64,000 bases of DNA from Amphirosellinia nigrospora (Eukaryota; Ascomycota; Sordariomycetes; Xylariales; Xylariaceae), in contig SCHM01000001.1 in NCBI GenBank assembly GCA_004123355.1, positions 1,976,001-2,040,000 on the forward strand, written 5' to 3'. A program made the position numbers and the translations under genes. The notes beneath the pieces are model-generated. The model saw nothing but the letters and a program-made list of their open reading frames with translations. It was not told the origin of the DNA and made no database searches. Each line of letters begins with the position of its first letter. Position 1 is the stretch's first letter. Positions 1-64,000 of the stretch are shown here, piece by piece.

Positions 1-1310
1 GCAGTTCGCGGAGGGCAAATTGCATTGGGAGAGGGTACCCAACAAGCCCTCGTTGACAACCAAAACCCCTTCGGACATCGCAGGAGCGACAACATGGTTT
101 AAGATTAGACTCGTCGCATATAAATAAATATGCCTATATCCGACGGGTTATTCGCACATATATAAAGATATAGAAGACTTGCATAAGTTTAAGTGGTATG
201 AGTTGGCCTCACTAAAGCGGCTTTGAGAACCATCTCTTTCATGATATGTTTTAGAGTAATAGTCGCAGGTTTGAGGAGGCGTGCAATGGGATTAACGATA
301 CTAAGCTACCTACGAGTTTGAGCTGTGTTCTCGTTAGATTCTCTTCTTACTATTATCATTGTGTAATCGTGTGAAATCTATGCTGATTTCTATTGAATTT
401 GCGCAGAAAATCGAGTCAGATAAATCAAGCAAGGGAATAGAGATATGATACATATTCACACTGATTATAAGTATGAGAATAGGCAAGACATCGTGTCTCC
501 TCTCACAAAACCGGCATTGCGCAACACAACACATGGTACCAAGGCACAGCTTTATATTTCCCATCTATTTATGATTGTTAAGCAACACGAAGGCTTTGAT
601 TTTCAATTAGAATAAGAGAAAATGAAAGCCTATCTTAATGCATCGCGGAACTAGGTGCTATACGTCGAAGAGTTCTGAATTTTACGCCTCACATGAGAAT
701 CTCATCCTACTATCTGGGCATTCAAATTCCAACTGCCTAGTAGAGTATGAAACATCTTGCGAGCAAAATTATTTAGAATAGGATGGTATCGATTAAGCTG
801 ACCAAGACGAGCTGCCAAGTGTGACGCTCAGTTGCGCTTCCTCGCACATTCTTTCAAAACTGCAGTCTCACATGGGTATTAGCAATGCCATTGACACTCA
901 TGCAGCCTTATCCACGAATTAACATGCAGGCAGATGATCTAGTATTGTTTTATCTTATCAACGGCAGGATAGTAACTCGAGATTTAAGCTTTATCTGTGG
1001 GTGGAGTGGGGGAGATCCCAAGTTCGATGAGGGGCATCGACAAGATTGAGGGGCTAACAAGAAAGTAGCTTGTATTGAATGAGAGCAATCACAATATAGG
1101 CAGAGGCCGAGAGAGACTTGGGTTGCTGAAGTTGTGATTGAACTTATTCTCTTTTATCTTGAAATAGAAAGGCTGCTTGAAATTCTGAAAGCTGGGATGA
1201 AGCCTATATGCTCGTCATCGAATAGTTCCTTATTTGTTCCCCAACTCGGAACCATATACAACTCTGTATAAGTCCCCATCACCATTAATTCAAGCAGATA
1301 TTGCGCTACA
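1..1310. other. Intergenic, no gene seen
   Basis: This AT-rich stretch has stops in all frames and no ORF with recognisable protein content. Its last few hundred bases must hold the promoter of the permease gene that starts at 1311. I could not pick out a specific promoter element. Confidence 0.5.
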
Positions 1311-2538
1311 ATGCCTGGAAGACGATATTGTCGTTTTCCGGCGTTTCCCGAGCGTCTTAAGGGCCTTCCTGCCCCGGTCCTATCTATCATATTACTCCTA
1401 CTGCTTGTCAACGCCGTGGTCTGGGCTGCAGTAGCTGTTGTATTACACTTCCATCCAAGCTTAGTCGGCTCTGCTGTGCTTTCATACACGCTGGGGCTAC
1501 GACATGCGCTAGATGCAGACCACATCGCCGCTATCGACCTGATGACGCGGCGGCTCATCGCATCAGGACAGCGGCCCGTAACCGTCGGCACGTTTTTCAG
1601 TCTCGGGCACTCTACCATCGTCATCATCACATGTATCGTAGTAGCAGCCACGGCCGGGGCGCTACGCGAGCGCTTCGGTAGCTTCCAGTATATAGGCGGC
1701 ATAATCGGGACAAGCGTGAGCGCAGCTGTTCTACTGATACTCTGCGTGGGGAATGGATGGGTGCTATATCGTCTCACCGGCAAGCTACGCGGGGTACTCC
1801 GAGAACCGGACCCGCACAGTTCCGGCGAGGTTGACGATGAGGTGGAGGCTAGGAACGATGACCAGGCCGCGCGGGACCTGCAACTTGACGGCCCCGGGTT
1901 TATGGCCAATGTGCTGCGCAAGTTCTTTAGAGTCATCGATCGACCGTGGAAGATGTATCCCCTCGGGGTCTTGTTCGGTCTTGGATTCGATACTAGCTCG
2001 GAAATTGCCGTTCTAGGCATCGCCAGCGTGCAGGGCGCTCAGGGGACCAGTCTTTGGATCATTCTCATCTTTCCTCTCTTGTTCACAGGTAAGCTATTTA
2101 AGAAACCAGCCGTGTCCTCATGGCTGCTTAAGCAACACGGGATGCTGATGAAGCTCTAGCTGGCATGTGTCTAGTAGACACGACGGACGGGGCGCTCATG
2201 ATGACCTTGTATACCTCGAAAGCATTTGCGAGAGACAAGGTGGCTATCCTGTACTACTCAATCGTGCTTACTGGGATCACCGTGATTGTGTCCGCATTCA
2301 TTGGTATCATTCAGATCTTGTCACTGGTGCAACACGTGGCGGAGCCCAAGGGAAGCTTCTGGATGGGCTCACCGTGATCGGCGACCACTTTGAGATTGTT
2401 GGCGCAAGCATAGTCGGCGTCTTCGTGTTGGCAGGTATAGGATCAGTAATTATATATCAACCCTGGAGGCGGAGGATGGAGAGGCGTAGGGCGCAGAGAG
2501 TCCCTTCAAATTCTCCTCCGGATGCATTTCATGACTAA
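1311..2538 (+). CDS. NiCoT-family nickel/cobalt transporter
   Basis: This is a membrane permease of the NiCoT (HoxN/NixA) family, which takes up Ni2+ or Co2+, for example for urease. The signature RHALDADHIAAIDLMTRRL carries the HX4DH metal motif at about residues 65-83. It is followed by FSLGHST and LGFDTSSEIAVLGI, both typical of the family, and by several hydrophobic spans. Exon 1 is 1311-2088. A 71 bp intron at 2089-2159 restores the family sequence LLFTAGMCLVDTTDGALM. Near 2361-2366 the frame must change by one base: the upstream frame stops at 2377, while the family C-terminus (VIGDHFEIVGASIVG and the basic tail) continues in another frame to 2538. The reading is consistent with one G lost from a G run. 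The start is the first ATG before the first hydrophobic span. The gene converges on the calpain gene. Confidence 0.85.
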
Positions 2539-2885
2539 ACGAAAATACGAGCCTTAAAGCTTCAATGTCACTAAGTGTCATAGCGCAAGGCGATATCGCA
2601 ATAAATCAGAGAAAACTTGGATAAAGGAAGCCATATCTTCAATTAATTGAGAAATGTAGTATTTGACATTCTTGTACCCCGATGTACAAAGTGAAAAAAA
2701 AGCCAAAAAAACACACGATCTACCACTCCGCCTATGCTATATATATATACCTATCCAACGCATCACTATACCCAACTAAGTACCCCCGGTCATAAATATT
2801 CTAAATGAGAAGCGTGGTATCGTAAATCAGACGCAGTTTAAAAGCATGTAGCGTGCTTTAACCAAAGAAGGAAAACGTAAGCTGT
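2539..2885. other. Convergent intergenic spacer
   Basis: This is the 3' region between the convergent permease and calpain genes. It is AT-rich, with a short A run near 2694-2710 and a TA-rich run near 2740. No coding signal is seen. Confidence 0.5.
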
Positions 2886-5800
2886 CTAATGTCTAGACTG
2901 TGGGCTGCATTCTGTCATTGAATCTGGGGTATTGATGGGTGTCGAATCGCTGGAGTCGGTGAAATCTGACTTGGCAGAGTCCATCTCATCTTCTTCATCA
3001 TCATCGTCATCATCTTCTGTGTCGGCAACATTGCCGTCGTCCACAGTATCTTTGTGTTGCGAACCCTCATCTTTCTTCTGGTCGTCGTCTGCTTTCTTGT
3101 TATCGACCACCATCTTCTGCTTGATTACAGCAGCACCGTCAACGATCTCAAACTCATCTGTGACCTTGTCTGACTTGGTGGTTGTTTCACGCTCACCACC
3201 GGCGTTCATTTGCGCATTGTCGATGTCGGCAGCACCTTTCTCGCCCATACCGTTTTCAGCGAGATCGCCACCTTCGATGACAACACGCAGGTCCAGGTCC
3301 TGGTCCTTAGAGTAGACTCGGAACCCGACAATGCAGATGGCGTTCCACGGGTCAGGAAGCCCAGACTCTCCGTCGCTCTCTACCGCCTCTGTGGTAGTAG
3401 TGGCTGCGGCTTGCGGGGTTGCCATTCTAGGCTTCTTCGACATGTCATCTGAGGAATAGAGCAGCTCCCAATCCTCAACAGGGCTATCGGATGAGTCGCA
3501 ATCTGACGAGTAAGTCGGTGGGGCTGGAGCCACGGGTTTCTCCTGCGTCACCTCAGGCTCAGGGGCTGGCTCAGAAGATGCGTCGCTAGTAGCGGGAGGC
3601 GTAGTGTCCTTGTCCTCCTTCTCATCGCTCTCTTTAGTAGAATCTGATTTCTCGCCTTCAGGTGTATCCGTCTGGCCGTCAGTTTTATCAGATTGTGTGG
3701 AAGAGTCAGGCTCGCCGGAGCCAGTTTGATTACCCTTGTCCTCGCCTCGCACTGGTGCATCTGTTTGGACGGCCGCATCCTTGGGCTCTCTTCTTCTTTC
3801 TTCTTGAGTTCAGCCTCAGCCTCCTCTTCCTTCTTCTTGCGCTCAATCTCGGCCTCTTCTTCTTTCTTTTTCTTCTCGGCCGCCTCGGCCTCTTCCTTGG
3901 CTTTTCGCTTTGCGTCTTCGGCCTCTCGCCGTCTGTCGCGCTTCTCCTGATTCTTCTTCGATTGTTTCTTAGTAATCTCTCGGTTGAGGTGCCGCCTCTC
4001 CCACATCTTTCGGCGCTCATCCATTCGAGATGTGCTGGCTTTCTTCTGGTCCGACTTTTTGCAGAGGCTGGCGACGTGTTCCAAATGGGCAACACCCTTG
4101 CTATGTGCCAAATCGTAGGCATAGCCAACTTGAGCGAACTTGTCGTTCTCCTCCCTCTTGCGGCATTCGCGCTTGACAATATCCTCAATGGACTGCATCT
4201 CGGTATCCCGTTCAGCGACAATACTAAGGAATACTGAATAGTTACCAGGCTCCATTGAGGGAATCTCGATCGAAACTGATCGATTCATCAAATAGTTGCC
4301 GTGAGACCTAACGATATAATCCTCGCTGCCTGGCCGGCCTTGCTCATGTATACGGAAATGTAGTCGGAAAGAGTATTGTCCGCGAAGGCCCTTATAATAG
4401 CGGTTGTCGAGCTGCTGTAGGACCAGAATGAGAGGAGACTCCTTGGTCAGCTTGATGTGAAACTTCTCATTCCACTGTGGCTTCCAAGGGACCTCCACGC
4501 CAATCCAGCGTTGAGAGCATTGCCAGTCTGGGTCACGGAAGAGACGCGTTCTGTCAAAATGCTGGTACTTTTCTACCATGTCTTCAAACCTGATCCAGAA
4601 GACCGAATCGTTGCCAAACTGGTGGCCGAGTTCTTCCTTGACGTCCTGGTTCCACTCTTTCGAACCATCGGACCACGGTCCCTCCCAGACTCCTTTTCTG
4701 AGCTTTCCCCAAGGATTCCTATATTTGTTAGCACAAAGTATCATACCCGAACGCTTCATTATCTTACCGGAGCTTCACTAGCCGCTCGCCATTTTTAAGT
4801 GTTCGAGCATCCATTACAACATATGCATGTCCTTCGCGAATGCCATTCCGGTCGCCGTAACCACCATCTAAGAGGCCAGTAGAACAGCCGAAGAGGAATT
4901 CTTGATTGACCTTGCTCACTTCGTTCTCCCAGAATTCGTCCAGGTCTAAAATATCCGAGGCTAAAAGCTCAGTGGTCACACCACCAGTGAGATCTTCTAG
5001 TCCCTCTCCAATCCAGCCGCCGGCCAGCGAACCGAAATCACCATGGGCTTTGGCGTACGCCTTTTCAAATAGGGCGACCCATGTTTCATTTTGGTTCTTA
5101 CACTGCCCAAAGAACAGTGCCTTGGACCCGGTCTGGTAGGTTTTACGGTATTCCTTCTCGGGACTTTCGCGATCAATCTGGTTCATGAGGTCGCGCTGCA
5201 TACTAGGCGAGTCCCAATTTGGGGAGGTTAGATAGAGTTTATCATCGACAATGGAGTAAATCCATTCTCCGTCTCGGTAAAAGACGAAGCCATAGATGCC
5301 GACGCCTATGCCCATTAGTTAGTTTTGACTGTCAGGCCTTGTTCCAATTCAACAACAGCCCACTTACGAGTATCATACTCGACGCACACGCGCTTGACTG
5401 CGCCCTCGACATTTGCCAACGCACTGAGACTGGCAATGTACCAGCAATCGCCGAGGCCGCCTTGCTTTATATCTGCCCCGTCAATGTCTTTAAGAAACGT
5501 CGGCTTCTCGAAGATCTCATGGACACGCTTTACCGCTTTAGGGACGGAGGTAGTTGTGCTATAGCGGGTGGAGGTCATGTCGAATTTACAAGAGCCGAGA
5601 TAATTAAGGCAATTGCCCCTGCCCATTTTCAAGTCCCAGTCCTACAGATTATTGTTAGCATGCATTGGGTGCTACGCGATACCGGGAGGGACAGGGTAAG
5701 GAACCTACCAGATCGAACCCAGGATCTCTATATCGTGTATTGACTCGTCTACACTCTTGGATGATCTTTTTCACTCTGCGCGAACACTCCTCCCTTGCGC

Positions 5801-6110
5801 GCTCGTAGCCAGCCGAGAGCAATTCATTCGGCTTCTCGAGTGTGCTGGGGAGGGGCACTGGGTCGAAGGGTAGGACCGACAGCGCCTTTGTATATTTCTT
5901 GGTCGCGAATCGCCTCCATATCTTATTGATGCTCTGTTGTGGGGGTGGCTTTCTCTTTTTCTTCTTCTTTTGATTGCTATTACTGTTCGTAGTTGTGCTT
6001 GCTTTACGTGGTGGCTCGTCCGAATCGCTTGAGGAACTGTATCCAAATCTGGAAAGATCTCGTTGGATGGACGGGCGAACCGGAGCCGAGGAAAGCGAGT
6101 CCTCGGCCAT
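2886..6110 (-). CDS. Calpain-like cysteine protease (C2 family)
   Basis: This is a papain-fold, Ca-type protease. The catalytic triad is visible: Cys in QGGLGDCWYIASL (about residue 200), His in EGHAYVVMDA and Asn in LRNPWGK. Exons are 6110-5709, 5641-5368, 5305-4768 and 4718-2886. The introns (67, 62 and 49 bp) fall cleanly, and the last one lies exactly before the catalytic NPWG. The N-terminus is basic and low in complexity. A C2L/domain III-like region follows the protease core. Next comes a Lys/Glu-rich coiled coil (about 3800-4000), and the protein ends in a long acidic Ser/Glu/Asp tail with a DDDDDD run. In the coiled coil near 3780 the frame must shift by one base for the conserved-looking tail (DPWNAICIVGFRVYSKDQD) to be read. 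Without it the raw frame runs into an unlikely Leu/Arg-rich end at 3548. The gene is the only calpain here; its substrate is unknown. Confidence 0.88.
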
Positions 6111-7860
6111 TTTGAGTCAAATTGTTAACCTAAGCAATTGACGTCGAATACGTAGTCTGGTTCATACAATTAATTAGCCAGCCAGTCCGTTTAGCATCCA
6201 CGAAACAACCCCTCCATAGCAGCAACTAGTTACACCCCTACTACTAGAAAATGAAGCGTCTAACGGCGATACTTACAATTGGTCTAAGACGTATTGTCAA
6301 GTTAAAAAAAGAAGTGAAGCTGTGTATATAGGTAGAAGGGTATGAGATCCGATGTGTAAGTGGACTGAGATAGGGCTCGTAAGAATACGAAGTCAGAGAA
6401 AAGAGGAAAAATACTAAAATGGAAAGGAGGCTAAATACATATCAGGCATGCTGACTTTACATGCTAGCAGTCACCTCATTATATAAAGAGAAACTCAGGC
6501 AGGCCTCCTCACGGGAAAGAGAAGCTGTCATGGCGTGTGCGTAGGTAAGCCAATCGAGCTCCGTTCCGCCAGACCTGACTCCATCCTTGACCATCTCGAC
6601 AGCTGAGTGGGACCACCCCCTGCGCAGACCCTTGGAAGGCGACGTGGGGCTAGCGTAGACTACCTGTTTCGAGTAGTTGATGGATCTTGCTTGTTCAGGT
6701 GAGTGGCTCAGGAAGGCTTTGAATCATGCAAGATAGCAATGGCGATAGTAGAAGCAAGCGGGACGAGGCTCGACATGATGGTCATGCTGGAGGGCTATAG
6801 TCAACCGGAGGCCTATCGAGCCAGTCCGGCGTCAGGAAGCTGGTCCAGCAAGGTCCCACCATTTACACTATTTCTGCACGAAGCCTGGATGCCATCCATC
6901 ATCCATCCGTCTGCGCCGCCATGCAGTGTTGGCATGCAGGATGGCGCTCACCGCACCGCGCAGCCCGCAAAGCACCAAGGACAGGACAGGGACAGGACCA
7001 GACGGACAGCAGTATATTCTGCAGGGCCATGCGATGCGTGGACCGCTCAACGGCCTATGCGTGTTCTTGGCCTAACCCAAGTCGTATAATTCAAGCCTGC
7101 CTCCTCGTCGTACAACGATGAATGACCCCTATTCTCTCGGCGTCAGCGAACCATCTCGAAGTTTTCAGACCCTCGAACAGCAGAGTGAGGCGGCAACGCG
7201 AGAGTCATTCCGGATGCATCCATTTCAGCGCTTGACTAGTATAGGTGATCCAGTCCCAGGATCCCCAGCGATGCCGGAGGTGGATACGACGGCAGCTCCA
7301 ACGCATCCCAAGAGCTCCCGAATCCAGGGTCTTCCCCAACTAAAGACTACTAGCGCGTCCCCCTTTTTTTATCTAGGGCTGGCTCCTCGTTCAGGGTCCC
7401 AGACATTTTTAGTTGGGGTATCAACTAATCGGCCTACAGTAGTGCCAAATCCTCCAAGGCGTACTTAATTCGTTTCTACTATGCTCGCTCAGCACCTACT
7501 TAGCAGTCGTAGGTATTTGGTATTAGGTATTATGGATCAAACAAACTTGGTCAAGAAGATAAGGGTCAGTAGCAGCAGGACAAAGAGGTAGGTAGGTTCC
7601 AATATCTAATTTTATCACGAGGGCGAGTATATGACACCTCTCAGAGTCTGGTGACTTGCGATACGTACGTAGGCTTTTTGACTGACAGGTTTTGGAAAGA
7701 CATCTACAGAAGCCTCTAGTCGTGTTCACTTATAGGTACCTAGTAATAACACCGTTCCCACCCGTCTTTTCGCCCCCAACGTTCACTCATCCGACCGGGA
7801 AACCCGGCGTTTTCACTTGAAGCTCGTTTAGAAGTTAATAGTTAACAGTAGGCAACGATT

Positions 7861-7912
7861 CTGCCTGCCTACCTACCTACTACCTACCTACCTGTCTGCT
7901 TGCCCACTACGG
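7861..7912. repeat. ACCT/CTAC microsatellite
   Basis: A short, imperfect tandem of CCTACCTACCTAC units occupies these bases. The same ACCT/AGGT motif recurs in short form near 7588, 21560 and 25745. It looks like a simple repeat scattered through non-coding DNA. Confidence 0.7.
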
Positions 7913-10900
7913 AGATCTCTCTCGGCTGCTTCTTTTTGCGGCTCGCGACCGTCGGTAGTGATGTCCCGTGGTACCATCAGTAGCCACCTCCAGTCACTCA
8001 CGCGAAATCCCGTGCGGCATGGCATCCGGCGGCACGGCAGCGGCAGGACATAGAATCAGGTAGGTAGCTTCGACGAAGTGGTTCTTCGATGGCGGATGCT
8101 CGCAGATGTCGGATACCAAGGATGTGTCGCTGTACAACGCCACTCTTTCGATTTCAGGAGACCTGCATAGTCAATCAGGAAGCGCCACAAGTCAGTCACA
8201 TCACGCTCTAAGATCTTGAGCTAATAGAGAGGGCATCGCTGTCAGTTGGCACTAATCGGGACTCTCGTGAACACGAACGGCAGTTAATGTGGTGCGTCTG
8301 CAACCGTGCTGCAGTAAGATGCGTACCAGGTAGCACAAGGCAGTACGACGAGACCTATAAGCACGTATTTGATCGAGCCAATATCAACAATATCTCGCTG
8401 CTCACTGGTACGCCTGTCTCGGTATTCATTCATACCCCAGACTTTCTCTATCGTGGCTCCCCACCATCTCGGTTCCCAATGTCACGAGTCTACGTCTGCC
8501 CTCTCGGACTATTCTCCCTTCCTCCACACTGCAAGGTGCTGAGCAGTTTCCGAGCAATAGCACGGCGACGGCTTGCTCATTGGAGTGAAGTGCAGGCTCG
8601 GTAAGGCGGACATTAGATGACTGGCACCAAAATATGGGTAATGAACTGCGAGGCTCGGTTATATTGACGATTGACTTAGCTGAGTTTTGTCCGACTCCAA
8701 CCACGCCAAGACCACGCGTGCTAAATTGCTTTCTATCCAAGGATGAGATTTAGCGATCGACAAAAGTACAAAACACATACCCAAATCATAAAGGAGGGAC
8801 CCTGATCTTCACAATTCCCCAAAGGTTATGGTGGGCTGCTAGTACAGCCTCATTTCATGCCGCACCATTTTTTCTAGGATTAGATAGGATTGCGCGTACT
8901 CTCGAATAATTGGTATACGAAGCACCTATCTTTTCTCCGATCAAGATATACCCCGACCTAGCCCGGATGACCCGAGCAGTCACTGGTCACATTGCCGCTT
9001 CCAGTGCCAAGTCCTGCTGTCCCAACCGGTTCTAGTTTCAGGGTTCCCGTCCAAGGCCTCAAAGAGCTCCAAATAAATAATCGGGGCCAGTGGAAACGGC
9101 TTGCCGAAAACGGCGTGCTATAACCATTCTACACTAGAGTATAGCATCGCCGCCAACTTGTTCGGGTTTGATCCTCTTACTCAGACAGAGTCGCTGTCAG
9201 CTTATTAATTGGTAGGCAGTTTTTCCAGGCAGCCCATCAGCAGCCACTCCTTCGGACCCCTAAAAAGGCGTCCCTGAACCTGCCTGAAGCCGGACCTTGT
9301 AGATCTTAGACAGAAGATCGTGGGCGATTTGACTCCCACCGCCATATTGATTAGATCACCATGAATTCGCCACTGCTTAGCGAGCTGCCGTCACGCCAGG
9401 AAGAACCTGCCAGGAGTCACTCCTTCTGACCAGTAATTACAGTGCTTCCTGATTGTCATGATCATCATCATCGTGTTTCCTCTGAAACGTGACCACTTGC
9501 GTTATCGCCGTTTCGCGTGTCGCCAATCTCGTAGCTTGTACACTAAAGGCTTCCACGGAGCGATTGAAGATCCAATGAGTCCAGGCTGGTCTAATTATCG
9601 ACTCCCTGGGTCTAAAACACGTCAACTCTTCGAGATAGCTGCAGACTGTTTAATTGGCTGGGCGATCGCCCGCTTGGTAATGTAGTAGTTAGCGAATTAA
9701 CTAGTCTAGCGCGGAGACTTGCTGTAGGCACACCGAAGCCTCCCGTACCTGCTTGTAGGCGGGTAGCTCAACAAATCTCAAAACTGCCGTAAATCCCCTC
9801 AAAATTGTACCACCAACGTCGTACTAGATTAGGAATGTGCAATATCAGCCTTTCGCCTTACGGTTTTTCACTTTTGGGGGCCGAATACTCCCAGCTGAGC
9901 GCAAGGTCCTAGGCGGGGGTACTTCCGCCGAATGTGCAAAACGCGAGGAACTTATGCGATCGCCCGACGGCCCCCATCATCCCCTACGGTACAATGAAAA
10001 GGCAAAAGAGAGCTCCCATTCAATATGAAGCCTACTCTTCTACACGAAAACAGAAATCCATGTAAATGCAGATATTCAAAGGTTGTACGACCTGGGCTGT
10101 CAGAAGTCTCATATAAATAATCTTAAACTGTCTTATGACGATCCCAGATCCATGGAGCCACGGTAACTCCGTGTTGGAGGCTTCCAACCAGGCAATATCG
10201 GTCTAGGTTTGTGTACCGTTCCATCTCGGTGAGACAAAATGGAAAGCAACGTTATTACCCCTCAGCTTTCCAGCCCCTGTCCAAGATCCCAGAACTGCTC
10301 GGTTCGCGGACCATCGAAGAACGGGGATATATTTGCCTATTTAGGAATCAGGAATAAGAGCCGCAAATCACAAGGAAAGCCATGATGTTACTGTAAAAAT
10401 GAAGCGGTCGTAGCTGTCTTAGAATGGATTGGTTTGCGACATTACACAAGGCACGGTGTGCGGCCCAGGGCACTTGATCCATAGCCGTTGCTCTCCAGCA
10501 TCAAGTTTTCTGTAAGCGTGATTCGTATCAAGCCAAGAAAAAGGCTTCTTATAATGAGCTTCTGCAAAAAGGAGATACTTTGTTTTCAGGTAGGCCCGAC
10601 CCTAGATGGAGTATATACATTCGTCAAATTCAAACCTCTATCTACCCCTAATCCTAGCTCGCTAAAACAACCAAGTCTTATCTCTGAGTATTTATGGTGC
10701 AATGGAAGGCTGAATAAGGACTTTTTATATATTGAAACTATTGAGAAGTGAAAACTTACCAAGGGCTGCTGAAGGTTATAATCTACGACCTTGGATCGAG
10801 TTGATATTGGCTGTTGTAAAGTCCCTCTATCACTTTGTGCTTCATGCCAGAAGAATATTTACAAATGATGTGCTAATAACGAGACAATGTTTTTTCTCCG

Positions 10901-13900
10901 TCACGGATACCATGAATGATCATTATGAATACTATGATGAGCAACTATTCAATCACTCTCGACACATTGCCTCACAGCAAATTCTCATCTTGCCCTATTT
11001 TGGTTTAAACACCATTCCCATCAAACGCCATGCCTCAGCGTGCCTCACAGATGGCAAAACTTTGAGCCAGCAACCCTCATTTTATCGAATCGGACCGCTG
11101 CTTGACGTAAACGTATCAAAGCCCTTCATAAGCGGCTATTCTTACTAGTGGTACAGGTATATCTCGCGAGATGACATACGCCTTCGAAGCTCGTGCTCGT
11201 CCCATTAATGAACTTATTGGCCGACGAGGGTTATGTTTATTTTGCCTACGGCTCAGCAAATCGATTCACATCTGCGGCCCTGTACGATTTAGTTATGCTC
11301 CATCAATCATTAAAACGTACGCCTTGATAGAGTCTTTAAAATATGTAACTAGATTTGAACTCTATTTCACAAGGATATGAAACCTTGAATTTGGGCGAAG
11401 ACATATTATGCCTAAGATAATTAAGTAAGTCCAATGATGATATGTGAAATACCTGTTTAAGGCTGGTTGTTTCAAGGCAGCTTATATGACCGGGAAGCAT
11501 TGGTTAGCTTTGGGAGGTGAAAGCTTAGGAAGTTCATATGGAACTTCTCGAACTATAAACATGTCTGCAGCACTCCCATTGCTATTTTCACTATCAAAGA
11601 TCAACCAAAAGTCTTTAGTTATGAAAATGAGCGCTTTGGCATGAATCAAGAACGGCGCATTAGAAGTTTATTCATATCATCTTCTATACTTCTATAAATT
11701 CAAGCGCTGTAGTAGAGGTAACTGGAGATGACTATGACACTGATTTTAAATGTCGCAATAGAACATCACCACTGTTTGAAAGGCCAATTTATATAAAATT
11801 TATTCTTAGGATTAACGAACACGGCGATTGAGCTATATAACGGGCTCAGCATAAAATCGATATGAAGTGGCCGCACCCGAGTTCGCGTTCATGATCAATG
11901 TCCCAAAATAGCCTTTCAGAATACCTCTTCTTCCACAGCACCTGCCGTAAGCTTCGAAACCGACAACTGCGAGCTTCTAAAAGGACTTGATGGGATTGAT
12001 TCTTGGAGTGTCCAGGTCCGACCCGGCAACAAGGTCTGAAAGTAGGCTGTAAATGTAGTAATTCCAACCGGCCTTCAACCCTTTCCCCCCCTACGGCTCG
12101 AACGACGCAAAACGGAGTAGAGTGCATAGTGAGTATATTTTTAGCTTCAGATGCAAGTAACATCCGGACAAAGTCGGGCTGTTTATATTTCACCGCGCCT
12201 TTCGTGTAGATAATGCGCCGTTTGAAATAAGCTGTAAGTTTGCTGTTCTTGTATACGATCTCGATGTTCCCCGAGATATATATTATGTTTCTCTCGGGTA
12301 CTTGAGTAAGGCCAGGTTTTCAAGGTGACTGGGGGTTTCTCAAGACCTGAAACCTATCTTTTCGCCCTTGGTCGGCGACTCGGAGCCGAGGCGTAGAGTA
12401 TGGGTACTGGAGTACTATCACCCGTCTTCAGAGGGCGATTAAACATGTTGAATATGTCAGTATTGTCGCATTGTAAGTATGATTTCTCGAATTGACGATA
12501 GACTCGCTCTTATAGCACTGCTGTTTGATGGAAGGCTTGTGTTCATTAGATCCGAGTCCGTGTAATCAGGCCTCTGAGTAGTAGGAATAGGAGCGAAATA
12601 GTTCACAGAGCTAATCCAATTTCACAATCTCAAGTGCCAAGAGGTGTGGACATCATTGTCGAATAAGCAACAGAATATTCCCGATAAATAGGAGAGAAGG
12701 GCGGAAATAGAAATAAGTTCGAGAGATGACGGGATCGAGATTGGGTAAACCAAACTTGCGGCATACTCACACGTGAGTGGTTGGTATATATAGACCGGCC
12801 CAGACCGATATGGCAGGCTCGATGCTCAACAAAAATGGATAGGGGCTGATCGAGTAGTCTAAGTCAATGTTTCCAGTGAAAATGGAATGTATAGATATTT
12901 TATGAAGAGTCGCCTTACCCTCAAATGCGCAACTATTGTGTAGTAACGTCGACACGACCCGTCTATAAAAATATTGCCTAACCTGGTAATTTCTACAAAT
13001 CCCTCCCAGCTGAACATTTATCACAGCTACTATGTGCTACAAGGAGCGGAACATGTAAATTCTGGCCGGACTTCGACCGAGGTATGTATCAGATTGCTTC
13101 TTCCATTCCTAGCCGACAGTGGCGTAGACCTCAGCCAGTGTGGCACGACGAAGATGTCTTGGCGGCCGAGTCGGAAGCTGTGTACAATAGCAGGCCTTTT
13201 TTCTCGTTGAATCCTTTTATGGATAAGTTTTATTTCATCGTCTGTGGCAATATTCCGAAAACAAGGCCAGGCTAGTCGTTATATTTCTTTTTCCCATATC
13301 AAATGCTCTGCGATGGGGACATGCGTTCTTATAGGACAAGAGGGGAGGTTGCTCGGTGATTTTTTTCGACCAAGTCGTGCTGAACCATGGTTCGATCGAA
13401 CTGGGGTAAGTCCGGATACCGAATATCTAGCCGTTCAGATCGAGAGCCTATTGTCTACCAAGATTCCAATGTGCATTTAATGACTTATGTCCCAAACACT
13501 CGCGCGCGACGGGAACTTTTAAAAGTTCATCCTACCGAATTAAGCCAATAAAAATATCGTAGAGAACAGCCCGCGTTACTCGGCGCGCAGGTGTAATCAA
13601 ATAATGACGTCGGAACGGTATATACCACTCGAGGCACCGAGGACAGTGAGCCGTTTGTTCCTTGCATTAAGCAGACATCAAGTGTACAGATCTATACATA
13701 CATAGCTAGCATATCTACGCCCATAGTCTCGCGTAGCTAGCGACGTCGATTTTGGCCGAGGTATGTGCAGCTATGTTGTAACAGCACCAGGATATCTCTT
13801 ATTGATATATACCAGGACGCGATTGGGTCTTGATAGGTGCCGGCTACCCAGCCCAGCGTTCCACCCGTGCTTTTCTGAATCAAGCTGAGAACCTGGAAGT

Positions 13901-15724
13901 GGTTTGGTGCGGTATTGGTGTCTGAAACAATCCCTGACCGTGGTATACAATCCTCATTCGTTCGCTAGACGATGTCAAAGTGTGTTCAGCCACGTTCCAC
14001 CAACCGTATTAAGTGCTTATGATTTGGGGGTTGAGAGAGGTTCACCCCACGATCATGTCTCTGCCATCTTTAATATTGTGCGTAAGGTGGCGGCGGAACT
14101 GGGGGAAAGCCGGGCGAATTGACTCAGGAGCCGGGGTCTTCTCGCAGGCTTATCCATGTTGACAAGGAGCGGCTATAGTAAGTACACTACGGGTGAGATT
14201 TGGTCATAGGAGATCTTGGCCAACCCACTCGCGGCGTTTGGCTCGTCTCTCGATCTTCAGGTTCTCATAATCCCACTGCTCGCTTGAGGACCTCCCGAAG
14301 CGAGGTCTGTGCTGACGATTCGTCAAGAAATTCGGATGCTAATTTCAGCTGGAGCGCTCTGCTTTATTGAAATGACCGGCTGATTCCTCGACCTGGATTC
14401 GTGCATAGCCGGACTTTGGGCTGGACCGTCGAGCATTACGTTACTACCTCTATGGTGCTCAAGAGCTGCCGTAATACAAGTACTTGTCCGCACGCTTTCC
14501 GGTCTCGAAAAAGCAAGCTGTTGATTTTGCACGTTCTAGAAAGGCTAGATCGTCCGTGGGCGCTGTCACGTCACCACGAGATCCCCACCTTTCGACAGGG
14601 GGATTCCTCTCTCGCAAGAGCAGAAGCGGTGGTGTTGAGCTTCGCAAAGCTGAGACCCATGGACTCATAAAATGCGGCTTATACTACCTACCTCCTACAT
14701 TTGGGGTTTGGAACAAGTGACTTGTTGATTCGCAACCATAAAAGTGCAATGATGAGCGATTAACATTGCCTAGTGAGGCAACAAGATGTCTTATCTAACC
14801 CATTATTCATGTCGGGGGTATCCATGTACGTCTCAATCTTGACGTCCCTGCATCGGTTTAGATAGTCGCACATGGCTGCTATGATTAGGACAATGAACCG
14901 ACGCCCAGAGATCGACCCCCTGTTCAACCAAACCCCAACCCCTCACCATGCGATGCATTATGATGGTGCATTGGCAATGCATGGAGTGTCGAATGAGTGA
15001 CTTTGGCGTTGGTTTTGGCGAGCGCGGCACCAGGCCGAGGAGTTAGCGTAGTTGAACTAGAGAATGGAAAAAGAGAATAGGGATCCCATCCCCCCGTTCC
15101 GTTAGTATCGGAGATTTCCTTGGCTTATAGCGTCGTACTCGTAAATCTCTCCGACGCCACCATCGTCCCGCTTGTCCTCCCTCGATGGACCGTCTTTCAC
15201 TTCATCAGATAACCCTATGGTGGGCTCAACAGTCCGCGAGCAATTATCAGTAAATCCCTCTCTGTATATCTTGTAAAAATCGTGTACAATTCGTATAATC
15301 TACCTTCACATCGCGTACCCATAACCGGGATCCAGCATTCCTTCTGGTTTTTATTGGCGACCGTTGGTACCAGCACTGCGTTCATCGACGGCAGGACGCG
15401 AGACTAGGCCTGAGTTGTCTTGGAAGGGTTTGGAGCTTGAGTCCGCTTGACCGGGTTCTCGACTGTGGTCCCATCGGCACATGGACCGGCACCACAAAAA
15501 ACGTTGACGTTGACCTTGCTGAGTATAGCTACCTCTCTAGTTCTGCGTTTCAGAGAAAAAGCTAAACCCTAAGTACTGCGATCTGCCCGCCCCGTCGTAC
15601 CGCCACCACTTCTTCTCGAACTTCCAGACAGGTAGCAGCAAGCCGCTTCCCCGGGATTTGGTGCCGTGGACTAGGGTCGGTCAAACTAGGTCTGGCCTGG
15701 TTTAACTGGAGGTTGGAGACTAGG

Positions 15725-15751
15725 AAGAGAGAGGGAGAGAGAGAGAGAGAG
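15725..15751. repeat. GA microsatellite in leader of zinc-cluster gene
   Basis: A GA-dinucleotide tract sits about 240 bases upstream of the start of the zinc-cluster regulator. Purine tracts of this kind are common in fungal promoters and leaders; no specific function is implied. Confidence 0.7.
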
Positions 15752-15983
15752 GCTCTAACACCAGGTACCCCCTGCGTGGGTATTCTTCAGCCCAAAGCTG
15801 GATTTCCATTTTGTGACCCTTCGTGCGTCCTTTCCCGTCTTCCCAATCAAACTAACTTCCATCCAACATCTGTCCCCTCGCTACCCGAGATCTTTTAAGA
15901 TCGTGTCCCCATATACCGGGCTGTCGGGTCAAACGCATCCCGCCGCCAGATCGGATTGAACCTTAATTTACACTCGCTGGATC

Positions 15984-18272
15984 ATGGATTCGTACTTGCA
16001 GAATATGTCGGACCAGTCCTCGCATTCATCTTCTCCGGAGATGTATGCGCCCGGCCTTCCTCAGGCGGCGCCGACCGTATCACCACCCGGGAATGGCGAG
16101 TCACGGGTCCTACTCAAACCGTGCCGGCAGCGTGTCTCGCTTGTGTAAGTTGAAACTCTTTTTTTCTTTGGCTCATGGGAGGGAGAAAAATTATTTTATT
16201 TTTGTTTTATTTATTAATTTAGTTCGTTGGTGCGCTGACGCTGCGTCTTCGCCACTTAAGAGAGCCAAGCATCTAAAATGCGACGGCTCCAATCCATGCT
16301 CACGCTGCTTGACCTCGAGTCAAGAATGTGTCTACGTAGCGTCTCGTCGCGGCTACAAGGGACCGAGGAAGAGCTCTACTGCCAACCCAAATAAACGACA
16401 TGCTTCAGACTCGCCGCCTTTGCCCGGGAGTGACAACTGCCCCATGTTGTTGGGTGCGCAGGTCGGCGCTACACCTCTACCGCCCACGTTGGCGACGTTT
16501 AATCCGACTAGGAGCATGCCGGATACTCCCATATCGCCCTTCGTAACAACGCCCGTAGCCAACACCCTTCAAATATTTCGCAATCCGTACCTCAGCAGTA
16601 ATAATGGCCCTATGGTCACTATCAACAACCAGATGCCACAGAGATCTATCCCGGAGCAATGTATTGACTCCTTCTATTATTACTTCTATCCCGGCCACCC
16701 ATCCGTTCTCCCAAGACGCACATCGTGAAGCTGGCGGAAGAAAGGAACCTCGAACATCTCCTAGCCGCCATGAGATGGGTGGGGTCTCTGTATATCGAGG
16801 TCGGCCCAGCTCGCGCTACCTTCTTCGAAGAGATGATGCGACTCCTGTACGCCCCAGAGACGCCCAGGGACGGGTTCCTGGTACAAGCGCTGATCATTGC
16901 CATCGTCGGCGTCGACGGCTGCCGTAATAATGATAAGGCGAAGGATTTGCTCTCGGAGGCCGAGCAGGTTGCCATCGAGATCGGGATGTATAACCAGCCG
17001 TATGCCGTCACGTACGGTTGTGGGAATCCGCGACTGGAGGAAAGCTGGCGCCGGACGTGGTGGGACTTGTTCGTCGTCGACGGCATGATCGCCGGCGTGC
17101 ACAGGGCGACCAACTTCCCGCTGTACGACTTCACGGCGACTGTGGGATTACCTTGCGAGGAACACGAGTATCTCTCGGGGGTAAGTTGTCAACAAATTCT
17201 ACCTTTTCACGAACACATACACACGGCCCCCCCTTAAAAGAAAAAAAAAAGGTCAGCTCTGCCGACGAGCAAAACATTAGCTAATTCCGTTCAACAGAAA
17301 ATTCCCCGTCCAATGTACCTAGAAGACTTCGACGACCAACTCTTCTCGGGCGAGGACCGCGAGTTCTCGTCGTTTGCGTACCGCGTGGCATCGATTCGCA
17401 ACCTGGGGCGCATGATGCGTCTGCCGAGCAGCGGGTTCTCGCCCGAGGAGAGCGTAGACAAGATCGAGTCGTGTCTATCGAACTGGCGGCTGCACCTCCC
17501 CAAGTCGAAGCGGAGCTGTCTGAACAAAGAGGGCCAGCTCGACGAGATGATGTTCCAAGCATTCATGATCAACCACGCGTAAGTCTGACATCACCTCGTC
17601 CTTCCATTCCCTCTCTCTCTCTCAAAAAAAAGAAAGAATCCTTTTTTTTTTTTTTGGTGCTTCTCTGTCATCTGTTTCCGTGAGTAAGCAAGTAAGTAAA
17701 TAAACCACCAACTAACAAACGCCCTCCAAAAGCTGCACCATCATCCTGCACCAACCGCTCTCCCAGCTCGACTCGTCGCCGACGCGCGACGTGAACGCCT
17801 GCGCGCCGCACCGGTCCGTCGACAGCGGGGACAACTACAACCTGCACACGCGGCACATCATCACGGCGGCGTCGGCCATTAGCAAGATGGTGACGTACAA
17901 CGTGCCGATCGCGCGTCGCACACGCACTTCTTCACGTGCGTGCTGACGCTGTCCTCGATCGTGCACCTGAGCAAGTGGGCGGCCGTGTACTGGATCGAGG
18001 ACGAGGAGGACCTGCGGTCGCAGATCCGGCTCAACATCGGCGCCCTGAACACGCTGAGCGGCGTCTGGCGCGCCGCCGCCACCGCCGGCGCCCAGGTCAA
18101 GGGCGTCGCCCAGGAGATCTACCGCTCGCGAAAGGCGCAGCAGAACAGCCCCCAGTTCTGGGCCGAGTATACCGAGCAGGAGCGCATGCGCAGCATCGCC
18201 GCCGACAACGGCATCATGTCCGAGATCAGCCTCCTCCCCTCGGCGCCCGAGGCCGTCATGCCGCCTCCCTGA
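15984..18272 (+). CDS. Zn(II)2Cys6 fungal transcription factor
   Basis: This is a zinc binuclear cluster regulator. CLAC, RAKHLKC, DGSNPC, SRC and LTSSQEC give the exact C-x2-C-x6-C-x5-C-x2-C-x6-C pattern. The cluster is split by intron 16145-16260, directly after CLAC. Other introns are 17181-17297 and 17579-17732. The middle part (LEESWRRTWWDLFVVDGMIAG) is typical of the fungal-specific regulator domain that follows such clusters. Three one-base frame changes are needed: near 16125 between the start MDSYLQNMSDQ and the cluster, near 16712 (HPSVLP to THIVKLAEER) and near 17911 (VTYNVPIA to HTHFFTCVLTL). Each reads as one lost base, the first two in C runs. The protein is about 620 residues. 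Targets are unknown and no neighbouring gene cluster suggests a pathway. The protein ends SAPEAVMPPP. Confidence 0.85.
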
Positions 18273-18981
18273 TGCCTGTCCGTCTACCCATCAGTGTGTG
18301 ATGGGGCAAAGAGAAAAGAAGAAAATGGAGTGAGGGATGGACGATACGATCATATACTCGGACTAACAATATCAATTAGCCATATGTTATACCCATGATC
18401 GTACCTCTACGAAGGAATAAATTTTCTATTTATTTAACCAAAAAAACAAGAACGAAGAAAGAGACGCGCGGTTCGATGTATCATCATCAAAAGAAGAGAG
18501 AAAAGCGATCGGATTACAAACAAGCTGGGCAGGTATTCTCGTTTCGTCTGGACGGCGTGCCCGACTTTTTTTTGTTAACTGGAGTCTTGTTCAAAGAAGG
18601 GGAGCGAGCGGCTATTTCTTTTTTTACACTTGCCAAGAAACAGACATCCATCCTCACATGCGATGGTTTACTCTAGGAAGGAAGAGAGAACGGGAAGTTC
18701 CGCGGTTGGAAGATCTATGCCGGTCAATTACTATATGCCACTTAATAATGTGCTTTGGATGGAATTCGTCTGGATAACGATCGATGTTATATACTACTAA
18801 TAACCAGAGCACTCACACTTTGTTACGAACCAGTCTCTTTTTATTATGCGCACTGACTATGAATGAAGTTCCTTCCGAATCTACGAGATGGGATTACGGA
18901 TGGTCAATGTGTTGATTCATTCCCGCTGCTTAACTCTCATAGGGTGTTGACTTAGAGCCTAGATTGACTGTCTGCCCCAGT
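18273..18981. other. Convergent 3' spacer
   Basis: This is non-coding DNA between the convergent regulator and superoxide dismutase genes. It contains several A-rich and T-rich runs. Nothing else was recognised. Confidence 0.5.
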
Positions 18982-19688
18982 TCAGATATTTGCCTTGAGT
19001 ACCTTGAACACATCGTCTCGGGTCTCGTTGAACCGGGCCTCGGCCGTCTTCCAATTGATGACGTTCCAGATATTTTCGACATACGCCGCCTTGCCGTTGA
19101 GGTACTGGAGATAGTACGCGTGCTCCCACATATCAACGCCCAAGAGCGGGGTACCGCCGGTGACGATAGCTTCTTGGTTGGGGACGGCGACGATGCGCAG
19201 CTGGTCCGTGCCGGCCTCCTTGACGAGCCATCCCCAGCCGCTTCCCTGGATGCCTAGCAGTGCGGTCCCGAAGGCGGCTCTGAACTTGTCGAGGCTGCCC
19301 CAGGTGCGGTTGATGGCGGCCTCAAGCTTCGGTGCGGCGGACGGTTGCGCGTCCGGCGACGATGCCGGGGATAGGCCTTCCCAGAACAGCGAATGGTTGA
19401 TGTGACCGCCGCCGTTGAACTGAATGGCGGGGAGCTGAGCAGCCGCGTCGTGTAGGCGGCCTTCGGCTGTGGCGCTATTAGATAGCTCGAGGGCCTTGTT
19501 TAGGTTCGTTATGTATGTCTGGTGGTGCTTGTCATGGTGAAGCTCCATGATTTGCTTGGAGATGCTCGGCTCGAGCGCCTGATGATGCGGATTGTGAGCA
19601 CGCGTGTTTCTCAAACTTTGCAGTTATCACTATTACTTACATCATAAGCGTAGGGTAGAGGAGGGAGTTTGTAGGATACAGAAGCCAT
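18982..19688 (-). CDS. Fe/Mn superoxide dismutase
   Basis: The enzyme converts superoxide to peroxide and oxygen. All four metal ligands are visible: His in LEPSISKQIMELHHDKHH, His in GGHINHSLFW, and Asp plus His in VDMWEHAYYLQYLNGK. GSGWGWL is also typical of the family. Exon 1 (19688-19641) encodes MASVSYKLPPLPYAYD. The intron is 19640-19579 (62 bp), and exon 2 runs to the stop at 18982, giving about 214 residues, a normal length. No mitochondrial presequence precedes the mature-like start (YKLPPLPY), so a cytosolic enzyme is more likely than the mitochondrial one; this is inference. The frame is intact throughout. The start is the only ATG that gives the family N-terminus. Confidence 0.95.
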
Positions 19689-20656
19689 GGTGAGACAGAT
19701 TTTGACGAATTTCAGCTTCTCTATTGCTTCTTCTGTTATGTTCCGGGCACGGCAAGGTGCGTTGATTGCGTTGAGTTTGAGAGAAGAGAAGAGAAGAGAC
19801 AGAGGGGAGATTTAAACGAGGTAGGTATGTATAGTTTTGTTTATGCAGGGTATAGAAAGTTCATCTACTGGCCAGAGGCCTTCCTTCCTGTCTCTCTCAT
19901 ATAGGAGGTAGGCACATGGTTATACTACAAGTACAGTGCGGGACATCAAGGTCCCCAACATCCACAACATGGTGTCACCCGAACTACCTAGGTACCGGGT
20001 CTGTCCCAACATCTGCTTCAATGCCTACCAAGGAAATCATGATCCGCCTCCCAGTTGACGAACACAGTGAACAACCTAAGTTCCATGTCGTGTTCGTGCA
20101 GTGGTTTGTGTGGGCCATCAATGGTGCAACTGGCTCAAACTTGCTCAAATTCAATCCGAGCTAAAACACGTTTTTGTCTGTTATACCTTAGTACAAATGA
20201 ATTTATTTCTTTATTTCTTTAATACTAGGCATCGCAATGATAGAACCTGAATGCTTGATGCTTTTATTCTCTCTTGTTGTTTCCTGGAGAATACATATAA
20301 ACTCATCGAACTGCGTAACACCGTTGGGCGGTGCCGCTACTCTTTACTCTTGGTGCTAGTTTCCAGAACCTTGATGGTCGCTTGGACATCTCGAGCCTTT
20401 CTTGGCATTTCTATAGACGGCTTTCAACACACTTACCCCTTTCAACTTGATATCTGGAACCTTATCTGCCTACTTGGGCCTGTATATTATTTTATATTCA
20501 CCTGTTTTACCTTCATCTTGTTATTCCCTGTTCTCTTCTTTCTTTCCCAACCTTCATCCAAGCTCCTGTCACTTACACAGGTTTCTATCCTCGACAAGCA
20601 TAGACCTCTCTGTTCTGAGAGTACGTCATCAGACTACTCAGATACACACAAACAAC
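19689..20656. other. Divergent promoter region
   Basis: This region separates the leftward superoxide dismutase from the rightward small gene at 20657, so it should carry both promoters. The 200 bases before 20657 are pyrimidine-rich and end in CA-rich sequence (CACAAACAAC before ATG), which is usual for fungal transcription and translation starts. ORFs here look like chance. Confidence 0.5.
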
Positions 20657-21161
20657 ATGTGTGGCGACGGGCCCCATAGAGGCTCCTTTGGCGGCGCCGT
20701 AGCCGTCATGGCGCCGACGGAACGGTCCGTCACAATGTTCCCCTGCCCACTACGCGGTCGACTTTTCTTCGAATGCTTAGAAGGAGGCAGCTCGGTAGCT
20801 ACACATGCGTCGTACGCGCCCGACTCGCCGCTCGCAGTCGACATGTTAAAAGTCTATGGAGATAGCTGTCTGGTGAAGATACAGTAAGCCGCCATGTCCC
20901 GACCGGCTTGCTCGACGACTGAATATCGACTAATGTCATTGTAGTGAGACCGGGGACCTGACTAAGCCTGCAGCAGAAAGTCCCGTGTGGGCTACACTCT
21001 CATTAACGATGGCTTGTGTCGAGAATTTGATGATGTATGAATTGGATAGACCCGTGAAGACGGAGGTCGGCGATGATGGTATCATCGGGCGCAGAATATC
21101 CATCTGGTGGCGAGGGGAGGACAAGGAGCCCATCTCGGAAGGCATTGCAGGCTTTAACTAG
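20657..21161 (+). CDS. Small two-exon protein of unknown function (147 aa)
   Basis: I do not recognise this family. Exon 1 (20657-20883) starts MCGDGPHRGSFGGAVAVM. A 61 bp intron (20884-20944) has donor GTAAGC, a CGACTAAT branch-like site and acceptor TTGTAG. Exon 2 (20945-21161) continues in frame through LTMACVENLMMYELDRPV and IIGRRISIWWRGEDK to GIAGFN and a stop. The product is 147 residues with no obvious signal peptide or membrane span. Support comes from the good start context (CAAC-ATG), the canonical intron that exactly bypasses the exon 1 stop, and the balanced amino-acid composition of both exons. It lies between superoxide dismutase and a large unknown gene on the same strand. Confidence 0.6.
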
Positions 21162-21760
21162 ATATGAATTAATTACCCTGTTCGTGTGAGGTATGCGTTT
21201 GACGGAAGTCCACACTATGGGTTGGCGTTGGTTAGACGTGAGAGGTTTACTCATGGGATGTATTCTTGGGCATATTATAACAGGAAATGAGACTTATACT
21301 ATCTGAAAGTGTGCGTGGTGGTACTATCAGGGGCATTTTATGTGTCATAGAATAAAGTGTGAGATATACTATAAATACGGGATACCAACTCATATACCAG
21401 GGGAAAAGCCAATGGCTGATAGTGCCTGTGATAGTACCACATGAGTCTGACTTTCTAGATGATTGAGGATGAAGCTGAAGCGGCGGTCGTAATGGAATGT
21501 TTAGGTTAGACACTATTAACCCCACCTCGAAAATATATAATACCTACAAGTTTAGGTAGGTGGGTTGGTGGTCCACGTTACAGCGCAGCAAGGCAACCCC
21601 CGCAGCGGCCACGATCCCACGACAGTACCCACGATTCACCCCTGCCAATAAAGATTAGCAACTAATGGTCTGTAATGGTAATGGTACCTGACTATTATTA
21701 TTAGCGTGGTGAATATTGGGGGTCACCGATTCCACAACGCTGCCACCCAACTTAGCCATT
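21162..21760. other. Intergenic, promoter of the next gene
   Basis: This spacer is AT-rich and has a short AGGT tract near 21556. No coding signal is seen. It should contain the promoter of the gene at 21761. Confidence 0.45.
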
Positions 21761-23808
21761 ATGGATATCTTTCGGAACGCCTTCAACCTCTGGGCGCGTC
21801 GCGATCCGCAACCCGCTGTGAGCCCTGCCGATTGCGATTCCGATTCCGATATGCCGCAACGCGACGGCGTATCAACACCAACTCTAGCTAACCCGGATCC
21901 GAAGTTGAATCGTGTGTCAACCTCGTCTCCACTCTCATCCATCGATACCACCGCGTCATTTGCCACGCCAACCCCTACGTCCCCGAACAATATCCAGGAA
22001 GAGGTCACTGCTAGCACCGATGACGAAGACAATGGAGGAAGAAGAGATCAGCCTGAATTGGGTGCGCTGTCACAGTACTATGAGGCGCGGAGCTTGCCAG
22101 CCGAGCTAAAGGAGCACTGTCGCGTTTATCTAGAAGAAGCACTCCGTATGTCGCTCGCCTCGCTTTCCGGCATCGTCATACCCCGCTCCCGCATCGCTAC
22201 CACTTACACCGGTGTTACTCACACGTTTTACAGCGCGACAAGCCATCTTTCTACTCGATAGCCTCCTGTCGACCAGGTCGTCAAACACCCGCGAGCCCGC
22301 ATACTGCCCTCCTCCCAGCCAGATCTCCCTCCTCTGCTCCATCATCGTCCACCCAGACTTCACCACTAGGCCCAAGGAACCCGACTGGCCCGAGATTAGC
22401 CTCCAATCTCTTGTGTACCTTCGAGACCTGCTTGCCGTCTGCGGCCCCGTCAACGCTGGCTTTAAAGAGTCTGTTCTTTTCGGCATAAATGCGACATCCG
22501 AGCTCGACCTGGACTCCTACACCGTGCTCGACGGTGGTTTAGATGCCGATGTGCGGGGTCTAGTGCGCTTATCCCCCGACACGGGAGCGACACCATTTGG
22601 CAGCGCGGCCGCGACTTTTTTAGCGTGGTGGGATGGGCCTTCAACTGCAGCTTCTTATACCCTGAGCGATGGCAATGGTGGAGTCGATGGCTGAACTTTA
22701 TGCTAGATCTACTTGAGAAAGATCTTGATGAACGATATATGCTGGACACAGAAAATGCGTTTGATGAGATGCCCATGTTGCAGGGCTCTATTCTTGCCTC
22801 TTATATCGCCCAACGATCTGGTCGCACAGCTGATGCGGTGATGTGGATTATGAAGGCGCTATTTGCTGACGGTAACACACCCTCGACTTCGGTGTTCCAG
22901 GAGGTGTGGCATCGGGAACACAAGAGCAAGTCGCATCGCGCCTTGAATAAACGAAAACGAGAAAAGGTGAATATAGACAAAGGCGAATATGGAGGATATC
23001 TCGACGATGAGTCGGTTATCTCTTCACAGGCTTCGGAGCCCCCTACACCACAGAAGAATAGGATCAAGTTGGCTGAGGTCGAGGAGGAGATTCTCGAGAC
23101 GGCATATGTCGAGACGATACCGTTGCGACAACGGTTGTTCTCTCTAGTGAGTTTTAGGAAGCCATCGTGCGTTGATAGAGACGTAAACTTATACTACAGT
23201 ACAAGGTCTCCTACTTATGCTACCGTCTGGACGACGCGTCCCCGATCGATTTCTCGAACCTGTATCAGAAGTTCGAGCAACGGATCAAGGAGCTCCCGCT
23301 CCCCGTCTTCTCATCCTTCATCAACAGTTCCACCTCAGCGTTGCGGGTCGACCAACAGATCGAGATGTTACAGGGCGTGCTCTTCCTCTTCACGCCGCCC
23401 GGTGCGCTCAGTCCGCGCAAGGTCGATCGGGATCGATTCGAAGATGGCGGCATATCTCCTGCGATTCTTGAGCGGTGCTTCCTGCCCTACCCGGCGAATA
23501 CCATCGAGGTCGAGGACAACGCCAAGATGTCCCTCCTGCTCGAGAATCTGCTGATGATTGTTTGGCGATACGGGGAGGACGATGGCGGATTTAGTGAACA
23601 GCTTGGTGAGGTTGTGAGGAAGGGCATTGAGGCTCGACGGGAGAAGATTAATAGGAAGAAGGCCCGAGGCCGTGGCAAGGGGGTCAGCGATGCCGAGATC
23701 GAGGCGAGGCTTGTGCTCGAGGCGTCGGATATGAGACTCGGCTGGTTGGCGGATGCCATTGCGGAAGATATCGAAGGCGATGCGATGGATGAAGATGAGG
23801 GCTCGTGA
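21761..23808 (+). CDS. Unknown fungal protein, about 635 aa
   Basis: I cannot name the family. The start is ATG 21761 (MDIFRNAFNLWARRD). Introns are 22146-22233 and 23147-23199, both canonical and in phase. The N-terminal 100 residues are Ser/Thr/Pro/Asp-rich and look disordered. The rest looks folded, with aromatic-rich stretches such as FLYPERWQWWSRWLNFMLDLL and a late segment VDQQIEMLQGVLFLFTPP. A basic linker (KRKREKVN, with KSKSHRALNKRK before it) may be a nuclear localisation signal. The C-terminus is helical and charged and ends EDIEGDAMDEDEGS. One frame change is needed inside a run of six T at 22616-22621, where seven T would join ATFFSV to VGWAFNCSF. The composition suggests a nuclear, structural or DNA-linked role, but that is only a guess. 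Confidence 0.7.
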
Positions 23809-24268
23809 GACTGTCGCCGTTTTGATGGAGGTGAGTATTCAAGATGCGTGCCGGGTGAGTGTATTGGCCTTGCATCGAGACTACGTCGAAGTTGAAAAGG
23901 AGAATTGTATGTCGAATGTGGCGTTAAATGGTATCTTGCCTGGAATTTGCTTCCACATGGCGTTCGGCGGGAATATGGTATGGTGTTATGTTACCCTACC
24001 AACATCATGGTATGTTTTACGGGATCGGGGTTGGTGGTATACCCTGGCGTTAGGGTCCACGGCGGCTCTATTATACTGAATCCTCGAACAGGCTGGGGTA
24101 TCATATCGTGTATGGTGTTGGGGTTGTATGTCTATATACCGCCGCTTCCATGGTGGCGATTGCCCATGTAATACATATGGCCTTGATGGTACACGATATC
24201 GTACAGGTCTATTTATCTTTACAGTGGCAATATCATCATTAGGCGTAAGTCCACTGGCCGCACTGGTA
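23809..24268. other. Convergent 3' spacer
   Basis: This is non-coding DNA between two convergent genes. Short ORFs here have no support. Confidence 0.45.
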
Positions 24269-24921
24269 TCACCGCTTCTTGGCCGGTGCAGGCGCCCACG
24301 CCTCGGGCTGCCACGTCTCGCCCGGGGCACCTCGTTGCGCGGCCCGCTTCCAGGGGTCGGGATCGGGATCGGGATCGGATTTCTGGGCATCTTCTCTTCT
24401 CCTACCCTCTCTTGCCCCTTCTGATACCTCTCCTCCCGCTGCCGTTCTCATCTTCCCGCCCCGCCTTGCGCCGTCTCGCGCTGCACTGATTTCTTGGGCA
24501 TATCCAAAAGACTATCCTTCGCCTCCCACCGTGCGTCGGCCTCGGCGGCGAGGACCTTGATGCGGGCCTGCCGCTGGAGTTCGGCGATCTGCTCTTGCAT
24601 GCTCGGCGGGTCGGGTCGCTGGTGCCGCAGCCATTGGTGCCACGCCGGGGGCACCTTGACTTCGCTGTAGGGCGTCGAGCGCGGGTAGTGCACTAGGCGC
24701 CGGTTTCCGGTCGTATCACGCGCGGTTGGAGCAGCTCGTAGTAGGTGTTTCCTTGTGGGTCTTGGCCTGTGTTTGGGGTGTCAACGAAGAAGAAAGCAAA
24801 GGGAAATTTAGGATTGAGGCAGGGAATGTGTACCGATGAACAATCGTTTTCGCCAGGGGAGGCGTAGGGATTTCCATACTTGCCAGACTTTGCGTAAGGG
24901 ATTGAGTGAGGTTGTTGACAT
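24269..24921 (-). CDS. NDUFAF2/NDUFA12-like complex I assembly factor
   Basis: Proteins of this family bind mitochondrial NADH:ubiquinone oxidoreductase, either as subunit NDUFA12 or as assembly factor NDUFAF2 (mimitin). Exon 1 (24921-24834) encodes MSTTSLNPLRKVWQVWKSLR and LPWRKRLFIG. A 67 bp intron (24833-24767) follows, and then QDPQGNTYYELLQ, the GxDxxGNxYYE hallmark. HYPRSTPYSEVKVPPAWHQW and LRHQRPDPPS are the other conserved block. The tail GETWQPEAW is what I expect in fungal NDUFAF2-like proteins. Two one-base frame changes are needed: near 24718 (LLQP to RDTTGNRR) and near 24458, in a GGCGGGGCGGG stretch between the helical segment and the C-terminal tail. Both read as a lost base. 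The short N-terminal exon does not stand out as an ORF and was found by following the splice site upstream. Confidence 0.8.
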
Positions 24922-25816
24922 TTTCTGTGAAAGCTATGGCGAAATGTCACCACAGTTTGAGGTTTATTTGGTTTGAAATATTTTTCGATGCATAATGCCG
25001 ATTGCGCCCAAGTTGAATTTCGATATTGAATCGCATCCTGTAAGTGTTGGAGAGCTACGTCAGGTACCATCGCAGGACTGTTATCTTATCTACACAGCCA
25101 CATGTTAGCTAATGCCGCGTCAGCCACCATTACTGTATATGCCTCCCAGCCATCTTTTAACCCCACTATCCAGCTTCTAGCAGAGGCGAGAGACGTCACT
25201 GCCTCTACCTTCGACCTACAGTAGCCGTCAGCCATCATCTATCTCAATCTTGCACCGGCGCTGACACGTTGGGGTGCGTCTCGTCTCCCCCACATCCGAG
25301 ATCTCCCTACCCGTTGGCTCTTGACAGCTGTAATCTCAACCATGCGCTCGCTACCTAATTATACCACCTAGCTAAACACCTATCATTCTACGAAATCGAC
25401 AACCAGGAGAACTATTGCCCGAGAGCATAGGTCCATTGGTGCTCGGGACGTTGCCAATAATAGGTGACGCAACGCTTCGCAACACAGCGCTGGACAACTG
25501 TCTTGCTTCGTTGGTCCGCCGGTCACGTTCGCATTCCTCGGGCAGTGGCAATTGATTAAAACAACAACACACTCTGATCGAACCCCCGATGTAACCGCCG
25601 CAATTCTGGCCCAGCCGAGCTCAGCCCTACTTGAACAAACCTTCCTACAAATTCTCGTATCATCATCGGTATAAGTGCGCACGAGAGCCACCGACGTCCC
25701 CTTGACCAAGAAACCGAAGAAATCGAAGAAACCGAAGACACCCTACCTACCTACATATTCCTGGCCTACTGCTTGCCTATACCCAGGTGCCTTACCCAGG
25801 CAACTATACAACCACC
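24922..25816. promoter_or_regulatory. Bidirectional promoter interval
   Basis: Two genes diverge from this 0.9 kb interval: the complex I factor to the left and the calponin-homology protein to the right. It includes a short ACCTACCT tract near 25745, just upstream of the right-hand start. No factor-binding site can be named with confidence. Confidence 0.4.
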
Positions 25817-27917
25817 ATGGCGTCGGTTTCCTCTTTGGACAAAGACCTGCGAAAGCTGCGCCTTGAAAAATACACACCCGCCGCCGCCGCCGAGGCCCGA
25901 TCTTGGATAGAAGGCATCTTGGGGAGCAGTCTACCTTCGAGCGACCTCCTCGAAGGCCTGAAGGATGGCGTTGCGCTTTGCAAGTCAGTATACTCGGGAT
26001 GTCACGGGGCATTAGATGTTACATGCCGCGCGTCGGACATCACATGTAAAGCCTTGGAATATCTACTAACACCAAACGTGATAGGCTCGTCAACCTGGCC
26101 GTCGGACCGCCCGGAGTCAGATTCAAGCAATCCGCCATGCCCTTCGTTCAGATGGAGAATATCTCGCACTTTCTCCGAGCCTGCCAATCGCCCCCGTTGA
26201 ACCTACAGCAACACGACATGTTTCTCACCGTCGATCTTTACGAACAAAAGGACCCCGCCCAGGTTCTGCAATGCATCAGCGCCTTCTCGCGCGCTGCCCA
26301 CACTGTCAATCCCTCGGCCTTTTCTTCCCCATAGGCCCTAAGAGTCGAGGTCCGCTTAGTCCACAAGTAACCGGATATAACACGCCCAGGAATCGGGGTT
26401 CATCCAACGTGAGCAACACGTCGCCTACATACGGGTCGCGTCCAGGGTTGGTATCCGCGAAAACCGACGATTCATCCGGTCGCTGGAGTCCCGCAAGGAG
26501 TCCTACGTATGATCGAATTGGTTCCCGCTCACCTACCGTGTCGAGTTGGAGTAGGAGGGATCACGAAGGGGTAACTAGTCCAGCATGGAACATTGCGCAG
26601 TACGGATACATGGGTGGCGCCAGTCAGGGAAATCTAGGTATCGCCTTTGGAGGGCGACGGCAGATTACCAGTGCCGGTCCCCGTGTACCCACTTGGGCAG
26701 AGAAGGAGCGTGAACGAAAGGAACAGGAAGAACAACAACGACTACAGATGGAAGAGGAAAAGCGCAGGCGCCAGGCCGAACTAGAAGCGGACGAGAAACA
26801 GGCACAACTCGAGGAAGAGCATCAGTGGGAAGACGAGACGAGACGGTTACGGGCCGAGGAAAAGCGCAAGGCGGAAGAAGAGAAATTGAAGTGGCAAGAA
26901 GAGGAGCGCCAGTGGGGCCTGGTGGAAGAAAAGCGGCGGCGGGAGGAAGAGGAGGCCGAAGCCAGACTAGCAGAGGAGCGAATAAGAGCACGCGGCCGGA
27001 ATGACAACCGTTTACGGGGCCAATTTCTTAGCCAATATAAGGTTGAGCAGTCACTGGTAGCGCAAAGGACGGGCGAAGGAGACTATCGCAAGCAACTACG
27101 AGACCTAGAGCTCGCACGCCAGAGGGAAAACGAGTATGAGGAGGAGCGGCAAAAGCGCTCACCGGGGCGGGATAGACCCAAGAGTCGCGCACGCTCTCGC
27201 AGCCGGCCCAACAAGGCAGACACACCACCCAGTCGGCAAGACTCGTGGAGGCCTCGCGATGAGAAAGATTATCTACGCCAGCAATGGAGCCAACATCAAG
27301 TACAGGAGCTTAAGGCACCGCCACCGCCGCAAGTACCCCCACGGCCGTTGCCCGACCCTACCGCGGTAGCAGTCAAGACACATCGGACCGGTGACGCTGT
27401 ACCGCCTCCCGCTCTCATCGGGGCCCAACGGACTGGGGAGGCTAGGCCCCTTCCTGTTCCCGGAGTCCCATCGTCGCGACCACTACCGGTCCCTCAGGCC
27501 GCCAACCGCACGGATCGCTTCCTGGCCTCAAATCCGGCGCCTGCTCCAGCGGCGCCGCAACAGTCGTACTCGCGTGAACTGGATGTCACGGCAGAACGCG
27601 ACGCAGAAGACAAGCGTCGCGCACAGTCGCAGAGCCAGACCAAGGCCGGCGGCTGGGCCAGCAAGTCCCTCCTCGAGCGCGAGATGGAGATGGAGAGGCA
27701 GCGTCAACAAGAGTGGGAAGAGGCGCAGCGTGAGACGGCGCAGGCAGTACGCTCTAGCGAGGGTGTCGACGGTATCGGCGGCGGCATTGGCGGGCGCTGG
27801 GACGTCTCGCAATGGGCGGGGTATACCGGGGGTGATTCCCAGAACCGAGGCTCGGCGGGCATCGGAGCGGGGAGGAGACAGATTGCTGGACCACGGCCTC
27901 TTCCACATCGGCCGTAA
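25817..27917 (+). CDS. Calponin-homology domain protein with long coiled-coil tail
   Basis: The first 140 residues form a single CH domain of the transgelin/calponin type: DKDLRKLRLEKYTP, the helix ARSWIEGIL, GLKDGVALCKLVN, MENISHFLRAC and VDLYEQKDPAQVLQCI. Such domains bind actin filaments. The intron is 25984-26084 (101 bp, branch CTACTAAC). After the CH domain a one-base change in a C run near 26327-26331 joins NPSAFSSP to IGPKSRGPLSPQ. The protein then continues about 500 residues: a Ser/Pro-rich part, a Glu/Arg/Lys coiled coil (about 26700-27000), a proline-rich linker with PPRPLP-type SH3-binding motifs, and a Gly-rich end with WDVSQWAGYTGGD. Yeast and animal transgelins are only about 200 residues, so the tail is a large extension. 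A cytoskeletal scaffold at actin patches is a reasonable inference. Confidence 0.8.
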
Positions 27918-28420
27918 AACTTCATTTACATTTTGCTCGTGGCGACTCTGGTGTCTGGTGCTCGGGCGAGAGGTATTTGACTTGTAACCTCGTCAACTGG
28001 GGAGCGAGTTAATCAATAGTTGCTTATTCGGAGCGGGGTTCAGGTACAGGTTCTGGTCCAAGTTCAAGTAGACTTTAGGTGGCTTGAGACTTGAGGTAGA
28101 TATCATTTTTATAATTGTATGTCTTTATTGTGATATACCTCGGTAGCGATTTTCCAATAATGGGATTCTTGGTATTGTTATATGCTTTGACACCAGTTGT
28201 GATCGTAAGTTGATGTTTAAAATATGTCACCGAAAACGTATCCAGGGGTTGTAATCGAAGTAAGTTCGAATTTAAAGTGCTATGACCCGGAGAATTAGCC
28301 GCTTCCGTCAACAAGAGTATTAGATATTATCACAGCCAAGGTGCCTATGGCACTGTTAAAGTTGTGTGGCTAACAAGTTTGTGAGCACAAATCCCAAGAG
28401 ACTTTTAAACCTCGCCGCGC
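27918..28420. other. Convergent 3' spacer
   Basis: This is AT-rich non-coding DNA between the CH-domain gene and the first HET gene. No feature is seen. Confidence 0.5.
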
Positions 28421-30631
28421 TCATTTACATGATTGTAACGATGCGCGGTTCAATATCTCTAAAACAATTGAGTTCTCGTTCAGCCCTTTCCCCCAGCCAG
28501 CGTCGTCGGCTGGGCTACGATTTCTGAAATCGGCCAAGCTCGACCCGTATTCGAACACGCCAATCCGCGTAAACATGGCCATGTCTCCAATCGTTGGACG
28601 CAGCACCAATCCAAAAGTGAACGACGATGGACCGGCGGTTGCGGTTCGTAGCTCGAGCACCATGGCGGTTCTATTCCCGCCGATGCTCTGCTCATCCTCA
28701 AATGCATCTTCAACGCAGTCTAGATATAACTCTGCGGTAACTGTTCCAGAAGGTGTGGTGATTCTAAGGCTATGGTCGCTCGACCGTTCGAAATCGGTCG
28801 TCTGAGGATTGTCTCTATGATAAGTCGCTCGCGCTAGACGTCCACGAATGCGCAGACGCCCTGATCCCTCTCTCGTTGCCCCAAACGGAGCTTGGGTGCT
28901 TACTGGATCTGACTGAATGGATAGCACCTCGGCACTAAACTGTTCAGAATTCCATTTGTAGTTGTTCTCTTGGAGGTTGGTTACTACACTGTTGACGGCC
29001 AACCACGACCATGTCGGGCCCTGGTATTTCGGCGGCCGCGGCTCTCGATTCCTCGCCATCACGGCCCAGAGGAGTCCCACATGTACGAACTGCTTCCACA
29101 GGCCCGCGAAGTACTCGTCGCCGTGGAGACGGCTGCACTGTTCCGCGATGCCTGATATCGCCAGAGGGCGGTCCGTGCTGAACGTGAGCTTGCGTTCGGT
29201 GTATCTGCGTACGACTTGATTCCAGCCGTCTTGGAGGTTATCTTCGATTGTATCCCACGTCCTGTCGTATACGGATGAAGAGCTCTCGTCTCTCTCTATC
29301 CTCCAACCGTCAACGTAGTTAGCGGGGGAACCAGGTCCTGAGAGGCTCTCTCGGCATGTGCATCTGGTTTGCTGAGTGCCAAACTCGATCATTCTGGTGG
29401 AGAGCAATTGCTCCTGGAGAGCCCATCCACGTCGATCGATGGGTTCGGGATGTATGTCTAGCGGCATTGCCATCACCTTACCATGCTGGTTGTCGGTACC
29501 GCGCCAAGGTAGCCGAAATATGGGCGTAGCTTCGGGGATAGGGTTCGCGCACCGAGAAATCCGTCCCACGCAGAGCGCGCTCGAGAAGCGGCGATGACGA
29601 CTGCTGCCCTCCGTATATATAAGGCATCTTGGCTATCTCACTACTTTTATCCATCTCATCGTCTTGTAAAATACAGATCGAATCTACCCACAAATAGTCG
29701 AGACCGAGCCGGCTGCAGACGGCCACGGCGTCTTGAATGGTGGCTGGTAAGCTATCGAGGGAGATATGAGATGTAAGCTCAAGCGAGTTAGTCTGGCCAC
29801 AGGTGAATGTCTGAACTCCACCCCAGCAGTAGCTCAGGGCTGCGAAGGGTGGTAGTTCGTCCATCCCATCTGTATCCTGTAGACATAATTGCAACTGTTG
29901 CTCTGCTGGGTTCCTAATGCGAATGACCCGCTTAGGTACGACTCCTTTGCTATGCTCTCGTGACCTTGATGCAGTGTATCTGCATTTAGTGTGAGTTTCT
30001 CGGCAGTTTTGAAGCCAAGATGATATTGCGTCAATACATTGTGAAGGTTGACCCTGGATAGGACGAGTCGATATGACCTTGGCCGCGGGGTCGTGTTCGG
30101 TAGTAAATATTTGAAGGCCCTTCACAGTTCGATAAAGTATAAGCCCAGTTTGTGGATCACAAAGTCCGAAATATCGAAGGCTGTACAGGTCCGGTTGAAT
30201 ACCGTCATCCTCAAGTCCGACGAAGGAAGGATTTGTGGCGGCAACAAGTATGTATTCTTGAATGTCGGAGCTCTGGCTCTGGATGGCTTCCAGCAACGAA
30301 GGTCGCAGACACTCGGATCTTCATCGTCCGCATCGGCCAGATACCTAAGATCTGAAGGCTCTACACGATGGCCATGATCTAGTAGCTCTGGCGATGTCTG
30401 GAGAAGCTGACGGGAAATGGCCTGCGCGTTAAGAATCCAACTGCATAGGCGGCATCCGTCTGATGATGCCGCTAACAGATCCCGGACGGTGATATCAAAA
30501 ATTAGTTTATCCCGATTCATATCATAGCCGGCTGGGCTTTGTATCACATTTTGTGTGCCTGCACTAGTGCAGTCAATAATGATGCGCTCGCAGTGATGAC
30601 AAGAGTGCGGTGGCGAATATCCAGACGTCAT
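28421..30631 (-). CDS. HET-domain protein 1
   Basis: HET domains occur in fungal heterokaryon-incompatibility proteins, which trigger cell death when non-self is sensed. The domain core is PPFAALSYCWGG, then SLDSLPATIQDAVAVCSRLG, LDYLWVDSICILQDD and SSEIAKMPYIYGG. The third block, RRGWALQEQLLSTRMIEF, follows about 70 residues later. The N-terminus has a CHHCERI motif and a DGCRLCSWI motif (paired cysteines, possibly metal-binding), as often seen in long HET proteins. The C-terminal 280 residues carry PPKYQGPTWSWLAVN, a common feature downstream of HET domains. I see no intron. Three one-base frame changes are needed, near 30285, 29614 and 29550, and I saw no nonsense codon. The start ATG at 30631 is clear. 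The gene is probably intact, split only by sequence error. It is not a close copy of the next HET gene. Confidence 0.8.
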
Positions 30632-30907
30632 ATTAAGTCGACCCAGTGGAATCCAGAGCTTTTCGACGAGGACTTCAGACGTGGTGAATGATGTGCTTCT
30701 GTGCCTGAGGTTTTATATCAAGGGTATCTCGTTGCTATAGGACTATAAGAAGTATGGGGAAGTGGGGTTGGGGTGTTGTATGTGAGCTTTGGGAAGCAGT
30801 ACGAATGGGGGCGTAAATAGTATTGGGGACTCCAATTTCGGTCCTGAAAGCCACCACTCTTAGAGGCTTCATATCCGCTCTTCGACATTTTATCCTGTCC
30901 CCAACTC

Positions 30908-33075
30908 TTACATGAGGAGTATGCTAATTGCTTTTGATAAACCAGGCGAGTTCCATAATAGAAGGACATCTTCGTCCCGACTCGCTTTCAGGACAACCAT
31001 ACCAACTCTCCGTGCTACCCGTATACCATTCTCAGAAGTGTTTGACCCTTGATCCCATTCAATGGCGAGTGCATATGCCTCTAGCCTAGGCCCGTGATAC
31101 CTCTTCTCCATCATGAGCACGATATCATAAGCCCCAGACAGAAGCTTTTCTCTGAGACCTACTTCTGTTGCACCTGCGCCCTCAATGTGACAATATATAT
31201 TCTTGATAGTCCAAGAATTTCCCGCGGCAACCACTAGTGCCTCTCCGATCAAAAGTTGAGACATGAGGTTTGAGATCGACCTTGTGTGGATATACAGACC
31301 CTTTGCCTCCTTGCCGCTCTCGGCACAGTCCCAGAATTCTCTGAGAGCATTGTCATCAGGACCTTAATATAGCCACAAGGTCCTTGAATAGCGAATACTT
31401 CAGCGTATTCTTGTACCGTGGCGGCATCAGCATAGGGAAGCAGATCAGAGTTTCTTATCCATATTACTTTACCCATCCAGTGTGCCCAACTCCAGCTCGA
31501 AATGAGTCCCCGGTTCTTAGAGATTTCCACTTCGTGTTGAACCACATCAGGCTCCAACATATACTGTAGCCTAGGAGATCTTGCTCGTCGGTATTATGAT
31601 TCTTATCGATCCAGTGATTTGGCAAACAAGGTAGCCCTTGCAACGAATATATGATGTACCGTGGCTCCCCGAATAGTCGTAGAATCCCACGTATCGCATC
31701 CAGTATATCTTTTGTGGGTCAATTTCTTGTCGGTGTACTCTTCAATGAGATGTAGTAATGCGTGGTAGAAACGCCAGACTTCTTTTCTTTTGAAATTCAT
31801 AGCGTGTTAAAAGGAGGCGCACCTCATCACGGCGCTTTAAGTACTCGCGTGATTGCTCGTTATAATCCTCATTTATCTGCGTCCCGCCATAATATGTGAA
31901 TAAACCCGTCAGGCTGCCGGTAAAGCTATCATGTAGCACTCGAGAGTCGGTGAAATATAGTATCTGTCTTGACAGCATTGCTCTTGAAATGTCCATCCCT
32001 AGTACTCCATAGTGATCCTTTGAAATCGGCAACTATGTTGGGAGTAGGTTTGATAGACAAAATTTTTCCCCTTTGCTTGTCGCGAAGCCTGATAACTATC
32101 TCTGTCGGTTTTCGAGCCTCCTTGACGCCGGGAAGATATCCAGTGTCGCTCATGGCCACGATAGTTAGCTTTGCCTGACTGTAAATTGAGGCCATGTGGC
32201 GAATTTGAGAATGCCGCTCTTCCAAATTGTCTTGATCAATGCACAATTGATCCACCCAAAGATACCGGTATCCAAGACCCTTTACTACGGTGAAGCGTCC
32301 TGTATTAGCTGACTCGACATAAGAGCCGAAGCCTTAGAATTCTTGGGTGAGGTACTTGATGAATCGATATCTATAGTAGACCTCGGACTTTCTGTGGGAG
32401 TTGCCATACTGCCCGTCTTCACGGTAGTACGTAACTCAAGGCCACCCATTCCATCGAGCTATCTGCGTCCACAACCCTCAATCATCATTTGCACAGTCAA
32501 TTAATCTCAAGACTGAAACATGTTCCTGGGCCTGTACACGTTTCTGCGTAGTCTCACTTCTCTTAAAGAATGGAGTAATGGTGAAAGTTTGGGAGAAAAG
32601 TAGCATGAAGTTCTTGGATGTCCCATTTAGTGCCCCCACCTCGTGGCCACGGCCGCTCCCGATAGAAAAGAACTCTTTCTATACGCCGTATATCCCTTTC
32701 GGTAAAATGGAACTTCTCCCTCTCACAAGTAAAAAGAATGATTACTGGGTAAATTTCGCTTTTCGACGCAAGTGGGAATTGCCAATAATTGTTGCGCCAA
32801 TTCATCATGGCTCTTAGCTGCCATGTTGAACAAGGCGATCCGTAATACACTTCCGACAAGAGCTGACAAAGAGAACATGTTGGGGATGAAGAATCCCCAC
32901 GGCGTCCAAGGTCATGCACATGCCATGTTCCCCATCTGTCTCTCTCCTTCCAATCAGGCGGCGCCAGGACCCGTTGAAAATTGATCATGCGGCATGAATC
33001 ACAGAGTCGCGGTTTGGGGTTCAGATTCTCGACCGGCTCATACATGTATTCAATCAAGTCACATAGAGCTGCCAT
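30908..33075 (-). CDS. HET-domain protein 2 (frame broken in several places)
   Basis: This second HET-type gene reads left, upstream of HET gene 1. From ATG 33075 it has MAALCDLIEYMYEPVENL and a cysteine-rich start (LCDSCRMINF, CSLCQLL). Then come MEWVALSYV, FTVVKGLGYRYLWVDQLCID and QIRHMASIYSQAKLTIVAMS, and the RGW-TFQE-type block with SRQILYFTDSRVLHD. The C-terminal part shows ISSWSWAHWMGKV, matching the SW-W motif downstream of HET domains. The gene changes frame at least four times, plus probable introns between about 32560 and 32300, so exact exons cannot be set. The end at 30908 is a guess. Changes near 32010 and 31985 both look like a lost base in a G or A run. Whether it is a live gene in a poor consensus or a decayed one cannot be told by eye; the absence of nonsense substitutions favours the first. 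Confidence 0.65.
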
Positions 33076-33102
33076 TTCTTTTAGTCCCTGCAGAATAAGC
33101 AA

Positions 33103-34339
33103 GATGACATATATCGAGGGGCAGAGAACAGTTCCGGGATTGACGATATATTGTGATAAGGGCTTGTGTTCAAGTGCTTCAAATGTAGAGTCTGATTTAG
33201 CTAATGATCTCTTTGGGGTGTCCAGGGGCTCTGGTTTCCTAATTCTAACTTCAATATAACCTCGCCTAGGATTTCTGCCTCCTCACAGGTCTCCAAGAGT
33301 ATGACTCCTCGAGAGGGGTTGCGGCGGTTCTAATCAATACTATTGGACCAACACGCCTATGTATCAGCCCACGAAAATGCCTCGGAGCGGTGCCAGCCTT
33401 CCAAGAGTTTCTAGGGGTCTCCAGGAGGCTGTGTGGCTCCTGTGGCTAAGTCCTGTAGCTGCTGCGTGTGACATATATACCTAGACTGAAATAGTATGGT
33501 TCATTATTCGCCGGGGCGATGAAAACGAGAAGATCAGAGCTGGCCATAAATCTTGCTTTCACTTTCGCTTCAATTATAGTAAATACTCAGCCAATAGTTT
33601 AGTGACGCTCCACAGAAAATCTTCGCTTCAGACGTAAGCTGAGCCAGCATTGCATCGAGGCCTCTTCCTCTCCAACGAGCGATATCTCCAACTCATAGCG
33701 ATCCTAATAGCTTAGTCTCATGGCCTGATCGAGACGGCCGCATTGCGGGGTAATTATCTAGAAAATACCAGCAGCTCTGTGCCTACAATGGGCTATTCAA
33801 ATTTTGTTAAGTCTTCGGTGCGCTTACCTACTAGCTACAAAGTAGAACTGCACCGCTACACGCCCAAAGTAGAATGTAATCAAGTCGAGTGCCTTAGCGT
33901 CTGTAACCAGGATATATTTATAATCAAGGGTAATTGTACCAATCGATGAACTGCTTTGGAGGTTGAGAGATGGCGGGGGTTATGGTTGTAAATGTTAAAA
34001 ATTTAGCTCTCGTTTTAGTATACGGATTTTTGCTCTGGTATAACATTAAGGACTATACATTTATCAACTTCGTAAAGTGTATCGTTAAATCCGAATTATT
34101 AACCACCTAGCAGATTGTAAACTCTTCATATTTCACTGCTTTAAAGGAGCTTATGTGTCGCACCACAATATTTAATGTACTCCGTCCCAACCTCCTTATA
34201 GAACAAGCTTCTAACGCCGGCCATTGATGCTCCGCTGGATGATCCGATGGCTCTTCTCCCACGATATCTCAAACTTATCCATTAACGCCAGATTCCGCAC
34301 CAAGAACAACAATAGAAGTCACTATAACAACTAAGCTGG
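33103..34339. other. Intergenic, no gene seen
   Basis: About 1.2 kb lies between HET genes 2 and 3. It is AT-rich towards 34.1 kb. Short ORFs here have no family resemblance. Confidence 0.5.
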
Positions 34340-37253
34340 TCATCCTGTCGAAAAGCTAGAGACACTCGCACTCTTACTCTGATCCCTAGATGAAACCCTC
34401 TTCCTCCTTAGCGAAGCGCGGATCTTCGCAAGCTGTGACGGCTGGCCATTCCCATTCGGACTATCCGGATTCGTCGACCCCTCGGTAGCTGCCTCGGTGG
34501 CTGCGTCGGACGTCCCATCGACGGCGTCGAGAATATTAAACAACTCAATAATCGCCGACTGACCTCTCTGCCTCGCCCAATCCCTCGGTGTGCGGCCTCC
34601 ATCGTCAGTAGCGGTTCGATCCGCCCCAAGATCAAGCAGCTGCTCGACGATATCCACCTGGCCATTCATAGCCGCGGCTTTTAAACCTCCATCTAACCTT
34701 GCCCCGTGCGCGACCAAGTCCCGTAGAACGCCGGAGTGTCCATTCTGCGCCGCGATCATGAGTGCCGTCCACCCTCAGCATCTGTCTTCTCGATCTCGGC
34801 ACCGCCCTCAATCAGCACTCTCACAACATCGTGTCTCCCATTCTGCGCCACCAGCATCAAGGGCGTCCAATCTCTTAAAACTCGCCGCTCCATGTTGGCT
34901 CCGTGATCGACCATCAAGCGCACGATATCCGCGTGACCTTTCATGCACGCCCAATGCAGCGCTGACAAACCATCTTTGTTTGTCCTCTCCAAATCCGCGC
35001 CTAACATCAGCAGTGTCTGCACGATACGCTTGTTCTCGCCCATCGGTGCCATCGCGATCAGGCTAATCCCGTCCGTCGTCGCAATGTTGACGTTCATCCC
35101 TCGCTTTGCGAGCTGACGAAACGGCGCCTCGTCCCCCAGGTGTGCGGCGGCGGAGGAAGGTGTGCGTGGGATTCGTCACTGAGTCGTAGTACTTGCGCAC
35201 TTCAGGAAGAATACTTGCTATCATCTCCTCCGTCACCCCCGGCGTTGTCCACGCGCCGAACACCTTGCTCCCACTCCCCGCAAAAGTGACGTCCGTGAAC
35301 TGCTCCTCAAACCGCTCTTCCATGTCTGCAGTGCATCGGGCACGGCGTCGCGCAGCCCCTTGAGCTCATGGTATCGCGACCGTAGACCCTCGAGCTCGAT
35401 CGACGCCGCTTCTTCAACTGCTTGTAATTGCCTGTGCTCCTCCTGCAGCGCGGCAATCTTCTCTTGGAGCTCGGAGCTTTGCTTGAGCGTTGAGCGGAGG
35501 TCGTTCCGTTTCTTCTCAATCAGCGCGTCGAGAGGCCGTAGCTCGAGCTCGAGGCGGTGGCGCCGCTCCCAGGCGGTCGCAATCTCCCCCTCTTGCTTTA
35601 GGCGCTGCAGCGCCTTGGTCACGTTGTATGTGTCGGGTATCTCCTTCGATGGGAGTAGTCGCACGACGAATATGTCTTGTTTCCCGACCCGCTCACGCGA
35701 GACCGTTGCTGTTAGGCTCAAAATGCTGTTGCTGGCGGAATGCTTGTTCAGATAGCGCTAGTCGATCTTGGCGAAGTTCTGCTTTACGGAGACGAGATCT
35801 GTCCCCCTGTCGCATGTCATGACGTGGTGTCGGACTTGTGGCTCGGATACTTGCGAGATGAGTTCTAGAACGATGATAAAGTCCCCCGACCCGTCCTTCT
35901 GATGCCGGAGCATCATCCACAATCGCTGTAATCTACCACTTCTCGTCTCCTCATTGGGGATGAGTATATCCTTTTCCCGGTCCCAGCTGCTGTGAGGTAT
36001 CACCCCTAATAATTTCAAGTCCGTTTCCAAGGCGTTTTCTACGTAGAACCCGTATCGCATCTTGTCCTCGTTCGCGTCCGACCGACTAATGAGAATACGG
36101 ATATCCTCGGGACTATTCTGCGGTATATCTGCAGGCAGTAGAATAGATGGTGTCCATGTAACCTTATATATAGTAGTCATCGTAGCTCCCAGACCTAGCC
36201 AGGACTGGTATCCCAATGGCCCGACCCGTGTTGATTATCCGGCTGGCATTGGAGGACAAAAAAAAACTGTCCCAAGGAATCTGTGTATATCCGACGGCGT
36301 ACTAGTAAGCTGCCACCGAGCGTTTGTAGTGACCCAAATGAACCGCTTTTCGGACCGCTGGACACAATGTGACTACTATCCGCAAAGCTAGAGGGACTTG
36401 ATGCTAACGCGCCTCCGGAGAGGACTTCCGCCGGGCTTTTCACCGCCGGACTAGTCTTACTAAAGTTCCAGGCAAGGATAGAGTCATCGTTGACATGCTT
36501 CGCGATCTCTTCCTGCAGGCGAATAAACGCCTGATCGCCCTCGCCGTAAATCATCGGCATCGTGATCCCGAACATACCCAGGAGACAATACACTAGATCC
36601 TCCCTGCGCTTTGTGATGCGCCCCGCAGCCCACGACATGCGCTGCGCCACGCTCGCTTCATGAAGCGGGATAATGCCCAACAGAAACACGCGTGGTATCC
36701 TCGTGATCTGGACAAGCGCAGCCGAGAGCTCGCGCTTCAGTCCCAGGAAGTTTCAACTCGTGTCATAGAAGCGGACGACAGCGGGCGCAATGAGTTCCTG
36801 CAACGTCCAGCCTCGATGGAACCAGCGGCTCTTCCAGAAGCTCGACTGCGGCTTCAGAGGAACCTCGCCGACGTCCACGTCGCGCAAGTATGCGTAGCAT
36901 ACCCTCGCGTCGCTGTACCACTTGAACATGCTGTCCAGCGCCTCGCTGAGCTCGGTCGAGTTCGTTTGGTCGACACAGCATGTGTCGATCCAAGCGTACG
37001 CTAACCCATCTCTCGCAGCCTACGCGCAGCATTGTTCGAACTTGTAGTTTCCATGCCCTGTCTTTGTCGCTATCGAGCCGGCCTGTAGCTCCTGAAAGGA
37101 GATCTCTTCATTCTCGGCCCCCCCATGTGTGCGATAGGATGGCATACGGTGGGATCGGCTTGGTGTCGTCGTCGAATTTCTCGAGTTTCTTTGTGCTGAC
37201 ATTGATGAGCCGCGCTGCGTTTCGCGTGTCAACGAAAGCGAAGGATAAACCAC
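34340..37253 (-). pseudogene. HET domain - coiled coil - ankyrin gene, inactivated
   Basis: The order of parts is HET domain (RLINVSTKKLEKF, PPYAILSHTWG, AYAWIDTCCVDQ, FHRGWTLQELIAP), MIYGEGDQAFIRLQEEI, a middle region, a coiled coil (about 35660-35330) and 5-6 ankyrin repeats (SALHWACMKGHADIVRLMV, TPLMLVAQNGRHDVVRVLI and others). The architecture matches HET-ankyrin proteins linked to vegetative incompatibility. Inside the HET domain the correct frame is open for hundreds of bases but holds two nonsense codons: TAG at 37020-37022 where Gln is expected and TGA at 36753-36755 where Trp is expected. Both equal C-to-T changes on one strand or the other. Several frame changes lie elsewhere, one at a run of seven C at 37119-37125. 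The expected initiator Met before RLINVS is missing (GCG). Host gene, probably dead. Confidence 0.75.
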
Positions 37254-38591
37254 AGTCTACAAGATGAATGTGTGCGAAAGTGGCTTACTGGTGAGGACAG
37301 GAGGAGTTAGCCAATATATATCAACCCTTTCGCCCCGAGAACATGAATTGAACTGCGACCTCTACGCGTGGGGTTTCTTTACCATACGCACATGCCTTTG
37401 GTGATCATGACTAAACCGGTCGCGCAGACTCCGCCGAGCTGGCAACGACTGAGACAACGTCATGCAAGGCGTTCCTCAGCGCCATAATATTGTCGACTCG
37501 GCGTGACATTGACCCGCCTATGGCAAGGTGCGCTTACGCCCTCAGCTGCGGCTGACGCGAACACTAGCTAGATGCCTCGTGCTTTATCAAAGGAGAGGGT
37601 ATTAAGTAGGTACGTATCTAAATAGTCATCTAAATACTGTGTAAAAGATTGATCCATCAACATACAAAGCTCGCATATATCGAATTGTTGAGATATACCT
37701 ATTAGTCCGGTGAAACGAGCCTGCCACCTATTATCTCACAAACAGGATGGCCGATACCTACCTAGATCTACACTTGCATCTATGCATCTACCGTCTTAGG
37801 GCTAGAAGCTTTAGCTTATAATGAGCTTATCTTGAAGTCCATAAGGGTCCAGATCAATCATAATAACCTTTAGTAAGATACCGTGTAGATGTTACAGTAC
37901 GCACTGTATATGAAACCATGTACCTGGCTAGATCGAGGCATCCTTTCACAGAAATAGAAGACGGTGCTAGAGACACGACTATACTGTAACACTCAGATCG
38001 TATTCTGTATATTTCTAGAGATGAGCGTGAATTAGTATCCTAGCATTGAAATTAATCAGCAGGATTTGCATAGGATCAAAATATAGATATCCAGAAACCG
38101 GCTTTCCTGATTAGACAGTGGGAGATAATACTAGCCAATTAGCTCACCGTGCGGTGTGCGGTACCACTACTCCATATGCCTGTCGCGCCTTTGAACGTCA
38201 TTCAAGCGCGCCTGGACTGGGTAAGAGTTGCTCTGGCGTAGTCAAAGTCGTCATTTTCACACAATTCCAGTCGTTGTCTAAGAAAACAGCTTAACATGCC
38301 TATATGTCGTGTGAATTTGGTTGTTGGCGAAATGTGAGATGGTGAAATATATAAGAATTCGAGGTTGCCCTCAACCTTAGCATGTCCTATGAACAACAGC
38401 ATCCCGACCAATCATTATCAGCATATCGGAGCCGACGCGGCCACTACACTTACCCGACCACTCACATCTGTACCGCCTCTCACAATTTACCTCCCATTCA
38501 GATTCCACACTGTCTTCCTGTGTGATTATTCATTTCTAAACTCACCTACCGTCGCGCCTAAATAAATACCCCGGGTTAACAATCCGTCAGA
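37254..38591. other. Intergenic, no gene seen
   Basis: This 1.3 kb separates the divergent HET-ankyrin and epoxide hydrolase genes. It is AT-rich in 37.6-38.1 kb and has short AGGT tracts. The final 100 bases are CA/CT-rich, as expected for a leader. Confidence 0.5.
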
Positions 38592-39888
38592 ATGGCAGAC
38601 ATAAAGCCATACAAGATCGCGGTCAGCGAGTCACAGATTAAGGATCTGAAGCTGAGACTCTCTCTCGCTAGATTCCCCGATGAGCTCAACGGCGCAGAAT
38701 GGGACATGGGAGCGCCCCTCGCCGATGTCAAACGGTTGACGAAGCATTGGGAGCAGTCCTTTGACTGGAAGAAAGCCGAAAACGAGCTAAATGAATTACC
38801 CCACTTCGTGACTGATATCCAGTGCGAGGGCTTCAAACCGCTCGCCATTCACTTCATCCATATCCGCAGCAAGGTGAAGGGCGCTATCCCGCTGCTCTGG
38901 ATCCATGGGTGGCCGGGCCACTTCTGGGAAGGTGTCAAGCTGATGAAGCCACTCACCGAAGGTGGTGACGGCGTCCAGCAGCCTGCCTTTGATCTAGTTG
39001 TCCCCTCGCTGCCCAACTTTGGCTTCTCCGAGGGCCCACGGGACCGTGGTTTTGCATTGGCGCAGTATGCCGAGACATTGAACAAGTTGATGTTGAAACT
39101 AGGTTATAACGAATATGTAGCCCAAGGAGGTATTTTCCTCATTCCAGTTCCAACTTTCATACCATTTTACTAACCTCGAATCCAGGTGACTGGGGTACAC
39201 ATATTTGTCGTGCAATAGGCCATTTATTCCCAAAATACTGCAAGGCGACGCATTTGAACATGGATTCGGCGAATCCGCCCGAATTCTTCAAAAATCCGCT
39301 GCTGGCTATCCAGCACGCGATAACGCCATACACGAAGCGCGAGCGCGAGGGAAAGAAGCGGACAGATTGGTTCTTCGAGGAAGGTCGAGGATACAACATG
39401 GAGCAATCGACAAAGCCACAGACTCTTGGTTATGGACTCGCAGATAGCCCGTGGCCTGCCTATCGTGGATATACGAGAAGCTGCACGACTGGACAGACAA
39501 CTATCCGTGGACTGATGATGAGGTCTGTACCTGGGTCAGCATCTACTGGTTCTCAACGGCTGGGCCCGCGGCAAGCGCCCGCATCTACTACGAGCACACC
39601 CATAGCGCCAATCCCGACAAGCCGAATATCATGCGCCGGCCGGATATACGGCAATACTCGCCTGGTGTGAAGATCGGGTACAGCCACTTCCCGATGGACC
39701 TCACCGTCTTGCCGAGTACGTGGATACACACGCTGGGCGAGGTCGTCTTTGAGCGAGACCATGAAGATGGTGGGCATTTCGCGTCCTGGGAGCGACCGAA
39801 TGAGATTGTCCAGGACCTGAGAGATATGTTTGGAAAAGGCGGAGGTGCCTTTGGTTGCGTCAAGGGGGTGACAGGCTATTCGCAATGA
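38592..39888 (+). CDS. Epoxide hydrolase (alpha/beta-hydrolase fold)
   Basis: The enzyme opens epoxides to diols. The N-terminal cap region ([20 protein letters not shown], then [20 protein letters not shown]) is the EHN domain of microsomal-type epoxide hydrolases. The oxyanion motif is [14 protein letters not shown]. The nucleophile elbow is [14 protein letters not shown], with Asp as nucleophile. The C-terminal His lies in [12 protein letters not shown]. Exons are 38592-39129 and 39186-39888; the 56 bp intron falls in the nucleophile elbow codon. A one-base change near 39448, in a C run (LADSP to [14 protein letters not shown]), is needed to keep the fold. It ends in [12 protein letters not shown]. 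It converges with an oxidoreductase gene 250 bases away; the two may act on related compounds, but that is inference. Confidence 0.88.
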
Positions 39889-40138
39889 GTACTATGCCCG
39901 AATTAACTGTCAAGATTGTTCATGTTATTATTCGGTCCTTGCATTTGAGTCAATCCGCCATTTTTCAGTCTTAAAGGCATACCCTTGATTAGTAAAAAAG
40001 AATAGCGAGGTATTCAATCAAGCTCTGATTTGTTTATGAATCTATCAAACACTGTGACATGAGCTCAACATGTCCCGAGTCGGGCAATTTTAGAATAGCT
40101 CTGAGCTGCCCACCTCACCATAGGTGATGTCAAGAACA

Positions 40139-41364
40139 TCACAAAGGATGCTCAATGACATATTTCTCCATGCTATTCTTCCCCTCGAAGACATCATGAA
40201 TAGCTTGAACGCCTGCTTCCGCACCCTTCACAACGCTGATCTTCGGCATCCGAAATGAATTCCCCGAAGAAGCGAGCTGATGCAAAGCCCACGCTACAGT
40301 AGCCTCATTCCGACGCACAAACTCCGTTTCGGCAGAGTAGCGGCGGCCCAGACAGAAGGCCCAGCGTGGATCATGCGGCAGCGGAAGCGTGGCGCAAAAC
40401 TTGGTGTATCCGTCGGAGCCACAGCGGGCCGCGAGCGCAGGCGAGCTTTTCTCCCAGCCAATCTCTACACTTTCCCCCTTCGGCCCGCCAAACCCGGTCC
40501 CGGTCGCGACAGCGTCGAACACGACCGCGAACTTCCGCTCCGGCTCCGCGGCGATGGCGGCGCGGATCTCGTCGATAACCGTCGGCGAGCGGTAGTCGAA
40601 GCAGCGCGTAGCGCCCAGCGCAAGCAATGCTTCGTGGTTCTTCGGGGACGCCGTCGTATAAATAGGGCCGAAACCTGCCTTCGAGGCTACATAGATGGCG
40701 GCTAATCCGACTGCCGAGCTACCCCCCACTAGATATTATATCTTTAAGCGACCGGCTTACATCATACCTATAGATTGGATGGGGGCGCTAGCTGAAAAAC
40801 ATAGGGTTGAGAGAAAATGAGACTTACGATGAGAATCGCCTTTCCCTGAGGATCAGCGCCATCAATCACCCCCTTCGTCGGCGGGAATGAGAAACCGAGA
40901 CAGTTAAACAAAGCGTCAGAAGCAGTCATAAGAGCCGTCGGCCAAGCAACGAGGTTCCTCAGCCACTCTTCATTCCCTTTAACGCTATCTGGTACTTTAT
41001 AAGTCGCAGATCCGGGACCTGTCTCGGTTAGGAGTAAATCCTGGTGAGCACCCAGCTCGAGGGGGCGACGGTGACCTAGCTCCGCGAGTCCGAAGAGTGT
41101 GTCTCCAATAGAAAAGGCAGCATGCGGTCCTGTGGCTTCGACGACACCAAGCCACTCGTACCCGGCCACGTACGAGTGCGCGCCCATGTAGAAGTGGCGC
41201 CGGTCTGCTGGGTTCACAGCCGAGTACTGCACTCTTACGAGGACTTGCGTCTCGGTCGGCACATATGACGCGGTTTGCGCTAATAACTCCGGGATCCCTG
41301 TTGCTGGGATGAAGATGGCGGTGCGGGAGTTGGGTTTATTTAATCGGGGGATTGTGAAAGACAT
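40139..41364 (-). CDS. MDR oxidoreductase, enoyl-reductase/ToxD-like
   Basis: This is an NAD(P)H-dependent medium-chain dehydrogenase/reductase without structural zinc, close in style to ToxD and to trans-acting enoyl reductases such as LovC. The N-terminal GroES-like domain has VLVRVQYSAVNPADRR and AGYEWLGVVEATG. The Rossmann fold starts ILI-WGGSSAVGLAAIYVAS, followed by ALGATRCFDYRSP. Exon 1 is 41364-40828, the intron 40827-40729 (99 bp) and exon 2 starts at 40728. The splice lands on a run of six G, and seven would keep frame, so this is again one lost base. The C-terminus ends VFEGKNSMEKYVIEHPL. No polyketide synthase is in the window, so a link to secondary metabolism is not shown; detoxification is as likely. 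Confidence 0.85.
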
Positions 41365-42435
41365 TTTTGGCTTGCTGGTTTAACTGTTCAATTGATGGAG
41401 CGATAAAATAAGTTAAAATGAAAATGGGATTTACTTTGAATATGCTTTTAATTCTTGCACTAGGTGTCTCGTAAGCAATAGTCTTTTGATATCTTGTCTC
41501 CTTATTGATAGTGTTTCCTCGATGCCGACTATGAAACCGTATTTATACTACTTATACTCATCTCTCCTTTCACCTCCACCGCAACTCTTATGTACAGACA
41601 CGGATGTGTCATGAATCGGCGTAACCTTTGCCGAGTAGAGTCCGTGGACATCCGACAAAGCGCATTCGTAATCCACAACACTGGAATCACACTATAGAAC
41701 TGGGGATATTACTTCCTCGGAAACGGGATGACTTAATCCCGTGGAGTCCTCGGCGTTAATGGGTACGCGGACTCGCAGCAAATTCAGTGTCAATTAATAT
41801 CTGATGTATAGGGTGAAAAAAATAGAATTATCTATAAAGAATCCAGAACCTAAACCGATGTGCCCCGTAGAGAACGGCGCGGTTAGGAGATACGCCGTAC
41901 TCCGCAGCCCGGGGTTCCGTGTACGGAAGACCGCGGAGTTGCTTGGCTGTAATAATGGCTTCAAGAAATGATCAAGCGATTCATGAAATTCTTAGCCATT
42001 TATAAGCTAAGTGATAGATCTACAGCTTACATACCCGCATGATATCTTTCTTCAGCATTGCGATCTGAGACCTCCATAGGGGATTGAAAGAATACAAGGC
42101 GGTTTAAGACCAATCCCTGGCACTCACATGATTACATTTATTAATTAGTTCCAGTAAATTGGTACTTACGTGCCCGGTAACTAGACTTACTCACTTAGAT
42201 AGCTAAGGAAGCTGATTAAATCCTGGCCGTTGACATTTTACGGAAGTACAACTTAAAATAAGAATAAATGGCTCGTGAAATTTAGGCAGGACTGGTACGG
42301 AATACATGTATTGAGTTCTACTTCTATACTATACATATGTGGTAAAAGCCCTTTCAGCCTGAAGCTTGGGTGCTAACCAAAAAGGGAGACGTGACGAAAG
42401 TAAAATCATCACTATGAGCTGCCACTATTGTTTGG
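41365..42435. other. Intergenic with a palindromic segment
   Basis: This 1.1 kb carries the promoter of the MDR gene on its left side. It holds the nested inverted repeat described separately at 41899-41939. The rest is AT-rich and featureless. Confidence 0.5.
41899..41939. repeat. Nested inverted repeat
   Basis: ACTCCGC at 41899-41905 is matched by GCGGAGT at 41933-41939. Inside, TTCCGT-GT-ACGGAA forms a perfect 6 bp palindrome at 41915-41928. CGG/CCG half-sites of this kind can bind zinc-cluster regulators, or the segment could be a small hairpin from a lost mobile element. No function is assigned. Confidence 0.5.
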
Positions 42436-43044
42436 TTAAGCCTCAATCAATTTTGCGTTAGTATCATGCTCACCTGCTGGTACTAAATAAAAAGGGGACG
42501 CTTGAGCATTTCTGAATACTATATTCGACTCGGTCAGAAATTGGATAAACCTCCCGTGTGTAACGACAACGATGCGGGCATCCGTACCTTCAAACGGCTT
42601 CGAGGCCTCTCGAATGAAATTCCTTGCAGATCTGGCACGCTCATCGGCATTTTGTGGCGCGTAGAAGCTACCAGGGCCCTTGTCGGTCCAATCTGCTGTC
42701 ATGTGGGAAAAGTCTAGGCGGGCATCACCAAACTTTTCGAGAAGGACCTCTGGATCGCTACCGATATCGCACCGGGCGCACGGTATTGTGCCGCGTTCTT
42801 GCAGTTGGGGTAGGAGGATAATCTTGTCCTTGTATTCTGGAAATACCCCTAACGCCGTTTGGATTGTTCGCTGCATGGGTGAGGCAAATACCATGTCTAC
42901 ACGGCCTAATGCTGCAAACTCAGCTCCGAGCGCCGCACTCTGCTGATGGCCGAGTTCGGTTAACTCTGGATCGTGGTGGGACCCGTCTTTTGTCATGTTG
43001 ACGATGGACTCCGCGTGACGGACGAGGTAAATAATAACTGGCAT
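42436..43044 (-). CDS. Histidine phosphatase (phosphoglycerate-mutase-like)
   Basis: This is a member of the broad histidine phosphatase superfamily. The catalytic RHG-type motif is YLVRHAESIVN near the N-terminus. ELTELGHQQSAALGAEF, FASPMQRTIQTAL and the second catalytic His in VVVTHGRFIQFL all follow in the usual order. The length, about 202 residues, suits small phosphatases of the SixA/YK23 type. The start at 43044 (MPVIIYLVRH) is preferred to 11 residues upstream because the motif should lie about 10 residues from the N-terminus. It has a single exon and an intact frame. The substrate is unknown; sugar phosphate or nucleotide targets are typical. Confidence 0.85.
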   Translation of the reverse strand: MPVIIYLVRHAESIVNMTKDGSHHDPELTELGHQQSAALGAEFAALGRVDMVFASPMQRTIQTALGVFPEYKDKIILLPQLQERGTIPCARCDIGSDPEVLLEKFGDARLDFSHMTADWTDKGPGSFYAPQNADERARSARNFIREASKPFEGTDARIVVVTHGRFIQFLTESNIVFRNAQASPFYLVPAGEHDTNAKLIEA

Positions 43045-44021
43045 TGTGGCTATTTTGTTGTAAGAAAGATTGATCAAAGGGGGCGTGGTAACGTACTGGA
43101 TTATAGTAAATTATCGAGAAATGATTCTAATTTTGTGGTTAAAGTTTTGTAAGCGTTTGGGATCGAACTGACTACTAACTACTACACAATTGAAATCTTA
43201 TATACATTTACATTGACCCCTACGGTCTTGAGCTATTCTAAACAAGACCATTATTCAATTTCCCATTAGTATTAATCTAAAGCCATTGTTTTCGACGCTG
43301 AAGAAGCCAATTGAGCATTTTATTGTCAATCCTAACGACATCGGCTTTATTTAATCCTTTGTATGTTTTAGTTTAGTAACACAAAGCGATTTTGTTATAG
43401 CCAGGATATGCCCCTTGTCTGAGTTAAATATCAGAATCGAGGATATTGGGGAGGCTATAGATATTGCGACATTGGAGGTGAGTACAGATGTTTATTCTAA
43501 TATTAATGACGTACTAACAAGAAAATCCAAGTCATAAGAGGCGCGTGGTCACGGGATAGGATAATGTTTTACATAATTTATTGATTTGGTTATCCCGTGA
43601 GTAGCTATGTCTTATTGGTCAATACGTTAATCATAGCCCTCGTTTTTCCTGGTTAAACGAGAATTAGGACGAACTAACGAGGGAAATGAGAAAATATACT
43701 CGACATGGTCTGAATCCCTATATTTTCAAGCTATCACTACCCTTCCAGAGCTGGTGCTATATACTAAGTATATAACAAGGGGCTCCATGGGGTTTTTACT
43801 TGTTAGATTTTCCGAATACGAAGGCAAAGGCCATAAGGAAGCACTGTGAATAGACACATAGTGGTCACTTGAGTAAATATTTAATATGTGTAAGTGAAAT
43901 GAGTGAAATAACTGTTGCGACCTGCAAATATGTTGCAAAACACCAGAATCTAACAATATTGATACCAAACCTACAACATAAATGAGGAAGTGCGTATAAT
44001 AACCAAGCCCTAAAGCCAGCT
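43045..44021. other. AT-rich intergenic with inverted repeats
   Basis: Nearly 1 kb of AT-rich DNA has no coding signal. It contains an 82 bp inverted-repeat segment (43534-43615) and, just after it, CCCTCGTT (43637-43644) matched by AACGAGGG (43676-43683). Confidence 0.5.
43534..43615. repeat. 82 bp inverted-repeat segment, MITE-like
   Basis: The ends ATAAGA and TCTTAT are inverted, and the 10-mers TCACGGGATA (43549-43558) and TATCCCGTGA (43591-43600) are perfect inverted copies. The hairpin is interrupted between these blocks. It may be a miniature inverted-repeat element or a decayed foldback; no target duplication could be established and no second copy is in the window. Confidence 0.35.
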
Positions 44022-45093
44022 TCATTCCTGCATTGAAGGGACTTTGATAAAAAGCCACCGTATTTCTCCCAATAGAATACGAAGTCTAATAATATTGGAA
44101 AGTTTGCTTGGGTAAATCGAACAGTAAGGAATCATCCCAACAGAAGTACGTTGCTTAGTTGTCACCTTGACGCGATGGGTTGAACTTCTGGGTACGATTT
44201 CAATATGAACATGAATTGCAGAACTCCATCGAGATGGCAATCGAGAAATGATTGCTTGTTCGTCTTGAAGTATGTCAGTGTAACCCGAGAGCTTGATATA
44301 TCTGTGATATCGCGTTTATCTTACCAGGTAGCCGGTCAACGCTCCTTAAGTAGACATTCCCTTCGTCCGAATCATACACTAACGCAGCAGGAAATCTTCT
44401 ACCAAAACATGACACCTCACCAGGGTAGTCTAGTTGGGCTCGAATCCAATTGTGAATTAAAGGAACGAAATTGGCGTTCTCGTGCATCGTCATCCTGTAT
44501 TCCCGAGCATGCCGTCAATTGCTCGCTGTGTTCATGGCCGCCTCTGGACATCTCCACTTCCTGTCTTGGAGATTCTATTGACTTGGAAAGCTGAACACGC
44601 AACCCTGAGACCTCTGTATTCTTCATACGAACAAGCGTCTGCAGTTCTCTTACATTTTGATTCAACTTATCGAGATCGTATCGTTCGGGTTGAAATGACA
44701 GTAGCTCATTTTCGCGTTCCCGCATGGTGAAATCATGGGAGCCTTTCTTGATAAACAAAGTGTTGGCAAGAAATTTTCTTTGAAGTGCACTAAAATTGTC
44801 AGCGTTTGAATAGGGGCACGGTTGCAATAACGACGCAATTTCCGAGTTTTATAAAAGAAATGGAGACACGTACAGGCAAATGATCAAGCAGTAGTATATT
44901 CAGGATGATTTAGGAGAAGAAGAGATAGTGCCCAAGGCACGAGGGACGGGTGGCACATACATACAGAAAGGGAGTGTCTTTCCGTATTACCACACCTATT
45001 CCAATAGGTTTCAGAAGGGATGTGATTAGTCCAATCATCAAATTCCGCCTCACCAGTCATCACCGCAGCGACATAGCCACCGCCATCAATCAT
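44022..45093 (-). CDS. Possible small multi-exon protein, unknown
   Basis: This is a weak gene model. From ATG 45093 the frame reads MIDGGGYVAAVMTGEAEFDD and ends near a GTATGT donor at about 45034. After a presumed intron with acceptor TTTTAG near 44790, a segment with MRERENELLSF and LNQNVRELQTLVRMKNTEV looks like coiled coil. A frame change near 44500 leads to ENANFVPLIHNWIRAQLDYP. A 61 bp intron (44324-44264) then joins to AIISRLPSRWSSAIHVHIE and an ORF ending SMQE at 44022. The two splice sites look plausible, and both flanking frames stay open, but I know no homologous family. It could also be chance ORFs. Confidence 0.35.
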
Positions 45094-46485
45094 TCTATGT
45101 CATGTACCAATCAATCCAATGATCTATCAAGCCCACCAACCCCAGACGCGACACCGAGCACTGTTGCCTTACCACAGCTTGCACAGAAGACTCAGGGGTA
45201 ACCTGATCCGAAAGGCAAGGGCACAACTACATCACAAGGCCCCCTACAACAACTTACCGGATATCTGCCTTGTCATTATTTCGACTACTAAATTGACCCA
45301 GGGAGACCGGGCCTTTGAAAATGGAGGGAATCTAGGAATTACTTATCCAATTCAAGTCGTAATCACCTGTAAACAAGGGGAATCTAGTGACCGAAAGGAA
45401 CGCACTGTTCAATATACACCAAAAAATTCGAAATCTTCGAGGTAAGTTCCCTTGCTGACTACAAAAGTAAACATCTGCCGGGAATTCGAGTGTTTTTTAC
45501 GTATTTTTAACCCTGTTAATTTACCCCCTATTTCTCAGGGCCTAATTTTCACACTCGCCGTACTTCACTAGTGTCTAGAGGCCATTGTGGCGTGTGGAAG
45601 TAGCAGTGGTGGCAGTGCGGGGGTGAGATGGAGGGGCTACGCCCCCACTACCTGACATAAAAACCCCTTCGGTTGCTCTCACGCTAACTTACCTAGTGAG
45701 CCTAGGTGGGTGATATCTTGGCTTGAGATGGACCAGAAATGTGATGTGTATTCGATGGAGAACTACGGATATCTGTAGGTGGGCGGAGCCCATTTAGCCT
45801 ACTTACGTGGGTGGGGGACGAGGATCCCCAGAGCCACAGCCACATTATTACGCCACACTAGTTCCTAGCTTCCTTATCTAATCTACAGAACTAGGTTCCA
45901 CTCAAAAGTGGGCTAGGCTCCATTCCGCAGTGGGGACCCTGCGGGGGCCACCCCCTGTTACGGCGTAGTACTAAGTATATAGGTATATAGGAGGAGCCTT
46001 GTCTTCTCGAATGTGTTAGGCGTAACTTTGGCCAAACAATTCAGGCCTACTAGCTATGAAGATTCACAGTCGAGAAGGCTTTACGCAATTGACGTAATGT
46101 GCATACACGCTGCGGTTTGCCACATGGTACACTGTCATCGTCTGGCTGCTTTGCCACGTTGGAGTGGTAATTTCCGTTGGCATGGAGCTGTGCTGTGTTG
46201 TATCCAACCACGAGCATGATAAGGTCGAGTACTCATAATGATTGGGCATAACAAGCGCCAATCGAGACGCTCCAAGACCTCACATAAGCACTCTGCATCT
46301 CACTGCCCAGATTGTGGTTGAGGGGCCGCTTTGAAATCCGCTTTCGCTCCTTACATCGACATACTGTATCTGCGACTCGAATAAAATCAACACTCTGTCT
46401 AATAGCATTTCGCTTGTGTTGTCTGAGTTTGACTGTACGGCAGCCCGGAGCATCAACTGGCTGACTGCCACTGGCAATTCGACAG
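45094..46485. other. Intergenic with a GC-richer block
   Basis: Bases 45540-45960 are richer in G and C than the flanks and have short local inverted motifs (for example GGGGCTACGCCCCC at 45634-45647). It could be a relic repeat, but no terminal repeats or ORF were found. The rest is promoter-like AT-rich DNA before the NACHT gene. Confidence 0.4.
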
Positions 46486-49400
46486 ATGGATGCAGCTGGG
46501 TTGAGTATTAGTCTCGCGGGCATTGTCCTTAAACTCGTCATCTTCTCCCTCGACTTTGTCGGGGATGCGAAGCAAGTCTACAAACAAGGGGCGACAGACC
46601 GCAACGTTGATTTATCTACTGTTACGAAGAGTGTAGAAGATGCGACGACGACCTTGATAGAACAGCTCGATGCATTTGGCGATAACCAAGTGTTGAGCGC
46701 AGACGATGAAGTAGGTCATTTGACATCCTATGTTGTTCTGTTTTGCTGCGATAGTCGACGCGCCGACCCTTGCCGTGAACTTAAGAATAGACGAGAGACT
46801 CCGTGCTGACCTCGCAACAGCAGCTAAAAGAGCTGTCTCTGCGCACAGCTGAAATTGGACGAGAGCTTGCGCAGAGACTTGGGAGAGTTACTGCAGATGA
46901 TACGTCAAAATGGAAGAGTTTCAAGGCTGCAGCATTAAGCATGTGGGAGGCTGGCGAGATAGAAAAGACAGAAAAGCGCCTCAATGCCATTAAAGACCAG
47001 GTTCAGCTGCGAATCCTCGTGGGTATACGAGAGAAGGTAAATCTATCCCACGATACGGATAATTCTCGCATACTATCAACCCTCGAGGAGGTTGCGAAGC
47101 AACATGCCGGATCAAAAGAAGACACGAGACGCATGATTGAAAAGCTTAACGAAGCCGACAAGATTAGCCGATGGCATCATGATGAGCTTGTTGGACTAGG
47201 AAATCAAATTTTTAATAGCATCAATGCTATGCAAATCTCCAGATCGTCAGCTTTCGTCCCCATTCACCAAGCCTCGTCCGGAGCACATGACGATACCACC
47301 CGCAAGGAAGCTGAGAGATGCATACTCAATTCACTCTGGTACCCAAGTATATATCACCGCGTGGAAACAATTTCCGGGAGCTATAGCAATACCTTTCAAT
47401 GGATCTTCGAGAGTCCAGAGACAACGGGAAAACCTTGGGATAGTTTTGTGGACTTTCTCACAGGAAATATGTCGACCTATTGGATTACCGGTAAACCAGG
47501 CTGTGGCAAAAGCACTTTGATGAAATTCATTACAGACAACCCGAAAACTGAAGCACATCTCAAGCAATGGGCTGGGGAAAGAGAACTAATTAGAGCGTCT
47601 TTCTATTTTTACTATCATGGTCGGGAATACCAGAAGTCGGAAATTGGCATGATCCGATCTTTACTTTATTCTATCCTTCAGCAAAGGCGTGACCTGATTT
47701 CTTCTACCTTTAAGAATAGATATCAGGACGCTATTGAAGGAAGAAAGTTTGATGATCTACCCCTCCCGGAGGCACAGAGAGCACTCGTGGACCTGATAGC
47801 TCATAACCTGAATCTATGTCTCTTCATCTCAATCGATGGCCTCGATGAGTTCGACCCGGCAGTTTCTCGGACGCGCGTTCAAAATTTGATCGATTTTACA
47901 CATGCTCTTGAGAAGTTCAGCAATGTCAAAATACTTGTTTCGAGCCGCCCTTAGCGGAATTTGAACTTGGCTATGACGGACGGCCCTCTTTAAGTGTGCA
48001 CCACCTCACTCAAGAGGACATTCGCCGATACGCATATGAACGACTTATGAAGCATCCGAGAATGAATACCTTGGCTAAGAAGGAACAGACGAATATGAGC
48101 GATCTTTTGCATTCAATCGTGGAGTTGTCGCTTGGAGTCTTCCTTTGGGTTCGCCTAGTAACTGCGCTCCTCGAGGATGGACTCACGAACCATGAAAGCA
48201 TTGACGACTTGAAAAAGAGGGTGAATGATCTCCCACCTGATCTTGAAGATTTGTATAGAACGATGCTAGGTAGGATTGATCACAGGTATAGGTCTCAATC
48301 CGCTCGACTGCTTTCTTTCGTGCGCTATATACACAGCCACAAGAACGAGCTGACTCTGTTGGACTTGTGGTATGCTGAGAACGCTGATGACAACATGGTC
48401 TGCAACACTCCAGTCGAGCCTATAGAGGAGGAGAAAGTGAGAGACCGCTCACAACAACTTGAGACTCTCCTCAAATATCGATGCATGGGACTGATTGAGA
48501 CAGCAAAACCTTCCACAGTTCCCATCGGAAGTACGACATTTGGGTTAAGAGAAAATTCCGAGTTTGATGCAACAGCAAGATTCCTTCACAGGTCGGTCTA
48601 CGAGTTTTTCGGTCGTCGCGGCGTATGGAATGAATTCGTGCAAAAGTACTTAAGTCCTACGTTTAGTGTTGGCTTATGTTTATTCCGAAGCGCGATCCTA
48701 CTAATCAAAGGCTATCGACTACTTCCAAAGGACAGCCAGACTTACGAGACAATCGCGTACAATGTTGGGCCAGTGGGCGATCGCGCCAGGTTAGCGGAGT
48801 TAGAGACGAAACAATCCATGCCCATCCTATTTCTGAGCTAGATCTAGCCATGCGTGGTGTTATGCCTTTAGTATACCTATCTCATCAAGCCGAGCTTGCC
48901 AACTACCCTGATATTATGGTACGTATAAACTCTATTATTGTGCGAAGATGGGCCAGCCCCTGGCTGATCATCACACTGATAAACAAGTAAAAGCCAGGAA
49001 AAGCTATGATCCCAAACCCTACGCGTCATTGGTCAGTCGAATGCCGAAATTTACGGATTATGAGGAGGCACTCATTTTGGCCATTACAAGATAGCGATCA
49101 TGGTTCCCTGATGACATTTGCTGTTGAAAGCGGCCTCACGTTCTACATCCAAAAAGAGTTAAACAGGGAAGGCCGCAAAGTCTGGGCTAAATCGGGACTT
49201 CCTCTCTTAGGATATGCTCTGATGGTACCCTTCCACGCGGAAAAGGTTGGGACCGTCAAGTTCCTTCTCGATGAAGGGCACGACCCTAACGAAATATATA
49301 ATGGCATGACCTTATGGGAATGGTTCTTGTGGATAGAAATGGATAGGCCAACAATTTTGGACGCCATTCCAACTATAGAAGCCGCACTATTGGCAGGCGC

Positions 49401-49815
49401 AAATCCTAATGGAAAAGTCTTATGGGGCAGGTCTAAACTCCACAGCGCAGAACGCATAAAATCTAGAGGATTGTCCTGGTATCCACCTAGCTTTGATGAT
49501 AACTCAACAAGTATTGGCACAATACTTACCGCACTGATCCGAACCCATCAGTCGCTCAAGGACGATTTCCGCCATGCGTATGATTACGACGCAGGATCGA
49601 TCGACCAAAATGATGAAACGATACAGAGAGTAATTAAGTATCTTGAAGAGCACGGTGCTGTTGAAAAAGAATGGAAAGATTCCGAGTCGATGAGGGGTAT
49701 TCTTTTTGGGATTTGTGGAAGGATTGATAAGGCTGTCAATGCTGCGTCAGAGCTTGAAATGAGCTGGTATAAAAGACTAGTACGAAGATTAAAACGTAAT
49801 ATAACACCACGATAG
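46486..49815 (+). CDS. NACHT-type STAND protein (fungal NLR-like)
   Basis: This is a signal-transducing NTPase of the NOD-like type; fungal members control programmed cell death and non-self recognition. Exon 1 (46486-46710) encodes MDAAGLSISLAGIVLKLVIF and KSVEDATTTLIEQL, resembling the N-terminal domain of many fungal NACHT proteins. The intron is 46711-46820 (110 bp). The NACHT core has Walker A GKPGCGKSTLMKFI (about residue 297), Walker B LFISIDGLDEF and VKILVSSRP. A helical region with LHRSVYEFF follows. The C-terminal part has FLLDEGHDPNEIYNG and ALLAGANPNG, which look like degenerate ankyrin repeats. An intron near 48930-48997 has an uncertain exact edge. Frame changes near 47951, 48822 and 49092 each read as one lost base. 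The protein is about 1060 residues and ends KRLVRRLKRNITPR. Confidence 0.8.
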
Positions 49816-50232
49816 AAGGAGGAGGCACGAGGCCGCATATAGTGGGAATGCAAACATTTAGATAGTACCTGTTAAACTGAATCGATCGAACGGCGCAACT
49901 TTTAGCTCTGGAAATAATATGTAGGCGGATCCGTATCTTTACTCTCTGCAGTTGGCTTCCAGTGGCGGAACTCTCTTACTTGCGTGACAGCAATGCCATC
50001 TCGAAACCTGTCTTAATGGGTTTTTAATCTCATAATCACAAAGGGAATAGTTTATCGCCCGTCCAACATCCGAAGAAACCAAAAGCCAATATACGGGTCC
50101 AACCTGCAGCTCCTGCCTTTTGAGTCACAAACTTGAAATGTGCACCAAAGTGATATTCCACAGCCGAACTAAAGAAACCCAGCCGATGTCCCTAATTTCC
50201 CATTCCTCCTCATTAGCCTGCCTAACCGCTAA
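49816..50232. other. Convergent 3' spacer
   Basis: This is short non-coding DNA between the NACHT gene and the PL7 gene. No feature is seen. Confidence 0.5.
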
Positions 50233-51117
50233 TTAATGCGTGATTTGCAACTGGAAGAAATGCAGATCAGCAGTCTCCGTAGTTGTCAGATCCTGATTGT
50301 AATTTCCTGCCTTGAAGAATGCCTTGGGCGTAGTGAAGTAAGTTCTCAAGGTAGTGAACGCGTTATTGTTGATCCTCGCTAACAGCTGGCCACCTTCAAA
50401 CCGAACCTCGTACGTAAACCGCGTGCCCACTGACACGGTTCCGAGGAGCTGCAGATCTTGACCAGCTCCGCCGGCCGCGGCCTTCGCAGTCCCGAACTGG
50501 ATCTTCCCGTCGCTGGAGTAGTACAGCTCCGCAAAGGGCTTATTGAACCCGCTGTCCGCTTGGAACACCTGCCCAATGCAGATGTTGTGCACGTTTGTGC
50601 CCACCAAATCGGCAAATAGTCTGTTTGTGCCTGTGTTGGGGCTCCATGTGGCTATCTCCCCGAGCTCGGTGCGGCACTGTAGCTCGCCAGAGTCAGTAAT
50701 TATCCTTTCAGCTAGACGGGAGTTAAGGAATTCTGCGCTCCAGAGACGTGCTTATCACCCTAGAAGGAAAATTTCGCCCCAGCAAGCTACTGAAATGGAA
50801 AGAAAGCGACCGCAGGGGTTACATACATGGTCGCTCTCGGCGAACTTGACGCAGCCCGTCTGAGAAGGACTGCCGGGCGCCTTCATTACGAGTGCGCCAT
50901 CGCCGCTCTCTGTGAAGAAGTAGTGATGTCCGGGATCTTGATACCCGCCGCAGCCCTCAAGCTGGGCTGGTTGGACGATTTGTGGCGAGCCGTTGCCGAT
51001 GGGGAGTTGGAGCTCCCACTTGCTGAGGTCGAAGTTACCGCCTGGCGCACAGGTGGGGTCGAGAGCCATAGCTAGGCCTGCAGAGGCGAGGAAGGCCAGG
51101 TTGTTGGTGAACTTCAT
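50233..51117 (-). CDS. PL7-family lyase, secreted, altered active site
   Basis: The family cleaves alginate or glucuronan by beta-elimination. The N-terminus MKFTNNLAFLASAGLAMA is a signal peptide. It is followed by CAPGGNFDLSKWELQLPIGN. Exon 1 (51117-50827), a 150 bp intron (50826-50677) and exon 2 (50676-50233) give 244 residues with an intact frame. The three active-site strands are visible: CRTELGE (family RTELRE), IGQVF (family QIH or QVH) and FFKAGNYNQ (family YFKAGxYxQ). The catalytic His of the second motif is therefore Phe, and Arg of the first motif is Gly. In known PL7 enzymes Gln, His, Arg and Tyr catalyse, so activity is doubtful. It could be a binding protein or have shifted specificity. 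The splice is well supported because it recreates the family HCRTEL. Confidence 0.85.
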
Positions 51118-52483
51118 AGTGGTGATGGATAGATAATATTGATGAAAGTGTGTTTGTTGTCGACAGGAATGTGATGAGTTATGGGCTCAAATGTGCCTTT
51201 GGGCTGCTGAGTCGGTTCTAGTTATATATATTCACCCACTTGGCCAACACCTATCGACACTCTCCCCCCTGAGTGGTGGCGATGCTTCTAAAATCTGACA
51301 CGAACTCTGAACTCTAAGAGTAGCATTCTAGATCTGTCACTTCGTTTAATTACCAAGCAGCCGATTAACTATTACTCAACAGTGGCTTTGATTAACGGCT
51401 ACCCGTGATACTATACGATGAACAATTCAGCCAATCATACTTAAGGATTAAGGAACGGTGAAAGCTGAATTCACATTTATGGGGTATACCCGGTGTCTGC
51501 CCGGTCAGCTCGCATAACATCTGGCCAGATGTGCATCGATTGAGATCCCAGCTGGCGTCAGCATAGCATACCGCCTGACGGTCAGCTTGTCCCGGCATAC
51601 TTAATCTGGAAGACTACTGGTTTGCCGAATGCCCGCCAATCTTACGTAGACTCTGCTACAACAACCATTTCATTCAGGCATCGCTTCATGTAATGCGTGA
51701 TCATAATGATTTGGTAGTTCTATTATGGTAGCTAAACCAGTTTGTGCCGTTTTCTCGCCACATCTACTCCTCTCTACCGAGAGCGAGAAAGACATATTAG
51801 GTAGTATCAAGCTACCCTCATCTGTTCTATACGAATTCATGCAGATGTAATCGTAACTTGAATATCGCATTGTGATATATGATAAATACAAGCCTCCATT
51901 GGTTCAACAAAGGACTAGCTAAAGGCTTCTTAGGCGAAAAAGATCTATACGTGTCCCATCGTTGAAATAATTTGCTTGCTACGGTTGCAAATTTCAAGGC
52001 AGTGTTGCATATGTCATTGTTTAATTTAGCGTGGAAGTTGGGAGCTGTTAAAATATGCTATAAAGTATAATGACGCACATATTACTACGCTCGCCAAAGG
52101 CTCCGGCGATCACTACAACTCTAGCAACAACACTAAATTGCACCGTCGAAAGGCGCGGGTACTGTATCAAGGCTATATAAGTAGCAATAGCTTTTGCCTC
52201 GAAGGGCAAGGATGAGTGAGTTAGCAGGACCTAAAGGTGCCGTGTTAAAATAATCACAACACACCTAGCCACAGCGCGACAGTGCAAAACTGGTATGTCA
52301 CAGAGAGATCTATGTCTTTAGCTTTTAAGATAAGACTAGTCCTGTAGCTCTTTTTTTTTTCCGAGCACAGTTCCTGTATTCTGCTGGACTACGCCCTCCC
52401 AACCTACTCACAATGAATAATCTGACATAAAGGAGCAGGACTCGAGTGCTTCCGCACCTTTTTTTCACTTAGTTTTAGAGTTT
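51118..52483. other. Intergenic, no gene seen
   Basis: This 1.4 kb lies between the starting end of the PL7 gene and the 3' end of the amidase gene. It is AT-rich, with a T run near 52351. ORFs under 75 codons have no support. Confidence 0.5.
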
Positions 52484-54202
52484 TCATTCTCCTTTTGAAA
52501 TAACTTTCAACTCGGCGACGGGGAGTTGGAATGGTTGTGGTCCGTTCTCACGAACTTTAGTAAGTTCTTCGAATGCATGGGCAACCCGGAGTAGAACCGC
52601 ATCCGAGAATGCTTTAGTAATGAACGTGATGGAATATCTATGCGAATTAGTAAGGTCATCTGATGTGATGTTAAGGTTATATACTCACGGAATTCCTGCG
52701 GCAATTCTGACCAAGTGTGGCTCACACTCGTCAAGCTCGATAGGAATGTTCTCGGGTAGAAACCCAAAGGAACGGTGATCACAGGAAAACCCATCTTCGC
52801 AGCCAGGTCATTTCCTATACCCAAAGAGGATGGGACGACAAGAACATCAAGTTCGAACTTGTCCATCGCCCCAAGAATGCCTCCCTCGCCACCGAAGAAG
52901 CGTTCCTGCTCAACCATTGTTTGGTATTTATCACTCTCCACATCAATTCCTTCAACTTGGGTCCATAGAAATTTCCCAATATCTCGACTAGGGTACTCTT
53001 CCTCCTGATGAGTCTTTGTGAATTCGATAATGTCTTCCGCGGACCGAATGTTATTTGGATTTGTCGCAACTGTATCAAGATAACGCACAATATCTCGTTT
53101 AAACTCGGATGACCGTACAATACCTTTGACTTGTTGGTTCAGTTTCTTGAACTCATTAGCAGCAGAGAAATTGGCATTATCGATCACTTGTGCTCCGGCA
53201 GAGGCCAAAGTACGCAAAGCGGCTTCAAATGAAATCATAACAGCTGATGTCGAGCTGGCGGCGAAGCTGTTTCGAGGGACGCCGATCGTGATACCGGTCA
53301 AGTCAGTGCTAGCGCAGTATTCTGTGAAATTGGGGATCTCATGGAACGGAATGTTCCATGTCATCTCATCACGTTCGCTCCTCCCCGCCATATTGTTGAG
53401 CAAATAGGCGGCGTCTTTGACTGAGCGTGTCAGTGTGCCAATGACGTCTTGGCGTGTTGAGATGGGAATTGTGCCATCATTCGCGATGAGACCGCGACTG
53501 GGCTTGAATCCAACAACGTTGTTAAACTCCGCTGGTTCCAGGATGCTACCAAATGTCTTTGATAGTAATGAATTACTTAGCGGTGATTTTGAACAGGCTA
53601 AAATGGGGGACTACTTACCTCGGTGCCAATTGCGGCAGCGGATAACCCAAGAGACACGGCTACGGCCGAGCCGGAGCTGCTTCCCTCTGGAGTGGAGTTT
53701 GGATAATATGTTCCGAAGGTTTGGCCACCCCTGGGGCTCCAACCTGAACTTACTTTTAGACCTCTGAAATTAGCCCATTCAGAAAGATTGGCTTTTCCAA
53801 GGATCAAGGCGCCAGCTGTTCGCAATCTAGAAATCACCGAAGATTCAGTTGCTGGTTTCGCGCCCAGAAGGGCATATGACCCCGCCGAAGCATCCAACTT
53901 GTCCTGTGTGGCAATATTGTCTTTGACGAGAATGGGAACGCCATGTAAGGGACTTCGAGACATCGTTAGTGGTGTACGTATTTGGTAAAGTGATCGTACC
54001 CTCTGCTTCCGTTTCGGGCTCGCTCCTGGTCTAGTTCTGAGGCGACAGTCAAAGCATCGGGATTGAGCTGCAAGACGGCGTTGAATTCGGAGGCTTCCTC
54101 AATCCTAGAAATATACGCTCTGACGAGATCGACTGATGTAAAGTCACCGGCGTCGAGGTGTTTCGAAAGACGCTCGATTGTAACGCTAGAAAGTGACAGC
54201 AT
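52484..54202 (-). CDS. Amidase-signature family hydrolase
   Basis: The enzyme hydrolyses amides (or related bonds) with a Ser-cisSer-Lys triad. Lys lies in GVPILVKDNIAT, and the two Ser in TPEGSSSGSAVAVSLGLSAA and AIGTETFGSILEPAEFNNVV. Exons are 54202-54000, 53952-53619, 53556-52689 and 52637-52484; introns are 47, 62 and 51 bp. The protein has about 520 residues, a usual length. A one-base change near 52758 (PLGFYP to ENIPIELDECEPHLV) in a C run is needed to reach the family C-terminus, AGIPYSITFITKAFSDAVLL. The true stop is then at 52484 (PVAELKVISKGE), a little beyond the stop of the unshifted frame. No signal peptide is seen, so a cytosolic enzyme is likely. Substrates of such fungal amidases range from acetamide to amino-acid amides and are not predicted here. 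Confidence 0.88.
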
Positions 54203-55156
54203 ATTTTCAGGGCCTAGACTTGTGTTACAGTTGACTGTGACAAAATATTTGAAATAGTCGACATACTTGGCTTTTGAACATCTATTATTTGGCGCACACC
54301 TCTCTAAAGTTGCAACGAAGTGGTTTATAAAGCTGACAGTATCGCTTGATACATAATACTATTAAGTATTAGTAAACAGAAGGGCTTTGTAGCTCTATAC
54401 GTAAGCAGCATAGAACACGAAGTAGTAAATAATGTTGGTGCTAGGGAGTAACAATGGAAGGGATGCTTCTAATCCCAAACTGAGGCTTTGCATTGACCCC
54501 GCTTTTCATTTCTTGATCTCGAGGCGCACCAGTCGATAAGTATCTCAGCGATACATTATGAGTACTGATTGATATCCTGACTCCGAGGGGTGCTAGATAG
54601 TGAGATAATCGAGAAGATCAGCCATAGTTCACCATACCTCCTATCTTAGATCCCAAAATACATTTATCACCTAGAGAGTTTTAACCACCTCGGTTGAGAA
54701 GACGTCGTGCCCCGGTGACCAGCGACGGTCGACAACACCAGTTCTTTGGAATTCTCATCAGCTCACAGATGTCTCACGCAAGGGACCAGACCAACACTGC
54801 GCCTTCAGTTCATCTAGACGTACTGTCTCTATCCCTCAGGGACTATGTATCTATAGGTATTGGGCGTCCGTCTAGTACATGGTCAGATCCACGTGCCCAA
54901 ACACCGCCTCATGTACCTAGGTACTCCCTTAATAACCTCCAATCCCTCGCTTCCCACTTCGGGTGAGCGCTTTATTTTTCCACTTTGCACTATCGTTCTC
55001 AACTCCTACCTTATTATCAGGACCAAATCGCTGCACCCATTACTTCCAACCCTCTTCGATCGCCGTGGGGAGCCACTGCGTTTCGAACTCAACGAAGGAT
55101 TCCCAAATGTAAACTTGTGAAACCTTTTTCAATTTCGCATCCAAAATGCTCACATC
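54203..55156. other. Divergent promoter interval
   Basis: This lies between the amidase start and the NB-ARC gene start. Short ORFs have no coherent content. It is AT-rich on the left and pyrimidine-rich on the right. Confidence 0.45.
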
Positions 55157-58100
55157 ATGATAGGCGACAATTGTTGGCGGAGCAATGGAGGTCAACTGTT
55201 AGCTATTGCCGTGGCCAGTTAGAACCCGAAGACCTTCACCAAGTGTTAGATTATGGCACCTGGGGCGACGTCCAAGATTTGCTAGAAGACCACGACGGCG
55301 AAGGATCAACCTTCGGTGAATTCGCGGTGCTCGGACCTGGTCTAGCCGAATTGAGGGACTTTATAGATATATGGATCTTCAAAACTAGTTCAAAGATCAA
55401 TGCGTCCATAGTTTGGAGTTTAATCAGACTAACGATCAGGGTTTGTCGAGTTCGGTCCTACATCCTCACGGCAAAAAGACTGACCAAGAGACGCAGATTC
55501 TTCGAGATGAGAAGTCCGCTATATGTCGAGTTTGCTGGATGCTTCATGATTTCTTCTGCAAAATCAGTCTTCTGAACAGCTGCTTTGCCCAGGCGGAACC
55601 GTTCTCACCGGGATTCCAAGAGTCCTGCATTGAGTCTGGTATTGTGCTGTTGGAATTTCTGACCTACATCATCAAGTTCATAAGAAATGATTTGCCCGTG
55701 GACTCCTCCGTGCGGTCTTCAACTGCTTGTGAGTGCCCTTTGCCTTAAGTGATTACTCATCCGCCTCTGTAAGCTGACTCTCCTGACAAGCCCGGTCATC
55801 CGACGATGATTGGAAGCTGCTCCAAGCGCAGTTTTCATCCGCCATCGAACAAATTGATGAGTTGCTGTCTGTGTCCGAGAAGCTTAATCAATTTCCCGAA
55901 AACCCCTACAAGGAGGGTCGCAATAAAGCGAGACAATCCAGTCATAACACGCTTCCTATCCATACCAAGTCACCTGTTCAAGCCTCGTCTCTAGAGAAGC
56001 AGGCGAAGCTGCCATGCATTATCCTACCGTCTACTAGAACGTCGCCCTTCTTCGACCAGAAAGATGTCATCAAAAAAATAACTCAATATTTCTGCGAAAT
56101 CGACGGAGCGGTAAGTTTCAGTTCGCTGGCAATCCATGGTCTTGGGGGGGTAGGTAAAAGCACTATTGCCCTAAAGTATGCTGAAGGCAAACTCCGTCGA
56201 GCAGAACTTGATGCTCTATTCTGGGTCCATAGCGAGAAACTAGTCTCCATTCAACAAAGTTTCACCGATATCGCCATACGACTGGAGTTACCAGATGCAC
56301 GACTAGGAGACCATACTGAGAACCAGGCACTTGTCCTGAACTGGCTTCAACATACGCGTCAGTCAAGTCAAGCTGCTCAAAAGACGTCCACTCTGCTAAC
56401 GAGACTTAGAATGCCGTTGGCTAATTGTCTATGATAACGCTGAAGACCCAGATTTAGTGCGTCAATTCTGGCCCCTAGCTAATCGAGGTCAAGCTATTAT
56501 CACGACTCGTAATCCTGGTTTTGAATCCGAACTGGCTGATCGCGGAATGGGAGTCGCTAGTTGGGATAACGACACCGGTCTAAGGTTCCTTCTTCACCTG
56601 CTCTCAGCAGACATCAGTATGGACCTTGCAAAAGATGAAGCTACTTCAGCTCTTCAACTATCTGAAAGGCTGAGAGGACATGCTCTCGCTATTTCTGCAA
56701 TGGCTGGCTTGATTGATAGGCGTGCTTTGTCAGTATCGGAATTTCTGGACATGTACAATCAATACCCCAGCGAAGTTCATGAGGTCTCCGGTAACCGCTC
56801 CATCAACGCACTCTGGGAGATCTCTTATAAGTCTCTCGATACACAAAGTCGAGGAATTCTGGGGGTGATGTCCTTCATGGAGCCAGATAGAATCCCCCAA
56901 GCGCTTTTTGAGCCCACATCTTCCGCAGACTTACCTGCATCACTGAGCTTCTGCTCCAGTTCTATAAGGTAAGTCTCTTGACCTAGTGTCTTTATCTCGT
57001 TAACATAAACTGTAGTTTCTCGGAAGCAATTGAGAATCTCCTTACTCTCGGATTGATAAAACGGGACAAAGAATCACGGACGTTCTCGCTCCATCACCTC
57101 GTTCAAACTTCATTCAAATACTTCATGGGTTTCGAGCATAGACAACAGGCCTTCAATGATGCCACAATCCTAGTTTCTAAAGCATTCCCCCGGCGTGATT
57201 CTATCACAGCTCAGTTGTATCCCATGTGGGATGACTGTGCCAGATATCTACAACATGTTATTAGTCTTAAGGATCGTTTCTGTGAGGAGCGAGCATCAAA
57301 CGCCAATTTCGTCGCACTGCAGACTTATTGTGATCTCAATAATGCCTGCCAACGGTAGGACATCTAACCCTTTTTTCTTGATAATACCTCCGCTGAACAT
57401 ATTAGGTATCTGTTGGAGCTTAATTCATACGACGAGTTAGCAGATCTACTTGAGGTTAACAGATTAGCCCTAAGTACTCTACCAAAAGAACAGCAGACTG
57501 TCGGTCTTCGAGGCTCCCTTACCTCGCACCAAGGTCAATTACTCGTCCGTCTTGGGAACGCTGAAGAAGGGGTGAAATGGCTCAAGAAATCATACGACAT
57601 TCGTCGCCGCGATACTCCTTTCAACCCACAAGAATCCTCTTGGGCTGCAGATAATGTTGCAACGGGGCTTGCCACCCTGAACCATTTTACTGAAGCCACA
57701 GAGTGGCATCAGCGGGCGCGTGATCACTTCCAGGAGTGGTCCAATCAGCAGACTGACCGCAGGGGAGAATGGCCTGCCGAGATTATGAATAGCATGGGCT
57801 TAGGTCTGATCTGGTCTGGAAAGTCGAAGCAAGCCAGGGAGTTGATGGACGGAGCTTTGCGACAAGTCGAATCGATTGAGCCATACAACTGGGCTGTCGC
57901 CGCCTAGTGAGTTTTTGTATACAATGAACCCTTGAGACCATCTAGCTAATGCGATCAGTACCCATTTCGGCCTCGGGACTGTTGATCGTCACGAAGGTAA
58001 CCTTAAATTGGCCGAGTGTCATTTTTTGGAGGCACAAAATCTATGGCTCAAAGGAGACCAGATGCGGAGCGACCCTTTCAATGCGGCCTGCATGTACCGT

Positions 58101-58430
58101 CTTGGTTGCACCGCTCTAGATAGCGGTCATCTCGAAGCCGCCATGTAAGCCACCAGTAACTCTACCCAAGGCGAAGCTAATTATTTATCCAGTAAACATC
58201 TCCGAGATGCCTTGGCAGTCACAGAGATGCGCGAGCATACTCTGGTTGCCGAACATATCCGATGTCTCTTCAAACTGTCCGAAGCATTAGAGCAAGAACC
58301 AAGATGCGAGACAGAGGCTCATGCAAAACGGGAGGAGGCAGAACGTCTTCTACGCAAGCGGACAGCAAGCACTACAGACTCATCGAAGGAAAACACATAT
58401 GATGATCTAATTTGTATCTTATGGCGCTGA
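55157..58430 (+). CDS. NB-ARC STAND protein with TPR-like repeats
   Basis: This is a fungal STAND ATPase, related to plant NLR NB-ARC proteins. The N-terminal region (about 55160-55730) has EQWRSTVSYCRGQLEPEDLH and later ESGIVLLEFLTYIIKFIRND, typical helical content of fungal STAND N-termini. Its exact exons and the ATG (55157 suggested) are uncertain, with a likely frame change and intron. From 55791 the frame is intact. Introns are 55729-55790, 56358-56409, 56969-57015, 57355-57405, 57907-57958 and 58145-58192. The NB-ARC core has P-loop IHGLGGVGKSTIALKYAE, Walker B RWLIVYDNAEDPDLV and AIITTRNPGFESEL. TSFKYFMGFEHRQQ and several helical pairs follow, for example WLKKSYDIRRRDTPF and ATEWHQRARDHFQEW, which look like TPR. 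The C-terminus is charged. A role in non-self response is typical. Confidence 0.82.
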
Positions 58431-58990
58431 TACTTGCACTCGGCTGGGTCTACAAGGTCACGGCGACACTTGATTTGAAAGAACCTTGGTCAACTAAAGC
58501 CCTACGCTCCGTAACATAGGTATAAATGCTTCCTATCTAAGGTGACGGATAATGCAAGCGGAATTCAGAATGCTTTTTGTTATTCAATTCCAGGTGCTTT
58601 TCACTCAGGGTTTTTTTTCTTTTTTTTTTTTTTTTTTTTTTTTTTTTGCGTTTCCGTACCGGATCACCTTTAGTTCACCTCGCTGCCCCTTTTAGGTAGT
58701 AGACCACTCATTCTACATCATGTCTAGCTTTATATACACAAGACCTTTTCGTGCGCAATCTTAATGATCGTAATGTCGTGCTCGAATATTCAGACAATCA
58801 TTCGCCCTTAACCCTAGCTACTTAACAGATGGTTATAAAAGCCAATCGGCAGAATGTATAGCTCACAATCATGCTAGTAACCGTCAGGTTTCCCTCTTGC
58901 AATCCCCTCATCACCCCCCTTTTCAGCTTCATACAGCCCATGCACGGGTACCACAATCTTTCTCGGTTGCCTCGGACACGCCTGAAGACT
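58431..58990. other. Convergent 3' spacer with a long T run
   Basis: This is non-coding DNA between the NB-ARC and tannase genes. It holds the T tract listed separately and nothing else that I can identify. Confidence 0.5.
58611..58647. repeat. Poly-T tract, about 37 bases
   Basis: These bases are T except for one C near 58619. Such tracts can be a retroposed poly(A) tail read from the other strand, but no element body was recognised. A plain simple repeat is the safer call. Confidence 0.8.
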
Positions 58991-60590
58991 CTAGACACAA
59001 ATGAAAGACGATGCCACCGTCGGATCTCCCCCTGCATAGTGTTGGACCTTAGGATACATACAAAGATCTCTTTCCACCTTGACACCAAGTCCGTTCAGCC
59101 CGAAGGCCCGCAGCGTGTCAGGAGCAATACCCTTCTCGACCCAATCAACAATATATTCCAACGTAGGCGGCGAAGACGGACCGCAATTGAAACAATGGCC
59201 AGCACCAGGAGCCACGAAAAAGCGATAGTAGTCCGACGCTTCCGGGTCGAGGCCCAAGACGCGGTCGTAGTAGTCGGTGCTGCCGTTGAAGGGAATAGCA
59301 GCGTCCACGGTGCCGTGCCAGTTGACCATCTTGCCACCCTTTTCTTGAATGCAGACAAGTCCGGGTCCGACGTCCCGATGACGGAGTCGTATTCATTGAT
59401 GGAAGCGTGCACGAGTTCGTCCCATTGCTGATGAGTGATCGATCTCATGTCAAAGGAGGGTCTTTCTTGACCCAGTATCGAGCCCACACGAGATCCGACT
59501 CGGCGTTGCAAGAGCCGTTTTCCTTGCATTGGACCTTGATCGCGCCGGTGATTGGCTGCGTCAAGTCGGTCCCTTTGGTGAACCCGTACCATTGGAACTC
59601 GCCAGTGGCACTTCGAGGTCCATCCCAGGCCTTTTGAATGATATCCGCAGCCGCGGAAGATACCGTAGCCTCGAAATCATCGCACTGGATCTTCTTGCCA
59701 ACGACATCGCGAGGGTCAAAGTCACATAGATCTACTCTAGAGATGATACCATCTTCTAAGCCGTCCAGCTTGTCGCAAGCTGAAATGACTGCTGCCGTAA
59801 TAGCATCAAACTCGCAGGGTCGGGGGTACGTACGCATCTGGTCCATGACGAACGTTGGCCAGAAGTTGGAGAAGAAAAACTTTTCCCAGTTCACGGCAGG
59901 AAACAGAGCGACAATGCCGTCATAGTCTTCCGGGTATCTTTGCGCAAGCATATGACCTTGCCTGCCACCGGTTGAACCACCGAAGAAGTACGAGTATGCT
60001 GGCGCGGTGCCGTAGAACGCTTCTTGGACTGCCTTGCCAATGGTGGCCGTGTCGTGCAGCGCAACAGAGGCGAAGTCGATGAGTAATGGCCAATTGACGT
60101 TTCCGGGACTAGTCAAAGCCCAAGAAGGCTCCTCGAGGGGATCTGAAGAGTGCCCACCGTCGCTAGTAGCAGTAGCAAACCCTTCAGCCATGATGGGCAT
60201 CATCAAGAACTCCGCAAGCAACCCTCCCCCAGTGGCAAAGACGCCCCCACCAATTCCCGCGAACCTGCCGTTCCAACTGTCCGTGGGAAGCAGGACATTG
60301 ACATTGATGGAATCGTGCCAGCCAGGATGCGTGTAGGTGACGGTCACATTGCAGAAATTGAGATCTGGGATCGTGCGGGGGTCCGGGAGGCCTGCGGCGT
60401 AGAGGCCAGGAACATAGGTGTAGTTGCGCTGCTCCGAGGCTTCAATCGAAAGTATGCTCACTCCTGTAATATCGGGAAGAAGTAACCCTCCCGGGCTGCA
60501 CCTGATAGCAGAATCCTGTGGCATTTGAAGAGGCCATTGGCTTGCCCAGCCTGCGGGGTTGCCATCGCCGCCAAGCATGTTCCAATTCAT
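58991..60590 (-). CDS. Tannase/feruloyl esterase family
   Basis: These are serine esterases that release gallic or ferulic acid from plant polyphenols. The catalytic Ser is in the nucleophile motif GGSTGGRQGHMLAQRYPEDY. The Asp is in NWHGTVDAAIPFNGSTDYYD and the His in PGAGHCFNCGPSS. The middle has WNGRFAGIGGGVFATGGGL and MAEGFATATSDGGHSSDP, both family hallmarks. Cys residues, CFNCG among them, suggest disulfides and secretion. The frame is open upstream to about 60659, and a signal peptide was not found; the first ATG in frame is 60590 (MNWNMLGG). An upstream exon with a GTGAGT donor near 60690 is possible. Two one-base changes, near 59461 and 59333, link the nucleophile part to the Asp/His part; both fit a lost base in a C or G run. 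Confidence 0.8.
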
Positions 60591-61642
60591 CGTGAAGGTA
60601 TCTCCACTCGTCAGATCTTTGACGAGTTCTAAGATTGATGTGACAACAGGGGCACGCAACCACGACGTCGATACGGTTCACTCACAACAGTTCCCGACAA
60701 TGAGGGCTCTCGTCAGGATACTACGAGGAAGGAAATATAGAACGTAGCGTGAGAGTTGGCCACTCTTAAACCTTGGCCCATTCATTGCCTCGCCCTCTCT
60801 ATTTAGCAGAATAAATCAATACCAAGCGCCACACTGCATCATGTTGCATCAATCTCGCTCTTACACCCTCCCGATCAAAAAGGCTATTCTCAACTCTAGG
60901 AATCGAATAATCGATGTAATATTATGCAGTTGGCGGGTTGTCCTCATCTTGCATCACCTGTGCTCATTTCTGATTCATAATGATTCACTGTGACTTGGCT
61001 GTGGATGCAACCTGCGACCTCATTTATCCCAGAGCTCCACTTGCGAGATTGTCAATCTGAGATAACATCCGCCAAACATACAGAAAATTTTCCGAGTGAT
61101 GTCTTTGCTTTTTCGTCCAACACTTCCATCTTAAGTGCTTCATGTATTTCCTCTTGAAGCTGCATCTCCTCAGCCTCATCCAGTCGCAAATTTCTTCTAT
61201 CCGGCATCTTTTCCGCCTCGCCAATCTAATCACGTTCGTCGCAGCCTTCACCGTTTCTCCATAAACAGCTTCGCGTATCCATATCATTCCAATCCCCCAA
61301 CTTTTTTTCAACCAATGATATGTCCAATCCTAGTACGGAGGGGTCTCAAAGGTTATAGCAAGACCTCGTCAAAGCTCTTGTAAATCACTTCAAATTCACT
61401 AATAATCAACTATGCTACCAAAAGCGCCATAAAGATCTCCTTTAAGTGAACAGAGCTCATGTCAACGTCAGATCCAGCACGAGGTTCACCGAGTTCATAA
61501 CCAGCCCAGCAAATCAGATCAACATACACACATAATTAACAAGACTTCCAGAACAACGACAGAGTTTCAAAAAAATAGTTTTCTAGATACTCTATAGTTA
61601 TTTATGTCTATGTACATATATTCTACGAACAATCAAGAATAA
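60591..61642. other. Intergenic, no gene seen
   Basis: This covers the tannase promoter or a missing 5' exon (60600-60750) and AT-rich DNA to 61.6 kb. ORFs near 61024-61383 on both strands look like chance. Confidence 0.45.
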
Positions 61643-62784
61643 TCAATCAAACATTCTCAATCTCGAAACATCAATGTCAATGTCCTCATCAACATCCTCG
61701 TCAATAGTAAGCAAAGAAAACTCACCCCGAGCCCGTCTTCGACCAGCGAAAGACGAACCGCGTGGTTTCCGCGGGGCCGGCCTCAGCGGAATGGGTCTAA
61801 CGACCTCCACGGGCGTAGGCGGTCTCCAGCCATCCAATCGCGGGATATCATCACCAACACCCAACCGGCAGAACGCCGTAACCGGACTCGCACTACGGCG
61901 ACCAGCGAGGGTAGGAGGGACCTCCCGGTCTGGAGAGACAGGATACGGCGGCTCGCCACGGAGCCTCGGCATCGGGGAGGCGAGGCGCTCGATGGGGGAC
62001 TGGGGGAGGGTTGGAAGAATGTGTATCTATGGTTAACAGCACAGGCATGGGTATGGGGTAGGGGTGGGGACACTTCCCTTGTCGAGCTCGTTCTCGTGCT
62101 GGCGCTGTATACGCCGGCGCCGGAACGGTTAGGAACCGCGAGCTTGGCGCGTTGTACGGCCGTGAGAAGTTTCGCGCTGGTGTCGAGCTTTCGCGAAACT
62201 CTTCCGGGCGTGTGTTTATCACCGTGTTCGCGGCAGGAGAAGACGATGGCGGCTGCTGCCGGGTCCCGGCAGCGAGAAACGGACTCGGCGAATCCGCCAC
62301 GGCGTCTGATGCCGCGTCAAATCCGTCATTCGTCATCGACGGAGCATTCACATGAAGCACATTTCCAAAATAATCCAGCGTAGGCTCTCCCTCAAGGGAG
62401 TCCGCCGGGACATACCCAGAGCAAGGTGAGGAGGTCACATTATTAGACAGCTCTGGAGTTGAATCCAGGTCATCGTAGTATCCGACCTCCGTCTCCGCGA
62501 CGGTAGCCTGCAAGACCTCGGCAATCGTGTTTGCGAACGCAGAGCGCGGTTTGGATCGTAATCTACAAGATTACCCACGGGATGGCTAGTACGGCGGTTG
62601 GAATACTCACCGGTGCCATTTCTGTAGTCAGGCTCGTCGTCGTCCGTCCCGTCGTCGTCCGTCCCGTCGTCGGGCATCTCGTACGTGTCATAGCGATACG
62701 CTGGCGAGCAAGATTTATAACCCAACTGTGAGTTGCATACAACGGCGGTCTCACCGACACAGTGGAGTTGTCAGATGAGGACAT
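61643..62784 (-). CDS. Low-complexity protein, unknown function
   Basis: I recognise no family. The frame starts MSSSDNSTVSVRPPLYATHS. It continues, after a one-base change near 62729, with YRYDTYEMPDDGTDDDGTDD, a short tandem of DDDGT units. A 48 bp intron (62610-62563, GTGAGT to TTGTAG) leads to YDPNRALRS. After another one-base change near 62535 it reads ANTIAEVLQATVAETEVGYY and a Ser/Pro-rich stretch. A further intron (about 62071-62007) leads to PMPRLRGEPPYPVSPDREVP, an Arg/Pro-rich region and an acidic end, TIDEDVDEDIDIDVSRLRMF. Most of it should be disordered. The consistent splice joins and composition support a gene. Its expression and role are unknown. Confidence 0.55.
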
Positions 62785-63582
62785 TGTGCCAATTTATAAT
62801 AATTATAAAATGAAGAGAGTGGTCAAAAAGGGTCTTGAGCAAGATGAGGAGAGTTCAGTTGAGTTGTCACGAATAATAGAATTTAATTATGTAGTTGCTT
62901 GATTCGACATGAGCGAAGAAGCCAACATTTATACAATACTGGGCGAGCTGGTCGAAACGCCGCTTTTAAGTAGTAAAGTTATAGTGAAATACAGCCCCAT
63001 TCACTTTCCCCAAGCTTTGTTGGAACAATCAATTTAAGGACCAAAGGGGGTGAATTTGCACACAAATAGGGCGGACAATTCCTTTGTACGAAACAAAGGT
63101 TGTAAAAGAACTACTCCCCTTATAGTTCACTGAAAGCGAGCAAGAGATGAGAACAAGAGGATAGTTGGCCGAGGAAAAGTCCTGACACTAAAACACGCAT
63201 GTCACATGCGGTATGGGAGACGGCAAGATAGAACAAAAATTAATGACGAAGGCAGCCGAAGTCCCTACCAGTACAATGCCATGAAAATGGCCGCCTTTAT
63301 TGATCTCACGTTCAAGCAGAGCAACCAAACGTTTTTACACCCCGATGCCTGGAATAAAAGTAACTTTTTTGTAATTCGGAAAATTGTTGCTCTAAGACAG
63401 AATAATGTTCTGAGAGCTATAGCCAGAATCATCTTAGCTAGATGGGCCTAATTACCAGGCTGGCGGGCTGTTGACCAAGATTGAGGGTAGTGAACCTTGT
63501 GCCAAATCGACATAACTATCGTCATGTGCTACACATTCCCAGTCCAACAAAGTCCCTCGTCGACCATAAGACAGCGTAGCGT
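62785..63582. other. Intergenic, no gene seen
   Basis: This is AT-rich DNA with an ORF of 81 codons on the plus strand (63206-63451) that has no recognised content. It includes the 3' flank of the Stm1-like gene. Confidence 0.45.
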
Positions 63583-64000
63583 CTAAGCGCCCAAGCTAGG
63601 GAACGCACTCTCATCGCTGGTGTTGATCGAGGCGGCGGGGCGGCCACCACGGTCACCACGGAAGTCACCGCGGTTGCCACCACGGTCACCGCCACGGTCA
63701 CCACCACGGTCACCGCGGAACTCACCGCGGCCACCACCACGACCACGGCCCTCGCCGCGTCCACGGCCATCACCCCGAGCACCACGGCTGGGGCCACCGC
63801 GTCCACCACGTCCGCCGCGGGGTCGCTCAGCCTCGACAAAACGGTTGTCAATCTCGACGAGCTGCTTGGACTTGCGCTCGCGCTCACGCTTGGTCTTGCC
63901 ACCGGTAGCAGAAATGAAGTCATCTTCATCTTCCTTGTTGAGGGCCTTGGCATTGGCCCACTTCTTGTCGACCTTGCTGCCCTCGTTGGGCTTGCGGATC
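63583..64000 (-). CDS. Stm1/HABP4-SERBP1-like RNA-binding protein, 3' part
   Basis: Only the C-terminal 138 or so residues are in the window; the start lies beyond 64000. The protein reads KVDKKWANAKALNKEDEDDF, then GGKTKRERERKSKQLVEID, the signature of the HABP4/PAI-RBP1 domain. It is followed by RGG boxes: GGRGGRGGPSRGARGDGRGR and a row of GGDRG repeats. The end SDESAFPSLGA matches the acidic end of the family. In yeast, Stm1 clamps idle ribosomes and binds G4 nucleic acids. The RGG repeats are written in GC-rich codons and make the minus strand a tandem of GGTGACCGTGG-like units. The frame is intact over this segment. Confidence 0.85.
   Translation of the reverse strand, partial: IRKPNEGSKVDKKWANAKALNKEDEDDFISATGGKTKRERERKSKQLVEIDNRFVEAERPRGGRGGRGGPSRGARGDGRGRGEGRGRGGGRGEFRGDRGGDRGGDRGGNRGDFRGDRGGRPAASINTSDESAFPSLGA

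Follow-up and report, generated by a model that had tools for sequence, protein, structure and literature searches.

Does the repeated loss of reading frame along a stretch of Amphirosellinia nigrospora DNA reflect the biology of its genes, or mistakes in the sequence itself? The stretch analysed here, hereafter the window, is 64,000 nucleotides long (C1:1976001-2040000) and lies on a 13.8 Mb contig, one of four contigs longer than 8 Mb in an assembly of 11 contigs and 48,114,038 bases (48.1 Mb). An earlier note on this DNA had named 19 sites in 11 genes at which the sequence of a gene family continues in another frame after a missing base. We checked the window by Pfam searches of stop-to-stop open reading frames (ORFs) and by frame displays around these sites. 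A hidden Markov model was also run, with coding phases for each strand, splice-site profiles for introns and a set cost for every one-base frameshift. Listed sites without coordinates, in the genes with multiple sites, were paired with the results by gene. Pfam domains such as Zn_clus, HET and Fungal_trans were identified in the ORFs of the window, and short introns are present, both of which point to a filamentous fungus. The genes concerned are the following:

1311-2523, + strand: NiCoT (NicO) gene; one intron at about 2089-2177, break near 2361-2366
15967-18298, + strand: Zn2Cys6 transcription factor gene; two breaks, near 16668 and near 17918, and by eye one more upstream of 16145
21761-23808, + strand: unnamed long gene; T run 22616-22621 as a candidate break, by eye only
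24269-24900, - strand: NDUFA12-family (complex I factor) gene; break near 24690-24710
25817-27917, + strand: CH-domain gene; break near 26323-26331, called by the coding model at a cost of -9 and replaced by an intron at -14
28421-30375, - strand: HET-domain gene 1; two breaks inside the HET domain, at about 29500-29610
34340-36638, - strand: unlisted gene with ankyrin-like repeats by eye; break near 35327, called by the coding model at -9 and -14
38592-39888, + strand: epoxide hydrolase gene; break at about 39448-39451
40139-41364, - strand: zinc-type alcohol dehydrogenase gene; by eye, a candidate break in the G run 40722-40727, at a splice edge
46486-49987, + strand: NPHP3_N/NACHT gene; break near 47940, called by the model at -9 and replaced by an intron at -14
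52507-54202, - strand: amidase gene; real intron at about 53557-53618, break near 52758
58991-60578, - strand: tannase/feruloyl esterase gene; break near 59360, another at about 59440-59470 by eye

Several of these genes recover their family match once the frame is corrected. In a profile-extension test, the piece in the next frame was joined behind an X; the amidase and HET ORFs as given were the only wrong-frame controls. The NicO match grew from positions 3-250 to 3-285 of 287 (206.3 to 218.0 bits), and the NDUFA12 match from 24-66 to 5-65 of 98 (29.9 to 47.3 bits), the latter covering one of the two sites listed for this gene. The HET match was extended from 2-77 to 2-146 of 146 (77.2 to 101.5 bits; two of three listed sites) and the Amidase match from 151-376 to 151-445 of 445 (86.3 to 92.3 bits), whereas the sequences as given were limited to 1-78 and stopped at 376, respectively. 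When searched alone, the short pieces from the NiCoT, amidase and epoxide hydrolase genes did not match their own Pfam families. For the epoxide hydrolase, the piece at 39188-39454 ends and the next-frame piece at 39448-39885 begins at the same residue, 268, of the structure 1QO7. The two DNA pieces overlap and therefore leave no room for an intron.

At other sites the evidence comes from the coding model. It alone backs the breaks of the CH-domain gene (about 26323), the NACHT gene (about 47940) and the zinc-cluster gene (about 16668 and 17918). In the zinc-cluster gene, the Zn_clus and Fungal_trans matches lie in different frames, and the model calls both breaks at -9 and substitutes introns at -14. 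The CH profile is matched over positions 49-108 in the upstream frame with 25.9 bits, just below the cut-off of 26. In the NACHT gene, NPHP3_N reaches position 164 of 164 in one frame and DUF7791 is found in the next. The Tannase profile is matched over 1-273 in one frame and 357-490 in another, and the break at 59360 is called at both -9 and -14; a short piece from the middle of this gene gave no useful match to a solved structure. No break was called by the model in HET-domain gene 1.

That many of the listed genes lose their frame by one base within conserved sequence was thus borne out in substance, although not for every site. Eleven sites in nine genes are supported by at least one tool. 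Four rest on frame displays read by eye: the G run at 40722-40727, the T run at 22616-22621, the second tannase site and the upstream zinc-cluster site. The remaining four (the third HET 1 site, the second complex I site and the second and third NACHT sites) were not individually confirmed. Two of the sites read by eye also have an intron reading: ADH_N and ADH_zinc_N sit in two frames of the alcohol dehydrogenase gene, as they would if separated by an intron, and at 22616 the model favours an intron at 22551-22603 at all three costs shown. Five of the seven window calls at -9 fall in listed genes. An unlisted call near 3789 lies in a calpain gene (2886-5315) and adjoins a 33-base tandem repeat.

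We then looked at conserved genes across the assembly, using Pfam searches for chaperonins, HSP70, HSP90, actin, the RNA polymerase second subunit and class I tRNA synthetases. The gap in the DNA was compared with the gap in the profile at 56 junctions between neighbouring hits no more than 800 or 1000 bases apart. A tight break, with no room for an intron, was defined by a DNA excess or shortfall within 4 bases and a profile overlap or gap of at most 8 positions, a rule fixed after viewing the table. The 56 junctions comprised 21 tight breaks, 7 looser ones, 18 with an intron-sized excess and 10 that were unclear. The tight breaks are spread over six contigs (C1, C4, C5, C6, C7 and C8) and amount to 21 per 47.3 kb of hit length, or about 0.44 per kb. 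A single base seems to be lost roughly once per two kb of gene, essential genes included.

These junctions bear directly on the idea that each apparent frameshift is simply a short intron of the usual fungal kind. Introns are certainly common in this genome, as indicated by the 18 junctions with an intron-sized excess and by the calpain gene of the window, which is split by introns and whose pieces leave an excess of about 47 bases at either of two junctions. Moreover, the coding model at its stiffest cost (-20) turns all the window breaks into introns, and even at -9 it places introns at 22616 and at 39448. Nevertheless, at the 21 tight junctions the profile continues across two frames that overlap or almost touch, and the NicO, Amidase, NDUFA12 and HET matches lengthen as soon as the adjoining piece is added. 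The junctions without room rule out introns as the cause of every break, and we consider it very improbable that misread introns explain the pattern.

A second possibility is that the breaks are true mutations in genes that are decaying. Fungi can do without HET, NACHT and tannase genes, and decay of such genes does occur in them. However, the same kind of break is found on six contigs in genes for chaperonins, HSP70, HSP90, actin and RNA polymerase, and the segments on either side of a break retain their family match. Among the matches listed, we found ten chaperonin groups, of which nine are near full length, and five of these nine carry a tight break. A fungus is expected to possess nine such genes, i.e., eight CCT subunits and HSP60. 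Since nine were found and nine are expected, there is no sign of intact spare copies among the best-scored candidates. One RNA polymerase subunit gene, on C6, presents three tight and two loose breaks within about 1.1 kb; another, on C1, is matched by one single hit with one stop codon. Because conserved genes are broken, gene decay fails as a general account, and we regard it as highly unlikely. The breaks are spread regardless of the importance of the gene, as consensus indel error would have it. The class I tRNA synthetases presented no tight break and one loose break, a result that speaks against a uniform rate. Two of the nine chaperonin genes are matched in one unbroken hit.

The breaks also have a dominant direction. 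A single base is missing at 17 of the 21 tight breaks and two bases are missing at 2 more; the remaining 2 carry an added base, in both cases in the HSP90 gene. Across the 17 one-base losses, the DNA is shorter than the profile by exactly one base in 16 cases and by four in the other. One-base indels with such a bias are again what would be expected of consensus indel error. The earlier claim that nearly every break is one lost base, often within a run, therefore holds in that single losses dominate, but some double losses and extra bases occur as well.

The context of the breaks was examined at 17 of the tight breaks (those outside the families searched later), which were fetched as short stretches and whose frames were read by eye. 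Homopolymer runs of at least 4 bases were found at 6 of the 17 breaks, against 2.7 expected, and runs of at least 5 at 4 of the 17, against 0.7 expected; random placements, made within chaperonin loci only, reached these numbers in 3.3% and 0.4% of 2000 draws, respectively. This enrichment is consistent with consensus indel error. The other 11 well-placed breaks lie outside runs of at least 4, which counts against this explanation, and runs accordingly account for a minority of the sites. As a separate observation, a run of 28 T in the window (58611-58647) is retained, unlike what simple run-truncating errors would leave, while shorter runs elsewhere lose bases.

Losses of the same kind were also observed in a gene that is not translated. 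At least 33 matches to 5S rRNA are present in the assembly (47 of 2127 first candidates were scored), and we compared 31 copies after leaving out the two weakest of the 33. Nine copies share identical substitutions: four are full length and five differ by lost bases only. These losses total six, one or two per copy, and every one falls in one C5 or one G4 run. Losses of this kind fit consensus indel error, but differences in run length can also be natural variation among copies. No loss was seen in nine tRNA copies, which belong to two types; these copies are short and had been selected for equal score, which makes them uninformative.

The 5S rRNA copies are relevant to a third explanation, according to which the breaks are truly in the DNA and the frame is restored genome-wide by ribosomal frameshifting or by RNA editing of the insertion type. 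The organism lives despite its broken conserved genes, and, in the available part of the study, Euplotes ciliates are described as having abundant ribosomal frameshifting, with shifts of one or two bases at stop codons (PMC10235951). Our data resemble that system in that many genes are frame-broken. They differ in that the genes here are mostly one base short and a non-translated gene is affected, which ribosomal frameshifting cannot yield; as a general cause it is unlikely for that reason. No shared motif or stop codon was seen by eye at the 17 displayed sites, and some breaks run in the opposite direction, with extra bases. Moreover, a +2 shift would mimic one missing base but with two surplus bases in the DNA; at 16 of the 17 one-base breaks the DNA is instead short by one base. 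Seventeen of the 21 tight breaks lack a base, a pattern that does not correspond to a forward shift at an in-frame stop codon as in Euplotes. Overall, we judge this explanation to be exceedingly improbable.

To what extent is the window itself unusual? The earlier note had presented the dropout as a window-wide matter. The training data of the coding model were the window and 16 further loci, namely L002 to L018 except the AT-rich L009; L001 falls within the window and was omitted. At a cost of -9, it called 7 losses and no gain in the 24.9 kb of coding sequence of the window; the 60.9 kb from the other loci gave 14 losses and 3 gains. Lowering the cost to -7 yielded 9 losses and 1 gain in the window and 22 losses and 4 gains elsewhere; at -11 there were 6 losses and no gain against 7 losses and 3 gains. 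At -14, 3 losses were left in the window (59360 being the only listed site) and 1 gain elsewhere, and at -20 no break was called at all. Few or no breaks are called at these two costs because the model then favours introns. Simulated break-free coding sequence (58 kb) gave no false call at -9 and 2 at -7, in a null drawn from the same model and hence lenient. Planted losses were recovered in 33 of 72 cases at -9 and in 50 of 72 at -7. Once corrected for recovery, the break rate is about 0.6 per kb both in the window and elsewhere. The equal rate (7 breaks in 24.9 kb against 17 in 60.9 kb) rules out a cause specific to the window, and the scope of the dropout is instead the whole assembly. The density of ORFs of at least 250 amino acids is 0.22 per kb in the window and ranges from 0 to 0.5 per kb among the other loci, a comparison of little weight without an accurate fungal control.

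Taken together, the evidence makes us confident that the best explanation is a genome-wide residue of consensus indel errors, most of them the loss of one base, with about 0.4 to 0.6 errors in each kb of coding sequence. This explanation fits best because it accounts at once for how far the breaks extend, which direction dominates, why conserved genes are hit and why bases are lost in an RNA gene. The earlier note had likewise preferred consensus error to gene decay and stated that ordinary housekeeping genes are hit too; both views are supported here by the essential genes on six contigs, the one-base losses and the 5S rRNA copies. Each indel error would shift the apparent reading frame, such that genes of about 2 kb or more would usually appear split and genes of a few hundred bases would mostly escape, while the true genes would be intact in the organism. 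We infer the sequencing platform and the polishing history: the source would most likely be a long-read assembly that was not polished, or was under-polished, with accurate reads. The type of error and the contiguity of the assembly suggest that long reads are probably where the errors come from.

Comparable errors have been described in other assemblies. According to the accessible portion of the Kastor study, which concerns gene-fragmenting errors mostly in bacteria, deletion errors go with homopolymers two to eight bases long (PMC12007338). Our breaks resemble errors of this type in that frame-breaking indels are genome-wide, conserved genes appear broken and homopolymers are enriched; in contrast to them, most of our well-placed breaks lie outside runs of at least 4. 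For nanopore-only assemblies of the fungus Drechmeria coniospora, the available text of the report gives conserved genes as about 65% complete at first; about one-fifth of genes still contained errors once long reads had been used for polishing, and polishing with short reads raised the completeness of conserved genes to nearly 99% (PMC7500977). The same text describes polishing as having introduced more insertions than deletions (PMC7500977), unlike the losses that dominate here.

The broken genes of the window are therefore most likely sequencing mistakes rather than biology. Gene models, pseudogene counts and readings of "broken genes" from this assembly should not be trusted without accurate reads, and findings on the same genome that are based on split HET, NACHT or enzyme genes are to be discounted. 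The dropout pattern itself would have no biological content and would not be a real feature of the genome.

Some minor observations were made along the way. COX1, searched for as a mitochondrial comparison, had no match anywhere in the assembly, and a mitochondrial contig is seemingly absent. Two contigs are small (C2, 57 kb; C3, 18 kb). The AT-rich locus L009 (C5:2500001-2510000) has a G+C content of 8.4% and no ORF of at least 250 amino acids, and is possibly part of a centromere. Finally, the window carries a PL7 alginate lyase gene (50233-51117), a kind of gene that is not common in fungi.
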